From assembly GCF_037949285.1 (NCBI RefSeq), contig NZ_CP149927.1, positions 269,001-333,000 of the forward strand: a stretch of DNA of 64,000 nucleotides. Reading direction: 5' to 3'. Below, in pieces: positions 1 through 64,000 of this stretch. Position 1 is the first letter of the stretch. The number at the start of each line of letters is the position of its first letter. The stretch is from Thioclava sp. GXIMD4216. Lineage in GTDB: Bacteria; Pseudomonadota; Alphaproteobacteria; Rhodobacterales; Rhodobacteraceae. The translations under genes and the position numbers were made by a program. The notes below the pieces were generated by a model, which had not been told where the DNA came from, did not search any database, and was given only the letters and a program-made list of their open reading frames with translations.

Positions 1-1
1 T

Positions 2-844
2 TCGCGCGCAGCCCCTGTGATTGCCAAGGGCATTTTGAAACACGGCGGCCATGTGATCCAGAATTGCGCGGCGCGCGGGTTGGAGACCTCCGCAGGGCAG
101 GTCAGCGCCGTGGTGACCGAACGCGGCACCATCAAGACGCAGCAGGTGGTGATGGCAGGCGGCGCCTGGGCATCGAGCTTCCTGCATCAGCTGGGCATCG
201 CCTTCCCGCAGGCCTCGGTGCGCAGCTCGATTCTATCTGTGGCTCCGGGGGCGGAAGGCATCCCCGAGGCGCTGCATACGGCGGCGGTCTCGATCACGCG
301 GCGCGGCGATGGTGCCTATACACTGGCGATCTCGGGCAAGGCCGCCGTGGACCCGACGCCGGGCATGATCGCTCAGGCCAAGCACTTCCTGCCGATGTTC
401 ACCAAGCGCTGGAAAAGCCTCACTCCGGGCGGCTTGCAGGCATGGAAGGCGGGCTTCGAGACCCGCAAGACTTGGGCGCTGGACCAGATCACCCCGATGG
501 AGCGCGCCCGTGTACTGGATCCCGTGCCCGACAAGGGGCTGGTCACTCTGACCCTGCAACGCGCGCGCGATCTGCTGCCTGCGCTGAAGGTGCTGCCGGT
601 GCAGGCCTCTTGGGCGGGCTTCATCGATTCCACCCCCGATGGCGTTCCGGTGATTGACACCGACACCGGCCTGAAGGGGCTGACGCTGGCGGCGGGCCTG
701 TCGGGTCATGGTTTCGGCATCGGTCCGGGCGTGGGGCATCTGGTGGCCGATATGCTGCTGGGCCGCACCCCCATCACCGAGACCGCGCAATATAAGCTGG
801 CGCGTTTCAACGAAAGCCAATGGGGCAAGGTCTCGAAGTTCTAA
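2..844 (+). CDS. FAD-dependent amine/D-amino acid oxidoreductase, C-terminal part (5' end outside window)
   Basis: The frame is open to the left edge, so the N-terminal FAD-binding GxGxxG region lies outside the window. About 280 residues are visible. The C-terminus has the DAO-family signature GLSGHGFGIGPGVGHLVADM, which closes the FAD site in DadA- and sarcosine oxidase-like flavoenzymes, and an internal AGGAWAS segment typical of the second FAD-contact strand. DAO-family enzymes oxidise an amino acid or secondary amine to an imine, giving an oxo-acid or aldehyde. The following genes encode two aldehyde dehydrogenases and a hydroxyacid dehydrogenase, so a shared catabolic pathway is plausible, but the substrate cannot be read from the sequence. 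Confidence 0.8.
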   Translation, partial: SRAAPVIAKGILKHGGHVIQNCAARGLETSAGQVSAVVTERGTIKTQQVVMAGGAWASSFLHQLGIAFPQASVRSSILSVAPGAEGIPEALHTAAVSITRRGDGAYTLAISGKAAVDPTPGMIAQAKHFLPMFTKRWKSLTPGGLQAWKAGFETRKTWALDQITPMERARVLDPVPDKGLVTLTLQRARDLLPALKVLPVQASWAGFIDSTPDGVPVIDTDTGLKGLTLAAGLSGHGFGIGPGVGHLVADMLLGRTPITETAQYKLARFNESQWGKVSKF

Positions 845-846
845 GC

Positions 847-861
847 CAGCATATTATGCTG
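847..861. promoter_or_regulatory. Inverted repeat just after the oxidoreductase stop codon
   Basis: CAGCATA-T-TATGCTG is a perfect palindrome with 7-base arms and one central base, three bases after the TAA stop at 842-844. It lies in the 119-base gap before the aldehyde dehydrogenase gene. The short loop suits a protein-binding site better than a terminator, and no T run follows. The function is inferred only from symmetry. Confidence 0.3.
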
Positions 862-963
862 CCAGAGCGCTTGCGCAGACAATTATGCCGTCGGCGCGGG
901 CGTTTTAACCAGAATTCACGCGCCGGTCTCGCTTAGGCTGGGGCCAAGCATGATGAGGATAGC

Positions 964-2427
964 ATGAGTTTCGCATTCGACCCCACTTCGGTCTCTCTGC
1001 CTTCGGGCCATTTCATCGGCGGCGACTATGTCGCAGCCCCCGAGGCGATCGAGGTCATCTCGCCCTCGACAGGCCAACGCATCGGCGCCATTGCCTGTGC
1101 CGATGCGCAGATGGTGGATCGCGCTGTCGCCTCGGCGCGTCAGGCGTTGAAGACCTCGAACTGGGGTGGGCTTGCACCGCGTGACCGTGCCAAGGCGCTG
1201 CATAAATGGGCCGATCTGATGGAGGCCGAGGCGCCTTATCTGGCACAACTTGAGGCGCTCTGTTCCTCGCGCCCCTATGCGCAGGCGCTGACCGGCGATA
1301 TCTCGGTCACCGCCGAGCAGATCCGTTTCTTTGCGGAATTCGCCGATAAGGAATGCGGTGATCTGGTGCCCACGTCGGACGGGCAGTTCGGCTATATCTC
1401 GGACCATCCCTATGGGGTGATCGGCGCGGTGACCCCGTGGAACTTCCCGATCTCCATGGCGGGCTGGAAGCTGGGCCCCGCGCTTGCGGCAGGAAATGCC
1501 GTGGTGATCAAACCCTCCGAGATGACGCCCTATACCACGCTCTATATGGCCGAACTTTCGGTCAAGGCGGGGATTCCGGCGGGTCTGGTCAATGTGGTTC
1601 TGGGCGATGGCCCCACCACCGGCAATGCGATCACCGGTCATCCGGGCATCGATAAGGTGTCTTTCACCGGTTCGACCCGCGCGGGTGCGGCGATCATGGA
1701 GAATATCGCGCGCCATGGCATCAAGCCGATGACGCTGGAGCTGGGCGGCAAAAGCCCGATGCTGGTCTTTGCCGATGCCGATCTGGATAAGGCGGCCGAA
1801 TGTCTGGCCAAGGGTATCCTCCCCAATGCGGGGCAATTCTGCGTGGCGGGGTCGCGCATTCTGGTCGCGGCCTCGGTGGCCGATGAGCTGTCTGCCAAGC
1901 TGATGGCGGAATTTGGCCGCCAGGTGCCCGATGTGACCCATGCGGGGGCTGCGGGCTTCTCGCCCATCATTTCCGCCCGTCAGATGGGGCGCATTGATTC
2001 CATCGTGCAGGCGGCCCGTGCCAAGGGCGGCGAGATCCTCTGCGGTGGGGCTGCCTTTGACCGCGAGGGCAGCTTCTACCAGCCGACCCTGATTGCGGGC
2101 GTGGATGAGACAAACCCCGCCGTGACCGAGGAAATCTTCGGCCCCGTGGCCACCCTCCAGACCTTCGACAGCGAGGAAGACGCGATGGCGCTGGCGGCAC
2201 ATGACACCTACGGGCTGTGCGCGGGGCTGTTCACCCAAGACCTCTCGCGTGCGCTGCGTCTGAGCGGGCGGCTTGAGGCCGGCACCGTTTGGGTCAACCG
2301 CTATGGCCGCTCGCGTGATCACATTCTGCCGACGGGGGGCTGGAAGGCCTCCGGTCTTGGCAAGGACTTGGGCCGCGAGGCCTACCGCGCCAACCGGCGC
2401 ACGAAATCTGTGCTGATCGATCTGTAA
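964..2427 (+). CDS. NAD(P)-dependent aldehyde dehydrogenase
   Basis: 487 residues, the usual length for an ALDH-superfamily enzyme that oxidises an aldehyde to its acid. Visible motifs are VTPWNFPI (cofactor-domain start), FTGSTRAG (NAD binding), the general-base glutamate in LELGGKSP and the catalytic cysteine in NAGQFCVAGSR. The C-terminal bridging region includes VNRYGRSRDHILPTGG. It is followed after 18 bases by the next gene, which has a good ribosome site (AAAGGAG), so the genes from here to 4960 probably form one operon. The aldehyde substrate is unknown; the upstream amine/amino acid oxidase could supply it. Confidence 0.9.
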   Translation: MSFAFDPTSVSLPSGHFIGGDYVAAPEAIEVISPSTGQRIGAIACADAQMVDRAVASARQALKTSNWGGLAPRDRAKALHKWADLMEAEAPYLAQLEALCSSRPYAQALTGDISVTAEQIRFFAEFADKECGDLVPTSDGQFGYISDHPYGVIGAVTPWNFPISMAGWKLGPALAAGNAVVIKPSEMTPYTTLYMAELSVKAGIPAGLVNVVLGDGPTTGNAITGHPGIDKVSFTGSTRAGAAIMENIARHGIKPMTLELGGKSPMLVFADADLDKAAECLAKGILPNAGQFCVAGSRILVAASVADELSAKLMAEFGRQVPDVTHAGAAGFSPIISARQMGRIDSIVQAARAKGGEILCGGAAFDREGSFYQPTLIAGVDETNPAVTEEIFGPVATLQTFDSEEDAMALAAHDTYGLCAGLFTQDLSRALRLSGRLEAGTVWVNRYGRSRDHILPTGGWKASGLGKDLGREAYRANRRTKSVLIDL

Positions 2428-2445
2428 TCGGCCAAAGGAGTAAAG

Positions 2446-3492
2446 ATGAAGACCTATACGCTCGCCCTTATCCCCGGTGACGGGATTGGCGTTGATGTGA
2501 CCGATGCGACGATGGAAGTGCTGGATGTGGCTGCGGCCAAATTCGGTTTTGCGCTGAAGCCCACCACCTTCTCGTGGTCCTGTGAATATTATGTCGAGAC
2601 CGGCAAGATGATGCCCGAGGACGGGATCGAGCAGCTGCGCCCCTTCGATGCCATCTATCTGGGCGCCGTGGGTTGGCCGAAGACCGTGCCGGATTCGGTA
2701 TCTTTGCACGGGCTTTTGCTGCCGATCCGCAAGGCGTTCACCCAATATGCCAATATCCGCCCGCACCGCCTGTTGCCGGGTGTGGAAGGCCCGCTGAAGG
2801 CCGAAGGCTTCGACATCCTGTGCATCCGCGAGAATACCGAGGGCGAATATGCCGGAGCCGGTGGCCGCGTGCATCAGGGGCAGGACAATGAGGTGGCGAC
2901 CGAGGTCTCGATATTCACCCGCAAGGGCGTCGAACGTATCCTGCGCTTCGGCTTCGAGCAGGCCCGTTCGCGGCGCAAGCATCTGACGAGCGTGACGAAA
3001 TCCAACGCCCAGAAATACTCGATGGTGTTCTGGGACGAGATGACCGACAAACTGGCCGCCGAATATCCGGATGTGACCGTCAGCCATATGCATATCGACG
3101 CGATGGCCGCCAAGATGGTGATGGCGCCGCAGGATCTGGATGTGATCGTGGCCTCGAACCTCTTTGGCGATATCCTCACCGATCTGGGTGCGGCCATCCA
3201 AGGCGGTCTTGGCTTTGCGGCTTCGGCCAATATCTGCCCCGACCGTTCCGTGCCCTCGATGTTCGAACCGGTGCATGGCTCGGCCCCCGATATCGCGGGT
3301 AAAAACATCGCCAACCCGATTGCCGCGATCTGGTCGGGCGCTATGATGCTTGAGCATCTGGGCGAGAAGGCAGCAGCCGAGGCTATTCTGGCCGCCATCG
3401 AGGCCGCCACCGCCCGTGGCATCGGCACCCGTCCGAGCGCCAGCACCACCGATGAAATTACCGCAGCGGTGAAAGCCGCATTGGAGGCATAA
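2446..3492 (+). CDS. Tartrate dehydrogenase / isopropylmalate dehydrogenase family oxidative decarboxylase
   Basis: 348 residues of the isocitrate/isopropylmalate dehydrogenase superfamily. Visible are the N-terminal LIPGDGIGVDV, the substrate-binding IRENTEGEYAG, the metal-binding HIDAMAAKMV and NLFGDILTDLGA, and the nucleotide-binding EPVHGSAPDIAGK loop. The family performs NAD- and divalent-metal-dependent oxidation and decarboxylation of 2-hydroxyacids. The closest match by eye is the tartrate/D-malate dehydrogenase (TtuC/DmlA) group rather than LeuB, and leuCD are absent nearby. It lies two bases before the downstream aldehyde dehydrogenase gene, so translational coupling is likely. Tartrate, D-malate or a related hydroxyacid is the likely substrate; the choice is inference. 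Confidence 0.82.
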   Translation: MKTYTLALIPGDGIGVDVTDATMEVLDVAAAKFGFALKPTTFSWSCEYYVETGKMMPEDGIEQLRPFDAIYLGAVGWPKTVPDSVSLHGLLLPIRKAFTQYANIRPHRLLPGVEGPLKAEGFDILCIRENTEGEYAGAGGRVHQGQDNEVATEVSIFTRKGVERILRFGFEQARSRRKHLTSVTKSNAQKYSMVFWDEMTDKLAAEYPDVTVSHMHIDAMAAKMVMAPQDLDVIVASNLFGDILTDLGAAIQGGLGFAASANICPDRSVPSMFEPVHGSAPDIAGKNIANPIAAIWSGAMMLEHLGEKAAAEAILAAIEAATARGIGTRPSASTTDEITAAVKAALEA

Positions 3493-3493
3493 G

Positions 3494-4960
3494 ATGACCC
3501 TGCATGAAAGCTTTGATCTGCGCGCCCAGCTGCGCGACCCCGCCTTGTTTGTTGAGGCAGCCCTGATCAATGGCGAGTGGCGCGCACGGGCAGATATGGC
3601 GGTGATGAACCCCGCCACCGGCGATGTGCTGGGCCATATGCCCGACAACACCGCCGCCGAGACCGAAGAGGCGATTGCCGCCGCGGCAGAGGCGATGAAG
3701 TCGTGGAAGGCCAAGACCCATGCCGAGCGCGCCGATATCCTGATGGCGTGGTATGATCTGATGCTGGAGAACGCCGATGATCTGGCGCTGATCCTGACCG
3801 CCGAGCAGGGTAAGCCGCTGGCCGAGGCCAAGGGCGAGATCGTCTATGGCGCGTCCTTCCTCCGCTGGTTTGCCGAAGAGGCGCGTCGCATCAACGGCCA
3901 TATCATCCCGAGCCCCGTGAAGGGCAAGAAGATCTTTGCGATGAAAGAGCCGGTGGGTGTCTGCGCGATCATCACGCCGTGGAACTTCCCGACCGCGATG
4001 ATCACCCGCAAGGTGGCACCGGGTCTGGCGGCAGGCTGCACGATGGTTATCAAACCCTCGGATTTCACGCCCTATTCGGCGCTGGCGCTGTGTCTTCTGG
4101 GCGAGCGTGCAGGCATTCCTGCGGGCGTGTTGAACTGCCTGACCGGTCGCCCCGAGGCGATTGGCGGCGCGCTGACCGCAAGCCCCGTGGTGCGCAAGCT
4201 GTCCTTCACCGGCTCGACCCGTGTGGGCGCGCTTCTGGCGCAGCAATGCGCGCCGACGCTGAAGAAGATGTCGCTGGAACTGGGCGGCAATGCGCCCTTC
4301 ATCGTGTTTGACGACGCCGATCTGGATGCGGCTGTCGAAGGGGCTATGGCCTCGAAGTTCCGCAATGGCGGTCAGACTTGCGTTTGTGCCAACCGTCTGC
4401 TGGTACAATCGGGCATTCATGACGCTTTCGTGGCCAAGCTGGCCGAGAAGGTCAATGCGCTGAAAGTCGGCCCCGGCACGGCGGAAGACACCACCATCGG
4501 CCCGATGATCAATTCGGCGGCGATCGACAAGATCAACCGCCATATCGAGGATGCGCTCTCCAAAGGTGCCACCCGCGCGACCAAGAAGCGCGCGCTGAGC
4601 GGCCAATATGCCGATCCGACCGTGCTTGTGGGCGCGACGCTGGATATGCAATGCGCCGGCGAGGAAACCTTTGGTCCCGTGGCTCCGGTCTTCAAATTCG
4701 AGACCGAGGAAGAGGCGCTGGAGATCGCAAATGGCACGCCCTTCGGTCTGGCGGCCTATTTCTACACCACCGATATGGCGCGTGCCTTCCGCTTTGGCGA
4801 GGCGCTGGAAACCGGTCTGGTGGGTCTGAACACCGGTGCGGTCTCCCATGCCGAAGCGCCGTTTGGTGGCGTCAAAGCCTCGGGTCTGGGGCGTGAGGGC
4901 GCGCAGGAAGGCATCGAGGAATATCTCGAAACCAAAGCCTTCCACTTCGGCGGGTTGTAA
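3494..4960 (+). CDS. gabD: NAD(P)-dependent succinate-semialdehyde dehydrogenase-like aldehyde dehydrogenase
   Basis: 488 residues with GabD-type features: AEQGKPLAEAKGE, ITPWNFPTAMITRK, FTGSTRVGALLAQQ, the catalytic glutamate in LELGGNAPF, and the catalytic cysteine with its neighbour in GGQTCVCANR. The C-terminal HAEAPFGGVKASGLGREG is typical of succinate/glutarate semialdehyde dehydrogenases. It would oxidise succinate semialdehyde to succinate for entry to the TCA cycle. It is the last gene of the operon that starts at or before 964 and converges on pdxY. A paralogous substrate such as glutarate semialdehyde remains possible. Confidence 0.85.
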   Translation: MTLHESFDLRAQLRDPALFVEAALINGEWRARADMAVMNPATGDVLGHMPDNTAAETEEAIAAAAEAMKSWKAKTHAERADILMAWYDLMLENADDLALILTAEQGKPLAEAKGEIVYGASFLRWFAEEARRINGHIIPSPVKGKKIFAMKEPVGVCAIITPWNFPTAMITRKVAPGLAAGCTMVIKPSDFTPYSALALCLLGERAGIPAGVLNCLTGRPEAIGGALTASPVVRKLSFTGSTRVGALLAQQCAPTLKKMSLELGGNAPFIVFDDADLDAAVEGAMASKFRNGGQTCVCANRLLVQSGIHDAFVAKLAEKVNALKVGPGTAEDTTIGPMINSAAIDKINRHIEDALSKGATRATKKRALSGQYADPTVLVGATLDMQCAGEETFGPVAPVFKFETEEEALEIANGTPFGLAAYFYTTDMARAFRFGEALETGLVGLNTGAVSHAEAPFGGVKASGLGREGAQEGIEEYLETKAFHFGGL

Positions 4961-4982
4961 GCTGGCGGGCGGAACGGCCAAG

Positions 4983-5002
4983 GGCAGGCCTTGAGGTCTG
5001 CC
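4983..5002. terminator. Hairpin between convergent genes
   Basis: GGCAGGCC-TTGA-GGTCTGCC forms an 8-base-pair stem with one G-U pair and a 4-base loop, lying between the stop codon at 4960 and the converging pdxY end at 5009. No strong T run follows on either strand, so a weak or bidirectional terminator is inferred. Confidence 0.5.
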
Positions 5003-5008
5003 TCTGGC

Positions 5009-5860
5009 CTAGCGGTCTTGCGAAAGGGTCAGCAGGGCCTTGCGGAACTCCGGATTGCTCAGCACGACCTCGCCCGCCCCCAGCGTTTTGGCATGGGACA
5101 GCGCCATTGCCACAAGCTGTTGCGCCTGTTCAACCGCCTGTGCAAGCGACAGGTCGTGTCCCAGCCCCGCGATGATCAGCGCGGCAAACAGATCCCCTGT
5201 GCCGGGCAGGGCGATCGGAAGTTTGCGTACAGGATGGCGGCTGGGAGGCTCGGGGCCCAGAATGATACTTTCGATATGGCCATCGGCTGTGTCCTCCAAT
5301 GCGCAGCCGGTCACCACAAGCCGCGCATCCGCCCCCATGCCAAGCGCGTGTCGGGCGTGCTCCAGTGCCTCCAGCGTGGTAAAGGGTTGGCCGGTCAGCC
5401 ATGCCAGTTCGAACGGATTGGGGGTGGCCAGATCGGCCAGCGGCAGGAGCAGGTCGCGCATGACATCGGCAATGGCTTCCGGCACGTAGAGACCCGGCCC
5501 GCTATCGCCCAGTACCGGATCGCAGAGATAGAAGAGGTCCGGATTGTCGGCTTTGGCCTGCGCGATGAACGCGGCGGTTTGCCGCGCCACCTCGACCGAA
5601 CCGATATAGCCCGTCAGAAGGAAATCCGCCCGCTCGGGCAGGCCCCTTTCCTGCGCGCCGCGCAGCAGATCGGCAAAGAAGGCGGCGGGCAGGGCCTGTC
5701 CGCGCAGGGTCGGATAATCGGGGGTGTTCGAAAAGACGACGGTCGGGATGGCTGCGACCTCCAGCCCTGCCGCCTGCATCGGAAAGACCGCCGCCGAATT
5801 GCCGACATGGCCAAAGACAACCTGACTTTGGATCGAGATCACGAAAGGCGGATGGGGCAT
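5009..5860 (-). CDS. pdxY: Pyridoxal kinase PdxY
   Basis: Ribokinase-fold kinase that phosphorylates pyridoxal to pyridoxal 5'-phosphate in the vitamin B6 salvage pathway. The N-terminal ISIQSQVVFGHVGNSAAVF is the hallmark PdxY/PdxK substrate segment. CDPVLGDSGPGLYVPE and the catalytic anion-hole motif LPGTGDLFAAL near the C-terminus are intact. The start at 5860 (MPHPPFVIS) gives 283 residues, in line with the family; an in-frame upstream start at 5932 would add a proline-rich tail unlike homologues. It is transcribed alone, downstream of the permease terminator at 5959-5984. Confidence 0.88.
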   Translation of the reverse strand: MPHPPFVISIQSQVVFGHVGNSAAVFPMQAAGLEVAAIPTVVFSNTPDYPTLRGQALPAAFFADLLRGAQERGLPERADFLLTGYIGSVEVARQTAAFIAQAKADNPDLFYLCDPVLGDSGPGLYVPEAIADVMRDLLLPLADLATPNPFELAWLTGQPFTTLEALEHARHALGMGADARLVVTGCALEDTADGHIESIILGPEPPSRHPVRKLPIALPGTGDLFAALIIAGLGHDLSLAQAVEQAQQLVAMALSHAKTLGAGEVVLSNPEFRKALLTLSQDR

Positions 5861-5958
5861 GGCTTGGGGTCCGTTGGCTGGCGGCATCGGTGGTGGGATC
5901 TTTGCGATACGCTTCCTGCTCTGGCGGGTCAATCGGCGCGGGGCAGCGGTCGGCTATG

Positions 5959-5984
5959 AAAAAAGGCCGGTCTTGCGACCGGCC
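5959..5984 (-). terminator. Rho-independent terminator of the YcgG-cupin-permease operon
   Basis: On the minus strand a perfect 8-base-pair stem (GGCCGGTC, loop GCAA, GACCGGCC) is followed directly by six T residues. It sits 42 bases after the permease stop codon, a textbook intrinsic terminator. Confidence 0.85.
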
Positions 5985-6025
5985 AGTTTGGGGGAGTGCC
6001 CGTCAGGGAGAAGGCCGGGCTCCGC

Positions 6026-7297
6026 CTATTCCGCAGGGGACTGGTTGCGCAGGGCCGCATCGCCCTTCTGCAAGAACGAGATTGCCAGTCCCAGTGCGAT
6101 CAGCAGGACAGGGTAGAGAAGCCCCTGTCCGCCGCGCCCGATGAACAGCAGGCAGACCAGCGCGAGACATCCCAGCGAGAGGAGCCGGTAGGCGGTGCGG
6201 CGTTCGAGGCGCAGCAAGGATGCCGCCGCACCGGTATAGAGCAGCAGGAAGTTCTGCCCCGCTGCCGCCAGAAGATGCGACATATCCAGAATACCCGCGC
6301 CGACCAGACCGACCACGCTCAGCAGCACGACGACCGTGACCATGACGGCATTCAGAGGCACGTCGTTGCGGATCTGGGCAATCGGGGCCGGAAGCAGCCC
6401 GTCGCGGGCGGCGGAATAGACCATGCGCGAGACCGCCCAGATTGCGGCTGACAGATTGGCAAAGATCAGCAGCACGGCGAGTGCGGCAATGGTGATGCGG
6501 CCCGCAGGGCCGAAGGACTGGCCGAAAATCTGCGCGAAAGGTGCGGGGCCTGCGCCCAATGCGCCCGCCTTGGCCACAACCAGCGCCAGCACCAGATAGA
6601 GCCCCACCGCCAGAAAGAAGGAAAACGCCATCGCGCGGGGGACGTCCCGCTTGGGGTTGCGGAATTCGCCGCCCAGATTGGCGCTGACTTCCCAGCCTGT
6701 AAAGGCGAAGAACACCATCATGAAGACCATGCCCAGACGGCGCAGGTCGGTATCGGCGGATGGTGTGCTGGCTGCCGACAGGTCGAAGGCGGGTTGCACG
6801 GCCAGATAGCCCACGATGGCCAGCCCCAGAATGAAGACCAGAACCAGAGAGGCGATGAAGGTGTTGACCCGTCCGGCCATTTCGGCAGACAGGAAATTGA
6901 CCCCCAGAGCGGCCACGATCAGCGCGCCTGCATATACTGCCGCGGGGCCGCCAAAGGTTGCGGCGACGTAATGCCCGCCGGTCAGAGCCACAGCGGGCAG
7001 CCCTACCGAAACCGCCCCCAGAAACAGCAAGGTTGCACAGATCCGGCCGGATTTGCCAAAGGCGTGGCCCATGATAGAGGCGATGCCGCCCGCATCGGGG
7101 TAGCGCCGCCCGAGAATGGCGAAGACCCAAAGCAGAGGGGCGGCGGCCACCGCGCAGGCGATCCAGATCAGGGTCGCGGAGCTACCCACTTCCTGCACCG
7201 CCAGTCCCGGCAGCGTCAACAGACCCGCCCCCAGAACGATATTGAGCATCATCGCCGTGCCGCGCGTGACGCCAAGGGATTTTTTCAGCTCAGCCAT
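6026..7297 (-). CDS. APC-superfamily amino acid/amine permease
   Basis: About 423 residues with some twelve hydrophobic segments. The N-terminal MLNIVLGAGLLTLPGLAVQ carries the unwound glycine-rich helix 1 of amino acid-polyamine-organocation transporters, and FAFTGWEVSANLGGEFRNPK is the conserved helix 6 and following loop. The start at 7297 (MAELKKSLG) overlaps the cupin stop codon by eight bases (ATGGCTGA), which indicates translational coupling. An upstream ATG at 7318 is in frame but lies inside the cupin gene. Being the last gene of a putative N-oxygenase operon, it may import the amino acid substrate or export the product; the direction cannot be told from sequence. Confidence 0.85.
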   Translation of the reverse strand: MAELKKSLGVTRGTAMMLNIVLGAGLLTLPGLAVQEVGSSATLIWIACAVAAAPLLWVFAILGRRYPDAGGIASIMGHAFGKSGRICATLLFLGAVSVGLPAVALTGGHYVAATFGGPAAVYAGALIVAALGVNFLSAEMAGRVNTFIASLVLVFILGLAIVGYLAVQPAFDLSAASTPSADTDLRRLGMVFMMVFFAFTGWEVSANLGGEFRNPKRDVPRAMAFSFFLAVGLYLVLALVVAKAGALGAGPAPFAQIFGQSFGPAGRITIAALAVLLIFANLSAAIWAVSRMVYSAARDGLLPAPIAQIRNDVPLNAVMVTVVVLLSVVGLVGAGILDMSHLLAAAGQNFLLLYTGAAASLLRLERRTAYRLLSLGCLALVCLLFIGRGGQGLLYPVLLIALGLAISFLQKGDAALRNQSPAE

Positions 7298-7646
7298 GAT
7301 CGGCAAGCTCGACGGCATGGAACGAAATCAGATAGCGCACGCCCTCGTCCAATGCGACAGAGCCGTGGCGCACCCCCGCCGGTAGCGAGATCACGGCCCC
7401 CGCGCCGCAGATCTGTTCGCCCCCCTCCCAGTAGAAGCGCGCCTGTCCTTCCAGCACCACAAGCGTTTCATCGGTCGGGTGCTGGTGCCATGCATGTTCC
7501 TTGCCCGGCGCGTCCTGCTGGACCTCGATACAGCCCTGCTGTGGCATGAGCTTTTCGATGATCGACCAGTAATCGGCCTTGGCGAGCGCGATCTGTTTGA
7601 CCGAGGGCGTGGCGGTGGTTTCGGGTGTCGATGTCAGGTCTTTCAT
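7290..7646 (-). CDS. Small cupin-domain protein
   Basis: 118 residues, one double-stranded beta-helix domain. HAWHQHPTDETLVVLEG matches cupin motif 1 (H-x-H...E), and LPAGVRHG matches the start of motif 2 with its metal histidine, so a metal-binding cupin is likely. It lies four bases after the YqcI/YcgG gene and overlaps the permease start, so the three proteins are probably made together. Small cupins next to N-oxygenases can act in N-N bond formation or product rearrangement in other systems. Here that role is only a hypothesis; a sensor or isomerase role is equally possible. Confidence 0.75.
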   Translation of the reverse strand: MKDLTSTPETTATPSVKQIALAKADYWSIIEKLMPQQGCIEVQQDAPGKEHAWHQHPTDETLVVLEGQARFYWEGGEQICGAGAVISLPAGVRHGSVALDEGVRYLISFHAVELADHG

Positions 7647-7650
7647 GGGG

Positions 7651-8391
7651 TTATCCTTCCTTGACGAGCTGCAGACGGGCCTCGCCCAGCCGATGGAACG
7701 GGCAGGCGGGGGTCTCGTTGGTATCGTCGATGAAATATTGTGTATATTCGCGGTTGGCCGGATCGCCGTAATGGCCCAGCGAGGGCGAGGGGGCGATCAG
7801 GTCGTAATCTTCCAACAGGTCGCGCACGCGCTTGAGCGAACGCTGGACCCCCGGCTCGTCGCTATCGGTGATGCCGTTGAACACCCAGCGCGGCTGGAAG
7901 GTGATCATGAAGCTGCTGGCGCGGCGGCTTTGACGCATGACATGGGCGGGTGTGTTGCACACCACGAAAATCGGTTCGCCGCCAAAGGAGAATTCCCATG
8001 TCGGATCATCGAGATTGCGGGAGACCCCGTCGGGTTGGGGGCTGTCATCCAGTGCGACGAGACCGTCAAGCAGGTCCCAGAACTGTTCGCGGTAACGATC
8101 GAAGGACTGAACCGGACCGGGACGGGCAAAGATGACCAGCGAGGTCATCGGGCCGATCCCGCGCGCCTGGGCAAGATAGGATTTCAGGATGGGGGCCAGA
8201 GTTTCCGGTGTCAGCGGGTCGGGGAAAGCGAAGCGCAGGCGATCCGCTTTGAAACCGGCAACGCCGAAGACACAGGGGAAGGGGCGGCTCTTGCTTGTCA
8301 ATGCAGTGTCGAATTCACAGAAAACGGTCTTTTCCCAGCTTTGTCCGGAAAAAGCCTCGGTGACCTCGCTACTCTTGAAGACTAAATCCAT
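7651..8391 (-). CDS. YqcI/YcgG family protein, related to haem-dependent guanidino N-hydroxylase GntA
   Basis: 246 residues. The family signature is recognised from FPCVFGVAGFKADRLRFAF, the central WEFSFGGEPIFVVCNTPAH and the following RQSRRASSFMITFQPRWVF, with a C-terminal SLGHYGDPANREYTQYFI segment. Characterised relatives such as GntA (guanitoxin pathway) are haem-dependent oxygenases that N-hydroxylate arginine-type guanidines. A similar N-oxygenation of an amino acid is inferred here. It is the first gene of an operon with a cupin and an APC permease, and is divergent from an Lrp-type regulator. The substrate is unknown; many members of this family are uncharacterised. Confidence 0.75.
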   Translation of the reverse strand: MDLVFKSSEVTEAFSGQSWEKTVFCEFDTALTSKSRPFPCVFGVAGFKADRLRFAFPDPLTPETLAPILKSYLAQARGIGPMTSLVIFARPGPVQSFDRYREQFWDLLDGLVALDDSPQPDGVSRNLDDPTWEFSFGGEPIFVVCNTPAHVMRQSRRASSFMITFQPRWVFNGITDSDEPGVQRSLKRVRDLLEDYDLIAPSPSLGHYGDPANREYTQYFIDDTNETPACPFHRLGEARLQLVKEG

Positions 8392-8474
8392 GAATCATGA
8401 TCCCTTCGTTGAATGACATGGTAAGTGTGGCCGCCTTGACGTGGCGCCGCCTACAATTCAAAACGCAATTCTCT

Positions 8475-8489
8475 CTTCGTTTCGAAGAA
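8475..8489. promoter_or_regulatory. Candidate Lrp-type operator in divergent intergenic region
   Basis: TCTTCG-TTT-CGAAGA is a perfect inverted repeat with 6-base arms. It lies in the 134-base region (8392-8525) that separates the divergent YqcI/YcgG operon and the Lrp-type gene, 36 bases before the regulator start. No clear -35/-10 pair was found by eye. Binding by the adjacent regulator is inference. Confidence 0.35.
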
Positions 8490-8525
8490 AAACTCGTTAT
8501 CCTGACACGTAATGGGAGAGTTTCG

Positions 8526-8966
8526 ATGCGTTTGAGTCCGACAGAGAACCTGATTTTGGAATTGCTGCGCGAAAACAGTCGCCGGTCTCTGACCGAGATT
8601 GCCGATATTGTCGGCCTGTCGCGCCCGACGGTGAAATATCATGTCGACAAGCTGATCGAGAGTAAGGTCATCAGTCGTTTCACGATCGAGGTGGACACGA
8701 CGCAGGTGGATTCGGTCACCGGCACGCGGGCGATGTTCGATCTGCAACTCAAGCGCAATACCTGCTCGATCGTCTACGCCTCGATCCAGCGCTGGAGCGA
8801 GGTGGTCTCGGCATGGTCGCTGACGGGTGATACCGACATGCGTATTCTGCTGGAGGCGGCCAATCTGAGCATTCTCGAAGAGCTGCGTGACCGTTTGTCA
8901 CGGCATCCCGAGGTGCTGACCGTCACGACGTCTGTCATTCTGAAGTCGTGGCGGGAAAAGACCTGA
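8526..8966 (+). CDS. Lrp/AsnC family transcriptional regulator
   Basis: 146 residues from the start at 8526 (MRLSPTENLILELL), which has GGGAGAG a short distance upstream. Longer in-frame starts back to 8397 would run into the operator region. Residues 1-50 form the winged helix-turn-helix (LTEIADIVGLSRPTVKYHVDKL), and the remainder looks like the ferredoxin-like effector-binding RAM domain (VVSAWSLTGDTDMRILLEAA). It is divergent from the YqcI/YcgG-cupin-permease operon, so it probably senses the amino acid handled by that operon and controls it. Confidence 0.85.
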   Translation: MRLSPTENLILELLRENSRRSLTEIADIVGLSRPTVKYHVDKLIESKVISRFTIEVDTTQVDSVTGTRAMFDLQLKRNTCSIVYASIQRWSEVVSAWSLTGDTDMRILLEAANLSILEELRDRLSRHPEVLTVTTSVILKSWREKT

Positions 8967-9182
8967 AAGCGCGCGCATTCTGCGGCGGAACCGGCTCTTT
9001 ACGAGCTTCATGTTTCATGCGGTTGCGGGGCAGGGTTTATGTTGGGCCGGATTTTCTGGCGCGGGGGATATCGCAAACAGAAACGGGGCACCTGTCGGCC
9101 CCAGTGTTTGATTTGGCCGTTTGGTCTGGCCGTTTGATCTGGCATCGTCAGGTTCTGGCGATGGCGCGCCCTCTGCGCTCTG

Positions 9183-9440
9183 TCAGGCGGTATGGTTGGG
9201 CGAGCCGGAAACGATGGTGCCACCGCCCGAGGTTTTGGAGCCGACAATCGCCACCGGTCGCCCGTCAAGGGTCTGCTGCGACGACCCTGTGACAATGGTG
9301 CAGCCGCAGGCGCATTTATCGCCCACCCGTGCAATCGGCTTGCCATCCGCCATTGCCGTGCCGCCCGAGACGATCACATTGGTTCCGTGACCCTGTTTGG
9401 GGCAAACATGTTTATCACCCACCCGTGCGACCTGTGGCAT
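9183..9440 (-). CDS. PAAR-domain protein (type VI secretion spike tip)
   Basis: 85 residues from MPQVARVGDKHVCPKQGHG. Two PAAR-type repeats are visible, each with an ARVGD start and glycine-rich turns (KPIARVGDKCACGCTIVTG, RPVAIVGSKTSGGGTIVSG). The ATG overlaps the vgrG stop codon by one base (TGATG), so the pair is co-translated. PAAR proteins cap the VgrG trimer and bind a zinc ion through histidine and cysteine residues, several of which are present. No effector domain is fused to it, and no effector or immunity gene follows; the next gene is the converging Lrp-type regulator. Confidence 0.88.
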   Translation of the reverse strand: MPQVARVGDKHVCPKQGHGTNVIVSGGTAMADGKPIARVGDKCACGCTIVTGSSQQTLDGRPVAIVGSKTSGGGTIVSGSPNHTA

Positions 9441-11488
9441 CAGCTGTCCTCCTTGGCGGCGGCGCATTCCTCGCAAAGCGGCAGGCCTTCCTTGGCCGCC
9501 ATCTGCAGCGTCGGCACCTGAGCCGAGCCAGACCCGCCCATAGAGACCGCGCCCTTGAGGTTGATCTTGGCCGCTTCCAGCGTGATCCCCGAGGCGTCGA
9601 TGGTGATCTTGCCCCCCGGACCCTTGATCTGGAATTTCTCGAAGGCCATCAGCGTGTGCTTGCCGGTATTATTGGTGATCGAGCTGCCCACATCCAGCGT
9701 GAATTTGCCAGCGACCTCGCCCTGATAATTGCGGCCTACCTCATAGAGGTGGTCGGCATAGATCGATTGCTTGTGGATATTGCCGACGCGATGGATGTGG
9801 TCCTTGCCGTAGTTTTCCTGCTGGTTGCGGGCCACATCGTAATACATATCGTTGCCGATATTCTCGCGGTGGTCATTGCCGACCGAGATCGTCTTGTCAT
9901 GGCCGATCGATTCCGACTGGTCATTGCCCACGGTTTTCGAGCGGTCATGGCCGATGGAATGGCTTTCGTCATTCTCGATGATCGTATTATGGTCTTTCTG
10001 CGCATGCATGAAGACCTCTTCGCGGTCCTTCTCGTCCTCGAAGCGGAATTCATTATAGCCCGAGCCCTGATGGGTGTCGGATTTGAAGGTCGAGACAGTC
10101 TTATTGGCGGGCAGATCATAGGGCACGGCGTTTTTGCCGTTATAGACACAACCCGTGACGAGTGGCTTGTCAGGGTCGCCGTCGAGGAATTCGACCACCA
10201 CCTCCATCCCGATCCGCGGGATAACCATGCCGCCCCAGCCATTGCCAGCCCAGCTTTGTGACACGCGGCAGCGCATGGAATAATCGGCATCCAGATCCCA
10301 GTGGAACTGCACCAGAATGCGGCCATATTCGTCGCAGTCAATCTCGCCATCGCCGACAACCACCGCCGTCTGCGGGCCCTTCACATCGGCGCGCGGGGTC
10401 TTCAATTCGGGCACCAAAGGCGCGGAAGACGGCATCAGGATATAGCGCCCCGAATAGGCATAGCCATCGCCTTCGGTCCCGCCCGAGCCGTAATTATCCG
10501 AGGTATAAGAATGGCTTGCCGAGAGGCAGATATATTCCTCACCAATCCCCGGAACGGTGTCGCCCGCCAGATCGACCCGCGTGCCACCGCGCAGGGTGAT
10601 GATGTCGCCCACCGCCTCATAGCGGCGGTCCTGACCGCGCTCGCCCTGCGTGCGCAGCTGCGCCACAACGCGCCCACGCGATTGCGCCAGATAATCGCCG
10701 GGCCAGTCGAAGCTCTCGATCTGCCCCTGAGCGTACTCGGCATCGCCGATCTGATCGGTCTCCATCGCGGCATTCGGGGTCTTGAAGTTGTAATCCGTCA
10801 GGCGGATCGCGCCGGTGGTGATGCGCCGCGCCGGATGCCAGTCCCAGAAATGCGCGAAATCGGCCTGATGGTGGCCATCGTCGGGCTTGAAGGGCACGGC
10901 ACCGATGGTCGCATGGGCCTCGACGGCGTCGGAAAGCACCATCTCATGCGCGCCTTCGGAATGGGTGAAGTGATAGCTGATACCGTGGCGCTCCATCATC
11001 CGCGTGGCAAAGGCCATATCGGATTCGCGGTATTGCACGGTATATTCCAGCTCGGGGTAGTCATTCGCCAGATTGACCGTCAGCTTGCCCGCATCCGAGT
11101 AGCTTCCCAAAAGCTCGGTCAGGATCTCGACCACGGTTTTATTGTGGAAGATCCGCTGGTTGCGGCGCAGGCTGGCCAGGAAGAACCACGGCTGAAGGCG
11201 CAGGCGGTACTTATGCCCATTGTCGCCCGTGCCCAGCCAGCGGGCCTCGGTCACGATCCCGTCGAAATACTGGTCACTCCCCTCGCGGGTGACAAGCGCA
11301 ACGCTTGCATGGGTCCCGATCAGCGCGTCGAAATCGACATCCGCCGAGGAGGCCAGACAGTCCACCTGATAGTCATAGAGCGCGTTGATATGGTCGGTCC
11401 CATCGAACCGCTGCAGCACCAGCTCATCCGTGCCGAGAACCGTGGTGAGCCGCCCCATACGGGCATCCTGCGAGAAAAATACAGACAT
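9440..11488 (-). CDS. vgrG: Type VI secretion system spike protein VgrG
   Basis: 682 residues. The N-terminal two thirds match the phage gp27-like base (FDALIGTHASVALVTREGS, ARRITTGAIRLTDYNF) and the OB-fold/gp5 part (RILVQFHWDLDADYSMRCRV, GWGGMVIPRIGMEVVVEFLD). From about residue 480 to 580 there is a needle of short repeats built on GHD/GND triplets (for example SIGHDRSKTVGNDQSESIGH), as expected for the gp5 beta-helix. A DUF2345-like tail ends in LCEECAAAKEDS. It is coupled to a PAAR gene; no tss core genes are in the window, so the main secretion locus must be elsewhere. Confidence 0.93.
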   Translation of the reverse strand: MSVFFSQDARMGRLTTVLGTDELVLQRFDGTDHINALYDYQVDCLASSADVDFDALIGTHASVALVTREGSDQYFDGIVTEARWLGTGDNGHKYRLRLQPWFFLASLRRNQRIFHNKTVVEILTELLGSYSDAGKLTVNLANDYPELEYTVQYRESDMAFATRMMERHGISYHFTHSEGAHEMVLSDAVEAHATIGAVPFKPDDGHHQADFAHFWDWHPARRITTGAIRLTDYNFKTPNAAMETDQIGDAEYAQGQIESFDWPGDYLAQSRGRVVAQLRTQGERGQDRRYEAVGDIITLRGGTRVDLAGDTVPGIGEEYICLSASHSYTSDNYGSGGTEGDGYAYSGRYILMPSSAPLVPELKTPRADVKGPQTAVVVGDGEIDCDEYGRILVQFHWDLDADYSMRCRVSQSWAGNGWGGMVIPRIGMEVVVEFLDGDPDKPLVTGCVYNGKNAVPYDLPANKTVSTFKSDTHQGSGYNEFRFEDEKDREEVFMHAQKDHNTIIENDESHSIGHDRSKTVGNDQSESIGHDKTISVGNDHRENIGNDMYYDVARNQQENYGKDHIHRVGNIHKQSIYADHLYEVGRNYQGEVAGKFTLDVGSSITNNTGKHTLMAFEKFQIKGPGGKITIDASGITLEAAKINLKGAVSMGGSGSAQVPTLQMAAKEGLPLCEECAAAKEDS

Positions 11489-11698
11489 AATAAGAGCCAG
11501 TGCTGAAAACTTTGGCTTACCTTACAGGCAAGATAATGCGGGTTTCAAGATCCGGTGAGGCCTTGTGTGCATAAAGCCGCCATTCTGCCCGCGCCGCTGG
11601 GCGGCAGCATCGGCGTAAAGGCGTATTGGCATCTGCCGCGCGATGCCGCATCTTGCCGCCGAAATCATGTCTGCGGTCTTCCGAAAGCAAGGATACTC

Positions 11699-11893
11699 AT
11701 GTCACGGCCCCTCGCGCTTTTCCTGACGGCTCTCGTCATTCTGGCCTCTTATGGCGTCCCCTACCTTCTGTTGGGCGATATCGCTGCATGGTATGGCTGC
11801 TTCCTGTTCTGGGCACTGGCCGGTCTTGCGGTGATCGGTCTCAATGTCGTAGCCACGGCAGGCTTTGCCGCGCAAGAGGAGGATACGCAATGA
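11699..11893 (+). CDS. Small two-helix membrane protein partner of the symporter
   Basis: 64 residues, with two hydrophobic segments (ALFLTALVILASYGVPYLLL and CFLFWALAGLAVIGLNVVA) and an acidic tail. Its stop codon overlaps the start of the sodium-solute symporter (ATGA), so the two are translationally coupled. Small membrane subunits with this layout occur beside several SSS-family transporters (for example YhdT beside PanF). By analogy it may stabilise or assist the transporter. No catalytic motif is present. Confidence 0.7.
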   Translation: MSRPLALFLTALVILASYGVPYLLLGDIAAWYGCFLFWALAGLAVIGLNVVATAGFAAQEEDTQ

Positions 11894-13353
11894 CCGTGTC
11901 TCTGGTGTTGTGGGGTGTGGTTCTTTATGTCCTGCTCTCTTCGGTCGTCACCTATCTGTCACGCCAGCGCGGTCCGCAGGGCGGCCAATCGATGTCGCGC
12001 TATTTTCTGGGCAACCGCTCGATGGGCGGGGTCGTCTCGGCGCTCAGTTATTCGGCCACGACCTATTCGGCCTTCATGATGGTCGGGCTGGCGGGGCTGA
12101 CCTATAAGGGCGGGGTCGGCGCGCTAGGCTTCGAGATTATCTATTTCGCCGGTGTCTCGCTGGTGTCGATCTTCGGGCCGCGCTTCTGGAAAGCGGCCCG
12201 CCGTCATGCCTTTGTCACCCCCTCCGAAATGCTGGGAAAGCGCTATGGTTCGCGCTGGGTGGCAGTTGCGGCGGGGCTGACGGCGCTGGGGTTCCTGATC
12301 CCCTATTCAGCGGTGCAGCTTGCGGGGGTGGGGTATCTGCTGTCGGGGATGACCCAAGGCGCGATCCCGTTCGGGGCGGGGGTCGTGCTGGCCACGCTTC
12401 TGGCCATCGCTTTTTCCTTCGTCGCCGGTATCCGTTCCGTGATGTGGACCGATAGCCTGCAGGCCCTTGTGATGATTGTGGCCTCGGTGCTGGTCGGGGG
12501 GCTTGTGGTGGCCAGACTCGGCGGCCCCGTGGTCCTGTTTGAGACCATCGCCAGCCGTGCGCCGCAGATGTTGCAGGTGCCCGGTCCGGGTCTTTTCAGC
12601 TTCCCGACCTTTCTGGGGTTGACCATTCCGTGGTTCTTCTTCGCGATCTCCAACCCGCAGGTGAGCCAGCGTCTGTTCATGCCGAAATCTCTGGCGGCCT
12701 TGCGACAGATGCTGTTGATTTTTCTGTGTTTCGGGCTGGTCTATACGCTTGTTTCGGTCCTGTGGGGGTTTTCGGCTTTTGTGGCGTTCCCCGATCTGGC
12801 AACCCCCGATCTGGCGACCGCGACCCTGCTGGCCTCGGACTATGTGCCGCCTGTGCTGGGGGTGGTGGTGATGGTCGGGATTCTCGCCGCGGCGGTCTCG
12901 ACAATCGATTCCATCCTGCTGACGCTTTCCTCCATCTTTGCCCGTGACGTCTATGGCAATCTGCGCCCCGACGCGCCCGAACGCCGCCAGCTCTGGGTGG
13001 GGAAGGCTGTCATTCCGGTAATCTCCGTGCTGGCGCTGGTCTTCGCAACCTTGCAGCTTTCGATGATCTCCATTCTGTCGGTTGCGGCCTCTGCGGGGCT
13101 GGTGGTGGTGGTTCCGGCCACGATCGGTGCGTTTTTCTGGCGCAGGGGGACGGCCACGGGGGCGTTGCTCTCCATTCTGGGCGGGGTGGCGTTCGTGCTG
13201 TGGATGTATCTGAGCGGGAACCGGCTGTTCGGGCTGAATGCCGGTGTTCTGGGCTTTCCGGTGGCCAGCCTGCTCTTTGTGGCGGGAAGCCTGCTGACAC
13301 GTCCCAAGGCGACAGCGACCACCGAAGGCTTCCTGCCCATGTCTTCGGACTGA
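11890..13353 (+). CDS. Sodium:solute symporter (SSS) family transporter
   Basis: 487 residues and about thirteen hydrophobic segments. The family signature is seen as SALSYSATTYSAFMMVGLAG (helix 1, sodium site) and AFSFVAGIRSVMWTDSLQAL (the GGxRAVxxTDxxQ-type motif). The AAAVSTIDSILLTLSSIFARD segment matches the conserved helix 8 sodium-binding serines. It would carry a small organic solute with sodium across the inner membrane. The solute is unknown; the nearby aminotransferase is convergent and need not be related. Confidence 0.88.
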   Translation: MTVSLVLWGVVLYVLLSSVVTYLSRQRGPQGGQSMSRYFLGNRSMGGVVSALSYSATTYSAFMMVGLAGLTYKGGVGALGFEIIYFAGVSLVSIFGPRFWKAARRHAFVTPSEMLGKRYGSRWVAVAAGLTALGFLIPYSAVQLAGVGYLLSGMTQGAIPFGAGVVLATLLAIAFSFVAGIRSVMWTDSLQALVMIVASVLVGGLVVARLGGPVVLFETIASRAPQMLQVPGPGLFSFPTFLGLTIPWFFFAISNPQVSQRLFMPKSLAALRQMLLIFLCFGLVYTLVSVLWGFSAFVAFPDLATPDLATATLLASDYVPPVLGVVVMVGILAAAVSTIDSILLTLSSIFARDVYGNLRPDAPERRQLWVGKAVIPVISVLALVFATLQLSMISILSVAASAGLVVVVPATIGAFFWRRGTATGALLSILGGVAFVLWMYLSGNRLFGLNAGVLGFPVASLLFVAGSLLTRPKATATTEGFLPMSSD

Positions 13354-13445
13354 CTGCCGCACCAAGGCGGCGCGGCGTTCCGGACGGAAGGAAACGGGCG
13401 CGCCGTCTTAAGCCGTCTTAAGGCGTCAGTCTTTTGCCACTCCGG

Positions 13446-14627
13446 TCAGGGCTTTCCGGTTAGGGCGGTTCGGGCAAGTGCGGCCATGCGCGAGATGGCA
13501 TCCGCCAGTTCCGCATCCGGAACCGTCAGCGCGACGCGGATCAGATCGCGCCCCTGCGCCCCGAAAGCCGAGCCGGGCATGACCGCCACATTCTCTTCGT
13601 CCAGCAGCCGCCACGCGAAAGCCTCGCCATCCATGCCGGTTTGCGACACGTCGATCATGGCAAACATGCCGCCCGAGGGCATGTGGCAGGACAGCCCCGT
13701 GCTCTCTTCGATCATGCGTGTCACCATGCGCGCCCGCCGTCCGAGCGCCGTGCGCAGCTGGGCGCTGGTGGTGTGATTGCCGCGCAGTGCGGCGGTCGTC
13801 ATATCGGCGATGAAGGGCTGGTTCCCAAAGAGCATGGTTTCCGAGATCGGCAGCAGCCTGCGCGAAAATTCGACCGGACCGATGGACCAGCCGCTGCGGA
13901 AGCCGGTTGCCGCATGGCTTTTGGAAATCGAGGACACCACAATGGTGCGCTCGCGCAGCGCATCGATTTCCAGTGGCGAGGCGAAGCCGCCCTCGAAGAT
14001 CAGTGCCTCGTAGACCTCGTCGCAGACAATCCACAGATCATGCGCAATAGCCAGCGCGCCAAGCGCCTCCAATGTGTTGCGGTCGAGCACCGCGCCGGTC
14101 GGGTTATGCGGCGTGTTCAACAGCAGCACGCGGCTTTCAGGGGTGATCGCGGCGGCCAGATCTTCGGGTTGCATGATAAATCCGTGCCGCATCTGTAGCG
14201 GCACGGGCTGCATTATGGCGCCGGTCGAGCGGATGACCCCTTCATAGGTGGCGTAATAGGGGTCGCCCAGCAAGACCGCATCGCCGCTTTGCACCAGCGC
14301 AGTCATCACGGCAAACAGGGCGGTCTGGGTGCCGGGGAAGCACAGGATATTCTCGTCACGGATCGTGGGCAGTCTGGGGCGGTAGAGATCGGCCAGCGCG
14401 GCGACCAGATCGGGCTCGCCGCGTCCGTTCGAATATCGGGTCCGGCCTGCCTTGAGGGCGCGCACGCATTCCTCCACCAGTTCGGGCGCGGGGGCGATAT
14501 CGGGTTCGCCAATGGTCAGTTCCAGGATGTCCTGCCCTTGGGCAACCCTGTCACGCGCGGCAAAATGCACCGCCCATTTGTCACTTCCAAGAGTATAGAG
14601 CCTGTCGGTCACCGAAGCGTAGCGCAT
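13446..14627 (-). CDS. Class I/II pyridoxal-phosphate aminotransferase
   Basis: 393 residues from MRYASVTDRLYTLGSDKW, with an AAGGA ribosome site just upstream. Fold-type I aminotransferase motifs are present: YSNGRGEPDLVAALA, FPGTQTALFAVMTAL (phosphate-binding turn), NTPHNPTGAV, DEVYEALIF and the PLP lysine in SSISKSHAATGFRSGW. It would move an amino group between an amino acid and a 2-oxoacid (aspartate/aromatic/branched-chain subgroup, not resolvable by eye). It follows the tetR gene by 38 bases on the same strand, so both are probably one unit facing the amino acid ABC transporter. Confidence 0.87.
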   Translation of the reverse strand: MRYASVTDRLYTLGSDKWAVHFAARDRVAQGQDILELTIGEPDIAPAPELVEECVRALKAGRTRYSNGRGEPDLVAALADLYRPRLPTIRDENILCFPGTQTALFAVMTALVQSGDAVLLGDPYYATYEGVIRSTGAIMQPVPLQMRHGFIMQPEDLAAAITPESRVLLLNTPHNPTGAVLDRNTLEALGALAIAHDLWIVCDEVYEALIFEGGFASPLEIDALRERTIVVSSISKSHAATGFRSGWSIGPVEFSRRLLPISETMLFGNQPFIADMTTAALRGNHTTSAQLRTALGRRARMVTRMIEESTGLSCHMPSGGMFAMIDVSQTGMDGEAFAWRLLDEENVAVMPGSAFGAQGRDLIRVALTVPDAELADAISRMAALARTALTGKP

Positions 14628-14665
14628 GGAAAAATCCTTTCGAGCCTGCGAGGAGGCAGGCATTC

Positions 14666-15316
14666 TCAAGAGGCAATTTGATGTTGGGTCAGACTGTCTT
14701 TGGGGAGATGCAGCAGGCCTTCCGCTGCCTGAAGGGCGATCAGGGGCAGGCGTTCGGGGTCATAAATCCCGTGGTCCAGAGACCCCTCGATCCAGAGGCC
14801 GTCGATCAGCCCGTTCAGCGCGATGGCCAGATCATGGCACAGGGGCGCGTCATGGGGCAGGTCACAGGCATGGCGGGCATCGCGGATCAGCGTGGCAAGC
14901 AGGTCGAGGAATTCCTGATAGCTGGCGCGATGGATCTGCGAATATCCCGGCTCGTGCTCGACCCGCCCGATAAAGGTCGACCAGAGCGAGACCTTGCGCG
15001 CCGAAAGGTTCGGGCGCATCAGGTTGGCCGAGATGAAACCGGCCAGAGACTGTGCAGGCGTCAGCGCGCGGGTTTGCGCCACCGCCTCGGCCTGACCGGT
15101 CAACTGGGTCATCAGATGGGCATAGGCCGCCCGCAGCATTTCCTCTTTCGAGCCGAAATAATGGCGGATCAATCCGGCCGTGACACCGGCGCGCTCGGCA
15201 ATTTTGCGGGCGCTGGCACCATTCAGCCCGTCTTCCCCGATACAGGCCAGTGTCGCTTCAAGAAGTTCCAGACGGCGGGCATCTTCTGGCAGGCGCTGGA
15301 ATGTTTTTCGGCTCAT
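14666..15316 (-). CDS. TetR/AcrR family transcriptional regulator (BetI-like)
   Basis: 216 residues from MSRKTFQRLPEDARR. The N-terminal helix-turn-helix is clear (GASARKIAERAGVTAGLIRH followed by YFGSKEEMLRAAY), and the rest is an all-helical ligand domain with FIGRVEHEPGYSQIH, reminiscent of the BetI C-terminal family. A perfect 14-base palindrome lies 187 bases upstream, in the region shared with the divergent amino acid transporter operon. The likely role is repression of the transporter and of its own tetR-aminotransferase unit until the transported compound or a derivative is present. Confidence 0.85.
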   Translation of the reverse strand: MSRKTFQRLPEDARRLELLEATLACIGEDGLNGASARKIAERAGVTAGLIRHYFGSKEEMLRAAYAHLMTQLTGQAEAVAQTRALTPAQSLAGFISANLMRPNLSARKVSLWSTFIGRVEHEPGYSQIHRASYQEFLDLLATLIRDARHACDLPHDAPLCHDLAIALNGLIDGLWIEGSLDHGIYDPERLPLIALQAAEGLLHLPKDSLTQHQIAS

Positions 15317-15502
15317 AACGGGGCCCGCTCTGTTGCTTTTTCGCGCGGAAAGTCCCAAAGACGGAGCGATGAAAGAAACAAACTGCCTAGCATTGGTGCG
15401 TAGTGCGGTGCGGGTGCCTGTGAAATGAGCATAGTTCGACATCTCCATTCTGGCGGGGCGCTGTTACGGCAGTGCGTGTTTCTGAGACGGGTCTTATGCT
15501 GT

Positions 15503-15516
15503 TATACGATCGTATA
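15503..15516. promoter_or_regulatory. Perfect palindrome, candidate TetR operator
   Basis: TATACGATCGTATA is a perfect 14-base palindrome in the 271-base divergent region between tetR (start 15316) and the transporter operon (start 15588). TetR-family dimers bind such short symmetric sites. The AT-rich TATAC/GTATA arms may also overlap a -10 element. Occupancy by the adjacent regulator is inference. Confidence 0.5.
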
Positions 15517-15587
15517 GTAATGGCCAAAAGACAAGACACCTTCGCAATTTTTCGTAACAGGCGCAGCCAGAACTTCTCCGGTAGATC

Positions 15588-16352
15588 ATGACCCCGACCA
15601 TCGAAATCGACAATCTGCACAAAAGCTTCGGCCCGCTTGAGGTTCTCAAGGGGGTCTCTCTGAAAGCCTATCCCGGCGATGTGGTCGCGGTGATCGGCGG
15701 CTCCGGCTCGGGCAAGTCCACGATGCTGCGCTGCATCAACCTGCTCGAGGTGCCCAGCTCGGGGATGATCCGCATCAAGGGCGAGGCCTATGAGCTGCGC
15801 AAGACCCGCTCCGGCGAGATGGAGCCTGCCAACCGCCAACAGGTGCAGCGGATTCGGGCGCATCTGGGCATGGTTTTCCAGTCGTTCAACCTCTGGCCGC
15901 ACCGCACCGTTCTGGGCAATGTGACCGAAGTGCCGATCCATGTGCTGGGGCTGTCGCGGGACGAGGCGGAGGCGCGGGCGATTGCCTATCTGGAACGGGT
16001 CGGGCTGGGCGACAAGCTGCAGGCATGGCCCTCGCAGCTTTCGGGTGGCCAACAGCAGCGCGCGGCGATTGCGCGGGTGCTGGCCGTTGATCCCCATGCC
16101 ATGCTGCTCGACGAGCCGACGTCGGCGCTGGACCCCGAGCTTGTGGGCGAGGTGCTGGCCGTGCTGCGCGATCTGGCGCAGGAAAAGCGCACGATGGTTC
16201 TGGTCACCCACGAGATGGCCTTTGCCCGTGATGTCGCAAGCCATGTCGTCTATCTGCGCGACGGCCGCATCGAAGAGCAGGGCCCGCCCCAGCAGATCTT
16301 CGGGGCGCCGCAATCGCCGCATCTGCAGCAATTTCTTCGCTCGGTCAGCTAG
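15588..16352 (+). CDS. Polar amino acid ABC transporter, ATP-binding protein
   Basis: 254 residues. Walker A GGSGSGKST, the Q-loop in GMVFQSFNLWPH, the ABC signature LSGGQQQRAAIAR, Walker B AMLLDEPTSALDPE and the switch histidine in VLVTHEMAF are all intact. FNLWPHRTVLGNV is typical of the HisP/GlnQ/OccP group that serves polar amino acid uptake. It is the first gene of a four-gene operon with a binding protein and two permeases. Confidence 0.93.
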   Translation: MTPTIEIDNLHKSFGPLEVLKGVSLKAYPGDVVAVIGGSGSGKSTMLRCINLLEVPSSGMIRIKGEAYELRKTRSGEMEPANRQQVQRIRAHLGMVFQSFNLWPHRTVLGNVTEVPIHVLGLSRDEAEARAIAYLERVGLGDKLQAWPSQLSGGQQQRAAIARVLAVDPHAMLLDEPTSALDPELVGEVLAVLRDLAQEKRTMVLVTHEMAFARDVASHVVYLRDGRIEEQGPPQQIFGAPQSPHLQQFLRSVS

Positions 16353-16407
16353 GCCCTAGGCGCTGCCGTTTTCTCCTCAACCTGAATCATCCGATAAAGG
16401 ACTGCAT

Positions 16408-17181
16408 ATGATCAGAAAAATCGCCCTGACCCTGTTGGTCACCGCCGGTATGGCCATCCCTGCTATGGCTGAAACCCTGAAGGTCGGTGTCTCGGCTGAA
16501 CCCTATCCGCCCTTCTATACCCCCGATGCCGATGGCAACTGGAGTGGCTGGGAAATCGACCTTATGCATGAGGTCTGCAAACGGATCGACGCGGATTGTG
16601 TGGTGGCACCCGTGGCATGGGAAGGGATCATTCCCGCGCTGAATACCGGCAAGATCGATATGATTATGGGCTCGATGGCGATTACCGCCGAGCGTGCCAA
16701 GCAGATCGCCTTCTCGGATAAATACTATGACTCGCCGACCGGTATTCTGGCCGCGAAATCGCTTGACATCACCCCCGATGCCGAAGGCGTGAAGGGGCTG
16801 TATATCGGCACGCAATCCGGCTCGAGCCAGGAGAATTTCGTCAATGCCCATCTGGCCGATAGCGCCAGTGGCGTGCGCGTCTACCAGACGCTGGACGAAG
16901 AGCTGCAGGATCTTGCCGCAGGCCGGATCGATGCGGTGGTCGGCGATACGCTGGCGATGCAGCCCTTCATCGAATCCGACGAAGGGAAAGCCTGCTGCCA
17001 TTATGTCGGTGCTGTGAAGGGCGACCCCGAAACGCTGGGTCGTGGCGTGGGCGTCGGCGTGCGCCAGAAAGACACCGAACTTCTGGCGCGGGTCAATAAG
17101 GCCATTGCCGATATCCGTGCCGACGGGACCTATGACACCCTGTCCAAGCGGTATTTCACGATTGATATCTACGGCGAATAA
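16408..17181 (+). CDS. Polar amino acid ABC transporter, periplasmic binding protein
   Basis: 257 residues with a signal peptide of about 21 residues ending AMA. The mature part begins ETLKVGVSAEPYPPFYTPD, and GWEIDLMHEVCKRI and GIIPALNTGKIDMIMGSMAIT are the standard family 3 solute-binding signatures. It captures an amino acid in the periplasm and delivers it to the two permeases. A stem-loop follows the stop codon, which may set its level above that of the permeases. The ligand class cannot be narrowed by eye. Confidence 0.93.
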   Translation: MIRKIALTLLVTAGMAIPAMAETLKVGVSAEPYPPFYTPDADGNWSGWEIDLMHEVCKRIDADCVVAPVAWEGIIPALNTGKIDMIMGSMAITAERAKQIAFSDKYYDSPTGILAAKSLDITPDAEGVKGLYIGTQSGSSQENFVNAHLADSASGVRVYQTLDEELQDLAAGRIDAVVGDTLAMQPFIESDEGKACCHYVGAVKGDPETLGRGVGVGVRQKDTELLARVNKAIADIRADGTYDTLSKRYFTIDIYGE

Positions 17182-17188
17182 GTGGTGG

Positions 17189-17212
17189 GGCCGGGCGTTC
17201 AGGCGCCCGGCC
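17189..17212 (+). terminator. Intercistronic stem-loop after the binding-protein gene
   Basis: GGCCGGGCG-TTCAGG-CGCCCGGCC is a perfect 9-base-pair stem, eight bases after the binding-protein stop. No long T run follows directly. In amino acid ABC operons such elements act as partial terminators or mRNA stabilisers that favour the binding protein. Confidence 0.6.
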
Positions 17213-17249
17213 TTCCGGCTTTTACCCTGACAGAAGGAGCAACCGTATC

Positions 17250-17963
17250 ATGGCGACGGGGATAGATTTCAGCCTGCTGGCCTTGAACGCGCCGGGATGG
17301 GGCGGAACCCTTCTGACGGGGTTCGTGCGCTCGGTCGAACTGGCCGCTGGGGGGTATCTGCTTGGTATTGTGATCGGCATTATCGGCGCGGTCTCGAAAC
17401 TCTATGGCGGGCGCGTGCTGCGGGATGTGGCCGAGCTTTACACCATTCTCATCCGCGCGGTGCCCGAGCTGGTGCTGATGCTGCTGTTTTACTATGTCGG
17501 CACGGATCTGGCCAATAAGGCGATGCAGGCGATGGGCTATGAGGGCTTCGACATCAATGGCCTGACGGCGGGGATCTTGGTGATCGGGCTGGTGCAGGGA
17601 GGCTATGCGACCGAAGTCATCCGCGGGGCGATCAAGTCGGTGCCCTATGGCCAGATCGAGGCGGCCCATGCTTTCGGTATGTCCTCGCGCAAGGTGCTGA
17701 CCCGTGTGACACTTCCCGCCATGACGCCACATGCCCTGCCGGGGATGGCCAATCTGTGGATGATCGCCACCAAAGATACCGCGCTTCTGGCGGTGATCGG
17801 CTTCTCCGAGCTGACGCTGGCAACCCGTCAGGCGGCGTCGGCGACGCGGTCCTATTTTCTGTTCTTTTTCGCGGCGGGGGCGCTTTATCTGGCCCTGACG
17901 CTTGTCTCCAATCTCGGTTTGCGCTGGTTCGAGAAACGCGCGCGCCGTGGTCTGGCCCGCTGA
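17250..17963 (+). CDS. Polar amino acid ABC transporter permease (first subunit)
   Basis: 237 residues with several hydrophobic segments. The N-terminal FVRSVELAAGGYLLGIVIG segment and the coupling EAA loop (GAIKSVPYGQIEAAHAFGMS) place it in the HisM/HisQ family. It forms the membrane channel with the second permease, whose gene starts 15 bases later. The gene has a ribosome site (AGAAGGAG) 10 bases before the ATG. Confidence 0.92.
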   Translation: MATGIDFSLLALNAPGWGGTLLTGFVRSVELAAGGYLLGIVIGIIGAVSKLYGGRVLRDVAELYTILIRAVPELVLMLLFYYVGTDLANKAMQAMGYEGFDINGLTAGILVIGLVQGGYATEVIRGAIKSVPYGQIEAAHAFGMSSRKVLTRVTLPAMTPHALPGMANLWMIATKDTALLAVIGFSELTLATRQAASATRSYFLFFFAAGALYLALTLVSNLGLRWFEKRARRGLAR

Positions 17964-17978
17964 TCTGGGAAGCCCGAG

Positions 17979-18806
17979 ATGCCTGATAGCGATATTGTCA
18001 CCCCGCTCGAACCTGCGCCCCTGTCCCGTTTGCTGGGGCAATGGCGGGCCGCGCTGATGCCGCACCGGATCGTGATGGCGCTGCTGGCTGTGGGGGCCGT
18101 GGCCGCGATGGTCCATTATATGGACTGGAGCTGGCTGCCCACCTATTTCCCCAAACTCTGGAGCGGTCTGGGCATGACGATGATCATGCTGGTCGCGAGC
18201 GTGGTGATCGGATTTCTCTGCGCCCTGCCTCTGGGTCTGGTGCAGGTGACGGGGCCGCGCCCGTTGAAATGGGCGGCGACGGCCTTCTGCACGGTGATCC
18301 GCGGCACGCCGCTGCTATTGCAGATGTGGCTGTTCTATTACGGGCTCGGGTCGCTTTTCGCGCAGTTTCCCGAAATCCGTGACTCCTGGCTCTGGCCCTA
18401 TCTGCGGCAGGCATGGCCCTATGGGCTGATCGCGCTGACTGTCTCGTTCGCGGCCTATGAGGGCGAGGTGATGCGCGGGGCCTTTGCGGGTGTGCCCGAG
18501 GGCGAATTGGAGGCCGCGCGCGCCTTCGGGATGCCGCGCTTCATGCTGTTCCGTCGGGTATGGTTCCCGCGGGCGCTGCATCGCGCCCTGCCGACGCTGA
18601 CCGGCGAGATCATCCTGCAACTCAAATCAACGCCTCTGGTGGCCACGATTACGATCACCGACCTTTATGCGGTGATCACCCGCGTGCGCCAGACCACATT
18701 CCTGACCTATGAACCGCTGCTGTTTCTGGTCGCGGTCTATCTGGTGCTCAGCGGCACGCTGACGCTGGCGCTGCGTTGGCTGGAAAACCGGCTGCCGTCG
18801 GCCTAA
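17979..18806 (+). CDS. Polar amino acid ABC transporter permease (second subunit)
   Basis: 275 residues. A longer N-terminal extension of about 35 residues precedes the HisM-family core. GLGMTMIMLVASVVIGFLC and the EAA loop GAFAGVPEGELEAARAFGMP are visible, as is FCTVIRGTPLLLQMWLFYYG, the family's helix 2 signature. It completes the heterodimeric channel. The operon ends here; the next gene converges on the minus strand. Confidence 0.92.
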   Translation: MPDSDIVTPLEPAPLSRLLGQWRAALMPHRIVMALLAVGAVAAMVHYMDWSWLPTYFPKLWSGLGMTMIMLVASVVIGFLCALPLGLVQVTGPRPLKWAATAFCTVIRGTPLLLQMWLFYYGLGSLFAQFPEIRDSWLWPYLRQAWPYGLIALTVSFAAYEGEVMRGAFAGVPEGELEAARAFGMPRFMLFRRVWFPRALHRALPTLTGEIILQLKSTPLVATITITDLYAVITRVRQTTFLTYEPLLFLVAVYLVLSGTLTLALRWLENRLPSA

Positions 18807-18855
18807 GGCCGCGCCCCTCCCCCAAGCGTCTTTTCTGTCGCAAGGGGGATGTGGG

Positions 18856-19521
18856 CTAGCGGGCGGCCTTTGCGGCATCGCTGCGTGAGAATGCAGCGAT
18901 CAGCATCCGTTCGGACTGGTCAAGATAGCCTTCCAGCATCAGGGCGGCGGCCTCTGTCTCGGCGGCTTTCATCAACCCCAGAAGCTTCTCGTTCAGCGGA
19001 ATAAAGGGTGCATGCAGGAATTCGGGGTCCTGAATGACACCGAAGGCCAGCCGCAACTCTGCTGTCAGATTGGCATAGAAGGTCGCAAGCCTCGGGCTGT
19101 CGCTCAGGGCGACAATCGCGCTATGGAAATCGACATTGGCACTGCCCACACCGCGCCAGTCGCACTCTGCGGCAGAGCGATGTGCCTTGGCGATGGCGGC
19201 CTCCATTGCCGCCAGTGCCGGATGCTGGGCGTAGCTGCCGCGAATGGCCTGCACCTCGATCACGCGGCGCACCCGATAGATATCGATGATCGAGGCCATC
19301 GACGGGCTGGCCACCGAAATCCCCTTATTGGCCTCGTGATGGAGTAAACCGTCCTTGGTCAGGATGCGGAAGGCTTCGCGCAGCGTATTGCGCGAGACTT
19401 CCAGCCCCTCGGCGCAGGCGGTTTCGGAGAGCCGCTGGCCCGGAACAAGCTCTCCCATGATCAGTTGATCGCGAATCCGCTGCGCGGTGCGTTCGGCAAG
19501 GGAGAGGGGCGGTGCGGACAT
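18856..19521 (-). CDS. GntR family regulator (FCD subgroup)
   Basis: 221 residues from MSAPPLSLAERTAQRIRDQL. Residues 1-75 are the winged helix (GQRLSETACAEGLEVSRNTL, AFRILTKDGLLHHEANKG). The C-terminal all-helical FCD domain has the metal/ligand residues in YRVRRVIEVQAIRG, D/H residues in NVDFHSAIVALSDSPRL, and a final YLDQSERML segment. It is divergent from the 5-oxoproline operon and a palindrome lies between them, so it probably controls that operon in response to an organic acid such as 5-oxoproline. Confidence 0.87.
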   Translation of the reverse strand: MSAPPLSLAERTAQRIRDQLIMGELVPGQRLSETACAEGLEVSRNTLREAFRILTKDGLLHHEANKGISVASPSMASIIDIYRVRRVIEVQAIRGSYAQHPALAAMEAAIAKAHRSAAECDWRGVGSANVDFHSAIVALSDSPRLATFYANLTAELRLAFGVIQDPEFLHAPFIPLNEKLLGLMKAAETEAAALMLEGYLDQSERMLIAAFSRSDAAKAAR

Positions 19522-19684
19522 GGAAAGACCTTCAAAGTGACTCTTCCGCTCTATCGCATATCCCGCCCCCAAGCACCATTCGCCTCTGGCATCGCGTAAT
19601 AATTGGGCGAATTTGCATAATTATTGATCATAAAGCATGCGAATATAGGGTGATGCCTGCAAATATGGCCTACGATACAAATAT

Positions 19685-19697
19685 ATTGTTGAACAAT
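19685..19697. promoter_or_regulatory. Palindrome upstream of the 5-oxoproline operon, candidate GntR operator
   Basis: ATTGTT-G-AACAAT is a perfect palindrome of 13 bases in the AT-rich 249-base divergent region (19522-19770). FCD-type GntR regulators bind short TTGT-N-ACAA-like palindromes, which this resembles. It is 74 bases before the transporter start. The assignment is inference. Confidence 0.42.
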
Positions 19698-19770
19698 GTG
19701 AATATGGTTGCTCTCTTTTGTGACAGGAGAGGCGGATCAATCCGCCCGACAGGGATCAAGGGAGATAGAA

Positions 19771-21018
19771 ATGTCCGAAATAGAAACAGCGACAACTGCG
19801 ACCGGCAAAGGGGCCAAGCTGCGCCGTCACGCGCTGGTTGCGGCGATTTTCATGATGGCGACCTCGGCGATTGGGCCGGGCTTCATTACCCAGACCGCAA
19901 CCTTCACCGCCAGCATGGGCGCCACCTTCGCCTTCGCCATTCTCGTCTCGGTGCTGATCGATTTTGTCGTGCAGATGAATATCTGGCGGATCGTGACCCT
20001 GTCGAAATGCCGTGCGGCCGAACTGGCCAACCGTGCCGTGCCCGGGACGGGGTATCTGCTGGCCGTTTTCATCCTGCTGGGCGGTTTCGTCTTCAACGTG
20101 GGCAATATCGCAGGGGCCGGTCTGGGGACCAACGCACTTTTGGGCATGGACCCGAAGATCGGTGGTCTGATCAGTGCGCTGATTGCGGTGGCCATTTTCC
20201 TTTCGCGTCGCGCGGGTCTGCTGATGGACCGTGTCGTGGTCGTGCTGGGGGTGGTGATGCTGCTGATGACGCTTTTCGTGGCGGGGGTCTCGCATCCTCC
20301 GGTGGGCGAGGCGCTCTCGCAGTCGATCTGGCCCGATAGCATCAACTTCGCCACGATCGTGACCATCGTCGGCGGCACGATTGGCGGGTATATCACCTAT
20401 GCCGGTGCGCATCGTCTTCTGGATCAGGGGATGGTGGGCGAGGAAAATCTTGCCGCGGTCACCCGTGCGTCCGTGACCGGCATCGTGGTCACCGGCGTGA
20501 TGCGTTTTGTGCTGTTTCTGGCCGTGCTGGGCGTGGTCTCGGCGGGTCTGGTGATGGATACCACGGGGCATGCGGCCAATCCGGCGGCACAGGCCTTTCA
20601 GGCGGCTGCGGGCGATCTGGGCCTGCGGGTGTTCGGCGCGATCCTGTGGGGGGCGGCCATTACCAGCGTGATCGGCGCGGCCTATACATCCGTGTCTTTC
20701 CTGACAGTGTTCCTCCCCTCGCTGACCGAGCGCGGTCGGGCCTATGCGACTGTCGCCTTCATCGCCGCCTCGCTGGCAACCTATGTCGGGCTTGGCACCG
20801 CACCGGCGGCGCTGCTGGTCTTTGCGGGCGGGTTCAACGGGTTGATCTTGCCTTTGGGCTTCAGCCTCTTCATCTATGTGGGCTGGGCGCGCAGGGATCT
20901 GCTGAATGGCTATAGCTATCCGCGCAGCCTGCTGATCCTCGGGACGATCGTCTGCGCCCTGACATGGTATATGGGGTTCAAATCGGTTGGCTCGATCTTC
21001 GCGTTCCTCGGGCAGTAA
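19771..21018 (+). CDS. NRAMP-like transporter linked to 5-oxoprolinase genes
   Basis: 415 residues from MSEIETATTATGKG, with AGGGAGATAG as ribosome site. About eleven hydrophobic segments are visible. SAIGPGFITQTATFTASMGA corresponds to the unwound helix 1 of NRAMP transporters, but the D-P-G-N metal motif is replaced, as is usual in the subgroup found with pxpABC. That subgroup is thought to move an organic substrate or work with 5-oxoproline rather than metal ions. It is the first gene of the operon and sits 39 bases before pxpA. Confidence 0.78.
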   Translation: MSEIETATTATGKGAKLRRHALVAAIFMMATSAIGPGFITQTATFTASMGATFAFAILVSVLIDFVVQMNIWRIVTLSKCRAAELANRAVPGTGYLLAVFILLGGFVFNVGNIAGAGLGTNALLGMDPKIGGLISALIAVAIFLSRRAGLLMDRVVVVLGVVMLLMTLFVAGVSHPPVGEALSQSIWPDSINFATIVTIVGGTIGGYITYAGAHRLLDQGMVGEENLAAVTRASVTGIVVTGVMRFVLFLAVLGVVSAGLVMDTTGHAANPAAQAFQAAAGDLGLRVFGAILWGAAITSVIGAAYTSVSFLTVFLPSLTERGRAYATVAFIAASLATYVGLGTAPAALLVFAGGFNGLILPLGFSLFIYVGWARRDLLNGYSYPRSLLILGTIVCALTWYMGFKSVGSIFAFLGQ

Positions 21019-21057
21019 GGCCCGAACCTGCCACAGACTGTCCTGAAGGGAGAAAAC

Positions 21058-21822
21058 ATGGATCTCAATAGTGATCTGGGCGAAAGCTTCGGTGCATGGG
21101 CGATGGGGGATGACGCGACGATGCTGGAGATCGTCACCTCGGCCAATGTGGCCTGCGGGTTCCATGCCGGCGACCCGAACGGCATCCTGACCACTTTGCG
21201 TGCGGCGGCAGAACGCGGCGTGCAGGTCGGGGCCCATGTGGGGTATCGCGATCTGGCGGGGTTCGGGCGGCGCAATATGGATGTCGCCAGCGCGGATCTG
21301 ACAGCAGAGGTCATCTACCAGATCGGCGCGCTCCAGGGGCTGGCCCGTGCGGCAGGCACCAAGGTGAGCTATGTCAAACCGCATGGGGCGCTTTATAACA
21401 CCATTGCCCATGACATGCGTCAGGCGGAGGCCGTGATCGCGGCGCTCGGGGCGGTGGACCCGAGCCTGACCCTGATGGTGCTTGCGGGCAGCCCTCTTGA
21501 GCAGCGCGCCCGGCAGGCGGGGCTGAGCGTTGTGGCCGAAGCCTTTGCCGACCGTGCCTATGATGACGGGGGGCAGCTTGTGTCGCGCAAATTGCCGGGT
21601 GCGGTTTTGCATGATGCGGATGTGGTGGCACAGCGGATGCTGCGCTTTGTGCGCGAGGGGGTGATCCGCTCGATCAACGGGCGTGATGTCCGTGTTGACG
21701 CACAGTCGATCTGTGTGCATGGGGACAGCCCCGGCGCGGTCGAAATGGCCCGCCAGATCCGTGCGCTGTTCCTGCGTGAAGGCGTGTCGCTTGCGGCCTT
21801 CGGGGCGGGTGGTGCGGCATGA
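21058..21822 (+). CDS. pxpA: 5-oxoprolinase subunit PxpA (LamB/YcsF family)
   Basis: 254 residues. The N-terminal [19 protein letters not shown] and [13 protein letters not shown] are the hallmark motifs of LamB/YcsF proteins, and [10 protein letters not shown] is the conserved mid-domain motif. With PxpB and PxpC it forms the ATP-dependent bacterial 5-oxoprolinase, which opens 5-oxoproline to glutamate. Its stop overlaps the start of the pxpB-pxpC fusion (ATGA). Confidence 0.93.
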
Positions 21823-23393
21823 GCCATCTGCGTTTCCTGCCCGTCGCGCTGGATGCGCTGCTGGTCGAGCTTGCCGATCTCGAACAGGTTCTGACCCTGC
21901 ATGCGCTGCTGCGCGAGGCCCCGCTGGCGGGTCTTCGCGAAACGATCCCTGCGGCGCGGACCCTGTTTGTCCGGTTTGATCCGCAAGAGGTCTCGGCGCA
22001 GGCTCTGGCGGCACAGATCGATGCGCTGGATCTGACGCCACATGTGCAGAAGGCGGCACGGGTTGTGACCATTCCGACGCGCTATGATGGCGAGGATCTG
22101 GCCGAGGTGGCAGAGCTGACAGGGCTCAGCGTGGCCGAGGTGATCGAGCGTCATCAGGCCCGCCCCTGGACCGTGGCGTTTTGCGGCTTCGCGCCGGGCT
22201 TCGGCTATATGGCGGGGGGCGATCCGGCTTTGGAAGTGCCCCGCCGCCGCACGCCACGGACCCGCATTCCGGCAGGATCGGTCGCGCTGGCCGGTGCGTT
22301 TTCGGGCATCTATCCCAAGGCCAGCCCCGGTGGCTGGCAGATCATCGGTACCACCGATCTGGCGATGTGGGATCTGGGGCGCACGCCTCCGGCGCTGCTG
22401 CAGCCCGGAGATCAGGTGCAATTCGAGCGCCATGACGCGGTTGCGGCCTATCCCGTTGCGGCCCTTCCGCCGTCTGCGGACATGCCATCGGGGCAGGGTG
22501 GCTTCGAGGTTCTGGCCGCGCCCTTCCCCGCGATGTTCGAGGATAACGGGCGGGCTGGACAGGCGGCACAAGGGGTTGCGGCCTCGGGGGTGCTGGATCG
22601 CGGCGCTCTGCGCGCGCTCAACCGTATGCTGGGCAATCCTGCGGGAACCGCCGCGCTAGAGATCACGGGCGGCGGGTTTGCCTTCCGCGCCAAGGAACCG
22701 GCCGTGATTGCGGTGACGGGCGCGCCCTGTCGCGTCAGCGTCAATGACTGGGACTTCGGGTCGCATGCGCCGATTGCGGTGGATCCGGGCGACAGGATCA
22801 CCCTCTCGGTGCCCAAAGCGGGGCTGCGCGCCTTGCTCGGGGTGCGGGGCGGGTTTGCCGTGGCACCGGTGATGGGGGCTGCGACATGGGACAGTCTGGC
22901 CGAGATCGGGCCACAGCCGGTTCGCCAGGGCGCGCATCTGGCGCTGGCCCATGCCCCCGCCGATGCCGTAGGGCCTGCGATTTCCCTGCCCGCCCTGCCT
23001 AAAGCGGGTGATCTGGTGGTGCTGGATGTGGTGATGGGGCCACGCAGCGACTGGTTCGAGCCGCAGATACTGGACCGTTTCACCCAGCAGGAATGGGAGG
23101 TGACGGCGCAATCCAGCCGTGTCGGGATCCGGCTGAACGGGGCCGCGCCACTGACCCGTCCGGACCAGAGCGAACTGCCCTCCGAAGGCACCGCGACCGG
23201 CGCGATACAGGTGCCCCATTCCGGCCAGCCGGTTCTGTTTCTGGCCGACCACCCCCTGACAGGCGGCTATCCGGTGATCGGGGCCGTTGCCGATTATCAC
23301 CTTGATCTGGCGGGCCAGTTGCCGCCCGGCGTGAAAATCCGGTTCAATCCGGTCGCGCCCTTTGCCGAAATCAAGCCCTGCGCGGGCATGTGA
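21819..23393 (+). CDS. Fused 5-oxoprolinase subunits PxpB-PxpC (KipI-KipA)
   Basis: 524 residues joining two normally separate subunits. Residues about 1-215 match KipI/PxpB ([31 protein letters not shown]). Residues about 235-524 match KipA/PxpC ([54 protein letters not shown]). The pair resembles the carboxyltransferase part of urea carboxylase. There is no stop or frameshift at the junction, so this is a real fusion, known from some proteobacteria. With PxpA it should act on 5-oxoproline; the neighbouring biotin carboxylase suggests an alternative carboxylase role. Confidence 0.9.
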
Positions 23394-23409
23394 CACGAAA
23401 GACGTTCCA

Positions 23410-25173
23410 ATGAAGACTGTACTGATTGCCAATCGCGGCGAAATCGCTTTGCGTGTGGTGCGCGCCTGCCGTGATTACGGAGTGGGTTCGGTGGCGATTT
23501 TCGCGGATGCCGATGCGGATGCGCCCTATGTGCGCGAAGCCGATAGGGCCTTTTCCCTGCCCGGTTCGCGCCCTGCCGAGACCTATCTCAATATCCCTGC
23601 CATTCTCGAAATCGCGCAGCGTGCGGGGGCGGATGCGGTGCATCCGGGCTACGGCTTCCTGTCGGAAAGTGCCGAATTCGCGCAGGCGGTGCTTGCGGCG
23701 GGGCTTGCATGGGTCGGCCCACCGCCCGCGGTGATTGCCGAGCTGGGAGATAAGGTCGCGGCGCGGCGCATTGCGATGAAGGTGGGGGCGCCTTTGGTCC
23801 CGGGGACGCCCGGTCCGGTGGATGGCCCGGAAGATGTGCTGGCTTTCGTGCGGGCGCATGGTCTGCCGATTGCGATCAAGGCGTCGCATGGTGGAGGCGG
23901 GCGTGGCATGCGTGTCGCCCGCGAAATGGCCGAGATCGAGGAATTGTATCACGCCGCCCGCCGCGAGGCCGAGACCGCCTTTGGCAACGGGGCCTGCTAT
24001 GTCGAACGTTTTCTCGACCGCCCGCGCCATGTCGAGGCGCAGGTGATTGCCGACCGTCTGGGCAATGTGGTGGTGTTGGGGACGCGGGACTGTTCGCTCC
24101 AGCGCCGGAACCAGAAACTGATCGAAGAAGCCCCCGCGCCCTTCCTCAGTGAGGTGCAGCGCGACACGATCCATGATGCCGCACGCAGGATCTGCACCGA
24201 GGCCGGTTATGAAGGGGCGGGGACGGTGGAGTTTCTGCTTGGGGCGGACGGGATGATCTCGTTTCTCGAGGTCAATACCCGCCTGCAGGTCGAGCATCCG
24301 GTGACCGAGGAAACCACCGGCGTCGATCTGGTGGTCGAGCAGCTGCGGATTGCCGATGGTCTGCCGCTATCCGTATCCCAGACCCCGCGCCCCAATGGTC
24401 ATGCGATCGAATTCCGGATCAATGCCGAAGATCCGGGTCGGGGGTTCCTGCCGACGCCGGGCGGGATTTCGATGTTCCATGCGCCATCCGGTCCGGGTGT
24501 CCGGGTCGATAGCGGTGTGGAAAGTGGCAGCACCGTGCCCGGCACGTTTGATTCCATGATGGCCAAGCTGGTGGTCTGGGGGCCGGATCGTAAAACGGCG
24601 CTGTCACGGGCGCGCCGCGCGCTGAGAGAATTCCGGATCGAGGGGGTCGCGTCGGTGTTGCCGTTCCACCGTGCCGCGCTGCAGGCCGAGGATTTCACAC
24701 AGGAGACGGGGTTTGCGGTGCATACCCGCTGGATCGAAACCGATTTTGCCGAACCGCTGGAAGCGGCGCTGCGTGTGCCGCCCGAACCTGCGCCCGCCGT
24801 TCTGCGCGGTCGGATCGAGATTGATGGGGCTTTGTGTGATGTCGGCTTCGGGGCCGATCTTGTGGCAAAGCTTGCGCGTCTGGGCACGATACCGGCAGAG
24901 GGTGCCGCCAGAGCCGCCGAAGCCTCTGCGCGCGGCGCGGGCGAGGGGCCGGCAGAAGGTGCCGGATACGGGGTGGCCGCGCCCATCTCGGGCCTGCTTC
25001 TGGACTGGACGGTCGGCGAAGGCGAGACCGTGCGCGCGGGGCAGACTGTGGCGATGATGGAAGCCATGAAGATGGAAACACCGGTTGTCGTGCAAAAGGA
25101 CGGGGTGATCCATCTGCAGGCCGCAAAAGGCGCCAGCCTCGCGGCGGGCCAGATCGTCGCAGAGATCGCCTGA
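23410..25173 (+). CDS. Biotin carboxylase with C-terminal biotin carrier domain
   Basis: 587 residues from MKTVLIANRGEIALRVVRAC; an upstream in-frame ATG at 23362 lies inside pxpC. Biotin carboxylase domains are in order: the N-terminal fold (HPGYGFLSESAEFAQAV), ATP-grasp (IKASHGGGGRGMRVA, FLEVNTRLQVEHPVTEET) and the C-terminal lid (EFRINAEDPGRGFLPTPGG). The carrier domain holds the biotinylation site MMEAMKMETP with the target lysine near residue 554. It resembles acetyl/propionyl-CoA carboxylase alpha subunits but has no carboxyltransferase beta gene beside it. The only CT-like partner is the PxpB-PxpC fusion just upstream. Confidence 0.9.
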   Translation: MKTVLIANRGEIALRVVRACRDYGVGSVAIFADADADAPYVREADRAFSLPGSRPAETYLNIPAILEIAQRAGADAVHPGYGFLSESAEFAQAVLAAGLAWVGPPPAVIAELGDKVAARRIAMKVGAPLVPGTPGPVDGPEDVLAFVRAHGLPIAIKASHGGGGRGMRVAREMAEIEELYHAARREAETAFGNGACYVERFLDRPRHVEAQVIADRLGNVVVLGTRDCSLQRRNQKLIEEAPAPFLSEVQRDTIHDAARRICTEAGYEGAGTVEFLLGADGMISFLEVNTRLQVEHPVTEETTGVDLVVEQLRIADGLPLSVSQTPRPNGHAIEFRINAEDPGRGFLPTPGGISMFHAPSGPGVRVDSGVESGSTVPGTFDSMMAKLVVWGPDRKTALSRARRALREFRIEGVASVLPFHRAALQAEDFTQETGFAVHTRWIETDFAEPLEAALRVPPEPAPAVLRGRIEIDGALCDVGFGADLVAKLARLGTIPAEGAARAAEASARGAGEGPAEGAGYGVAAPISGLLLDWTVGEGETVRAGQTVAMMEAMKMETPVVVQKDGVIHLQAAKGASLAAGQIVAEIA

Positions 25174-25181
25174 AACAGGCA

Positions 25182-25208
25182 GGCGGGCTTGGCCGATCCA
25201 AGCCCGCC
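25182..25208 (+). terminator. Terminator hairpin of the 5-oxoproline operon
   Basis: GGCGGGCTTGG-CCGAT-CCAAGCCCGCC is a perfect 11-base-pair stem, nine bases after the biotin carboxylase stop. The T run is poor (TC), but the stem is long and the position is right. Confidence 0.7.
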
Positions 25209-25231
25209 TCAAAGCCCGTTCGAAAGGGCAT

Positions 25232-25259
25232 GCCCTGCGCCCGGCGGGGCGCGCAGGGC
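25232..25259 (-). terminator. Hairpin after yjdM
   Basis: GCCCTGCGC-N10-GCGCAGGGC forms a perfect 9-base-pair stem 11 bases beyond the yjdM stop codon. It probably ends transcription of yjdM on the minus strand, though no T run is evident. Confidence 0.5.
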
Positions 25260-25270
25260 GGTCTTGGGGA

Positions 25271-25612
25271 TCAGTCGTTCACTTTCTTGACGAATTGGGA
25301 TTTCAGCCCCATCTGGCCGATCCCGGGAACCTTGCAATCGATATCGTGATCGCCGCCGACAAGGCGGATGCCGCGCACTTTGGTGCCGACTTTCACGACC
25401 GAGGAACTGCCTTTGACCTTGAGATCCTTGATCACGGTCACGGTGTCGCCATCGGCGAGAATATTGCCAACCGCGTCGCGGATGACCTCTTCGTCAGAGC
25501 CGGACATGTCAGCCGACCATTCATGCCCGCATTCGGGGCAGGTGAGCAGGGCATCGACCTCGTAGGTATAGGTGGATGCGCAATTGGGGCAGGGGGGCAA
25601 TGTATCCATCAT
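25271..25612 (-). CDS. yjdM: Zinc-ribbon protein YjdM (PhnA family)
   Basis: 113 residues starting at [11 protein letters not shown]. An N-terminal zinc ribbon with two C-x2-C knuckles (CPNC and CPEC) is followed by the PhnA domain ([39 protein letters not shown], a GGDHDIDCK loop). The family was once linked to phosphonate use by name, but no phosphonoacetate hydrolase role is supported and the molecular function is unknown. It is a single-gene unit. Confidence 0.88.
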
Positions 25613-25782
25613 GGTCGCAGCGGATAGGGGGCCATGCAGCTTTTGGCAAGAAAATTCGATTGCAATGACCAAAATTTACGATGGTTTTTGTCTTTTCAGA
25701 CCGCTTGCGCGAAAATCGCGAAGGCTGTATCGACGGCGCACCGGTCGCAGCCTACCCGGTTATCAAAACAAGGACTGATCCT

Positions 25783-25863
25783 ATGACCTATATCCTAAAG
25801 GGGTGTCGCCCCTGTGCCGTTGTGTTGCCGCATGTCCTGCCCGCGCCCAAGGAGATGCCGTAA
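25783..25863 (+). CDS. Possible short leader ORF overlapping queD start
   Basis: An ATG at 25783 opens 26 codons (MTYILKGCRPCAVVL...) whose TAA stop overlaps the queD ATG (TAATG). The peptide has a C-x2-C pair and three prolines but no known domain. The tight stop-start overlap suggests translational coupling to queD, but chance is possible. No preQ1 riboswitch motif was recognised in the region before it. Confidence 0.25.
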   Translation: MTYILKGCRPCAVVLPHVLPAPKEMP

Positions 25864-26216
25864 TGTTCCGGATCACGAAAGAATTCCACTTTTCCGCCTC
25901 TCACCAGTTGGACCACCTGCCCGCCTGCCATCAATGTGCGCGGTTGCATGGCCATAACTATATCGTCGTGGTCGAACTGGCCGCCGCCGATCTGAATGCC
26001 GACGGGTTCGTGCGCGATTATCACGAACTGGCGGCGCTAAAAGACTATATTGACGGCACCTTCGATCATCGCCATCTCAATGACGTGCTCGATTGCCCCT
26101 CGACGGCCGAACATATGGCACGTCACTTCTATCTCTGGTGCAAGGCGCGCTGGCCCGAGGTTGCGGCAGTGAAGGTCTCGGAGACGCCCAAGACATGGGC
26201 GGAATATCGTCCATGA
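25863..26216 (+). CDS. queD: 6-carboxytetrahydropterin synthase QueD
   Basis: 117 residues. The zinc histidines are visible in [10 protein letters not shown] and HGHNYIV, with the catalytic cysteine in [33 protein letters not shown] and a C-terminal [10 protein letters not shown] complete the family pattern. The enzyme converts dihydroneopterin triphosphate to 6-carboxytetrahydropterin in queuosine precursor synthesis. The start at 25863 ([10 protein letters not shown]) matches family length. It overlaps queE by four bases (ATGA). Confidence 0.93.
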
Positions 26217-26920
26217 GCCTGCGGATCTGCGAGATTTTCGGCCCGACCATCCAGGGGGAAGGGGTGCTGATCGGCGAGCCGACGGTGTTTGTGCGCACCG
26301 GCGGCTGCGATTATCGCTGTAGCTGGTGCGACAGTCTGCACGCGGTCGACAGCGCCTATCGCCATGACTGGGAGGTCATGACCCCGACCGAGGTCTGGGA
26401 CGAGATCGTGCATCTGTCGGACCATAGACCGCTGACCGTTTCGCTGTCGGGCGGTAATCCGGCGATCCAGAATCTGGCACCGGTGATCGAGATGGGGCAG
26501 GCGGCAGGCTACCGTTTTGCCTGCGAGACACAGGGGTCGATCCCTGCGGCATGGTTCGGGCGGCTTGATACGCTCGTGCTGAGCCCGAAGCCGCCCTCCT
26601 CGGGGGAACGGGTCGTCTGGGAGCGCTTTGAGGATTGTCTCAAGGCGGCGGGTCCGCATACGCAGGTGGTGATGAAGATCGTCGTTTTCGACGAGGACGA
26701 TTTCGCCTTTGCCCGTGCCACCGCGGCAAGCTATCCCGATCTGCCGCTTTACCTGCAGCCGGGCAATCGCGAGGTGGACCCCGCGACCCCCGTCAATCTG
26801 GATGTGGCGGCCAAGCGGCTGGAATGGCTGGTCCAGCAGACCCTTGCCGCAAAATGGTTCCGCCCTCGGGTGCTGCCGCAGTTGCATGTGATGATCTGGG
26901 GCAATAAGCGCGGTGTGTGA
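26213..26920 (+). CDS. queE: 7-carboxy-7-deazaguanine synthase QueE
   Basis: 235 residues. A radical SAM enzyme with the cluster motif C-x3-C-x2-C (CDYRCSWC), preceded by [31 protein letters not shown] and [10 protein letters not shown] are further family motifs. It converts 6-carboxytetrahydropterin to 7-carboxy-7-deazaguanine. The start is fixed by the ATGA overlap with queD. queC is not adjacent in this window, although it often is in other genomes. Confidence 0.93.
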
Positions 26921-26980
26921 TGCCGTCTCGCTATTGGCGGGGCTTGGGGCTAGAAAGGGACGGCCCCTACGGAGATGAAC

Positions 26981-28339
26981 ATGGACTGGACAAAGCTTCT
27001 GTCGAACGAACGCCTGTGCGACCGGACCTATTCCGAGCAGAGCAACCGCTCCATCTTCACGCAGGATTACGACCGGATCGTGTTTTCCCAGCCCTTCCGG
27101 CGTCTGGCCAATAAAACGCAGGTGCAGCCGCTATACGAACATGACCACGTGCATCACCGGCTGATCCATTCGATCGAGGTGGGTTCTGTCGGGCGGTCGC
27201 TGGCGATGGCCATCGGGCAATGGCTGGTGGCGCAGGGCCATATCGCGGCGGGCGAGGAAAACAGCCTTGCCAATATCGTGCAGGCCGCTTGCGCTGCCCA
27301 TGATATCGGCAATCCGCCCTTTGGTCATTCGGGCGAGGCCTCGATTGGCGCATGGTTCGCGCGGGCCTTCGGGGAGGAGCGCGGGGTGTTTGGTGATCTG
27401 GACCCCGCTCTGCAAGACGAGTTCCGCCAGTTCGAAGGCAATGCGCAAGGGTTCCGTATCATCGCCCGCACCGAGATGTATCGCAATGATGGCGGGATGC
27501 GGCTGTCCAAGGCGGTGCTGGGCGCCTTCATGAAATACCCGCTTTCGGCAGCGACGAAAACCGCATTGGGCGAGGAGAGCTATCACGCCGATGGGTATTT
27601 CGGCGCCAAGAAATTCGGGATTTTCCATTCGGAATTGCGGCTTTTTGCCGAGGTGGCGGCAAGCCTTGGCCTGCCCCAGATCGAGATCGGCCCGAACCAG
27701 TGGTGGCGGCGTCACCCGCTGGTCTATGTCGTCGAGGCGGCTGACGACATCTGCTATAATATCGTCGATCTCGAAGATGCCTTCACCACGGGCGAGCTGC
27801 CATTCGAGGTGGTGCGCGACACGTTGCTCCGGCTGGCGGGGCGCGAGGACAGGCCCGTGCAAAGCCGCCCGTCGCGTCTGCCTGCCGAAGAGATCGCCCT
27901 TCTGCGGGCAATGAGTATCGGGCGGGCCATCGAAAGCTGTGTGGAGGCCTTCAAGGCACATTACAGCGCGATCATGGAGGGCCGGTTCAGCCACGCTCTG
28001 GTCGAGGCCGGTCATCTGGGCGCACAGTTCTCCGCGATCCGCGATCTTGCCAAAGCGCGTATCTTCACCGCCCCGCGCAAGACAGAGCTGGAAGTTTCGG
28101 GCTATCGGGTCATTGCCAATGTGCTGGACGGGATCGCCCCGATCTATCAGCAGCTTGGCGCGCGGGGATGGCAGGCCGAGGCGCTGGACACCCATGCGGC
28201 GCAGATCGTGCGGGTGTTGGGGCTGGACCTGCGGGATGTGACATCGGCGGAAACGGCGCTGCATGCGATGGGTGATTTCGTTTCGGGGATGACAGACCGC
28301 TATGCGTTGCGGATTTCGCGGATGTTTTCAGGCATATAA
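26981..28339 (+). CDS. dgt: Deoxyguanosinetriphosphate triphosphohydrolase
   Basis: 452 residues. HD-domain phosphohydrolase that splits dGTP to deoxyguanosine and triphosphate. Metal-binding residues are seen in HRLIHSIEVGSVGRS and the HD pair in AAHDIGNPPFGHSGE. DYDRIVFSQPFRRLANKTQV is the characteristic N-terminal signature, and VEAADDICYNIVDLEDA carries the later metal aspartate. GGAG lies six bases before the ATG at 26981; an ATG at 26975 abuts that GGAG and is less likely. It appears to be a single gene. Confidence 0.92.
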   Translation: MDWTKLLSNERLCDRTYSEQSNRSIFTQDYDRIVFSQPFRRLANKTQVQPLYEHDHVHHRLIHSIEVGSVGRSLAMAIGQWLVAQGHIAAGEENSLANIVQAACAAHDIGNPPFGHSGEASIGAWFARAFGEERGVFGDLDPALQDEFRQFEGNAQGFRIIARTEMYRNDGGMRLSKAVLGAFMKYPLSAATKTALGEESYHADGYFGAKKFGIFHSELRLFAEVAASLGLPQIEIGPNQWWRRHPLVYVVEAADDICYNIVDLEDAFTTGELPFEVVRDTLLRLAGREDRPVQSRPSRLPAEEIALLRAMSIGRAIESCVEAFKAHYSAIMEGRFSHALVEAGHLGAQFSAIRDLAKARIFTAPRKTELEVSGYRVIANVLDGIAPIYQQLGARGWQAEALDTHAAQIVRVLGLDLRDVTSAETALHAMGDFVSGMTDRYALRISRMFSGI

Positions 28340-28450
28340 CCCTTTGACAGCGTTTTAGGGCCTTTCCTGACAAGAAACTTTTTTGAATAATGGCTTTGCG
28401 CAGGCCGGTTTTCCAAAGCGGCCCCGCACTGTCATGAGGGAGAGCCAGAC

Positions 28451-29086
28451 ATGTCTGAAACCAAAAAGGGTTTGCAACAAAACCCCCATGCCGTGCGCGA
28501 GATCCGCGAGAAGAACCTCGAGGTGGCGATTGGCCGTCAGGTGCGCGAATTGCGCAAGCGCCAGCGCATGACGGTGGCCGATCTGGCAGGGCAGGCAGGG
28601 CTTTCGGTGGGCATGCTGTCGAAGATCGAAAATGGTGTGACCTCGCCCTCGCTCGGCACGATTTCCACCTTGGCCCATGCGTTGCGGGTGCCGCTGGTCC
28701 AGTTGTTTTCGGGGTTCGAGGAGCAACGCGGCTGTATGCATGTGAAAGCCGGTGACGGGGTCGAAATCGAACGGGAGGGCACGCGGGCGGGCCATCAATA
28801 CCAGCTTCTGGGCCATATCGGGTCGAACAATTCCGGCGTTGTGGTCGAGCCCTATATGATCACGCTGGAAAATCCCACCGAACGCTTCCCCATCTTCCAG
28901 CATGAGGGCATCGAGATCCTGTATATGCTGGAAGGCGAGATGACCTATCGGCACGGGGACCAGCGCTATCTGATGGAACCGGGCGACTCGCTGGTGTTTG
29001 ACTCGGATGCGCCGCACGGGCCGGAAGATCTGGCGGCCCTGCCGATCCGCTACCTGTCCATCATCACCTATCCGCAAGCGCGTTGA
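28451..29086 (+). CDS. XRE-cupin transcriptional regulator of the methylamine locus
   Basis: 211 residues. Residues about 26-85 are a Cro/XRE helix-turn-helix (LRKRQRMTVADLAGQAGLSV, SKIENGVTSPSLGTISTLAH), and residues about 135-205 a cupin (FQHEGIEILYMLEGEMTYR, MEPGDSLVFDSDAPHGPEDL) that binds a small ligand. It lies 188 bases upstream of mgsA on the same strand. Regulators of this type often precede amine and N-methyl catabolic genes, so control of the mgs-gmaS operon is the likely role. Confidence 0.85.
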   Translation: MSETKKGLQQNPHAVREIREKNLEVAIGRQVRELRKRQRMTVADLAGQAGLSVGMLSKIENGVTSPSLGTISTLAHALRVPLVQLFSGFEEQRGCMHVKAGDGVEIEREGTRAGHQYQLLGHIGSNNSGVVVEPYMITLENPTERFPIFQHEGIEILYMLEGEMTYRHGDQRYLMEPGDSLVFDSDAPHGPEDLAALPIRYLSIITYPQAR

Positions 29087-29192
29087 TCTTCCGCCTAAGG
29101 GCTGGGCGTTGTGCGGCTTGGCCCTGCGGATTTTGCGTAAAATCTATGCGGTTCCATGCGGCCTTCCGGAAAGACCGGAGAAAACGGCGGTT

Positions 29193-29215
29193 TTCCTAGA
29201 AGGAATAAAATATTC
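29193..29215. promoter_or_regulatory. Overlapping palindromes upstream of mgsA
   Basis: TTCCT-AGA-AGGAA (29193-29205) and GAATA-AAA-TATTC (29203-29215) are two perfect, partly overlapping inverted repeats 60-80 bases before the mgsA start, in a locally AT-rich stretch. They could be operator or promoter elements for the mgs-gmaS operon. The binding factor is unknown. Confidence 0.35.
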
Positions 29216-29274
29216 TCTTTAGTGATGTTCTTGAAGGCGCGCTGCGCCGGTCTCGAACGCAACGGAGAGGACCT

Positions 29275-30162
29275 ATGTGTGGGATTGTTGGCCTTTTTTT
29301 GAAAAAGGATGATCTGCGCCCGAAGCTGGGCGATATGCTGACCGATATGCTGATCACCATGACCGAACGCGGCCCCGATAGTGCGGGCATCGCGATCTAT
29401 GGGGATGACGGCGAAGGTGTGAAAATCACCGTGCAATCGGACGCGCCGGAAGTGGATTTTGCGGGTCTGGAAGACGATCTGTCGAAGGCTGCGGGTGTTG
29501 CGGTTTCGGTGAAGGTTGTCTCCACCCATGCCGTGATAAAAGCGCCGCTTGCCGCCGAGGCCGCCCTTCTGGCCGCCGTTGAGGCCAAGGGCCTGCGTGT
29601 GATGGGCGTGGGCGAAAGCATGGAGATCTACAAAGAGATCGGCCTGCCGAAGGATGTGGCCGAGCGTTTCGGCATCCGCGAGATGGGCGGCAGTCACGGC
29701 ATTGGCCATACCCGTATGGCCACCGAATCCGCCGTGACCACGCTGGGCGCGCACCCGTTTTCCACCGCCGATGACCAATGCCTTGTGCATAACGGCTCGC
29801 TGTCGAACCATAACTCGATGCGCCGCAAGCTCGCCAAAAAGGGCGTTTTCACCAAGACCGAAAACGACACCGAAGTGGGGGCTGCCTATATTTCCTCGCG
29901 CATTGCCGATGGTGCCAGCCTTGGTGAAGCGCTGGAAGGCACGCTCGAGGACCTTGATGGCTTCTTCACTTTTGTAACCGGCACCAAGAACGGCTTTGGT
30001 GTTGTGCGTGATCCGGTGGCCTGCAAGCCCGCGATCATGGCCGAGACCGAAGACTATGTGGCCTTCGCCAGCGAATATCGCGCCTTTGCCGACCTGCCGG
30101 GCATCGAGGCGGCCCGCGTCTGGGAACCCGAACCCGCCACTGTCTATTTCTGGGAGCGTTGA
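29275..30162 (+). CDS. mgsA: N-methylglutamate synthase subunit A (class II glutamine amidotransferase domain, GlxB-like)
   Basis: 295 residues beginning MCGIVGLFLKK, with the catalytic N-terminal cysteine of class II amidotransferases exposed after methionine removal. TERGPDSAGIAIYG, GIGHTRMATESAV and VHNGSLSNHNSMRRKL are standard glutaminase motifs. In the indirect methylamine pathway MgsABC transfers methylamine from gamma-glutamylmethylamide to 2-oxoglutarate or glutamate, giving N-methylglutamate. It is four bases before mgsB. The same fold alone would be called GlxB, but the neighbouring gmaS and mgd genes decide the name. Confidence 0.88.
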   Translation: MCGIVGLFLKKDDLRPKLGDMLTDMLITMTERGPDSAGIAIYGDDGEGVKITVQSDAPEVDFAGLEDDLSKAAGVAVSVKVVSTHAVIKAPLAAEAALLAAVEAKGLRVMGVGESMEIYKEIGLPKDVAERFGIREMGGSHGIGHTRMATESAVTTLGAHPFSTADDQCLVHNGSLSNHNSMRRKLAKKGVFTKTENDTEVGAAYISSRIADGASLGEALEGTLEDLDGFFTFVTGTKNGFGVVRDPVACKPAIMAETEDYVAFASEYRAFADLPGIEAARVWEPEPATVYFWER

Positions 30163-30165
30163 TCC

Positions 30166-30849
30166 ATGACTGTTCTGGATATGTCGCAGGTTGCCCTGCG
30201 CGAGCTGAACTCCACGCTGCAGGCGGCTGCCAAAGACCGCAAGAATGAAGCTTTCGATATCACCAACCCGCGTGGCAGCCATGCGGTGGCCGTGGGTCTG
30301 GACGGGCCGCTGGATGTGACCATCAAGGGCTCAACGGGCTATTACTGCGCAGGCATGAACAAGGAAGCCACGGTGACGGTCGAAGGCTCGACCGGTCCGG
30401 GTGTGGCCGAGAATATGATGTCGGGCGTGGTCACCATCGAAGGTGACGCAAGCCAATATGCCGGTGCCACCGGTCGTGGCGGTCTGTTGAACATCAAGGG
30501 CAATGCCTCCTCGCGCTGCGGGATCTCGATGAAGGGCATCGATATCGTAGTGCATGGCAATATCGGCCATATGTCGGCCTTTATGGCGCAGCGCGGCAAT
30601 CTGGTTGTGTTGGGCGATGCGGGCGATGCGTTGGGCGACAGCCTTTACGAGGCGCGCCTGTTCGTGCGCGGCAAAGTGAAATCGCTGGGGGCTGATTGCA
30701 TCGAGAAAGAGATGCGCCCCGAGCATCTCACCTTCCTCAAGGACATCCTTGAGAAGACCGGCGCCGACGCCAAGCCCGAAGAGTTCAAACGCTATGGCTC
30801 GGCCCGCAAGCTCTACAACTTCAATATCGACCACGCCGACGAGTATTAA
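30166..30849 (+). CDS. mgsB: N-methylglutamate synthase subunit B (GltB C-terminal beta-helix domain, GlxC-like)
   Basis: 227 residues forming the right-handed beta-helix of the glutamate synthase alpha-subunit C-terminus. GSTGYYCAGMNKEATVTVEG and TGRGGLLNIKGNASSRCGI show the repeating G-x3-G pattern, and GNIGHMSAFMAQRGNLVVLG closes the helix. It is a structural subunit linking the amidotransferase (MgsA) and FMN (MgsC) subunits. It lies 11 bases before mgsC. Confidence 0.88.
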   Translation: MTVLDMSQVALRELNSTLQAAAKDRKNEAFDITNPRGSHAVAVGLDGPLDVTIKGSTGYYCAGMNKEATVTVEGSTGPGVAENMMSGVVTIEGDASQYAGATGRGGLLNIKGNASSRCGISMKGIDIVVHGNIGHMSAFMAQRGNLVVLGDAGDALGDSLYEARLFVRGKVKSLGADCIEKEMRPEHLTFLKDILEKTGADAKPEEFKRYGSARKLYNFNIDHADEY

Positions 30850-30860
30850 GGAGCGCGATC

Positions 30861-32186
30861 ATGGATAAGACACCGCATACCGAACCGCGCCAAAGCTGGA
30901 CCTTCTCGCAGGAGGTCAACTCCGAGATCCGTCGCGCCGCCGCCACCGGCATCTATGACATCCGCGGCGGCGGGGCCAAGCGTCGCGTGCCGCATTTCGA
31001 CGACCTCTTGTTTCTGGGCGCGTCGATGTCGCGCTACCCGCTGGAAGGCTATCGCGAGAAATGCGATACCTCGGTCACCTTGGGCACGCGCTTTGCCAAG
31101 AAACCGATCGAGCTGAAAATCCCGATCACCATCGCGGGCATGTCCTTCGGGGCGCTTTCGGGCCACGCGAAAGAGGCTCTGGGTCGTGGGGCCAGCCTTG
31201 CAGGCACCTCGACCACCACCGGTGACGGTGGCATGACCGAGGAAGAGCGCGGCCATTCCGAAAAGCTGGTCTATCAATATCTACCCTCGCGCTACGGGAT
31301 GAACCCCGATGACCTGCGCCGCGCCGATGCGATTGAAATCGTGGTGGGCCAAGGTGCGAAACCGGGCGGCGGCGGTATGCTGCTGGGTCAGAAGATCACC
31401 GAACGCGTGGCGGGCATGCGCGATCTGCCGGTCGGGATCGACCAGCGCTCGGCCTGTCGTCACCCCGACTGGACCGGCCCCGATGATCTGGAGATCAAGA
31501 TCCTTGAACTCCGCGAGATCACCAACTGGGAAAAGCCGATCTACATCAAGGTCGGGGGTGCGCGCCCCTATTATGACACCGCTTTGGCTGTGAAAGCCGG
31601 TGCCGATGTGGTGGTGCTCGATGGCATGCAGGGCGGTACGGCGGCCACGCAGGACGTGTTCATCGAAAACGTTGGCCAACCGACGCTGGCCTGTATCCGC
31701 CCCGCCGTTCAGGCGTTGCAGGATCTGGGGCTACACCGCGAGGTGCAGCTGGTTGTCTCGGGCGGTATCCGCACCGGTGCGGATGTGGCGAAAGCGCTCG
31801 CCCTTGGCGCGGATGCGGTGGCAATCGGCACGGCGGCTTTGGTCGCGCTTGGCGACAATGACCCGAAATGGGAGGCCGAGTATAACGCGCTTGGCACCAC
31901 AGCGGGTGCCTATGACGACTGGCATGAGGGCCGCGATCCGGCGGGCATCACCACGCAGGACCCCGAGCTGATGAAGCGCCTTGATCCGGTGGCGGCTGGT
32001 CGTCGCCTGCGCAACTACCTCAATGTGATGACGCTGGAATGCCAGACCATCGCGCGGGCCTGTGGCCATAACCATGTCCACAACCTCGAGCCCGAGGATC
32101 TTTGCGCGCTGACTATGGAGGCCGCTGCCATGGCGCAGGTGCCTCTGGCGGGCACGAGCTGGTGGCCGGGCAAGGGCGGCTTCTAA
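30861..32186 (+). CDS. mgsC: N-methylglutamate synthase subunit C (glutamate synthase FMN domain, GlxD-like)
   Basis: 441 residues of the glutamate synthase central/FMN domain. AGMSFGALSGHAKEALGRGA, EDVxxx-like substrate turns, KVGGARPYYDTALAVKAGAD, DGMQGGTAATQ and VSGGIRTGADVAKALALGAD build the TIM barrel and FMN phosphate site. In ordinary glutamate synthase domains the segment before GITTQDPEL carries [3Fe-4S] cysteines; here it reads LGTTAGAYDDWHEGRDPAG with none. It would carry out the synthase half-reaction producing N-methylglutamate. An 81-base gap separates it from gmaS. Confidence 0.88.
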   Translation: MDKTPHTEPRQSWTFSQEVNSEIRRAAATGIYDIRGGGAKRRVPHFDDLLFLGASMSRYPLEGYREKCDTSVTLGTRFAKKPIELKIPITIAGMSFGALSGHAKEALGRGASLAGTSTTTGDGGMTEEERGHSEKLVYQYLPSRYGMNPDDLRRADAIEIVVGQGAKPGGGGMLLGQKITERVAGMRDLPVGIDQRSACRHPDWTGPDDLEIKILELREITNWEKPIYIKVGGARPYYDTALAVKAGADVVVLDGMQGGTAATQDVFIENVGQPTLACIRPAVQALQDLGLHREVQLVVSGGIRTGADVAKALALGADAVAIGTAALVALGDNDPKWEAEYNALGTTAGAYDDWHEGRDPAGITTQDPELMKRLDPVAAGRRLRNYLNVMTLECQTIARACGHNHVHNLEPEDLCALTMEAAAMAQVPLAGTSWWPGKGGF

Positions 32187-32267
32187 GCCCGTTTCCAGAT
32201 TGGTCGAAAGACAGGGCGAGGGCGGCAAACGCCCCGCCATTCTCAACAGGGATAAAGAGGTGTTCAG

Positions 32268-33572
32268 ATGGCAGGTCTTGCCGAGTTTGCCCGCGAGAAG
32301 GGCGTCAAATATTTCATGATCTCCTATACGGATCTCTTCGGGGGCCAGCGCGCAAAGCTGGTGCCCGCTCAGGCGATTACCGATATGGAGGAAGACGGCG
32401 CGGGCTTTGCCGGTTTTGCCACCTGGCTGGACCTGACCCCTGCGCATCCCGATATGCTGGCGGTGCCGGATGCATCGGCGGCGATCCAGCTGCCGTGGAA
32501 ACCCGAGGTGGCTTGGGTGCCCGCAAATTGCGTGATGGAAGGCGAGCCTGTCGAACAGGCGCCGCGCAATGTGCTGCAAAAGCTGGTGGATGAGGCCGCA
32601 GCCGAAGGGCTTCGCGTGAAGACCGGTATCGAGGCCGAATTCTTCCTGCTCACCCCCGAGGGCGACCAGATCTCCGACCCCTATGACACGGCGGCCAAGC
32701 CCTGCTATGACCAGCAAGCCGTGATGCGCCGCTATGATATCATTGCCGAAATCAGCGATTATATGCTGGAGCTTGGCTGGGGCGCCTATCAGAACGACCA
32801 TGAAGACGCCAATGGCCAGTTCGAGATGAACTGGGGCTTTGACGATGCGATGGTCACCGCCGACCGCCATAGCTTCTTCAAGTTCATGGTGAAATCCGTG
32901 GCCGAAAAGCACGGCATGCGGGCGACCTTCATGCCCAAACCGATCGAGGGGCTGACGGGCAATGGCTGCCACGCGCATATCTCGGTCTGGGATCTGGACG
33001 GTAAGGTCAATGCCTTTGCCGATAAGTCCAAAGAGCTGGGCCTGTCCGATCAGGGCCGCACCTTCCTGGGCGGTATCATGAAGCACGCCGAAGCCTTGGC
33101 CGCGATCACCAACCCCACGGTCAACAGCTACAAGCGCATCAATGCGCCGCGCACGACCTCGGGCGCAACTTGGGCGCCGAACACCGTGACATGGACCGGC
33201 AATAACCGCACCCATATGGTCCGTGTTCCCGGTCCGGGCCGGTTCGAGCTGCGCCTGCCCGATGGGGCGGTGAACCCCTATCTCCTGCAGGCGGTGATCA
33301 TCGCGGCGGGTCTGTCGGGGATCAAATCCAAAGCCGATCCGGGGCCGCGTCACGATATCGACATGTATGCCGAAGGGTTCAAGATCAAGGACGCGCCGCG
33401 CCTGCCGCTGAACCTGCTGGACGCGCTGCGCAATTTTGACGCGGATGAGGGGCTGAAAGCTGCTTTGGGTGCCGAATTCTCGGCCTCCTACATCAAGATG
33501 AAGATGCAGGAATGGACCTCCTTCGTGTCGCATTTCTCCCAATGGGAGAAGGATAATACGCTCGATATCTGA
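32268..33572 (+). CDS. gmaS: Gamma-glutamylmethylamide synthetase (glutamine synthetase-like)
   Basis: 434 residues of the glutamine synthetase superfamily, type III/GlnT group. KYFMISYTDLFGGQRAKLVP is the N-terminal beta-grasp; GIEAEFFLLTPEG, GNGCHAHISVWD and RVPGPGRFELRLPDGAVNPY hold ATP, metal and glutamate residues. It ligates methylamine to glutamate with ATP, the first step of indirect methylamine oxidation. It is the last gene before a strong terminator. A glutamine synthetase III (GlnT) role is the alternative; adjacency to mgsABC and mgdABCD favours GmaS. Confidence 0.87.
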   Translation: MAGLAEFAREKGVKYFMISYTDLFGGQRAKLVPAQAITDMEEDGAGFAGFATWLDLTPAHPDMLAVPDASAAIQLPWKPEVAWVPANCVMEGEPVEQAPRNVLQKLVDEAAAEGLRVKTGIEAEFFLLTPEGDQISDPYDTAAKPCYDQQAVMRRYDIIAEISDYMLELGWGAYQNDHEDANGQFEMNWGFDDAMVTADRHSFFKFMVKSVAEKHGMRATFMPKPIEGLTGNGCHAHISVWDLDGKVNAFADKSKELGLSDQGRTFLGGIMKHAEALAAITNPTVNSYKRINAPRTTSGATWAPNTVTWTGNNRTHMVRVPGPGRFELRLPDGAVNPYLLQAVIIAAGLSGIKSKADPGPRHDIDMYAEGFKIKDAPRLPLNLLDALRNFDADEGLKAALGAEFSASYIKMKMQEWTSFVSHFSQWEKDNTLDI

Positions 33573-33593
33573 GCCTGATTTACCCCTCCTAAT

Positions 33594-33629
33594 GCCCGAC
33601 GTTCACCTTTGTGACGTCGGGCTTTTTTT
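33594..33629 (+). terminator. Rho-independent terminator of the mgs-gmaS operon
   Basis: GCCCGACGT-N11-ACGTCGGGC is a perfect 9-base-pair stem followed by seven T residues, 22 bases after the gmaS stop. The 3' arm and the T run lie inside the last codons of the converging GlxA-like regulator gene, whose T run becomes a pair of lysine codons. Confidence 0.92.
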
Positions 33630-34553
33630 GTCGCGGAGGGCGCGGGGGGGATGGCCATAGGCCTCGCGGAAACGGTCGGCAAAATGCGACTGGCTGGCAA
33701 AGCCCGTCAGATGCGCGATCTCTGATAGCGGCAGCCGCGTGCCGGCGATCAGCTCGCGCGCTTTTTCCAGACGGATACGGCGGTAGACCTCCATCACCGG
33801 CGCGCCCATCTCTTGCCGGAACTGCCGTTGCAACTGGCGCAGCGACAGACCCGCAAGCCCCGCAAGCTGGCTTTGGTCCAGCGGGTCGGCAATATGGCTT
33901 TCCATCAGCTCCAGCGTCGCGGCCACCACCTTGGGCAGCACCCCGTAACGCGCCTCGATCGAGGCCATCTGGGGCGCATCGGCCCCGCGGATCTCGGTCT
34001 GGATGAACCAGTCGGAAATGCGCTGCGCAAAGCCCGTGCCATGTTCGCGCGCAATCAGCGCATGCATCATATCCAGCGGCGCGATGCCGCCCGCGCAGGT
34101 ATAGCGGTTGCGGTCGATCACAAACAGCCGCCGCTCCAGCAGCCACTCGCCCGGCAGCGCGGCGATATCGTCATAATGGTGCCAGTGCAGCGTAAAACGC
34201 CGCCCCTCCAGCAGACCCGCCCGCGCAAGGATCATCGCCCCGCCCGAGATCCCCCCCAAGGCAACACCCCGCCGGTCGGCCTCGCGCAGCCATGCCATCA
34301 GCGCCGGATCATTCACCCGCGCAGGGTCTCCGCCTGCCACCACGAAGACCAGATCGAAATCAGGCGGGGTCGCGCGGAAGGGCAGGGCCGGAAATTCGGA
34401 GCCGATGGACGACACCGCCCGATCCGATCCCGAGAGAATCGTAATCCGGTAGGTTCCCGCCCGAAACTGGTTGGCCGCGCGCAAAGGTTCAAGCGCCGAG
34501 GCCGTTGACATCAGCGCATGGCCATCCAGCAGAAGAAAGGCGATATTTTGCAT
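33603..34553 (-). CDS. GlxA family transcriptional regulator (DJ-1/PfpI + AraC)
   Basis: 316 residues. Residues about 1-180 form a DJ-1/PfpI-like amidotransferase fold used for ligand sensing (DLVFVVAGGDPARVNDP, GGISGGAMILARAGLLEGRR); the nucleophile cysteine is not evident in the usual elbow. Residues about 215-310 are a double helix-turn-helix AraC domain (LAGLAGLSLRQLQRQFRQEM, LPLSEIAHLTGFASQSHFAD). It is convergent with gmaS and divergent from mgdA, splitting the methylamine genes into two operons, and probably activates one or both. Confidence 0.88.
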   Translation of the reverse strand: MQNIAFLLLDGHALMSTASALEPLRAANQFRAGTYRITILSGSDRAVSSIGSEFPALPFRATPPDFDLVFVVAGGDPARVNDPALMAWLREADRRGVALGGISGGAMILARAGLLEGRRFTLHWHHYDDIAALPGEWLLERRLFVIDRNRYTCAGGIAPLDMMHALIAREHGTGFAQRISDWFIQTEIRGADAPQMASIEARYGVLPKVVAATLELMESHIADPLDQSQLAGLAGLSLRQLQRQFRQEMGAPVMEVYRRIRLEKARELIAGTRLPLSEIAHLTGFASQSHFADRFREAYGHPPRALRDKKSPTSQR

Positions 34554-34568
34554 AGGCTTGCCCGATTA

Positions 34569-34590
34569 ATCCTAATGGCATTTTTAGGAT
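34569..34590. promoter_or_regulatory. Inverted repeat between the GlxA-like regulator and mgdA
   Basis: ATCCTAA-N8-TTAGGAT has perfect 7-base arms, with the centres one and a half helical turns apart. It lies in the 110-base divergent region, 16 bases before the regulator start and 74 before mgdA. It is a good candidate operator for the GlxA-like regulator, acting on both directions. Binding is inferred. Confidence 0.45.
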
Positions 34591-34663
34591 AAAAAATGTC
34601 ACTTATAAAGAAGTTTATTCACCCTGCCTCGCCTAGCCTGTCTGGGACAAAGGAGCGCAGGTC

Positions 34664-35914
34664 ATGAAGTTTTCAGGGTTCAAGGTGCTGAAAGAAGCGC
34701 TGACCGGACATAAGGGATGGGGGCCTTTGTGGCGCAATCCCGACCCCAAACCCAGCTATGATATCATCATCGTCGGTGGCGGCGGCCATGGCCTGTCGAC
34801 GGCCTTCTATCTGGCGAAGAATTTCGGCCATCTGAAGGTGGCGGTGCTGGAAAAGGGCTGGCTCGGGTCGGGCAATATCGGGCGGAACACCACGATCATC
34901 CGCTCGAATTATTTGCTGCCGGGGAACCAGCCGTTCTACGAGCTTTCGATGAAGCTTTGGGAGAACCTTGAACAGGAAACCAACTTCAACTCGATGGTCA
35001 GCCAGCGCGGCATCTTCAACCTGTTCCATAGCGACGGCCAGCGCGATGCCTACCGTCGGCGCGGCAATGCGATGATGATCTCGGGGGCGGGCGCGAAGCT
35101 GGTGGATGCCGCCGATCTGCGCGAGAGGCTGCCCTACCTGAATTTCGACAATGCCCGTTTCCCGATCAAGGGCGCTTTGATCCAGCCGCGTGCAGGTACG
35201 GCGCGTCATGATGGCGTGGTCTGGGGCTATGCGCGTGGGGCCGATCAGCGCGGCGTGGATATCATCCAGAACTGCGAGGTCACCGGTTTCCGCATCACCA
35301 ATGGTCAGGTTGAAGGGGTGGAGACGACCCGTGGTTTCATCGGCGCGAAGAAGGTGGGGGTTGCTGTCGCAGGTTCGACCGGTCGCGTGATGGAGAAGGC
35401 GGGGATGCGCCTGCCCATCGAAAGCCATGTGCTGCAGGCCTTTGTGTCCGAGGGGCTGAAACCGCTGATCGATAATGTCATCACCTTTGGCGCGGGGCAT
35501 TTTTATATCAGCCAGTCCGATAAGGGCGGCCTTGTCTTTGGCGGCGATATCGACGGCTATAATTCCTATGCGCAGCGCGGCAATCTTCCGGTGGTGGAAG
35601 ATGTGCTGGAAGGCGGTATGGCCCTGATGCCGATGATCGGTCGGGCGCGGCTTCTTCGTAACTGGGGCGGCATCATGGATATGTCGATGGATGGCTCGCC
35701 CATCATCGACGAGACGCCTGTCTCGGGCCTCTATCTGAATGCGGGCTGGTGCTATGGCGGCTTCAAGGCGACGCCTGCCTCGGGCTTCTGTTTTGCGCAT
35801 CTTCTGGCCACAGGGCGGTCGCATGAGGTCACGGCGCAGATGCGGCTTGACCGTTTTGCACGCGGCTATGTCATTGATGAAAAGGGCGTTGGTGCCCAAC
35901 CGAACCTGCACTGA
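34664..35914 (+). CDS. mgdA: N-methylglutamate dehydrogenase subunit A (sarcosine oxidase beta-subunit-like)
   Basis: 416 residues. The FAD-binding Rossmann motif DIIIVGGGGHGLSTAFYLA starts near residue 27, followed by NTTIIRSNYLLPGNQPFYEL as in SoxB, whose conserved histidine carrying FMN is expected around this region. GLYLNAGWCYGGFKATPASG closes the FAD site. The subunit oxidises the N-methyl group of its substrate. In this context N-methylglutamate is the expected substrate and tetrahydrofolate accepts the one-carbon unit; sarcosine is the alternative. Confidence 0.87.
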   Translation: MKFSGFKVLKEALTGHKGWGPLWRNPDPKPSYDIIIVGGGGHGLSTAFYLAKNFGHLKVAVLEKGWLGSGNIGRNTTIIRSNYLLPGNQPFYELSMKLWENLEQETNFNSMVSQRGIFNLFHSDGQRDAYRRRGNAMMISGAGAKLVDAADLRERLPYLNFDNARFPIKGALIQPRAGTARHDGVVWGYARGADQRGVDIIQNCEVTGFRITNGQVEGVETTRGFIGAKKVGVAVAGSTGRVMEKAGMRLPIESHVLQAFVSEGLKPLIDNVITFGAGHFYISQSDKGGLVFGGDIDGYNSYAQRGNLPVVEDVLEGGMALMPMIGRARLLRNWGGIMDMSMDGSPIIDETPVSGLYLNAGWCYGGFKATPASGFCFAHLLATGRSHEVTAQMRLDRFARGYVIDEKGVGAQPNLH

Positions 35915-35923
35915 GGCACGATT

Positions 35924-36193
35924 ATGCTGATACCCCATCCTCTTCTTGGCCTGCGGGATGCGCAGGAGTTTACCTATCTGGGCGATGCCAGCCTGATGAA
36001 CCGTCCCGCGCCTGACGCGGGCGAGGCGGCCTTTGCCGATTACGTCTTTCTGCGCGACAATCCGGCGGGCGTGCACCGCGAGCTTTGGTATCACGAGCAG
36101 GGCGACCGCTCGTGGCTGATTGTCACCCGTAACACGCTGACCCATGAGATTCTGGGCGCCGAGCTTGCGATGAAACCGGAGGGCGCGAAATGA
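35924..36193 (+). CDS. mgdB: N-methylglutamate dehydrogenase subunit B (sarcosine oxidase delta-subunit-like)
   Basis: 89 residues, small SoxD-like subunit. LIPHPLLGLRDAQEFTYLGD is a variant of the SoxD start, and NPAGVHRELWYHEQGDRSWL is the conserved core (usually N-x-G-x-x-x-E-x-W-x-H-x-x-G-C-R). The zinc-binding cysteines of SoxD are largely replaced; the core reads GDRSW where SoxD usually has GCRRW. Its stop overlaps the mgdC start (ATGA). Confidence 0.82.
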   Translation: MLIPHPLLGLRDAQEFTYLGDASLMNRPAPDAGEAAFADYVFLRDNPAGVHRELWYHEQGDRSWLIVTRNTLTHEILGAELAMKPEGAK

Positions 36194-39135
36194 GCCGTTT
36201 GTCTGGCGGTCTGGTAGATCGCAATGCGCCTTTGAAATTCCGCTTTGATGGGGTCGATTACACGGGCTTTCAGGGCGACACTCTGGCCTCGGCGCTTTTG
36301 GCCAATGGCGTGCAGCTTATGGGGCGGTCGTTCAAATACCACCGCCCGCGCGGTGTGGTGGCCGCCGGTTCGGAAGAGCCCAACGCGCTGGTGACCCTGC
36401 GCACGGGCGCGCAGGCCGAACCGAACACCCGCGCCACCGTGGCCGAGCTTTATGACGGGCTCGAGGCCAAATCGCAGAATTATGCGGGCTCGCTGGAGCA
36501 TGACTGGCTGGCAGTGAATGATCTGCTGTCGCCCTTCTTTGCGGCGGGCTTCTACTACAAGACCTTCATGTGGCCGCGTGCCTTCTGGGAAAAGCTCTAT
36601 GAGCCGATGATCCGTAAGGCGGCGGGGCTTGGGGCGCTGTCGGGGCTGCCCGACCCTGATGCCTATGATCGCGGATATCTGCATTGCGACCTGCTGGTGA
36701 TCGGCGGTGGCGCGGCGGGGCTGATGGCGGCGCTGACCGCTGGCCGCGCGGGGGCCAAGGTCATTCTGGCGGATGAGGATTTCGCCTTGGGCGGGCGTCT
36801 TCTGGCCGAAAGCCATGCGCTGGATGACGCGCCCGCGACCGACTGGCTGCGCGCGACCGAGGCAGAACTTCGCGCGATGCCCAATGTTCGTGTGATGACG
36901 CGGATGACGGTTTTCGGCACCTATGACCACGGCGTCTATGGCGCGGTCGAGAGGGTCTCGGATCACCTGTCCGATGCAGGCGGGAAGGTGCGCCAGACGC
37001 TCTGGCGGGTCACCGCGCGGCGGGCGGTTCTGGCGGCGGGTGCGACCGAGCGTCATATCCCCTTCGCCAATAACGACCGTCCGGGCATCATGCTGGCAGG
37101 TGCCATGCGTGCCTATGCCAACCGCTGGGCGGTGGCGCCTGTGCGGGCGCCCGAGGACCGGATCGCCATTTTCACCAATAGCGACGATGGTCACCGCACC
37201 GCGCTGGATCTGATCGCCAAGGGCGCGCAGATTGCAGGCGTGATCGACACGCGGGCTGATGCGAAGTCGCTGGGCGATTACCGTGTCTACGCTGGCTCGG
37301 TGGTCTCGGACAGCAAGGGCCGTCTGGGCGTGACCAAGGTGCAGATCACCAGCGGCGGCACTCGCCAGTGGATCGACTGTGGCGCTTTGGGTGTCGCGGG
37401 CGGGTGGAACCCCAATGTGCATCTGGCCTCGCATCATCGTGGACGTCCGGTCTGGCGCGAGGATCTGCTGGCCTTTGTGCCGGGCGAGGGTGGACCCACG
37501 GGGCTGATCCCCGCAGGCGCCTGCAATGGCGAGGGCACGACCGCGCAGGCACTGGCCTCGGGCGCGAAGGCGGCTGTTGCGGCGCTGGCGGATCTGGGGA
37601 TTGCGGCCATGACGCCCGATCTGCCCAAGGCCGAGGATAGCCCTGTTACCCCCACGGCCTTCTGGCATGTGGCCGGCAAAGGGCGCGCTTGGGTCGATTT
37701 CCAGAACGATGTGACGGTGAAGGATATCGCGCTGGCGCATAAGGAAAACATGCGTCCGGTCGAGCATCTTAAACGCTGGACCACTTTGGGCATGGCCACC
37801 GATCAGGGCAAGACGGCCAATGTCTCGGCGCTGGCGGTCATGGCCGAGCTCACCGGCAAATCCATCCCCGAGACCGGCACCACCATCTTCCGCCCGCCTT
37901 ATACCGGCGTGTCTTTGGGTGTGCTGGGCGGCGGCGATACGGGCAAGGATTTCCGCCCGACCCGCCTGACCCCGACCCATGACTGGGCGAAAGCGCGCGG
38001 GGCGGTCTTTGTCGAGGTCGGCCAATGGATGCGGGCGCAATATTTCCCGCAAGGGAATGAGGAAGACTGGCGCGAAACCGTGGACCGCGAGGCCTTGGCC
38101 GTGCGCTCGGGCGTGGGGCTTTGCGATGTGACCACACTGGGCAAGGTCGATGTGCAGGGGGCAGATGCGGGGGAATTCCTCAACCGGATCTACGCCAATA
38201 TGATGGGCACTTTGAAGGTTGGCAAAGTCCGCTATGGGCTGATGCTGCGCGAGGATGGCCATATCTATGACGATGGCACCTGTGCGCGTCTGGCCGAGGA
38301 CCATTATGTGGTCACCACCACCACCGCCAATGCGGGGCTATGCTATCGCAATATGGAATTCGCGCGGCAATGCCTCTGGCCGGAGCTGGATGTGCAGCTG
38401 ATCTCGACCACCGACGCTTGGGCGCAGATTGCCGTGGCGGGGCCGAACTCGCGCGCGCTTCTGTCGCGTGTGGTGGATGGGGTGGATCTGTCGAATGAGG
38501 CCTTCCCTTTCATGGGCTGTGCCGAGATTACCCTCTGCGGCGGGCTGCGGGCGCGTCTGTTCCGGATCTCTTTCTCGGGCGAATTGGCCTATGAGATCGC
38601 GGTGCCGGCACGTTACGGCAATGCGCTGATGGAACGGCTGATGGAGCAGGGTCAGGATCTGGGGGTGACCCCCTATGGCACGGAAACCTTGGCCGTGCTG
38701 CGGATCGAGAAAGGCCATGCTGCGGGCGCCGAGTTGAACGGGCAGACCACCGCGCAGATGCTGGGTCTGGGCAAGATGGTCTCGGTTAAGAAAGATTCCA
38801 TCGGGGCGATCATGTCGCGCCGCGAGGGTCTGGCTGCTGACAAGCGCCGTCTGGTGGGGCTGCAACCGCTGAATGCCGAAGAGCGGATCTTTGCGGGCTC
38901 GCATCTGTTCACCCGTGGCGATCAGCGCACGATGCAGAGCGATCAGGGCTGGGTGACCTCGGCCTGCTATTCGCCCCATGTCAAAAGCCATATCGCGCTT
39001 GGTTTTGTCGAACAGGGCGACAAGCGGATCGGTGAGGTGATCGTCGCCTATAACCCGCTGGAAAATTCGGGCTGTGACTGCCGGATTGTGCCTGCCCATT
39101 TTGTTGACCCCGAAGGGGAGCGTCTCCGTGACTAA
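36190..39135 (+). CDS. mgdC: N-methylglutamate dehydrogenase subunit C (sarcosine oxidase alpha-subunit-like)
   Basis: 981 residues. The N-terminal ferredoxin-like domain (FRFDGVDYTGFQGDTLASAL, GRSFKYHRPRGV) is followed near residue 170 by a dinucleotide-binding fold (LLVIGGGAAGLMAALTAGRA) and a SoxA-type middle region. The last 370 residues are a GcvT-like tetrahydrofolate-binding domain (VGLCDVTTLGKVDVQGADAG, ISFSGELAYEIAVPA, EKGHAAGAELNGQTT). The folate domain would take up the released formaldehyde as 5,10-methylene-tetrahydrofolate. It overlaps mgdD by eight bases. Confidence 0.9.
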   Translation: MSRLSGGLVDRNAPLKFRFDGVDYTGFQGDTLASALLANGVQLMGRSFKYHRPRGVVAAGSEEPNALVTLRTGAQAEPNTRATVAELYDGLEAKSQNYAGSLEHDWLAVNDLLSPFFAAGFYYKTFMWPRAFWEKLYEPMIRKAAGLGALSGLPDPDAYDRGYLHCDLLVIGGGAAGLMAALTAGRAGAKVILADEDFALGGRLLAESHALDDAPATDWLRATEAELRAMPNVRVMTRMTVFGTYDHGVYGAVERVSDHLSDAGGKVRQTLWRVTARRAVLAAGATERHIPFANNDRPGIMLAGAMRAYANRWAVAPVRAPEDRIAIFTNSDDGHRTALDLIAKGAQIAGVIDTRADAKSLGDYRVYAGSVVSDSKGRLGVTKVQITSGGTRQWIDCGALGVAGGWNPNVHLASHHRGRPVWREDLLAFVPGEGGPTGLIPAGACNGEGTTAQALASGAKAAVAALADLGIAAMTPDLPKAEDSPVTPTAFWHVAGKGRAWVDFQNDVTVKDIALAHKENMRPVEHLKRWTTLGMATDQGKTANVSALAVMAELTGKSIPETGTTIFRPPYTGVSLGVLGGGDTGKDFRPTRLTPTHDWAKARGAVFVEVGQWMRAQYFPQGNEEDWRETVDREALAVRSGVGLCDVTTLGKVDVQGADAGEFLNRIYANMMGTLKVGKVRYGLMLREDGHIYDDGTCARLAEDHYVVTTTTANAGLCYRNMEFARQCLWPELDVQLISTTDAWAQIAVAGPNSRALLSRVVDGVDLSNEAFPFMGCAEITLCGGLRARLFRISFSGELAYEIAVPARYGNALMERLMEQGQDLGVTPYGTETLAVLRIEKGHAAGAELNGQTTAQMLGLGKMVSVKKDSIGAIMSRREGLAADKRRLVGLQPLNAEERIFAGSHLFTRGDQRTMQSDQGWVTSACYSPHVKSHIALGFVEQGDKRIGEVIVAYNPLENSGCDCRIVPAHFVDPEGERLRD

Positions 39136-39682
39136 GCCCGTGACTGATCTGATTGCACAGACCGCCCTTGGCGGCACCCGTCCGAAAACCGAAACCCTCG
39201 GGTCGATGACCCTGACCGAACGCCCCGATATCGCGCTGGCCTCTGTGGTCGCGCGCCACGGGCAAAGCCTGACCGAAGTGGCGGGGCTGCCACTGCCTGC
39301 ACCGGGGGCCTTGACCCAAGGCGCGGGGCTGACCGCCTTCTGGGCGGGGCCGAAGCAATGGCTGATCGAGGGCGAGGCCCGCGCCGAGGAAGATTTCGCG
39401 GCATGGGTCAAAACCCAAGCGTCTGCGGCATCGGTCACGGAACAGACCGATGGCTGGGTGGCCTTCGACATCACGGGCCCCGAGATGGACCGCCTGCTGG
39501 AACGTTTGGTCAACCTGCCCGATAGCGCCAAGGCCACAGGGCAGGCCACCCGCACCGGCCTGCATCATATGTCGGTCTTCCTGCTGCGGCTTGCAGACGA
39601 CCACTGTCGGATCTGGGGCATGCGCTCTTATGCGGGAAGCCTCTGGCATGCCCTTCACGAGGTGGCTTCGCGGCTGTCTTGA
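39128..39682 (+). CDS. mgdD: N-methylglutamate dehydrogenase subunit D (sarcosine oxidase gamma-subunit-like)
   Basis: 184 residues using a GTG start at 39128, with GGAG eight bases before it; longer in-frame starts lie deep in mgdC. It is a SoxG/GcvT-like small subunit (IALASVVARHGQSLTEVAGL, FDITGPEMDRLLERLVNL, LHHMSVFLLRLADDHCRIWG). It completes the four-subunit flavoenzyme in the same gene order as soxBDAG. A 173-base gap follows before purU. Confidence 0.83.
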   Translation: MTKPVTDLIAQTALGGTRPKTETLGSMTLTERPDIALASVVARHGQSLTEVAGLPLPAPGALTQGAGLTAFWAGPKQWLIEGEARAEEDFAAWVKTQASAASVTEQTDGWVAFDITGPEMDRLLERLVNLPDSAKATGQATRTGLHHMSVFLLRLADDHCRIWGMRSYAGSLWHALHEVASRLS

Positions 39683-39855
39683 TGCGGGGCCTGATGCGGC
39701 GGGGCCCGAGATCAGGCCTTGCGGCTGGCGGCCTGCCTGCGGGCGGGGCGTCAGGGAATATCACGTGCAATCGGGGCGGTCTTTGACCGGTTCCTCTTCT
39801 CTTCATGCCTCCGATGGGGCTATACCTCTATGGCGAAAGACTTTCGGATACTCAC

Positions 39856-40740
39856 ATGACCAAATATTGCCTGACTGTAACCTGTCCTACCCAGCGCGGC
39901 ATCGTCGCGGCCATCTCGGGTTTTCTGGCCGATAAAGGCTGCAATATCACCGATAGCGCCCAGTTCGACGATCTCGAGACGGGGAATTTCTTCATGCGGG
40001 TCAGCTTTACCTCGGAAACGGGGAATGATGGTGACAGCCTGCGCAGCGAGTTTGCCGAGACTGCGAAAAGTTTCGGTATGAACTTCGCCTTCCACGACGA
40101 GGCCACCAAGATGAAAGTCGTCATCATGGTGTCGCGCTTCGGGCATTGCCTGAATGACCTTCTGTACCGTGCGCGCATCGGCGCGCTGCCGGTGGAGATC
40201 GTGGCGGTGATCTCGAACCATATGGATTACCAGAAGGTCGTGGTGAATCAGGATATCCCCTTCCACTGCATCAAGGTGACCAAGGAAAACAAACCCGAGG
40301 CCGAAGCCCGCATCATGCAGGTGGTCGAGGAGGCAGGTGCCGAGCTGATCGTGCTGGCACGCTATATGCAGATCCTCTCGGACGAGATGTGCCAGAAGAT
40401 GTCGGGGCGGATCATCAATATCCACCATTCCTTCCTGCCGTCCTTCAAAGGCGCGAACCCCTATAAGCAGGCCTTTGCCCGCGGGGTGAAGCTGATCGGG
40501 GCGACCTCGCATTATGTGACCGCCGATCTGGACGAGGGCCCGATCATCGAGCAGGACACCGTGCGGGTGACCCATGCGCAATCGCCCGAGGATTACGTCT
40601 CGCTGGGGCGCGATGTGGAAAGTCAGGTGCTGGCGCGGGCGATCCATGCCCATGCCCATCGCCGCGTCTTCATCAACGGGTCGAAAACGGTGGTCTTTCC
40701 TGCGTCTCCGGGATCGTTCTCGTCGGAGCGTATGGGCTAA
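39856..40740 (+). CDS. purU: Formyltetrahydrofolate deformylase PurU
   Basis: 294 residues from MTKYCLTVTCPTQRG. An N-terminal ACT domain (RGIVAAISGFLADKGCNITD) precedes the formyl transferase-like catalytic domain (MVSRFGHCLNDLLYRARIG, NIHHSFLPSFKGANPYKQAF, GATSHYVTADLDEGPIIEQD, with the N-H-D catalytic set). It hydrolyses 10-formyl-tetrahydrofolate to formate and tetrahydrofolate. Next to mgdABCD it would release methyl carbon as formate and regenerate folate for methylamine oxidation. A strong terminator follows. Confidence 0.93.
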   Translation: MTKYCLTVTCPTQRGIVAAISGFLADKGCNITDSAQFDDLETGNFFMRVSFTSETGNDGDSLRSEFAETAKSFGMNFAFHDEATKMKVVIMVSRFGHCLNDLLYRARIGALPVEIVAVISNHMDYQKVVVNQDIPFHCIKVTKENKPEAEARIMQVVEEAGAELIVLARYMQILSDEMCQKMSGRIINIHHSFLPSFKGANPYKQAFARGVKLIGATSHYVTADLDEGPIIEQDTVRVTHAQSPEDYVSLGRDVESQVLARAIHAHAHRRVFINGSKTVVFPASPGSFSSERMG

Positions 40741-40783
40741 GGCGCGCGTCTTTCCGCAAGATATAGTGGCCGCATGCCGGTTC

Positions 40784-40809
40784 GGGTCGTCCTTCGGGGC
40801 GGCCCTTTT
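40784..40809 (+). terminator. Rho-independent terminator after purU
   Basis: GGGTCGTCC-TTCG-GGGCGGCCC makes a 9-base-pair stem with two G-U pairs and a UUCG tetraloop, followed by TTTTATGTTTT. It is 43 bases after the purU stop. Confidence 0.85.
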
Positions 40810-41331
40810 ATGTTTTGCAGGGCGAGGTCCTCTCCGGTTTTCAGCCCGGGATTGAACCTCCCGTGAACGAATCCGGAGCGTCGATTCGGTGTGCGCTGTC
40901 GGAAAACCCCGTCTAGCCCCAGAATTATTTTTTTGCGCTTTGCTTTGGGCGGGGTTCTTTGTAACTCGAAAGTCCCGCGATTCAGATGCAGGGCCAAGGT
41001 GATATACCCCGTTCGGCCTGCAGAGGGCCGGATGAAAAAGGCACTGGACTTTGGGCGCAAAGTGGCTACTATATATAGCGCATCAGGTGGGGTGGGATAC
41101 TATATCAGCCTCACGCAAAGGGCCGCTACAGTTCCGGCCCGTCCGAGATCTCCGCTGTGGCAGGCTATCCTGTTGCAATGCCGGAGCGGACAGGTGGGCA
41201 GGCCGTCTCTGGCCTGTCAGCGGCCAGCCTGAATGCGATAATGTCCACGGGCGGTGCGTCTGGGGGGAGTTTGGCAGAAATGCGATCCACCTTCCCGAAT
41301 GTCCGCCCCTTTGCTTCGGGGTCGAGAGCCT
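40810..41331 (+). promoter_or_regulatory. nrdHIEF upstream region with tandem NrdR-box-like sites
   Basis: This 522-base stretch has no convincing gene. Two related AT-rich motifs, CTACTATATATAGC (from 41066) and GATACTATATCAGC (from 41096), are set 31 bases apart (TACTATAT from 41067 and 41098), about three helical turns. NrdR binds paired boxes of the kind ACAC-TATAT-GTGT with this spacing upstream of ribonucleotide reductase operons. A C/G-rich stem (GGCAGGCC-N6-GGCCTGTC) near 41200 is in the leader. NrdR repression is inferred. Confidence 0.6.
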
Positions 41332-41556
41332 ATGTCTATTACCGTCTACAGCAAGCCCGCTTGCGTTCAATGCACTGCGACCATCCGCGCGCTCAATGCC
41401 CGTGGGATCGAGCATGATGTCATCGATCTGACGCTGGATGCCGAAGCGATGGAAAAAGTGACCGGCCTTGGCTACCGTCAGGCACCTGTTGTTGTGGCGG
41501 GTGCCGACCACTGGGCAGGCTTCCGTCCGGACCGCATCGCAAGCCTTGGCGCCTGA
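41332..41556 (+). CDS. nrdH: Glutaredoxin-like protein NrdH
   Basis: 74 residues from MSITVYSKPACVQCTATIRA. The redox motif C-V-Q-C, the H-D-V-I-D-L strand and the cis-proline region GYRQAPVVVAGADHWAGFRPDRI are standard for NrdH, the electron donor of class Ib ribonucleotide reductase. It leads the nrdHIEF operon and is nine bases before nrdI. Confidence 0.93.
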   Translation: MSITVYSKPACVQCTATIRALNARGIEHDVIDLTLDAEAMEKVTGLGYRQAPVVVAGADHWAGFRPDRIASLGA

Positions 41557-41565
41557 CCCGATCCG

Positions 41566-41963
41566 ATGACCGGGCTGGCCTATTTTTCCTCGGCCACCGG
41601 AAACACGCATCGCTTCATCACCCGACTTGGACTGCCCGCTATCCGCATTGGTGGTACAGAAGATCGCTCGGCCAGTTTGGCCGAGCTGCCTTTTGTGCTA
41701 ATATGCCCGTCTTATAGCGATGGCGAGGGTCGGGGGGCAGTTCCGAAACCCGTGATCCATGCTTTGAACAACCCGGAAATTCGCAAGAATATCAGGGGGG
41801 TAATCGGCACCGGAAACACCAATTTCGGGATCTATTATGGCTATGCGGGCAAAGTGATTGCCGAAAAATGCAAGATTCCTCTGCTCTATAGATTCGAGCT
41901 GAGTGGCACCGACCTAGATATTGCCCGTGTCAGAGACGGGCTCGAGAAATTCTGGAGAGCACA

Positions 41964-41988
<25 letters not shown>
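41566..41988 (+). CDS. nrdI: Flavodoxin-like ribonucleotide reductase activator NrdI
   Basis: 140 residues. [19 protein letters not shown] is the FMN phosphate loop, and [20 protein letters not shown] the second flavin-binding region. NrdI supplies the oxidant that assembles the dimanganese-tyrosyl radical cofactor in NrdF. The 3' end overlaps the nrdE start by 25 bases, which suggests translational coupling. Confidence 0.93.
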
Positions 41989-45088
<3,100 letters not shown>

Positions 45089-45111
45089 GACCCGTCATCC
45101 CGTATGTCCTG

Positions 45112-45143
45112 CGCCTCCGCTTTGGATGTCCGAAGCGGAGGCG
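45112..45143 (+). terminator. Terminator hairpin of nrdHIEF (between convergent genes)
   Basis: CGCCTCCGCTT-N10-AAGCGGAGGCG is a perfect 11-base-pair stem, 24 bases after the nrdF stop, followed by TGTGTTT. It may also serve the converging luxR-type gene. Confidence 0.8.
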
Positions 45144-45159
45144 TGTGTTTCCGGTCGCC

Positions 45160-45855
45160 TCAGATCGACAGAATGCCGCTGCGCATGGCCTTGATGATCG
45201 CGAAAGTCCGGCTATTGGCCGCAAGCTTGCGCATCGCGCTTTTGAAATGGCAATCCACCGTGTTATTGCTGATATGCAGGATCGCGGAAATATCGCTGGA
45301 GGTTTTGCCGATGGCCGCCCAGCTCAGGCATTCGATCTCGCGTTTGGTCAGGTCGTAATCGTTTTTTCCGGCCAGCTTCAGCGATGCTGACACCCCGTTG
45401 AGAGACTGTAAGGCGCGCGCGGCCTCGTTCATCAACGTGTCGTTCAACGCACAGGGATTGGCTTTGGACAGCGAGGCCAGAAGCAGGCTCCCATCAAGAT
45501 TGTGGATGCTCATGCAGATGCCGGAATACAGCCCGAAATCCTGCGCCTGCCGTTGGACATGGCCATGCGTGTCGCCATAGCCCGACGCATGTTTCAGATC
45601 CGACCATTTAACCGGATAGGACACAAGGCGCCCGAATTGCAGCACCGGATCATAGCTATAAAGCTGCTGGCTGGCATAATGGCGGGCCCATTCTTCGGGG
45701 TAATTCGTCACATGCATGGTGGGCAGGGATTTTGCCGCCGTGAAATCCTGTGCCCCGATGGCGCAAATCGCGTAATAGTCGAAATCGAGATGCGCCAGAT
45801 TATGCTCGATTGTGTCCGTCAATTTCGTGGCTGCCGCGCTTGTGCTGTCTCGCAT
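45160..45855 (-). CDS. LuxR-type quorum-sensing regulator with canonical AHL-binding residues
   Basis: 231 residues. The N-terminal autoinducer domain keeps every canonical LuxR/TraR pocket residue at exact spacing: W56, Y60, D69, P70, W84 and G112 (WARHY, YSYDP, KWSDL). The C-terminal GerE helix-turn-helix (LTKREIECLSWAAIGKTSSD, SNNTVDCHFKSAMRKL) is intact. GAGGA lies just upstream of the start. It is on the same strand as, and immediately downstream of, the prodigiosin/exporter operon, but with 196 bases between and probably its own promoter. It is a likely activator of that operon in response to acyl-homoserine lactone. No luxI synthase gene is in the window. Confidence 0.9.
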   Translation of the reverse strand: MRDSTSAAATKLTDTIEHNLAHLDFDYYAICAIGAQDFTAAKSLPTMHVTNYPEEWARHYASQQLYSYDPVLQFGRLVSYPVKWSDLKHASGYGDTHGHVQRQAQDFGLYSGICMSIHNLDGSLLLASLSKANPCALNDTLMNEAARALQSLNGVSASLKLAGKNDYDLTKREIECLSWAAIGKTSSDISAILHISNNTVDCHFKSAMRKLAANSRTFAIIKAMRSGILSI

Positions 45856-46051
45856 GTCTAAATCCTCGTCTATGACGTCAAATAGCTACCCAAACGCGGT
45901 TCTGAACATATCCGATAAAATAATTACGGCGCTTTTGAGCGGGGTCGATAATTGCTGACGCGACCGTAACACCAAAACCGGCGCACAGAAACTCTTCAAA
46001 GGTAGGATAACGTAAAGAGGATGACAGTTTGACGACGCGACCCGTCCGGCA

Positions 46052-46726
46052 TCACGCCGCGCGGATGCGCCCGTCTTCCATTTCAAGCACGCGGTCTCCG
46101 GTATCGAGGATACGCGCGTCATGGGTCACCATCAGCACCGCAGAGCCGTTCTGGCTCGCCAGATCGCGCAGCAGCTCCACCACCATCTTGCCGGTCTTGC
46201 CATCCAGAGAGGCGGTCGGCTCGTCGGCCAGCACGATCTTGGGACGGGTGACCAGTGCCCGCGCAATGGCCACCCGCTGGCGTTCGCCGCCCGACATCTC
46301 GCGCGGATATTTGTCCAGCGCATGGGACAGGCCGACCTGTTCCAGCAGGTCGCGGGCCGCTTTGGCGGGCGCAGGGATTTCGGGATGCAGCCGTAACGCC
46401 ATCAGAAGGTTCTGGGTGGCCGTGAGCGCCCCGATCAGGTTATGCATCTGGAAAATAAAACCGATATGACGCCGGATTTGCAGTCGCTGCTGCGCCGATG
46501 TGCCATCCAGACGCTGGCCCAGAACGCTGATCTGGCCTTCCTGAGTGGCGCGAAGTCCGCCGATCAGGGTCAGGAATGTGGTCTTGCCCGAGCCGGAGGG
46601 GCCTTTGACGATCACGATTTCGCCGGGATCGAACCTGCCGCTCAGGTCGAACAGAACCTGCCGGCGCAATGCCTTGCTGCCATAGCTATGCGACAGGCCG
46701 GAAAATTCGATTACGGGATGTGTCAT
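46052..46726 (-). CDS. DevA-like ABC exporter ATP-binding protein
   Basis: 224 residues from MTHPVIEFSGLSHSYG. Walker A GPSGSGKTT, the ABC signature MSGGERQRVAIARAL, Walker B IVLADEPTASLD and the H-loop VLMVTHD are intact. SKALRRQVLFDLSGRFDPGE and FLTLIGGLRATQEGQISVLG closely resemble the DevA (MacB/LolD-like) group. It overlaps the permease gene by four bases. It powers a DevBCA-type tripartite exporter. It is the last gene of the prodigiosin operon, so export of the pigment or of a precursor is the likely task. Confidence 0.88.
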   Translation of the reverse strand: MTHPVIEFSGLSHSYGSKALRRQVLFDLSGRFDPGEIVIVKGPSGSGKTTFLTLIGGLRATQEGQISVLGQRLDGTSAQQRLQIRRHIGFIFQMHNLIGALTATQNLLMALRLHPEIPAPAKAARDLLEQVGLSHALDKYPREMSGGERQRVAIARALVTRPKIVLADEPTASLDGKTGKMVVELLRDLASQNGSAVLMVTHDARILDTGDRVLEMEDGRIRAA

Positions 46727-47895
46727 TGGAAAAGCTCCGCCGGATCGGCCTTGCGCAGGCGTCTCAGGGCCAGAATGCCCGAGAACAGGCACATGCCAGA
46801 GGTCATCAGGAACACCGCAAGCGACCAGCCCGGTGTCAGTCGCAGCGCATAGCCGGTGCTCTGGGCCGTGAAATAATAGATCAGCGCCGAAATCGCCACG
46901 CCCGGCACATAGCCCAGACAGGACAGGATCAGCGACTGTTTCAGCACCAGCGCCGAAAAATAGCTGTCGCGATAGCCCATCGCCTTGAGGGTGGCATATT
47001 CGGGCAGGTGGTCCGTTACATCGGTGTAAAGGATCTGGTAGACAATCACCGAGCCGACCAGAATGCCCATCAAGGCACCGGTGATGAAGATAAACCCGAT
47101 AGCGGCGGTGGTATTCCAGTAATTCGCCTCAAGCGCCACAAAATCGGCGCGGGTCACGATCTTGATATCCTTGGCCTCCAGATCGGCCTGCAACCTGTCG
47201 CGCACCGTTGCCGGATCATATCCGGGGGCCAGTTTGATCAGCCCCAGACTGGGTTCCGCCGCGCTCAGATCGGGGCGGAGCGCAAAGAAGGTCGGGCTGC
47301 CCATAACGACGGTGCCATAGGCGATAAACGACGTGCCCATATCGAAAAGTCCGGTGATCCGCACCGGCTTGTCGGCCAGTTGTGTATCGACATGGCCGGT
47401 TTTCGCAAAGGCACCGGTGATGTCGCCGAAATAGGCGGGCAGGCTTTTACGGTCAAACAGCACCGCGCCGCTGACGGCAAACTGGTCCTGCGCCGCGACC
47501 AGTTCCGGCAGGTTGATCGCGGGCTTGTCCGGCTCTACGCCGATGGCCATGATCGACCGCGAATAGCCGTTCTCGATATTCTTGAAATTCATCAGCGATA
47601 CATAAAGTGGGGCCACCTCTTGCACCCCTTCGGTCGCCATCGCCTCGTGCAGACGCATGCGGGAGAACTGGTGCTCGGCGCCGAAATATTCGAAATCGGC
47701 AGGCAGCATGACAAGATCGGCCTCAAGGCTGCTATGCACCTTGGTGGCGCTGTCGATCATGGCGTTGTAGAAACCGATCTGCACAAGGATCAGCACCACA
47801 GCGAACGCCACGCCGCAAATGGCCGCCAGCAGCCGCCGCGGCTCGAAGCTTAGCAGCCGCCATGCCAGCGAAAATCTTTGGTTGCGTGCGGGCAT
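46723..47895 (-). CDS. DevC-like ABC exporter permease (FtsX/MacB family)
   Basis: 390 residues. One N-terminal membrane segment (LLAAICGVAFAVVLILVQIG) and three C-terminal ones flank a large periplasmic domain of about 230 residues, the MacB/FtsX layout. The N-terminal IGFYNAMIDSATKVHSSLEA matches the DevC subgroup known from heterocyst glycolipid export. It starts one base into the stop of the membrane-fusion gene. With DevA- and DevB-like partners and an outer-membrane TolC-type channel encoded elsewhere, it would move a lipophilic compound out of the cell. Confidence 0.87.
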   Translation of the reverse strand: MPARNQRFSLAWRLLSFEPRRLLAAICGVAFAVVLILVQIGFYNAMIDSATKVHSSLEADLVMLPADFEYFGAEHQFSRMRLHEAMATEGVQEVAPLYVSLMNFKNIENGYSRSIMAIGVEPDKPAINLPELVAAQDQFAVSGAVLFDRKSLPAYFGDITGAFAKTGHVDTQLADKPVRITGLFDMGTSFIAYGTVVMGSPTFFALRPDLSAAEPSLGLIKLAPGYDPATVRDRLQADLEAKDIKIVTRADFVALEANYWNTTAAIGFIFITGALMGILVGSVIVYQILYTDVTDHLPEYATLKAMGYRDSYFSALVLKQSLILSCLGYVPGVAISALIYYFTAQSTGYALRLTPGWSLAVFLMTSGMCLFSGILALRRLRKADPAELFQ

Positions 47896-48788
47896 TATCG
47901 GGCCGCCCCACGCGTCTCAATCAGCACGGTCCCCTGAAAACCGTTCAGCAGCAGGACATCTTTGGGGCGATCCAGCGCGATAACCACCTGCACCACCCGT
48001 TTTTCCAGATTTTCCAGCGCATCGGTGGCGTAGATCGTCGTTTCGGTCACTTTCGGCAGGACCCGAAGCACCTTGCCACTGACGGGATGCGCCAGCGCGG
48101 GGCTTTCGAACCTGGCGGTCTGCCCGACTGCGACAAAGCGGGCCTTGGTCTCGAAAATCTCGGCCAGTGCCTCCATATGGGCGACATCGCCCATCTCGAT
48201 CAGGTCCTCTCCGGCAATCACCCCTTCGCCCATGCGCTTGTTCAGGTCGAGGATCATTCCGTCAGTGGGCGCGCGGATCACCGATTGTTCCAGCAGGATC
48301 TTGTCGTAATCAAGCTGCTTTTGCGCCGTGACCAGCTGGGCTTTGGCCAGTTCCAGCGTTTGCAGGGCGGTGTCGTAATCACTTTGCGAGATCGGCGAGA
48401 CCGAGGATTTGCGTAGCCGCGATTTCCGTTCGATATCGATCTGGGCGAAATTGACCGAGACCTCTGCCTCGGTCACACCGGCCTCGGCCAAAGCCACGGT
48501 GGCCGAAAGTGGCCCGCCGGTATCCAGTTCCAGAAGCGGCTGACCGGCTGTGACCATCTCTCCCTCATGCACCAGCACCTTGCTGATGCGATAGGTGGTA
48601 TCCCCCGCAGGCCCCGTCAGATAGCGCACGCCATCTTGCGGGCGCAGCCGTGCAAAGCCCGACACGCGGGCGGGGCTTTGCACGCTTGGCGCGTCCTGCG
48701 CCAGCGCGGGCCAGGCCTGTGCCGTGCCCAGTGCCAGAACGGCCATGAAGATCCTCAAGCGAGGGCGGAAAGAGGGAAGACCCGACAT
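47895..48788 (-). CDS. DevB-like periplasmic adaptor (HlyD/membrane fusion protein)
   Basis: 297 residues from MSGLPSFRPRLRIF; an ATG two codons earlier (48794) is equally possible. The signal sequence ends near WPALAQDA. Lipoyl-type half motifs (VLVHEGEMVTAGQPLLELDT and VIRAPTDGMILDLNKRMGEG) surround a helical hairpin rich in A, E, L and K (about residues 95-165). The C-terminal beta-barrel (RFVAVGQTARFESPALAHPV) is present. It connects an inner-membrane ABC permease to an outer-membrane channel. It lies 56 bases after pigN with no terminator between, which ties the exporter to the pigment operon. Confidence 0.86.
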   Translation of the reverse strand: MSGLPSFRPRLRIFMAVLALGTAQAWPALAQDAPSVQSPARVSGFARLRPQDGVRYLTGPAGDTTYRISKVLVHEGEMVTAGQPLLELDTGGPLSATVALAEAGVTEAEVSVNFAQIDIERKSRLRKSSVSPISQSDYDTALQTLELAKAQLVTAQKQLDYDKILLEQSVIRAPTDGMILDLNKRMGEGVIAGEDLIEMGDVAHMEALAEIFETKARFVAVGQTARFESPALAHPVSGKVLRVLPKVTETTIYATDALENLEKRVVQVVIALDRPKDVLLLNGFQGTVLIETRGAAR

Positions 48789-48844
48789 GGACATTCTGCC
48801 TTTATTGTCGTGAGAGATATTGGCGCGATCAACCCGCGCGGTGG

Positions 48845-49585
48845 TCAGGATTTGAACGCGCCATAGGGCAGGAAGAGCGGGGTCGAGCGGCAGTAGCGCG
48901 CCCAGTTCTCGCCATGCCGTTCTTGCGAGAGTTTCTCGTTTTTCGGGATCGCATCGAAGAAATACTGCAAGAGGTTCACCACCGGCGCGACCAGCCCCCA
49001 AGGCCAGACAGAGACCAGTGCGAAAGACAGGTAAATCAGGAAATCCCCGAAATAGTTGGGATGGCGCGACAGGCCCCAGAACCCGCCATGCAGCAGCTTG
49101 CCGCGATTTTCGGGGTTCTGCTTGAAGGCCCATTTCTGATAATCCGCCCCCAGATGGAACAGCGTGCCCAAAGCATAGCAGATCAGCGTCAGCGCATCAT
49201 AAAGCCCGAACGGATCGGTGCGGTCCATCGCGGCAAAGAAGGGCAGCGGATAGAGCCAGCAGAACACCGGTACCAAGACCAGCGGCAGGACCAGAAACTG
49301 GCTGGGCTTGACCTGATCCTTCAGCTTGGCCGCCCCTGTCGCATTGAACCAGATCAGCAGCGTATACAGCATCCGCGCCACATAGGCCGCCACCAGCGCC
49401 ACGATCATCCAGCGCCGCCACGCAGCGCCCTCGCCCTGAACGGCCAGCACGATGGTGACGGGCAGGATGCTGAAAAAGCCGAAGACAAAGGGCCATTTGG
49501 TGTCGCCCGTGCGCCATGCCGACAGCATGCCCAAAAGCGTGAACAGCACGGTGATCGCGATCATGATCCAATAGACAGGGGTCAT
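48845..49585 (-). CDS. pigN: PigN-like membrane protein (DUF1295/ICMT-like), bipyrrole O-methylation partner
   Basis: 246 residues with about six hydrophobic segments and the DUF1295/isoprenylcysteine methyltransferase-like motif GFWGLSRHPNYFGDFLIYLS. In Serratia, PigN is required with PigF for methylation of the hydroxy-bipyrrole aldehyde HBC to the methoxy compound MBC. Its exact chemical role is not settled. It lies 21 bases after pigA and before the exporter genes. Alone it would be just a DUF1295 protein; the cluster context supports the PigN call. Confidence 0.82.
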   Translation of the reverse strand: MTPVYWIMIAITVLFTLLGMLSAWRTGDTKWPFVFGFFSILPVTIVLAVQGEGAAWRRWMIVALVAAYVARMLYTLLIWFNATGAAKLKDQVKPSQFLVLPLVLVPVFCWLYPLPFFAAMDRTDPFGLYDALTLICYALGTLFHLGADYQKWAFKQNPENRGKLLHGGFWGLSRHPNYFGDFLIYLSFALVSVWPWGLVAPVVNLLQYFFDAIPKNEKLSQERHGENWARYCRSTPLFLPYGAFKS

Positions 49586-49606
49586 TTCTATATCTTTCTT
49601 GAATGG

Positions 49607-50755
49607 TTAACGTAATTTCATCGCGCGGGCGACGATCTCGCGCTGCATCTCGGAACTGCCCGAGAAAATCCGCGCGGGCATGGCGTCATTGAGAAACCGG
49701 TTCACGGGATGGGTAGCCGTCATCGCCTCGCCGCCGAAAATCTGCATTGCATCCTGTCCGATCTGCACCGCCGATTCCGCGATCCAGATCTTGCTCAGGG
49801 CGACGGTCTGCTCGCAGGGCTTGCCCTGATCATAGAGCCATGCCGCCTTATACAGCAAAAGCCGTGCGGTCTCGATTTTCAGGCGCATATCGACCAGCCG
49901 GTTCGAGATGGCCTGATTGGCCCCGATATGGCGCCCGAATTGCACGCGGGTGCGCGCATGCTCCAGACAGAGCGCCAGAATGCGCTCCATCGCGCCCAGA
50001 TAGATGGAAAACAGGCAGCATCTTTCCCAGACCATGCTCTCGTGGAACAGGCTGGCTCCGGCACCTTCCGGCCCGATCCGGAAGCTTTCCGGCAGCGCGC
50101 AATCTTGGAAATGCACGCTGCCCCACGGGCTGGAGCGCAGGCCCGACTTGCTTTCCTCGGCGCTGATCGTCACGCCGGGATGATCGGTGGGCAGCACGAA
50201 ACAGCTGATCCCGAAAAAGGAAGAGGTCGCATCGGTCCGGGCATAGGCCACCAGCATATCCGCGACAGGGGCGTTGGTGATAAACCGCTTCGTGCCGTTG
50301 AGGATATAGCGCCCCCCCTGTTTCTCTGCCCGCGTTTTCATGGCGAAGACATCCGAGCCGGACCCCTCTTCCGAAATCGCGTTGGCGGCGATTTTGCGGC
50401 CCTGTGCCATTGCGGGCAGCCAGTCGGCTTTCTGGCTGTCTGTGCCGCCCCGCCAGACCGGAATGACACAGGCGAAGAGATGCGCACAGAGCGAAAACAG
50501 CAAGCCCAGATCGGGGATATGACGGGCGATTGTCTCGTAGCTCTGGATGGTTTCAAGCGCCCCTGCCGCGGTGCCGCCATAGGTCTCGGGCAGCGGCAGC
50601 CCCGCCAGCCCCATCGCGCAGAGCCTGTCCCATTGCGGGCGCGAGAAGCCGGACGGGGACTGCGGGTCCTTGGCGCAGGTTGCGGCAAAATCTTGGGCAA
50701 AGCGCGCCAGATGGCTGTTGCGCTCCTGCTGTTCGGGGGAAAGAGAGAAATCCAT
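49607..50755 (-). CDS. pigA: L-prolyl-[PCP] dehydrogenase PigA (acyl-CoA dehydrogenase fold)
   Basis: 382 residues, close to the Serratia enzyme. Acyl-CoA dehydrogenase features are visible: AISEEGSGSDVFAMKTRAEK (FAD/substrate loop), ARTRVQFGRHIGANQAISNR and QIFGGEAMTATHPVNRFLND. PigA oxidises prolyl-S-PigG by four electrons to pyrrolyl-2-carboxyl-S-PigG. It is nine bases after pigM. In Serratia pigA is the first gene of the operon, so its place near the end here is a rearrangement. Confidence 0.9.
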   Translation of the reverse strand: MDFSLSPEQQERNSHLARFAQDFAATCAKDPQSPSGFSRPQWDRLCAMGLAGLPLPETYGGTAAGALETIQSYETIARHIPDLGLLFSLCAHLFACVIPVWRGGTDSQKADWLPAMAQGRKIAANAISEEGSGSDVFAMKTRAEKQGGRYILNGTKRFITNAPVADMLVAYARTDATSSFFGISCFVLPTDHPGVTISAEESKSGLRSSPWGSVHFQDCALPESFRIGPEGAGASLFHESMVWERCCLFSIYLGAMERILALCLEHARTRVQFGRHIGANQAISNRLVDMRLKIETARLLLYKAAWLYDQGKPCEQTVALSKIWIAESAVQIGQDAMQIFGGEAMTATHPVNRFLNDAMPARIFSGSSEMQREIVARAMKLR

Positions 50756-50764
50756 GACAGACCT

Positions 50765-51871
50765 TCAGTCAGACAGTAAGGGGGAATGCTCGGCACAGGG
50801 AGCGGCACAGGGGTCGCGCTGCGCGGAGGTCGCATGCAGGATCACACTGGTTTCCACGCGCGGGGTGACGATCTCCGCCGGTTTTTGTGCCCCGAGACGG
50901 GCGATGAAACAGGGCCACTCCGTGAGCCGGAGCGATAGGCGCAATGCGTCACGCGGGCGCGCGTGTTGGAGAAGCACGCTCAGCGGATGGATCTGCAACC
51001 CCAGCTGCGCCGCCGCCAGCCACAGCTCGGCCAGCCGGTTGCCGGTTTCCAGCAGATCGCCAAAGGACAGGTTCGGTGTCCGTGCCTGCAAGATCAGGAT
51101 GGCAGGGGTGGTGCGCACCAGATCGGCCAGTTCGCGTGCCAATGTCCGCGCCAGCCCGAACGGGCGCAGGCATTGCATCGTGACCGGATGCAGAAGCAGT
51201 TGCAGCAGCTTGCGCCTGAGCGTCGGTAGCGGCCCGAGCAGCGCCTCGATCGGGAAGCCGCGCGTTTTTACGACCTGTGGCGCGGGCTGGAAATGGATAT
51301 GGCGGTAGGTCTCTGACCATGCGGCGAAATTCGAGAAATCCAGCGCCCCGTAATGGGCCACAAGAGCCGCCACCTTCTGACGGGTCTGCGGGTCTTGGGT
51401 GATCCTTAGGTCGGCCGGCTGGCCGGTGCCCAGCAGTGGCCAGTGGCGTGCCGCCAGACGCGCGCAATCGGCGCGGCTGATGGGGGTTGCGGCGAAGGGG
51501 CCACGGGTGGTGCGCCGGTTGCGGACCTGTTCGGCAAAGGCATCCAGCCCCGTGCGCGTTTCCACAGCCGGCAGGGTGATCGTGATCCGCAGCGCCCTGT
51601 CCCCTTCGACATGGCAGCGCCATTGCGCGCCGCCCAAGTCCAGCACATGGCAGAAAATGCCTGCAAACAGCCCGAGGCTCAGGGCCATCTCCGCCGCAAG
51701 CGTGTCCAGCGCCGCCAGACGGGCCGTCTCATCCAGCGTCAGAAGCGCCTGATAGCTGCGCTCCTGCGGCAGGGCCTGCAGGCTGACCTGCCACGGCTGG
51801 CAATTATGAGATGACGGTGCCCATCGTGCGATCGAGGCGGCTTGGGTGATCAGCGGTGGGATCTGCGTCAT
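50765..51871 (-). CDS. pigM: PigM-like nitroreductase-fold oxidoreductase (HBM to HBC)
   Basis: 368 residues. An Acg/nitroreductase-like N-terminus (IARWAPSSHNCQPWQVSLQA) carries the flavin contact residues, and RNRRTTRGPFAATPI the second FMN-contact arginine stretch. In prodigiosin synthesis PigM oxidises the bipyrrole methanol HBM to the aldehyde HBC. Its start overlaps the pigL stop (ATGA), so the order pigL-pigM is as in known pig operons. Confidence 0.85.
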   Translation of the reverse strand: MTQIPPLITQAASIARWAPSSHNCQPWQVSLQALPQERSYQALLTLDETARLAALDTLAAEMALSLGLFAGIFCHVLDLGGAQWRCHVEGDRALRITITLPAVETRTGLDAFAEQVRNRRTTRGPFAATPISRADCARLAARHWPLLGTGQPADLRITQDPQTRQKVAALVAHYGALDFSNFAAWSETYRHIHFQPAPQVVKTRGFPIEALLGPLPTLRRKLLQLLLHPVTMQCLRPFGLARTLARELADLVRTTPAILILQARTPNLSFGDLLETGNRLAELWLAAAQLGLQIHPLSVLLQHARPRDALRLSLRLTEWPCFIARLGAQKPAEIVTPRVETSVILHATSAQRDPCAAPCAEHSPLLSD

Positions 51872-52545
51872 GCGCGGGCCTCCGTGCGGATATGTGCCGA
51901 GGCCACCGCAACCGCCGTGCCGCGCCAGATTCCGCCAAACGCGGTCAGGCAGGGCAGGCGGGCATCCTTGACGGCGATGCGGCAGCCGTGGCCCCAGCCT
52001 GTCCAGAAGATGTCGGAAATCTCGGCAAGACTGCGGGCAAGGCGGGTTTTCAGCACGGCTTCCTTGACCGCCCAGAGCACCGGCAGACGCGGGTCGTCCG
52101 GGGGGAGCGGGCCCAGCAGATCGCGCTCGGTCGTGCTCAGGAAATAGGGCAGGATCTCGGGCCGGAACGTGGTCCGCGTCTCGATATCGACCCCCAGAGG
52201 ATGGCGCGCGCAGGCAGCCAGCGCGTATGCGCCGCTATGGGCCAGAGACACCTGCCAGCCCTGCGGCCCCGCCACCGGCCCGCTACGCCCCTCGCGCGGC
52301 AGCAGCGAGAGCGTCCGCAAGGGGCCCAAGCGGGGCATCTGTCGCCGCAATGCGATCTTGGCGGCCAGCCGACCGGCCAGCCACTCGCGCTGCTTCTTGT
52401 GCTGTCCGAAACTGTGCCACAGATCGTGCTCGGGTGGGGACAGCACCTTTGCGGCCAAGCTGCGCAGCCTGTCGCTTGGCCCGTCCTGTAGCGTCAGGGC
52501 GGTGGGGCAATGGGGGCCAAGACGCAGATGGGTGACGGTGATCAT
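51868..52545 (-). CDS. pigL: 4'-phosphopantetheinyl transferase PigL
   Basis: 225 residues from MITVTHLRLGPHCPTAL. Sfp-type motifs are intact: the magnesium pair in LGVDIETR (D120, E122) and WAVKEAVLK (W158, K161, E162, K166). It would arm the carrier domains of PigG and PigH with phosphopantetheine from coenzyme A. Its start overlaps the pigK end by four bases. A longer frame upstream to 52800 lacks family similarity. Confidence 0.9.
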   Translation of the reverse strand: MITVTHLRLGPHCPTALTLQDGPSDRLRSLAAKVLSPPEHDLWHSFGQHKKQREWLAGRLAAKIALRRQMPRLGPLRTLSLLPREGRSGPVAGPQGWQVSLAHSGAYALAACARHPLGVDIETRTTFRPEILPYFLSTTERDLLGPLPPDDPRLPVLWAVKEAVLKTRLARSLAEISDIFWTGWGHGCRIAVKDARLPCLTAFGGIWRGTAVAVASAHIRTEARA

Positions 52546-52862
52546 AGGCAGGCCGCGCGCCGGTAGCCTTGGCCAAGCTGCGCGCCGGAAAGCTCTTCGA
52601 CAACCTCGGCCATGCCGGAAAATGCCGCGACGAGGCTGGCAAAGGCCGCGCTGGCCATATCGGCCTCGAAGGCGTCTTGCGAGGTGACGGTGATGACCTC
52701 GAAATAGTCGAAGCCCTGTCCGGCATCGGCACGCTGGACGCTGAAGGCCTCGACGCTGGGCAGCTGCGGGCAGGTCGCGTAATCGGTGCCGAGCACCCAT
52801 GCTTCGAAGGCCGCGGCCTGTTCGGGGGCGAGCAGGCGGATTTTGTGGATAATCAAATGCAT
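52542..52862 (-). CDS. pigK: PigK-like small protein (ferredoxin-like alpha/beta fold)
   Basis: 106 residues. The layout resembles the antibiotic-monooxygenase (ABM)/EthD-type dimeric alpha-beta barrel: MHLIIHKIRLLAPEQ as a first strand, FDYFEVITVTSQDAFEADMA in the middle and FSGMAEVVEELSGAQLG at the end. PigK/HapK has such a fold and an unclear role, suggested to be a helper in bipyrrole formation. It overlaps pigJ by 10 bases and pigL by four, conserving the J-K-L order of known pig operons. Confidence 0.75.
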   Translation of the reverse strand: MHLIIHKIRLLAPEQAAAFEAWVLGTDYATCPQLPSVEAFSVQRADAGQGFDYFEVITVTSQDAFEADMASAAFASLVAAFSGMAEVVEELSGAQLGQGYRRAACL

Positions 52863-55234
52863 ATATGATCCGTTTCGTCCAATGCAGCGGGGGCTGCTTC
52901 GATAATCATGTGAAAATTCGTGCCACCCGTGCCAAGCGCATTGACGGCGGCGCGGCGATGGGGGGCGGGCATGCGGTCCGCAGGGGAAGAGGTGTCCGCT
53001 GTCGGACGGATCTGCCAGCCGCCAGCCTCCAGCCCCAGTTCCGTGCTCAGCGCGCCGCGCAGCAGGGTGGGCGGGGTCTGTCCTGTCTGTACGGCCTCCA
53101 GCGCACGGAACAGCCCCGCCATACCGGCGGCTGCAAAGCTGTGCCCGATCAGCGATTTGACCGAACCCAGACTGGCCGGTCCGTGGCGCTGCGCGGCATA
53201 GACCGCATTCAGCGCCTCGATCTCGATCCCGTCGCCGCGTCGGGTGCCGGTGCCATGCGCCTCGACATAGCTGACCGTCTCGGGGGCAATGGCCGCATCT
53301 TCCAGCGCACGCTGCATCGCCCGCATCTGGCCGCTGGCATCGGGGGCGGTAAAGGACAGCGCATCCGACGACCCGCCAATGCCCAGAATGACCCCTTCGA
53401 TCGTGCTGGCCTCGCTGGTCTCGGTGGCGCAATCCGCCAGCCGCCGCAGCACCACCGCGCCCGCCCCGTCCCCGGGCGAGAAACCATCCGCAGTCTGGCA
53501 GAAGGGCGCGATGCGGCCCGCCGAGAGCATCCTTTGCGCCGAGCAGAGCGTGAAGTCGCGCTGATTGATCGGGGTTTCCGCCGCAATCACCAGCACCGCA
53601 TCGGCCTGCCCCGCGCGCAACTGGGCGCGGGCCAGATCCAGCGCCGCCAGTGATGAGGCACAGGCACTTTCGACCGTCAGGCCGCTGGCCGCCAGCCCGA
53701 ATTCCAAACTGAGCTGCCTGACCAGATGGCTCGGGAGCATCTCGCAAAGCGGGGTCTGCGGCAGCGGGGCGGGCGTCGGGGTGGGCGGCGGGGCGATATC
53801 GCTGCCCAGAATGGCCTCGAGCGCGCTTTGGTGCACCGCGTTCGAGACCTGACGTTCCAGATTGGTGCAAAGCTGCGTTGCCAGAATGATTGACCAGCGC
53901 CCCCAGTCCGGCGTGGCCCCCGCCTGAGACAGCGCCTCCTTCGCGACCCTGTAGGCCAAGGCGCGGGTGGCATCGGGAGCCGCCGTGACAGGGCTTTCGG
54001 CCCCCTGATCGGAATAGCTGGTCAGGGGGGCCTGTTTCTGGGGATCGAAGGCACAGCTGCGGGGCAGGGCTTCCGCGCTGACAGGGCCGATGCCATTTTC
54101 GCCGTCGCGAAACGCCTGACCGACCTGCGCGCGCGTGGTGAAGGGGCCATAGCAGGCCCCGCTGCCCAGAATGGCCAAGGGGGCGGCGCGCGGGGGCGGG
54201 GATGCGTTGGTTTGTGCGCCGTTCTCAGTGCCGTGCTGGGCGTCGCGCGACAGGCGCAACTGCCAGCGCTGTCCGTAAAGCGAACGGCCCGCAAGCACGG
54301 CCTGTCCGGTTTGTGGCAGGGTTTCCAGCGCGTCCCGCAACTGGCGTGCGACCTCGTGGCCCAGCCCGTAACGCCCTGTCGGAGCGGGGGGCTGAACGGG
54401 GTCGACTGCACCAAGATCGGCGGTCTCGATCACGCCCAGAATGGGGTCGCCGTCCTTTTGCGCCAGATCGAGCCTGCGTAGGACCAGAAGGCTTGCGCCT
54501 TCCTCCAGCACCAGATCCGGCCCGAAGCGATGTTGTAGCGCCGCCGCCATATGCGCCCCTTCGATACGCTGGCCGGTGCCAATGATCACCCTGTCGCTGC
54601 TTCCGTCACGCAGGTTGAGCGAGGCCATCTGCAAGGCGTTGACCAGACCGGCCTCGGCATTTTCCAGCGCCAGAATCCGGCCCCGTGCCTTGGTTTCGAT
54701 GCCGATGCGGGCGGCGATGATACTGGCCATCTCGCCGACCTTGTCATGGGTGGTCGAGCCGAAGGCCTCCTGCAAACGCTTGCGGCCCTGCGCCAGAGGC
54801 TCGGGCGGGGACTGGGCCAATGCGCGCACGCCCGCCACCTTGAGCGCATTGCGCAATGTGGCATCGAACCCGCCGCAGATGGTGACAAGGATATCGGTGC
54901 GGTCTGCATGGTCCGAAAGCGGCTGTGCCGAAACCACCTCGCGCGCGAGCCAGAGCAGATTGAGCGTCAGCATAGAGACGGCCCGTTCGTAGATCGGCGG
55001 GATCCGGAAACTTGCCGCCGGGCAGGGAGGCGGGGGCAGAAGCGCCACCCGTAGGCCGGACAGTTCCGCCGTGATCCGCGGGTCGCAGGCCGCCAGCCGG
55101 TTTGGCGGATAGGGTTGCACCGGCCCCGCTACCGCGTGTCTGGCCGCGACAATCGCCAGTTTGCAGGCCAGACGAGTCTGTGGATATGGCGTTGCGGGGC
55201 TGGCGCCTGCAAGGGTGCGGGGGGGCTGGGTCAT
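52853..55234 (-). CDS. pigJ: PigJ two-domain beta-ketoacyl synthase
   Basis: 793 residues with two ketosynthase-like domains. The C-terminal one is catalytic: cysteine in VESACASSL (C525), histidines in VEAHGTGT (H660) and GHSFAAAG (H698). In the N-terminal domain the active-site cysteine position reads LENAEAGLV, so glutamate replaces cysteine, as in chain-length-factor-like partners. PigJ condenses pyrrolyl-carboxyl with malonyl on PigH to give a pyrrolyl-beta-ketoacyl thioester. A proline-rich linker (PPPTPTPAPLP) sits near residue 485. It overlaps pigI by four bases. Confidence 0.9.
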   Translation of the reverse strand: MTQPPRTLAGASPATPYPQTRLACKLAIVAARHAVAGPVQPYPPNRLAACDPRITAELSGLRVALLPPPPCPAASFRIPPIYERAVSMLTLNLLWLAREVVSAQPLSDHADRTDILVTICGGFDATLRNALKVAGVRALAQSPPEPLAQGRKRLQEAFGSTTHDKVGEMASIIAARIGIETKARGRILALENAEAGLVNALQMASLNLRDGSSDRVIIGTGQRIEGAHMAAALQHRFGPDLVLEEGASLLVLRRLDLAQKDGDPILGVIETADLGAVDPVQPPAPTGRYGLGHEVARQLRDALETLPQTGQAVLAGRSLYGQRWQLRLSRDAQHGTENGAQTNASPPPRAAPLAILGSGACYGPFTTRAQVGQAFRDGENGIGPVSAEALPRSCAFDPQKQAPLTSYSDQGAESPVTAAPDATRALAYRVAKEALSQAGATPDWGRWSIILATQLCTNLERQVSNAVHQSALEAILGSDIAPPPTPTPAPLPQTPLCEMLPSHLVRQLSLEFGLAASGLTVESACASSLAALDLARAQLRAGQADAVLVIAAETPINQRDFTLCSAQRMLSAGRIAPFCQTADGFSPGDGAGAVVLRRLADCATETSEASTIEGVILGIGGSSDALSFTAPDASGQMRAMQRALEDAAIAPETVSYVEAHGTGTRRGDGIEIEALNAVYAAQRHGPASLGSVKSLIGHSFAAAGMAGLFRALEAVQTGQTPPTLLRGALSTELGLEAGGWQIRPTADTSSPADRMPAPHRRAAVNALGTGGTNFHMIIEAAPAALDETDHICI

Positions 55235-56853
55235 ACGGGTTCGACCCTGTGGCTGTGGCGCGGGCCCGGCAGGAAGGCATCTTCCGCGATACGCTGGAGG
55301 TGGCGCATATCGGTTTTGCCATTGGGGGTGCGCGGCAGATCCGACATGATCTTCATATGGCGGGGCAGCATGAAGCGGGGCAGGAGGTCGCGAAGATGCT
55401 CCAAGATCTCCATTTGCGCGGGCGGATGCGCGGCATGGACCGGAGTCACAAAGGCCACCAGTGCCGCCCCGCGCGGGCCGAGGATCTGCACCACGGCCGC
55501 TTGGGCGACCGCCGGATGGCGGGCCAGCGCGGCCTCTATCTCGCCCAGCTCGACACGGTTGCCGTTGATCTTGACGATCCGGTCGATGCGCCCGTGATAG
55601 ACCAGACCTTCGGGCTGTTCGGACACGATGTCCCCCGTCGCATGGCGCCCTGCCGCATGATCGCGCTGGATCGCGGGGTCGGGATGGTTGAGATAGCCGG
55701 GCGTGACCATCGTCCCTTCGATGACCAGTTCGCCCTTTTCGCCCGGCGCTACGGCATGGCCGGTCTCGGGGTCGCGGATGAACGCGCGCTGGCCGGGAAG
55801 GGGGCGGCCAATCGGGGCGGGATGGTCGGCTGCCAGATCGGCAGGGGTTATGCGATGGAACGTGCAGGCATTGGTCTCTGTCGGGCCATAGAGATTGTAA
55901 AGCGGCATATCCGCCCCGACCTGCGCGGCCATCGCGCGCAGATCGCCAATCGGGAAGACCTCGCCTGCGAAGGCGATCTGGCGCAGCGCCGGGGCATGGG
56001 CAGGGGTCAGCCGCTTGGCACGGGTCAGCATGGTCAGGATCGAGGGCACGGCATAAACTGTTGTCACCCTATACCGCTTCAGCCCCTCGGAAATGGCGAT
56101 GATATTGGATTGCTCTGTTGTGGGGATCGGCCAGACAGAGGCCCCCGCCCGCGCCGCCGCGAACAGATCGAAGGTCGAGAGATCGAAGTGGAAGCTGGCA
56201 TGGTTGCCGATCACATCGGCGGGGCCGAGGCTGAATTCCTTGACCGCCCAGCCGATAAAGGCATCGAGATTGCGATAGGACATCTGCACGCCCTTCGGCA
56301 CACCTGTTGAGCCCGAGGTGAACAGGATCGCGGCAATCCAGTCGGGTTGCGGCTGTGCGGGGTGGTGCGGCACCGGAGCCAGCCGGTCGAGCCGCAGGCT
56401 GGGCACCGGAAGCGCGGGCAGTTCCGCCGTGTCGGCGCAATCGCTGAAGATGACCAGTTGCAGGCTGTCGGGCAGCGGACCGGGCAGATGGGCCAGAAGA
56501 TCGGGCGAGACCACCAGCACCTCGGGGTGCGCCTCGGCCAGAATTCTTGCCGCCCGCTCGCCCGGTTGCGAGGGGTCAAGCGGGATATAGGCAAGCCCCG
56601 CTTCCAGCGCCCCCCAGATCGCGGTGATCGCCTGCGGGCCCTTCTGGGTCCAGATCGCGAGGCGATGCCCTTCCGAGAGGCCCGCGATCTGCAGGTGACC
56701 GGCCAGACGCGCGACCTGTGTGTAAAGCGCGCCATAGGACAGCGGCGTCTCGCCCTTCAGGCACGGGGCCTCGGGCGTGCGGGCTGCATGAACGCGCAGC
56801 CCCTGTGTGACCGGTGTGAACGGCGCGGCCTGCTGGCGGGAGATGTCAGTCAT
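55231..56853 (-). CDS. pigI: PigI-like L-prolyl-AMP ligase (adenylation enzyme)
   Basis: 540 residues of the ANL family. Core motifs are A3 ILFTSGSTGVPKG (residues 177-189), A5 YNLYGPTETN, A7 ATGDIVS, A8 GRIDRIVKINGNRVELGEIE and the A10 lysine in GKTDM. It activates L-proline and loads it onto the carrier PigG. Proline specificity is taken from the context of pigG, pigA and pigH and has not been checked against the binding-pocket code. It overlaps pigH by eight bases. Confidence 0.88.
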   Translation of the reverse strand: MTDISRQQAAPFTPVTQGLRVHAARTPEAPCLKGETPLSYGALYTQVARLAGHLQIAGLSEGHRLAIWTQKGPQAITAIWGALEAGLAYIPLDPSQPGERAARILAEAHPEVLVVSPDLLAHLPGPLPDSLQLVIFSDCADTAELPALPVPSLRLDRLAPVPHHPAQPQPDWIAAILFTSGSTGVPKGVQMSYRNLDAFIGWAVKEFSLGPADVIGNHASFHFDLSTFDLFAAARAGASVWPIPTTEQSNIIAISEGLKRYRVTTVYAVPSILTMLTRAKRLTPAHAPALRQIAFAGEVFPIGDLRAMAAQVGADMPLYNLYGPTETNACTFHRITPADLAADHPAPIGRPLPGQRAFIRDPETGHAVAPGEKGELVIEGTMVTPGYLNHPDPAIQRDHAAGRHATGDIVSEQPEGLVYHGRIDRIVKINGNRVELGEIEAALARHPAVAQAAVVQILGPRGAALVAFVTPVHAAHPPAQMEILEHLRDLLPRFMLPRHMKIMSDLPRTPNGKTDMRHLQRIAEDAFLPGPRHSHRVEPV

Positions 56854-58483
56854 CGACCTCGATCCCCACTTCCTTGGCGCTTTCGATCAGGATCTGGGCG
56901 GCCAGATCGAGATCTTCCAGCGTATGTTCCGAGGTAACCGAAATACGCAGCCGTGCATCGCCCACCGCCACGCCGGGGAAGACCACGGTCTGGCAGAACA
57001 TCCCGCGGGACCGGACCGCACGCCCCAGTTCCAGTGTCTTGCGGTCATCACCGATGACGACGGGCAGGATCGCGCTCTGGGTCTCGCCCAGATCGAAGCC
57101 CGCCCGCAGCAGGCGGCTCTTGAGATGGTCGATATTGCGCCAGAGCGTGGCCAGCCGTTGCGGCTCGGTCATCATTAGCTCGATCGACATGATCAACCCT
57201 GCCGCGACATGGGCGGGGATGGTGGCGGCGAACACATAGGAATTGGCGTAGAAGCGCAGATATTCCACCACCTCGGCCCGCGCCGCGACAAAGCCGCCAA
57301 CGCCTGCGAGCGTTTTCGAGAAGGTGCCCAGTTCCAGATCGACCTGCCCCTTCATCCCGAAATGCTCGCTGGTGCCCGACCCCGTCTTGCCCAGCACACC
57401 GGTGGAATGGGCATCATCCACCAGCACCTTGGCGTCGTATTTGCGCGCCAGTTCCACCAGACGCGGCAGATCGACGATATCGCCATGCATGGAGAACACG
57501 CCATCGGTCACGATCAGGCGCCCGCCCTCGGCATCGGCACTGCGTTCCAGCGTGCGTTCCAGCGAGGCGATGCTGTGCTGGTAGATCTTGCGCGAGGCCC
57601 CCGACAGCTTGCAGCCATCTTGGATGCTCATATGGTTGATCGCATCGGTAAAGACCATGTCACGCTGCGAACAGAGCGCCGAGATCGTGCCCAGATTGGC
57701 GGAATAGCCGGAGGGGAACACGATGGAATCCTCGGTGCCCTTCAGCAGCGACAGTTTCGTTTCCAGCTCTTTATGCAGGATATTCGACCCGCCAATCAGG
57801 CGGCAGCCGGTATTGGTCGCCCCATAGCGGGTTGCGGCATCGCGGATGGCCTCGAGCACCCGCGGGTCATTGGCCAGCCCGAGATAGTTGTTCGAAGCGA
57901 ACATCAGGAATTCGCGGGGGCGGCCCGCCACCTCGTCAAAAATCACCGCGCGGTTCTGGCAGGGGGTCTCCAGCGGCATTCCGTACCAGTAATAGCCCTG
58001 CGCCCGCTGGGCCTGATAGAAGGCGCTGAATTCCCTGGCCTTATGGAACAGGTCACGGCTGGGCAGGTCGGCAAAATCGCGCATGGTGCGGGTGTCTTGC
58101 GGCGCAACGGGGCGCACGTCCTCGGTAGGGGCGTCCTGCGCGGCATTGAGCAGGGTGTCGACCAGATCCGCCGCCCCGCTCTGGGCCGGTTGCGCCGCCA
58201 ATTCGGGCAGGGGCGCAGCGCCAAGCCGCTCCAGCAGCTGGCGGGTGAGATCACGGATCGAACGGATCCCGTCCAGACTGCCCCCTGCACAGTTGCACCG
58301 GCCCATCAGATCGGAATGGATCTCCAGCAGGACGATGCTGTCAATGCCCAGATCGGCCTCGAATTCGGCCTCGGGCGAAAGCTGTTCGGGGCTGTAGCCG
58401 GTATGGTGCTGCACGACCGTAAGGGTCAGCGCGAGCGCGGTTTCGTCACGCGAAAGGTCCAGGGTGGTCTGGTCGTCGCTCAT
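56846..58483 (-). CDS. pigH: PigH-like ACP-PLP condensing enzyme (single visible ACP)
   Basis: 545 residues. Residues about 10-90 are one acyl carrier domain with the phosphopantetheine serine in LGIDSIVLLEIHSDL (S49). From about 150 to the end it is an alpha-oxoamine synthase (8-amino-7-oxononanoate synthase-like): MFASNNYLGLANDPRVLEA, DAINHMSIQDG, DDAHSTGVLGKTG and the PLP lysine in LGTFSKTLAGVGGF. It decarboxylatively condenses the pyrrolyl-ketoacyl chain with serine, giving the bipyrrole HBM. The Serratia PigH is described with two tandem ACPs; only one is seen here. Confidence 0.9.
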   Translation of the reverse strand: MSDDQTTLDLSRDETALALTLTVVQHHTGYSPEQLSPEAEFEADLGIDSIVLLEIHSDLMGRCNCAGGSLDGIRSIRDLTRQLLERLGAAPLPELAAQPAQSGAADLVDTLLNAAQDAPTEDVRPVAPQDTRTMRDFADLPSRDLFHKAREFSAFYQAQRAQGYYWYGMPLETPCQNRAVIFDEVAGRPREFLMFASNNYLGLANDPRVLEAIRDAATRYGATNTGCRLIGGSNILHKELETKLSLLKGTEDSIVFPSGYSANLGTISALCSQRDMVFTDAINHMSIQDGCKLSGASRKIYQHSIASLERTLERSADAEGGRLIVTDGVFSMHGDIVDLPRLVELARKYDAKVLVDDAHSTGVLGKTGSGTSEHFGMKGQVDLELGTFSKTLAGVGGFVAARAEVVEYLRFYANSYVFAATIPAHVAAGLIMSIELMMTEPQRLATLWRNIDHLKSRLLRAGFDLGETQSAILPVVIGDDRKTLELGRAVRSRGMFCQTVVFPGVAVGDARLRISVTSEHTLEDLDLAAQILIESAKEVGIEVDD

Positions 58484-58518
58484 CTCATCTCTCCTGTTGG
58501 GGGCGTCCGCAGGACGTG

Positions 58519-58767
58519 TCAGGCCACGCCCGGTGTCATCAACTCGGTGGTCATGCGGGCAATCGCGCGGATATCGGCAAAGTTTTCCGGCACGATTTTC
58601 GTCAGCGGCACCTGAATGTCGAACTGCGCCTGAAGCAGCTCGATCAGGTCGAAGAAGGCGCTGGAATCGAGAATGTTCAGCTCCAGCAGCGGCGTGTCGG
58701 GCGTCAGCGCCTGATCTTGGCCAAGGCCGTAATTCTCTTCGATAATCTCAAGGATCTGTTGTTCCAT
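58519..58767 (-). CDS. pigG: Peptidyl carrier protein PigG
   Basis: 82 residues, four-helix carrier fold. The phosphopantetheine attachment serine is in NILDSSAFFDLIELL (S35). PigL should arm it, PigI load proline and PigA oxidise the bound prolyl group to pyrrolyl. It lies 35 bases before pigH and 21 after pigF, in the same order as Serratia (F-G-H). Confidence 0.9.
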   Translation of the reverse strand: MEQQILEIIEENYGLGQDQALTPDTPLLELNILDSSAFFDLIELLQAQFDIQVPLTKIVPENFADIRAIARMTTELMTPGVA

Positions 58768-58788
58768 AATCGGGTCCAGTCTTCAGGG

Positions 58789-59805
58789 TCAGGGTTTTTC
58801 GCCGATCAGCAGGACACGCGGTCCCGCCAGCGATGCGGCACGCACGTTCACAAAGCCCGCCGCGCGGAAACGTTCGAGATATTGCCCCGTCGTGCTTTCG
58901 ATGCCGCCATCGCAGGAGACGAGCATATTGATCGACAACAGCGCGACAAAGGCGGGGCCGGACAGGTCATCATCAAGCGGTGTCTCGCTGGCGATGAAGG
59001 TGGCTTTGGGGGGCAGGGCTGCAAAGAGGTTGGACAGGATCGTGGCTTGGGTCTCGGCGCTGTAATCATGCAGCATCCAGCCCATATGCACGAGATCGGC
59101 CGAAATCTCGGGCAGGTTCCCCGTGATCACATCCCCTTCATACACCGCGATGCGCCCGTCCATGCCCGCCTGCGCCAGTTCCTTGCGCATATGGGTCGCA
59201 GCTTCGGGCAGATCGCAGACCGCGGCGTCAAGCTGCGGATTGGCCGCCAGCACCGCGCGGGGCAATGCGGCGCGCCCCGAGCCGATATCGAGGAAGCTGC
59301 GATAGGGGGTGAAGTCGAAGTCACGGGTGAAGCTTTCCACGAAAGGATCGGCCAGCACGCTGAGGAAGGCATGGAAATCCGCGACATCGGCAGGGTCCGA
59401 ATACAGCATCTCGAACCATTTGCGCGGGTCGTTGAAGACCTTCTCGCGCTGGTTGCGGTTCTCGCGGATGCCAGCGGCGGCCTGTCCCCAGAGCGGGTAG
59501 AGGAATTTGGCCGCATGGCGGGCCAGCCCGCCCATATAGGCTGCGCCGTCCCGCAGCAGATAGGGGCGCAGATCGGCGGGCAGCGCGAAGCCCGCTTGGG
59601 TGCGGCTCAGAAAGCCCATCGTTGCCAGCGCGATCAGCAGTTGCTGGCCCGAACTTTCGGGCAGGGCGCAGGTGGCGCAGATCTCGCGGGCCTCGGCCCC
59701 GTCGCGGGCGGCCTCGAAAATGCCAAGCTCGTAGCCGCTGATCAGCGCCTGTGCGTTGAAAAATGACAACAGGGTGCCGCTGACATGGGCAAGGGGAGTG
59801 TCCAT
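58789..59805 (-). CDS. pigF: S-adenosylmethionine-dependent O-methyltransferase PigF
   Basis: 338 residues. A helical dimerisation N-terminus (ALISGYELGIFEAARDGAEA) precedes the Rossmann SAM-binding fold with YRSFLDIGSGRAALPRAVLA (glycine-rich motif I near residue 178). HMGWMLHDYSAE carries the family's catalytic histidine region. PigF methylates the hydroxyl of HBC to MBC, with PigN needed for the reaction. It is 10 bases after pigE. Confidence 0.88.
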   Translation of the reverse strand: MDTPLAHVSGTLLSFFNAQALISGYELGIFEAARDGAEAREICATCALPESSGQQLLIALATMGFLSRTQAGFALPADLRPYLLRDGAAYMGGLARHAAKFLYPLWGQAAAGIRENRNQREKVFNDPRKWFEMLYSDPADVADFHAFLSVLADPFVESFTRDFDFTPYRSFLDIGSGRAALPRAVLAANPQLDAAVCDLPEAATHMRKELAQAGMDGRIAVYEGDVITGNLPEISADLVHMGWMLHDYSAETQATILSNLFAALPPKATFIASETPLDDDLSGPAFVALLSINMLVSCDGGIESTTGQYLERFRAAGFVNVRAASLAGPRVLLIGEKP

Positions 59806-59815
59806 GAATTGGTCC

Positions 59816-62350
59816 TCAGTTCAGGAAGGTCGACATGTCGGCGCAGACGGCACGGAAGGCCTCGACGAAACGGTCGGCCTGATCCTGCGTCAGCGTCAGA
59901 GGGGGTTGCAGACGGATGACGGTGTTGGAATTCGCGGTGACGAAGGTGAGGATATTGTGATCCTGTGCCAGCTTGGTGACGAAGCGCATACAGAACATTT
60001 CCGACAGCGACCCTTCGAAGCGGCGCATCGCGTCCAGCAGGTTCTCGCGGACCTGATCGGGCAGGAAGCGCCATGTCATGTGCCAGTCGCCGGGCAGGCG
60101 GGTGGCAAATTCATGCGCCCCTGCCGAGACCGCCCCCGAGAAGTCGGCGGCAAAGGCCACCGCCAGCATCAGACCCTTGCCGCGGATCTCGCCGATAAAG
60201 GGGAATTCGGCGGTGGCTTCGGCCAGCTTGTGGCGCAGCGCCTCACCGACCCGATGGGCATTGTCCATCACCGTCCCGTCGGCCATCGCCTCCAGCGTGG
60301 CAAGCCCCGCAACTGCGGCCATATTGCCACCGCCAAAGGTGGAGCTATGCGCCACAAAGCGGTCACTGCTGCCATAGGCACGGTCCCATGTCTCCGCACG
60401 GCACAGCGTCGCGCCAATCGGCATCAGACCGCCCGAGAGCGATTTCGACAGGCACAGGATATCGGCATGGATGCCCTCCCACTGGCTGGCCAGAAAACGC
60501 CCCGTGCGCCCCATGCCGGTCTGCACCTCGTCAAGGATCAGCAGCACGCCATAGCGGTCACACAGCTGGCGGACGCCGCGCAGATAGCCCTCGGGCGGCA
60601 CATGCACCCCGCCTTCGCCCAGGATCGGCTCGACGATGAACGCCGCGATATCGCCTTGCGACAGAACCGCTTCCAGCGCGTCCAGATCGCCGAAGGGCAC
60701 AGAGACCGTGCCCGGCAGCAGCGGGCGGAACGGGCGCTGGTGTTTGTCGCGTCCGGTCACCGAAAGCGCGCCGAGGGTCTTGCCATGATAGCTGTTCTCG
60801 ACATGGGCGATGATGTGGTGCGCGGAGGCGGCGCGCGCCAGTTTCAGCGCGGCCTCGATGGCCTCGGTGCCCGAATTCGAGAAGAACACCCGCTCCATCC
60901 GCCCGCCCACGGTCTGGCACAGCCGCTCGGCCAGCAGCGCCGTCTGTTTTGGGAACGAGACATATTGCACGAAATTGGGCTGCGATCCGGCCAGAAACGC
61001 CTGTAGCGAGGTCACCACGGCGGGCGGGTTATGCCCCAGATTGAGGCAGCCATAGCCCGCCACGAAATCCAGATAGTCCTGCCCCTCGGTATCGGTCAGC
61101 ACCACGCCCTGCGCCGTCTCGAAGACGCGGTCGCAATGCAGGGTCTGCAGGAAATCGGCCAGATAGGGGTTGATATGGCGGCGGAAACGCTGCGCGGTAT
61201 CATAATGGGTCTGGCTGTGGCGTTCGGGGAGGATCGGTTGCGCGGTCAGCCCGCTTTCCTTTGGGCGGTCGGTGCAGTGATAGCGGCGGAAGCTGGCAAC
61301 GAAAGAGGGCTCGACGCGCTGGCCATAGGAGGCCAGCGGATCGGGGGCAAAGCCATGCCGCTGGGCGATCTCGCCAATCGCCAGCACCTTCTCGCTGTCC
61401 AGACTGCGCCCGATGGAATAGATCTCGGCGCGGCCTTCCAGAGCCAGCACCAGCGTTTCGGCCAGACAGGCATTGAGTTGCTGCTTGATGGTCAGGTTCA
61501 GGCTTTCGCCGCCGATCCGCACCTGATCGGAAGCGGTCACACAGCCGCCATCGATGATCAGGATATCCTCGCGCTGGGTGGCCACGCTTTCCTCGACATC
61601 GCGCGGCAGCGCCACATCGATCACGATCGAACCGGCGGCAAGGCGATGTGCGTCGATCACCCCGCCCGCCGATGTGGCGGCCACGAAAAAGCGGGTCTCG
61701 CCATAGAAAGCCGAGATATCGCCGCTCAGGCGCAGCTTGTGGTGCCAGCGTTCGGGCAGATGCGCGAGCAGATCCTCGGGTTTGGCCCCTTGGCGGTGGA
61801 CCAGATCCAGTTCGACGCCTTCCTCCAGCAGCAACCGCGCAATCACCAGAGCGATAGAGCCGGGATAGCCCACGATGCAGACACGGTGATCGCTGGGGCG
61901 TAGCTGCATCCAGCGCATGACCTGTTGCAGCGCCCGATAGGCGGCATAAGCGGTCAGGGAATTGCCGCTGGTGACAGGAACGGGGCTGGCATTGGCGACC
62001 TCGATCCCGCGACGCCCGACGATAGAGGTGAACCCGCCCAGCCCCACCAGATCGGCCCCGTCAGCGGCCAGCGATTTTGTGCCTTGGATGACGCGGCGCA
62101 GGCTGCCTTGAGCGTCATGGATCATTTCCTGTGCGGTCAGCGGTAGATAGCGCACCTGACCCGAGGTCTCGGCCCCTGTCGCGCTGACGATGCGGTCGAA
62201 ATTCATGAAGGGCACAAGGTTGTTATGCGACCAGAGATCGCGCGAATAGCCGCTGTGGAAATCCTGGCTGCTGCGCTGCACCAGATCGAGCATTTTCACA
62301 TAGCGTTTCAAAGGGACAGAGGTCGGATGGGCGATGAAACCGAAGCGCAT
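59816..62350 (-). CDS. pigE: PigE: acyl-ACP-reductase-like domain fused to class III aminotransferase
   Basis: 844 residues, close to the Serratia PigE length. Residues about 1-350 resemble long-chain acyl-[ACP] reductase (LVGLGGFTSIVGRRG near 101-115, a Rossmann motif CIVGYPGSIALVIARLLLEE near 158). Residues about 400-844 are a class III aminotransferase: LDFVAGYGCLNLGHNPP, ENSYHGKTLGALSVTG, LILDEVQTGMGRTG and the PLP lysine in CLSKSLSGGLMPIG. PigE aminates 3-acetyloctanal, which cyclises to H2MAP; the reductase-like domain may supply an aldehyde from a thioester. The start is two bases after the pigD stop. Confidence 0.9.
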   Translation of the reverse strand: MRFGFIAHPTSVPLKRYVKMLDLVQRSSQDFHSGYSRDLWSHNNLVPFMNFDRIVSATGAETSGQVRYLPLTAQEMIHDAQGSLRRVIQGTKSLAADGADLVGLGGFTSIVGRRGIEVANASPVPVTSGNSLTAYAAYRALQQVMRWMQLRPSDHRVCIVGYPGSIALVIARLLLEEGVELDLVHRQGAKPEDLLAHLPERWHHKLRLSGDISAFYGETRFFVAATSAGGVIDAHRLAAGSIVIDVALPRDVEESVATQREDILIIDGGCVTASDQVRIGGESLNLTIKQQLNACLAETLVLALEGRAEIYSIGRSLDSEKVLAIGEIAQRHGFAPDPLASYGQRVEPSFVASFRRYHCTDRPKESGLTAQPILPERHSQTHYDTAQRFRRHINPYLADFLQTLHCDRVFETAQGVVLTDTEGQDYLDFVAGYGCLNLGHNPPAVVTSLQAFLAGSQPNFVQYVSFPKQTALLAERLCQTVGGRMERVFFSNSGTEAIEAALKLARAASAHHIIAHVENSYHGKTLGALSVTGRDKHQRPFRPLLPGTVSVPFGDLDALEAVLSQGDIAAFIVEPILGEGGVHVPPEGYLRGVRQLCDRYGVLLILDEVQTGMGRTGRFLASQWEGIHADILCLSKSLSGGLMPIGATLCRAETWDRAYGSSDRFVAHSSTFGGGNMAAVAGLATLEAMADGTVMDNAHRVGEALRHKLAEATAEFPFIGEIRGKGLMLAVAFAADFSGAVSAGAHEFATRLPGDWHMTWRFLPDQVRENLLDAMRRFEGSLSEMFCMRFVTKLAQDHNILTFVTANSNTVIRLQPPLTLTQDQADRFVEAFRAVCADMSTFLN

Positions 62351-62352
62351 GG

Positions 62353-64000
62353 CTAGATCCTTTCTTCGGTATGGGCGCGGAGCGGGCGGTTGCGCCGTCC
62401 CGCCAGTTGGTCTTGCTGCCAGCCCGAAACATGGGCCAGAGACATGCCGTCGCCCTCGTTGTTATGGGCCAGATTGACGGTAAAGAGATTGATACGCCCG
62501 CGTTTGCGCAGATCATGGCGCAGGGCGTCGGGGTCGAATGTGTTGATGGCGCGGGTCACGACCTGATAGCCGCACATATCCTGCTGGCTGTCCTGCGTGC
62601 CCAGATTGAGCACCCGCATCTGCCGGGACGTGCGGTTGAACAGGATCCGCTCCTGATACGAATTGATGGCCGAGAGGCCGCTATTGGCCAGCACGAAAAT
62701 GGTCACGCTCAGGTCGCGGCGCGCCCCGTTGGCAAGGGCGTTTTCCAGCAGGCTGGGCAGGATGTCGGGCACCAGAGCGCGTGCCCCGTCCCCGACAAAG
62801 ACCAGCAGATCGGTGGCGGCGGTCTGCGCCAATGCGACCGTTGCGGTATAGGCATCGCCCATCAGCGCCCGCCCGTACCAGCCCGAAAAGCCCGCGCGGG
62901 TTCTGGGCAGGTTGCGGATGGCCGAGATGCCGCAGCGTCCCACATCGTAAAGCCCCGTGAAATCGTAGCCCTCGGCCTCGATCATATGGCGCAGGAGCGC
63001 GCCCAGCTGACCGAAGAAATAATTGGGTGTCATCGGCAGGACGGGCAGGCTGCTGGACAGGTCCTTCTCGCCCTCGCGGGCCAGTGCGATCGCGGCACGA
63101 CGGCGGGCCAGCAGGGCGTCGGAGATATCCAGCCGCGCCAGAAGATAGGCAAGGGCGGCTTCGGGGTCGTGGCGGATCGCCAGATCGGCAAAGGGGGCGA
63201 GGTGGTCGCTGCGGCGGACGATCTGCGCGATCTGGAACTGCTGGCGCAGCTTGCTTTCACCGAAAGGCGTGGCCGCCTGCGAGATCTTGTCCTCCATGAA
63301 AATCAGCGCCTGCGTCTCGCGCGGGGCAATCCGGCCGCCGCGATACAGATAGCGGTAGACCGGATCGGAAAAGCCATAAACACCAAGCGTGCCGAGATAA
63401 TTGGGGTTGGGACGCCCGTTGTGATGGCTGGCCACCATGCCCGGATGCAGGATGCTGTCGACCAGCGCGATGCCGCTTGCCTCGGCCAGCTCGGTCACAA
63501 GCTGGCGGCAGCGGGGCGGCAATGCGCCGGGCTGTAAAAGCAGGCGTTCGGCATCGCCATTGACCAGATCGACCAGATCATCCAGCGCGGCGGGCGGCGC
63601 GTGGCTTTGCGTCTGGTCCTGTGCGGGGACGGGAACGCAGGGGGCGGGAACGCGGGGGGTGGGCGGCGCGGCCATATTCATGACGGCCTGCGTGGCCAGG
63701 ATGACCACCGGTCCGCGATCTGCGGCATAAAGCGCCATCGCCTGTTCCAGCCCCCGCGCCAGATCCTGCGGCTCGCTGATATAGACAAAGGGCACACCGC
63801 GCGCATGCAGCACGTCGCGACTGTCGAATTCGGGGTTGATGGTGGATTGGAACGCATACCACAGCGCCGGTTTCTGTTCGGCGCAGATCAGGAAACCGCG
63901 CGCGCGGGTCTCGTAGAGATTGGCAAAAGTTCCGCGGAATTCATCGATCATTCCCGAGGTGACGATGGTGACCGAGGGCTTTTCGTAAAGCTGCCAGTTG
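62353..64000 (-). CDS. pigD: PigD-like thiamine-diphosphate enzyme (N-terminal part outside window)
   Basis: The frame continues through the right edge; 548 C-terminal residues are visible (starting NWQLYEKPSVTIVTSGMIDE). The ThDP/magnesium signature is LLVFVGDGARALVPDIL in the acetolactate-synthase-like C-terminal domain, preceded by GFSGWYGRALMGDAYTATVA. PigD uses pyruvate and 2-octenal to make 3-acetyloctanal, the first step of the MAP branch; the Serratia protein has roughly 870 residues, so about 320 are missing here. The gene is two bases before pigE. Other ThDP decarboxylases are possible in principle, but order and context fit PigD. Confidence 0.88.
   Translation of the reverse strand, partial: NWQLYEKPSVTIVTSGMIDEFRGTFANLYETRARGFLICAEQKPALWYAFQSTINPEFDSRDVLHARGVPFVYISEPQDLARGLEQAMALYAADRGPVVILATQAVMNMAAPPTPRVPAPCVPVPAQDQTQSHAPPAALDDLVDLVNGDAERLLLQPGALPPRCRQLVTELAEASGIALVDSILHPGMVASHHNGRPNPNYLGTLGVYGFSDPVYRYLYRGGRIAPRETQALIFMEDKISQAATPFGESKLRQQFQIAQIVRRSDHLAPFADLAIRHDPEAALAYLLARLDISDALLARRRAAIALAREGEKDLSSSLPVLPMTPNYFFGQLGALLRHMIEAEGYDFTGLYDVGRCGISAIRNLPRTRAGFSGWYGRALMGDAYTATVALAQTAATDLLVFVGDGARALVPDILPSLLENALANGARRDLSVTIFVLANSGLSAINSYQERILFNRTSRQMRVLNLGTQDSQQDMCGYQVVTRAINTFDPDALRHDLRKRGRINLFTVNLAHNNEGDGMSLAHVSGWQQDQLAGRRNRPLRAHTEERI

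Follow-up and report, generated by a model that had tools for sequence, protein, structure and literature searches.

The locus at the right-hand end of the window (the whole 64,000-nucleotide stretch of DNA analyzed here), together with its continuation on the same contig, is very likely a complete prodigiosin gene cluster of the pig/hap type, with predicted export through a DevBCA transporter and predicted LuxI/LuxR control. The original prediction described twelve contiguous minus-strand genes, pigD-E-F-G-H-I-J-K-L-M-A-N, and all are present as open minus-strand frames at the place given, with pigD represented in the window by its 3' part. It further placed pigC and pigB past position 64000, and the rightward extension that it suggested recovered pigC, pigB and then a DUF6041 gene, on the same strand and contig. 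The features and their predicted roles are as follows, with positions above 64000 being extended coordinates outside the window:

45160–45855, minus: luxR, autoinducer-binding regulator, 231 aa (Pfam Autoind_bind and GerE)
46052–46726, minus: devA, exporter ATPase (NCBIfam DevA, 308 bits; cut-off 295.8)
46723–47895, minus: devC, exporter permease (NCBIfam DevC, 352.3 bits; cut-off 290.35)
47895–48794, minus: devB, membrane fusion protein (NCBIfam DevB, 139.5 bits; cut-off 129)
48845–49585, minus: pigN (Pfam DUF1295; 40.5% identity to the Prodigiosinella protein)
49607–50755, minus: pigA, prolyl-carrier dehydrogenase (NCBIfam PigA, 526.9 bits; cut-off 500)
50765–51871, minus: pigM, nitroreductase-like oxidase (Pfam Nitroreductase; 33% identity to the Prodigiosinella protein)
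51868–52545, minus: pigL, phosphopantetheinyl transferase, 225 aa (Pfam ACPS; same start annotated in Thioclava strain FTW29)
52542–52862, minus: pigK, RedY-like small protein, 106 aa (Prodigiosinella identity; tblastn matches in relatives)
52853–55234, minus: pigJ, pyrrolyl ketosynthase (Pfam ketoacyl-synt N and C; ACASS and HGTGT motifs)
55231–56853, minus: pigI, proline adenylation enzyme (Pfam AMP-binding)
56846–58483, minus: pigH, carrier and PLP acyltransferase, 545 aa (Pfam PP-binding and Aminotran_1_2; alignment)
58519–58767, minus: pigG, prolyl carrier protein, 82 aa (Pfam PP-binding; attachment Ser conserved)
58789–59805, minus: pigF, O-methyltransferase (Pfam Methyltransf_2; 46% identity to the Prodigiosinella protein)
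59816–62350, minus: pigE, thioester reductase and aminotransferase (NCBIfam PigE, 1369.2 bits; cut-off 850)
62353–64000, minus: pigD, 3' part; whole gene 62353–64806 (NCBIfam PigD, 1271.7 bits; cut-off 950)
64847–67546, minus: pigC (NCBIfam PigC, 1411.5 bits; cut-off 1300)
67527–69197, minus: pigB, FAD oxidase (NCBIfam PigB, 478.2 bits, below the cut-off of 850)
69201–69638, minus: DUF6041, start uncertain (N-terminal part of the NCBIfam PigB model)
69949–70560, plus: luxI (Pfam Autoind_synth)

All junctions between the 18 genes from DUF6041 to devA fall between -20 and +50 bases, with the operon continuing past pigN into the ABC exporter genes devB-devC-devA, and with luxR and a divergent luxI at its two sides. 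The interval originally assigned to the pig genes thus also contains luxR (45160–45855) and devA-devC-devB (46052–48794), which did not figure in the reasoning behind that assignment. As regards gene boundaries, the start of devB is uncertain (the FTW29 record places it 16 codons later), the 310-aa pigL frame in the list of open reading frames begins too early, the gene being of 225 aa, and pigK is visible in that list only within a longer frame.

The proposed prodigiosin-type operon is supported by PigA, PigC, PigD and PigE, each of which scores above its NCBIfam equivalog cut-off, and by a gene order that recurs elsewhere, because of which we consider the match to be more than chance. The scores of PigD (1271.7 versus 950) and PigE (1369.2 versus 850) bear out their assignment to two steps of the MAP branch, and the bipyrrole branch is complete, as had been claimed, with PigA, F, G, H, I, J, L, M and N all present. 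Within this branch, PigA passes its cut-off, NCBIfam PigJ is the top match for PigJ, yet at 318 bits against a cut-off of 900, making this a divergent enzyme, and the others were identified by Pfam domain, gene order and identity to relatives, with the prodigiosin-named NCBIfam models returning no match for PigF, G, H, I, L, M or N. PigK and its Prodigiosinella counterpart, whose locus is cut, share 41% identity across 85 residues. The top solved chains are 4ppm for PigE, covering its whole length, with Cys295 corresponding to Cys296 of the reference, 7thn (L-proline--[L-prolyl-carrier protein] ligase) for PigI, and 5zw0 (L-prolyl-PCP dehydrogenase) for PigA, and motifs are kept relative to the Prodigiosinella proteins. 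The PigB model is matched in two successive parts by the adjacent DUF6041 (64 bits) and PigB (478 bits) proteins, neither of which reaches 850; a fused PigB was sought in Thioclava without success, the model being divided between two neighboring genes. We had considered this split as a possible new trait, and dropped it since Hahella already has a split PigB (HapB and HCH_06023, as described in the available text of PMC7065143).

Judging from these assignments, PigD would transfer an acetyl unit from pyruvate to a medium-chain 2-enoyl thioester, and PigE would reduce the thioester and aminate the resulting aldehyde, the product of which would then cyclize, such that PigB, an FAD oxidase held apart from its membrane part DUF6041, could yield the 2-methyl-3-alkylpyrrole. 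In the other branch, PigI would load proline onto PigG for oxidation by PigA, PigJ and PigH would build the bipyrrole, PigM would oxidize it, and PigF with PigN would methylate it, with PigL arming the carrier proteins and PigC finally joining the MBC and MAP halves. The predicted product would most likely be a prodigiosin of the MAP type, carrying probably an amyl or a heptyl side chain; heptyl is favored by the closest genus with a reported producer, which would perhaps make the pigment heptylprodigiosin.

A working pathway with another product, that is, a different side chain or a nor- or cyclized form, is improbable: PigB and HapB are tolerant of differing side chains (available text of PMC7065143), but the operon holds no extra tailoring enzyme. 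A tambjamine-type cluster, in which a fatty amine from a TamA/TamT/TamH set is attached to the bipyrrole, had been raised originally as an alternative and fails on gene content. According to the published table (PMC6667630), the tam cluster of Pseudoalteromonas tunicata shares the bipyrrole branch and an ABC transporter with Thioclava, and has TamH as the counterpart of PigE, but it has tamA and tamT, and pigB, pigD and pigN, all of which are present here, are marked there as absent. The single AMP-binding enzyme (of the prolyl type) and single acyl-CoA dehydrogenase (PigA) of the Thioclava operon moreover leave no counterpart of TamA or TamT, and we accord this reading essentially no probability. 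The same holds for an undecylprodigiosin (red-type) cluster like those of actinomycetes: PigC scores 884 bits against the RedH model, and PigA 397.5 bits against the RedW model, but both values lie below the respective cut-offs of 1350 and 650, which refutes this reading, while both proteins pass their own models and both PigD and PigE are present.

The preferred pig/hap-type reading is also consistent with the comparison to known clusters. Those of Notoacmeibacter sp. MSK16QG-6 and Pseudovibrio sp. Ad37 resemble that of Thioclava in PigD (65% identity), in a one-carrier PigH, in a separate DUF6041, and in gene order over the extent of the available loci, with pigL-M-A-N last; luxR, however, lies at the other end in Thioclava. 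The clusters of Methylocystis and Methylosinus share the gene order, including a terminal devBCA, and the separate DUF6041, at 49% PigD identity, but have a longer PigH with a second carrier, a DevBCA apparently of different origin, and no lux genes seen within the locus. The hap cluster of Hahella likewise keeps PigB apart from the membrane part, with pigL, M and N downstream, but differs in having pigA before pigB and a two-carrier PigH. Prodigiosinella confusarubida LacA, which we take to be Serratia sp. ATCC 39006, shares the pig enzymes (29–59% identical where found, with PigL not found by a scripted search), but has PigB fused to DUF6041, a two-carrier PigH, and pigA first.

In single-gene FastTree phylogenies, each of ten enzymes forms one alphaproteobacterial clade, with Thioclava PigB falling inside it, and with PigH, PigC and others clustering with Pseudovibrio. 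The present cluster extends the list of genera carrying a full prodigiosin pathway to Thioclava (Rhodobacterales) and, with those of Methylocystis, Methylosinus, Pseudovibrio and Notoacmeibacter, outlines an alphaproteobacterial branch. The pathway itself, which leads to a red pigment with antibiotic activity, is well known, this branch having some unusual parts. The original prediction held the host to be notable, which stands insofar as our literature search found no paper naming Thioclava as a prodigiosin carrier, but prodigiosin in this class of host is not new, as heptylprodigiosin was reported for Pseudovibrio in 2007 (available text of PMC4278209 and PMC7484904). The producing Pseudovibrio strain differs from the sequenced one compared here.

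Thioclava PigH aligns with one carrier domain rather than the usual two. This form is common to the marine members Thioclava, Notoacmeibacter and Pseudovibrio, in which the second carrier is absent; it is intact in Methylosinus and carries a Ser to Ala substitution in Methylocystis. As the single carrier is likewise seen in Pseudovibrio, a genus with a reported producer, we do not take two PigH carriers as defining. The missing carrier and the divergent PigJ could also point to a silent or failing cluster, intact in sequence but unexpressed, or with the bipyrrole left unfinished by the one-carrier PigH. This is very unlikely, as all frames are open, three Thioclava strains have retained the cluster, and Pseudovibrio shares the one-carrier PigH (albeit in a strain other than the producer). 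If the one-carrier enzymes work, a single carrier suffices for bipyrrole formation, and the branch offers natural tests both of the need of PigH for two carriers and of the route by which the pigment leaves its producer.

With respect to the latter, DevA, DevB and DevC all score above their NCBIfam cut-offs, and this DevBCA-type ABC exporter, encoded in direct continuation of the pig genes, would most likely carry the pigment out of the cell. It is not general to such clusters, because no DevC was found in the Notoacmeibacter, Hahella or Thiosymbion genomes searched. Pseudovibrio has one distant DevC (30%), on a different contig from the cluster; as the cluster contig stops about 340 bases past pigN, an adjacent exporter could still exist there. 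In small, midpoint-rooted trees (11 and 7 sequences, respectively), the methanotroph DevC and DevA fall together with Pseudoroseomonas (support of 0.94 and 0.97), apart from Thioclava, which, with the lack of DevC in Notoacmeibacter, leaves inheritance of DevBCA with the cluster as a single block unsupported. Thioclava and the methanotrophs may thus have recruited DevBCA separately, although with so small a sample a single origin is conceivable. If recruited at least twice, DevBCA would be a system serving specifically for prodigiosin efflux and self-protection.

The luxI beside the operon is the sole LuxI-family match in the genome (Pfam Autoind_synth), and a related lux pair adjoins the Notoacmeibacter cluster. 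In Thioclava, the flanking LuxI/LuxR pair is a candidate switch that would most likely activate the operon in dense cultures; such control is not general to these clusters, because searches of the Pseudovibrio, Methylosinus and Hahella genomes returned no LuxI relative. Some 90 bases ahead of DUF6041 there is a 17-base palindrome, with a chance expectation of 0.01 in the locus sequence scanned, for a search pattern chosen after the palindrome was seen; this pattern has no second copy in the window and no match of that kind for Notoacmeibacter, such that no shared LuxR-binding site was found. With only one LuxI-type synthase, a marine host of this kind would lend itself well to work on how the pigment is regulated.

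A plasmid of Thioclava litoralis FTW29 is 98.6% identical over 25 kb, the gene order recurs on plasmids in two strains of Thioclava and in Methylocystis iwaonis, and the Thioclava cluster probably sits on a large plasmid. A more far-reaching reading, held at somewhat less than even likelihood, is that of an alphaproteobacterial branch of the pathway that moved between hosts on large replicons, with the second PigH carrier decaying and then being lost, DevBCA being recruited at least twice, and the only LuxI of Thioclava becoming tied to the pigment. The pig-dev stretch has a GC content of 64.1%, next to 61.9% and 62.7% in its flanks, and is not marked as foreign on this basis; the corresponding values are 55.7% for luxR and 57.2% for luxI.

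The Thioclava cluster is a prodigiosin-type cluster, already known as a class, in which some parts are variant. The pig and dev genes lie in one 18-gene run, in the following order:

Minus strand: DUF6041, pigB, pigC, pigD, pigE, pigF, pigG, pigH, pigI, pigJ, pigK, pigL, pigM, pigA, pigN, devB, devC, devA

Junctions within this run range from -20 to +50 bases, the gap from devA to luxR is 196 bases, and luxI is divergent from the operon, 310 bases from DUF6041. pigD straddles the window edge, with pigC, pigB, DUF6041 and luxI past it; pigB and pigC, which the original prediction had expected beyond position 64000, are thus both present on the minus strand of the same contig (C2, NZ_CP149927.1). 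The frames of all genes from DUF6041 through devA, as well as luxR and luxI, are open, with uncertain starts for devB and DUF6041, for which the record of Thioclava sp. FTW29 has different starts annotated.

The pig gene content originally proposed is borne out. PigA, PigC, PigD and PigE pass curated NCBIfam cut-offs (526.9 bits against 500, 1411.5 against 1300, 1271.7 against 950 and 1369.2 against 850, respectively), as do DevA (308 against 295.8), DevB (139.5 against 129) and DevC (352.3 against 290.35). PigJ (318.3 bits, cut-off 900) and PigB (478.2 bits, cut-off 850) score below theirs. The PigB model has 659 positions, of which 10-118 align with the DUF6041 protein and 157-654 with the PigB protein, and the low PigB score therefore reflects a split. 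Among the matches listed (for PigI, the best 25 of 104 families), there is no prodigiosin-named NCBIfam match for PigF, G, H, I, K, L, M or N, which were assigned by location, by Pfam domains and by how far they match relatives in identity. Global identities to Prodigiosinella confusarubida LacA are 29% for DUF6041, 40.5% for PigB, 49% for PigC, 41% for PigD and 58% for PigE, followed by PigF (46%), PigG (32%), PigH (59%), PigI (44%), PigJ (35%), PigK (41%, reference cut), PigM (33%), PigA (43%) and PigN (40.5%); PigL was not found in that strain by scripted comparison. The best solved chains are 4ppm for PigE, 7thn (an L-proline--[L-prolyl-carrier protein] ligase) for PigI and 5zw0 (an L-prolyl-[peptidyl-carrier protein] dehydrogenase) for PigA. 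We note that PigC is the sole PPDK_N (PEP-synthase-type) protein found in the Thioclava genome, with at least one present in 13 of 14 control genomes.

The roles we assign to the bipyrrole genes draw in part on general knowledge. They otherwise follow a table in PMC6667630. For the MAP branch, PMC8341465 describes a thioester as the likely PigD product, which PigE reduces, probably via Cys296, before aminating the aldehyde. This cysteine corresponds to Cys295 in Thioclava PigE, and the same sequence of thioester formation by PigD, then reduction and amination by PigE, would apply here as published for pig genes. Oxidation of the dihydropyrrole to the pyrrole is attributed to PigB in PMC7065143, which also describes the PigB membrane part as a separate gene in Hahella, as it is in Thioclava.

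This separation of PigB from DUF6041 is shared by the alphaproteobacterial loci, Hahella, Zooshikella and Thiosymbion, and the two are fused in the Vibrio, Pseudoalteromonas, Prodigiosinella and Serratia loci, except in the frameshifted S. rubidaea. A single 1458-aa frame holds both PigB and PigC in Massilia and Rugamonas (L010, L011, L012 and L013), and a search of these loci for DUF6041 gave no match. PigH (30 sequences scanned, 19 aligned) has one carrier domain in Thioclava (three strains), Notoacmeibacter, Pseudovibrio and a Cellvibrionales MAG, and two in Methylosinus and the rest of the aligned rows, some of which the motif scan by itself undercounts; in both Methylocystis sequences, Ala replaces the second attachment Ser.

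The Thioclava genome comprises 3.84 Mb in 6 contigs, of which C2 spans 478,822 bases, the window covering its bases 269001-333000. The host is alphaproteobacterial, as predicted. Positions 1-25000 of the window align at full length with plasmids from two strains, Thioclava sp. FTW29 (98.6%) and GXIMD4215 (98.4%); T. litoralis has FTW29 as its type strain (PMC12281875). Because the same pig cluster is borne on these plasmids (505 and 491 kb), C2 is probably also a plasmid. An nrdE-nrdF ribonucleotide reductase pair (41964-45088), annotated as class 1b on the plasmids, adjoins the cluster here and on both of them. The FTW29 part matching positions 1-25000 includes, among other genes, an annotated type VI secretion tip protein (TssI/VgrG). 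On the GXIMD4215 plasmid (L005:567-6459), some 8 kb away from luxI, genes encoding an amino acid adenylation protein, an AMP-binding protein and an acyl carrier protein may form another small peptide pathway.

In a FastTree phylogeny of PigC, D, E, F, H and I (28 rows; from loci L004-L035, 32 in all, L028, L030, L031, L032 and L035 were omitted as cut, partial or frameshifted), Thioclava groups with Pseudovibrio and Notoacmeibacter, with the methanotrophs next, in a single alphaproteobacterial group. Support for it on the two sides of the midpoint root is 1.0 and 0.975, direction not being proven. All ten single-gene trees (without L035, and for PigI also without L032) place the alphaproteobacterial rows present in a single group, at support 0.85-1.0, and the marine ones among them in another, at support 1.0; the PigA tree had only four alphaproteobacterial rows, three of them Thioclava. 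These hosts span at least two orders, and the cluster is plasmid-borne in Thioclava and M. iwaonis. In Notoacmeibacter, the contig (214,548 bases) breaks within the cluster and has overlapping pigL pieces at both ends, a pattern expected of a circular replicon. The simplest reading is horizontal spread within the class.

A PigD search of 72,556 plasmid records gave five matches (two Thioclava, two Methylocystis iwaonis, one Pseudoalteromonas). In the genome collection, 85 stretches fit a pattern and 28 were confirmed, four of them alphaproteobacterial (Notoacmeibacter, Methylosinus, Pseudovibrio and Methylocystis). Across overlapping and partial samples, genomes with a match at E 0.001 number 1/16 in the genus, 4/394 in the family, 2/390 in the order and 2/385 in the class, the Thioclava genome itself counted each time; the other matches are partial (18-21 bits over 103-137 model positions) and were taken for other thiamine-diphosphate enzymes.

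The LuxI/LuxR pair would control the operon, to judge from its position, the single LuxI match in the genome (alongside three LuxR autoinducer domain matches) and the related pair next to the cluster in Notoacmeibacter (identity 61% for luxI and 55% for luxR). Arguing against such control as a general feature of these clusters, searches of Pseudovibrio, Methylosinus, Microbulbifer and Hahella found no LuxI relative; Methylocystis has one (31%), away from its cluster. DevBCA would, from its position, export the pigment. It adjoins the cluster in Thioclava and the methanotrophs (devB without a match in the Methylosinus locus), the Dev genes of the two not being joined in small trees. Searches for DevC gave none in Notoacmeibacter, Hahella or Thiosymbion, and a distant relative unlinked to the cluster in Pseudovibrio.

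Several further loci merit mention. Pig clusters with devBCA occur in methanotrophs (L006, L009 and L033, Methylocystis and Methylosinus), and the single open-access paper to mention the two together seems, going by its listing, to be unrelated. The MAG of the nematode ectosymbiont Candidatus Thiosymbion ectosymbiont of Catanema (L016 and L067) holds a full-looking cluster, where one pigM match reads through a TGA. In a Leptospirales MAG, a PigD relative (L030:9986-14285; 881.6 bits, cut-off 950) is encoded in a row with genes for a short-chain dehydrogenase and a family III CoA-transferase, no other pig genes being found in the locus. Microbulbifer halophilus has pigD beside pigE, both over NCBIfam cut-offs (L032:9950-15012), with arginine-decarboxylase-like and saccharopine-dehydrogenase-like genes downstream; further pig genes were not found within 10 kb, a weak pigI match being a distant adenylation enzyme, and the pair may put the MAP branch to a separate use. 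Beside the Notoacmeibacter cluster (L050:8052-11192) lie genes with Lactamase_B_2, TENA/PqqC and radical SAM/SPASM domains, which we take from these domains to resemble pqqB, pqqC and pqqE.
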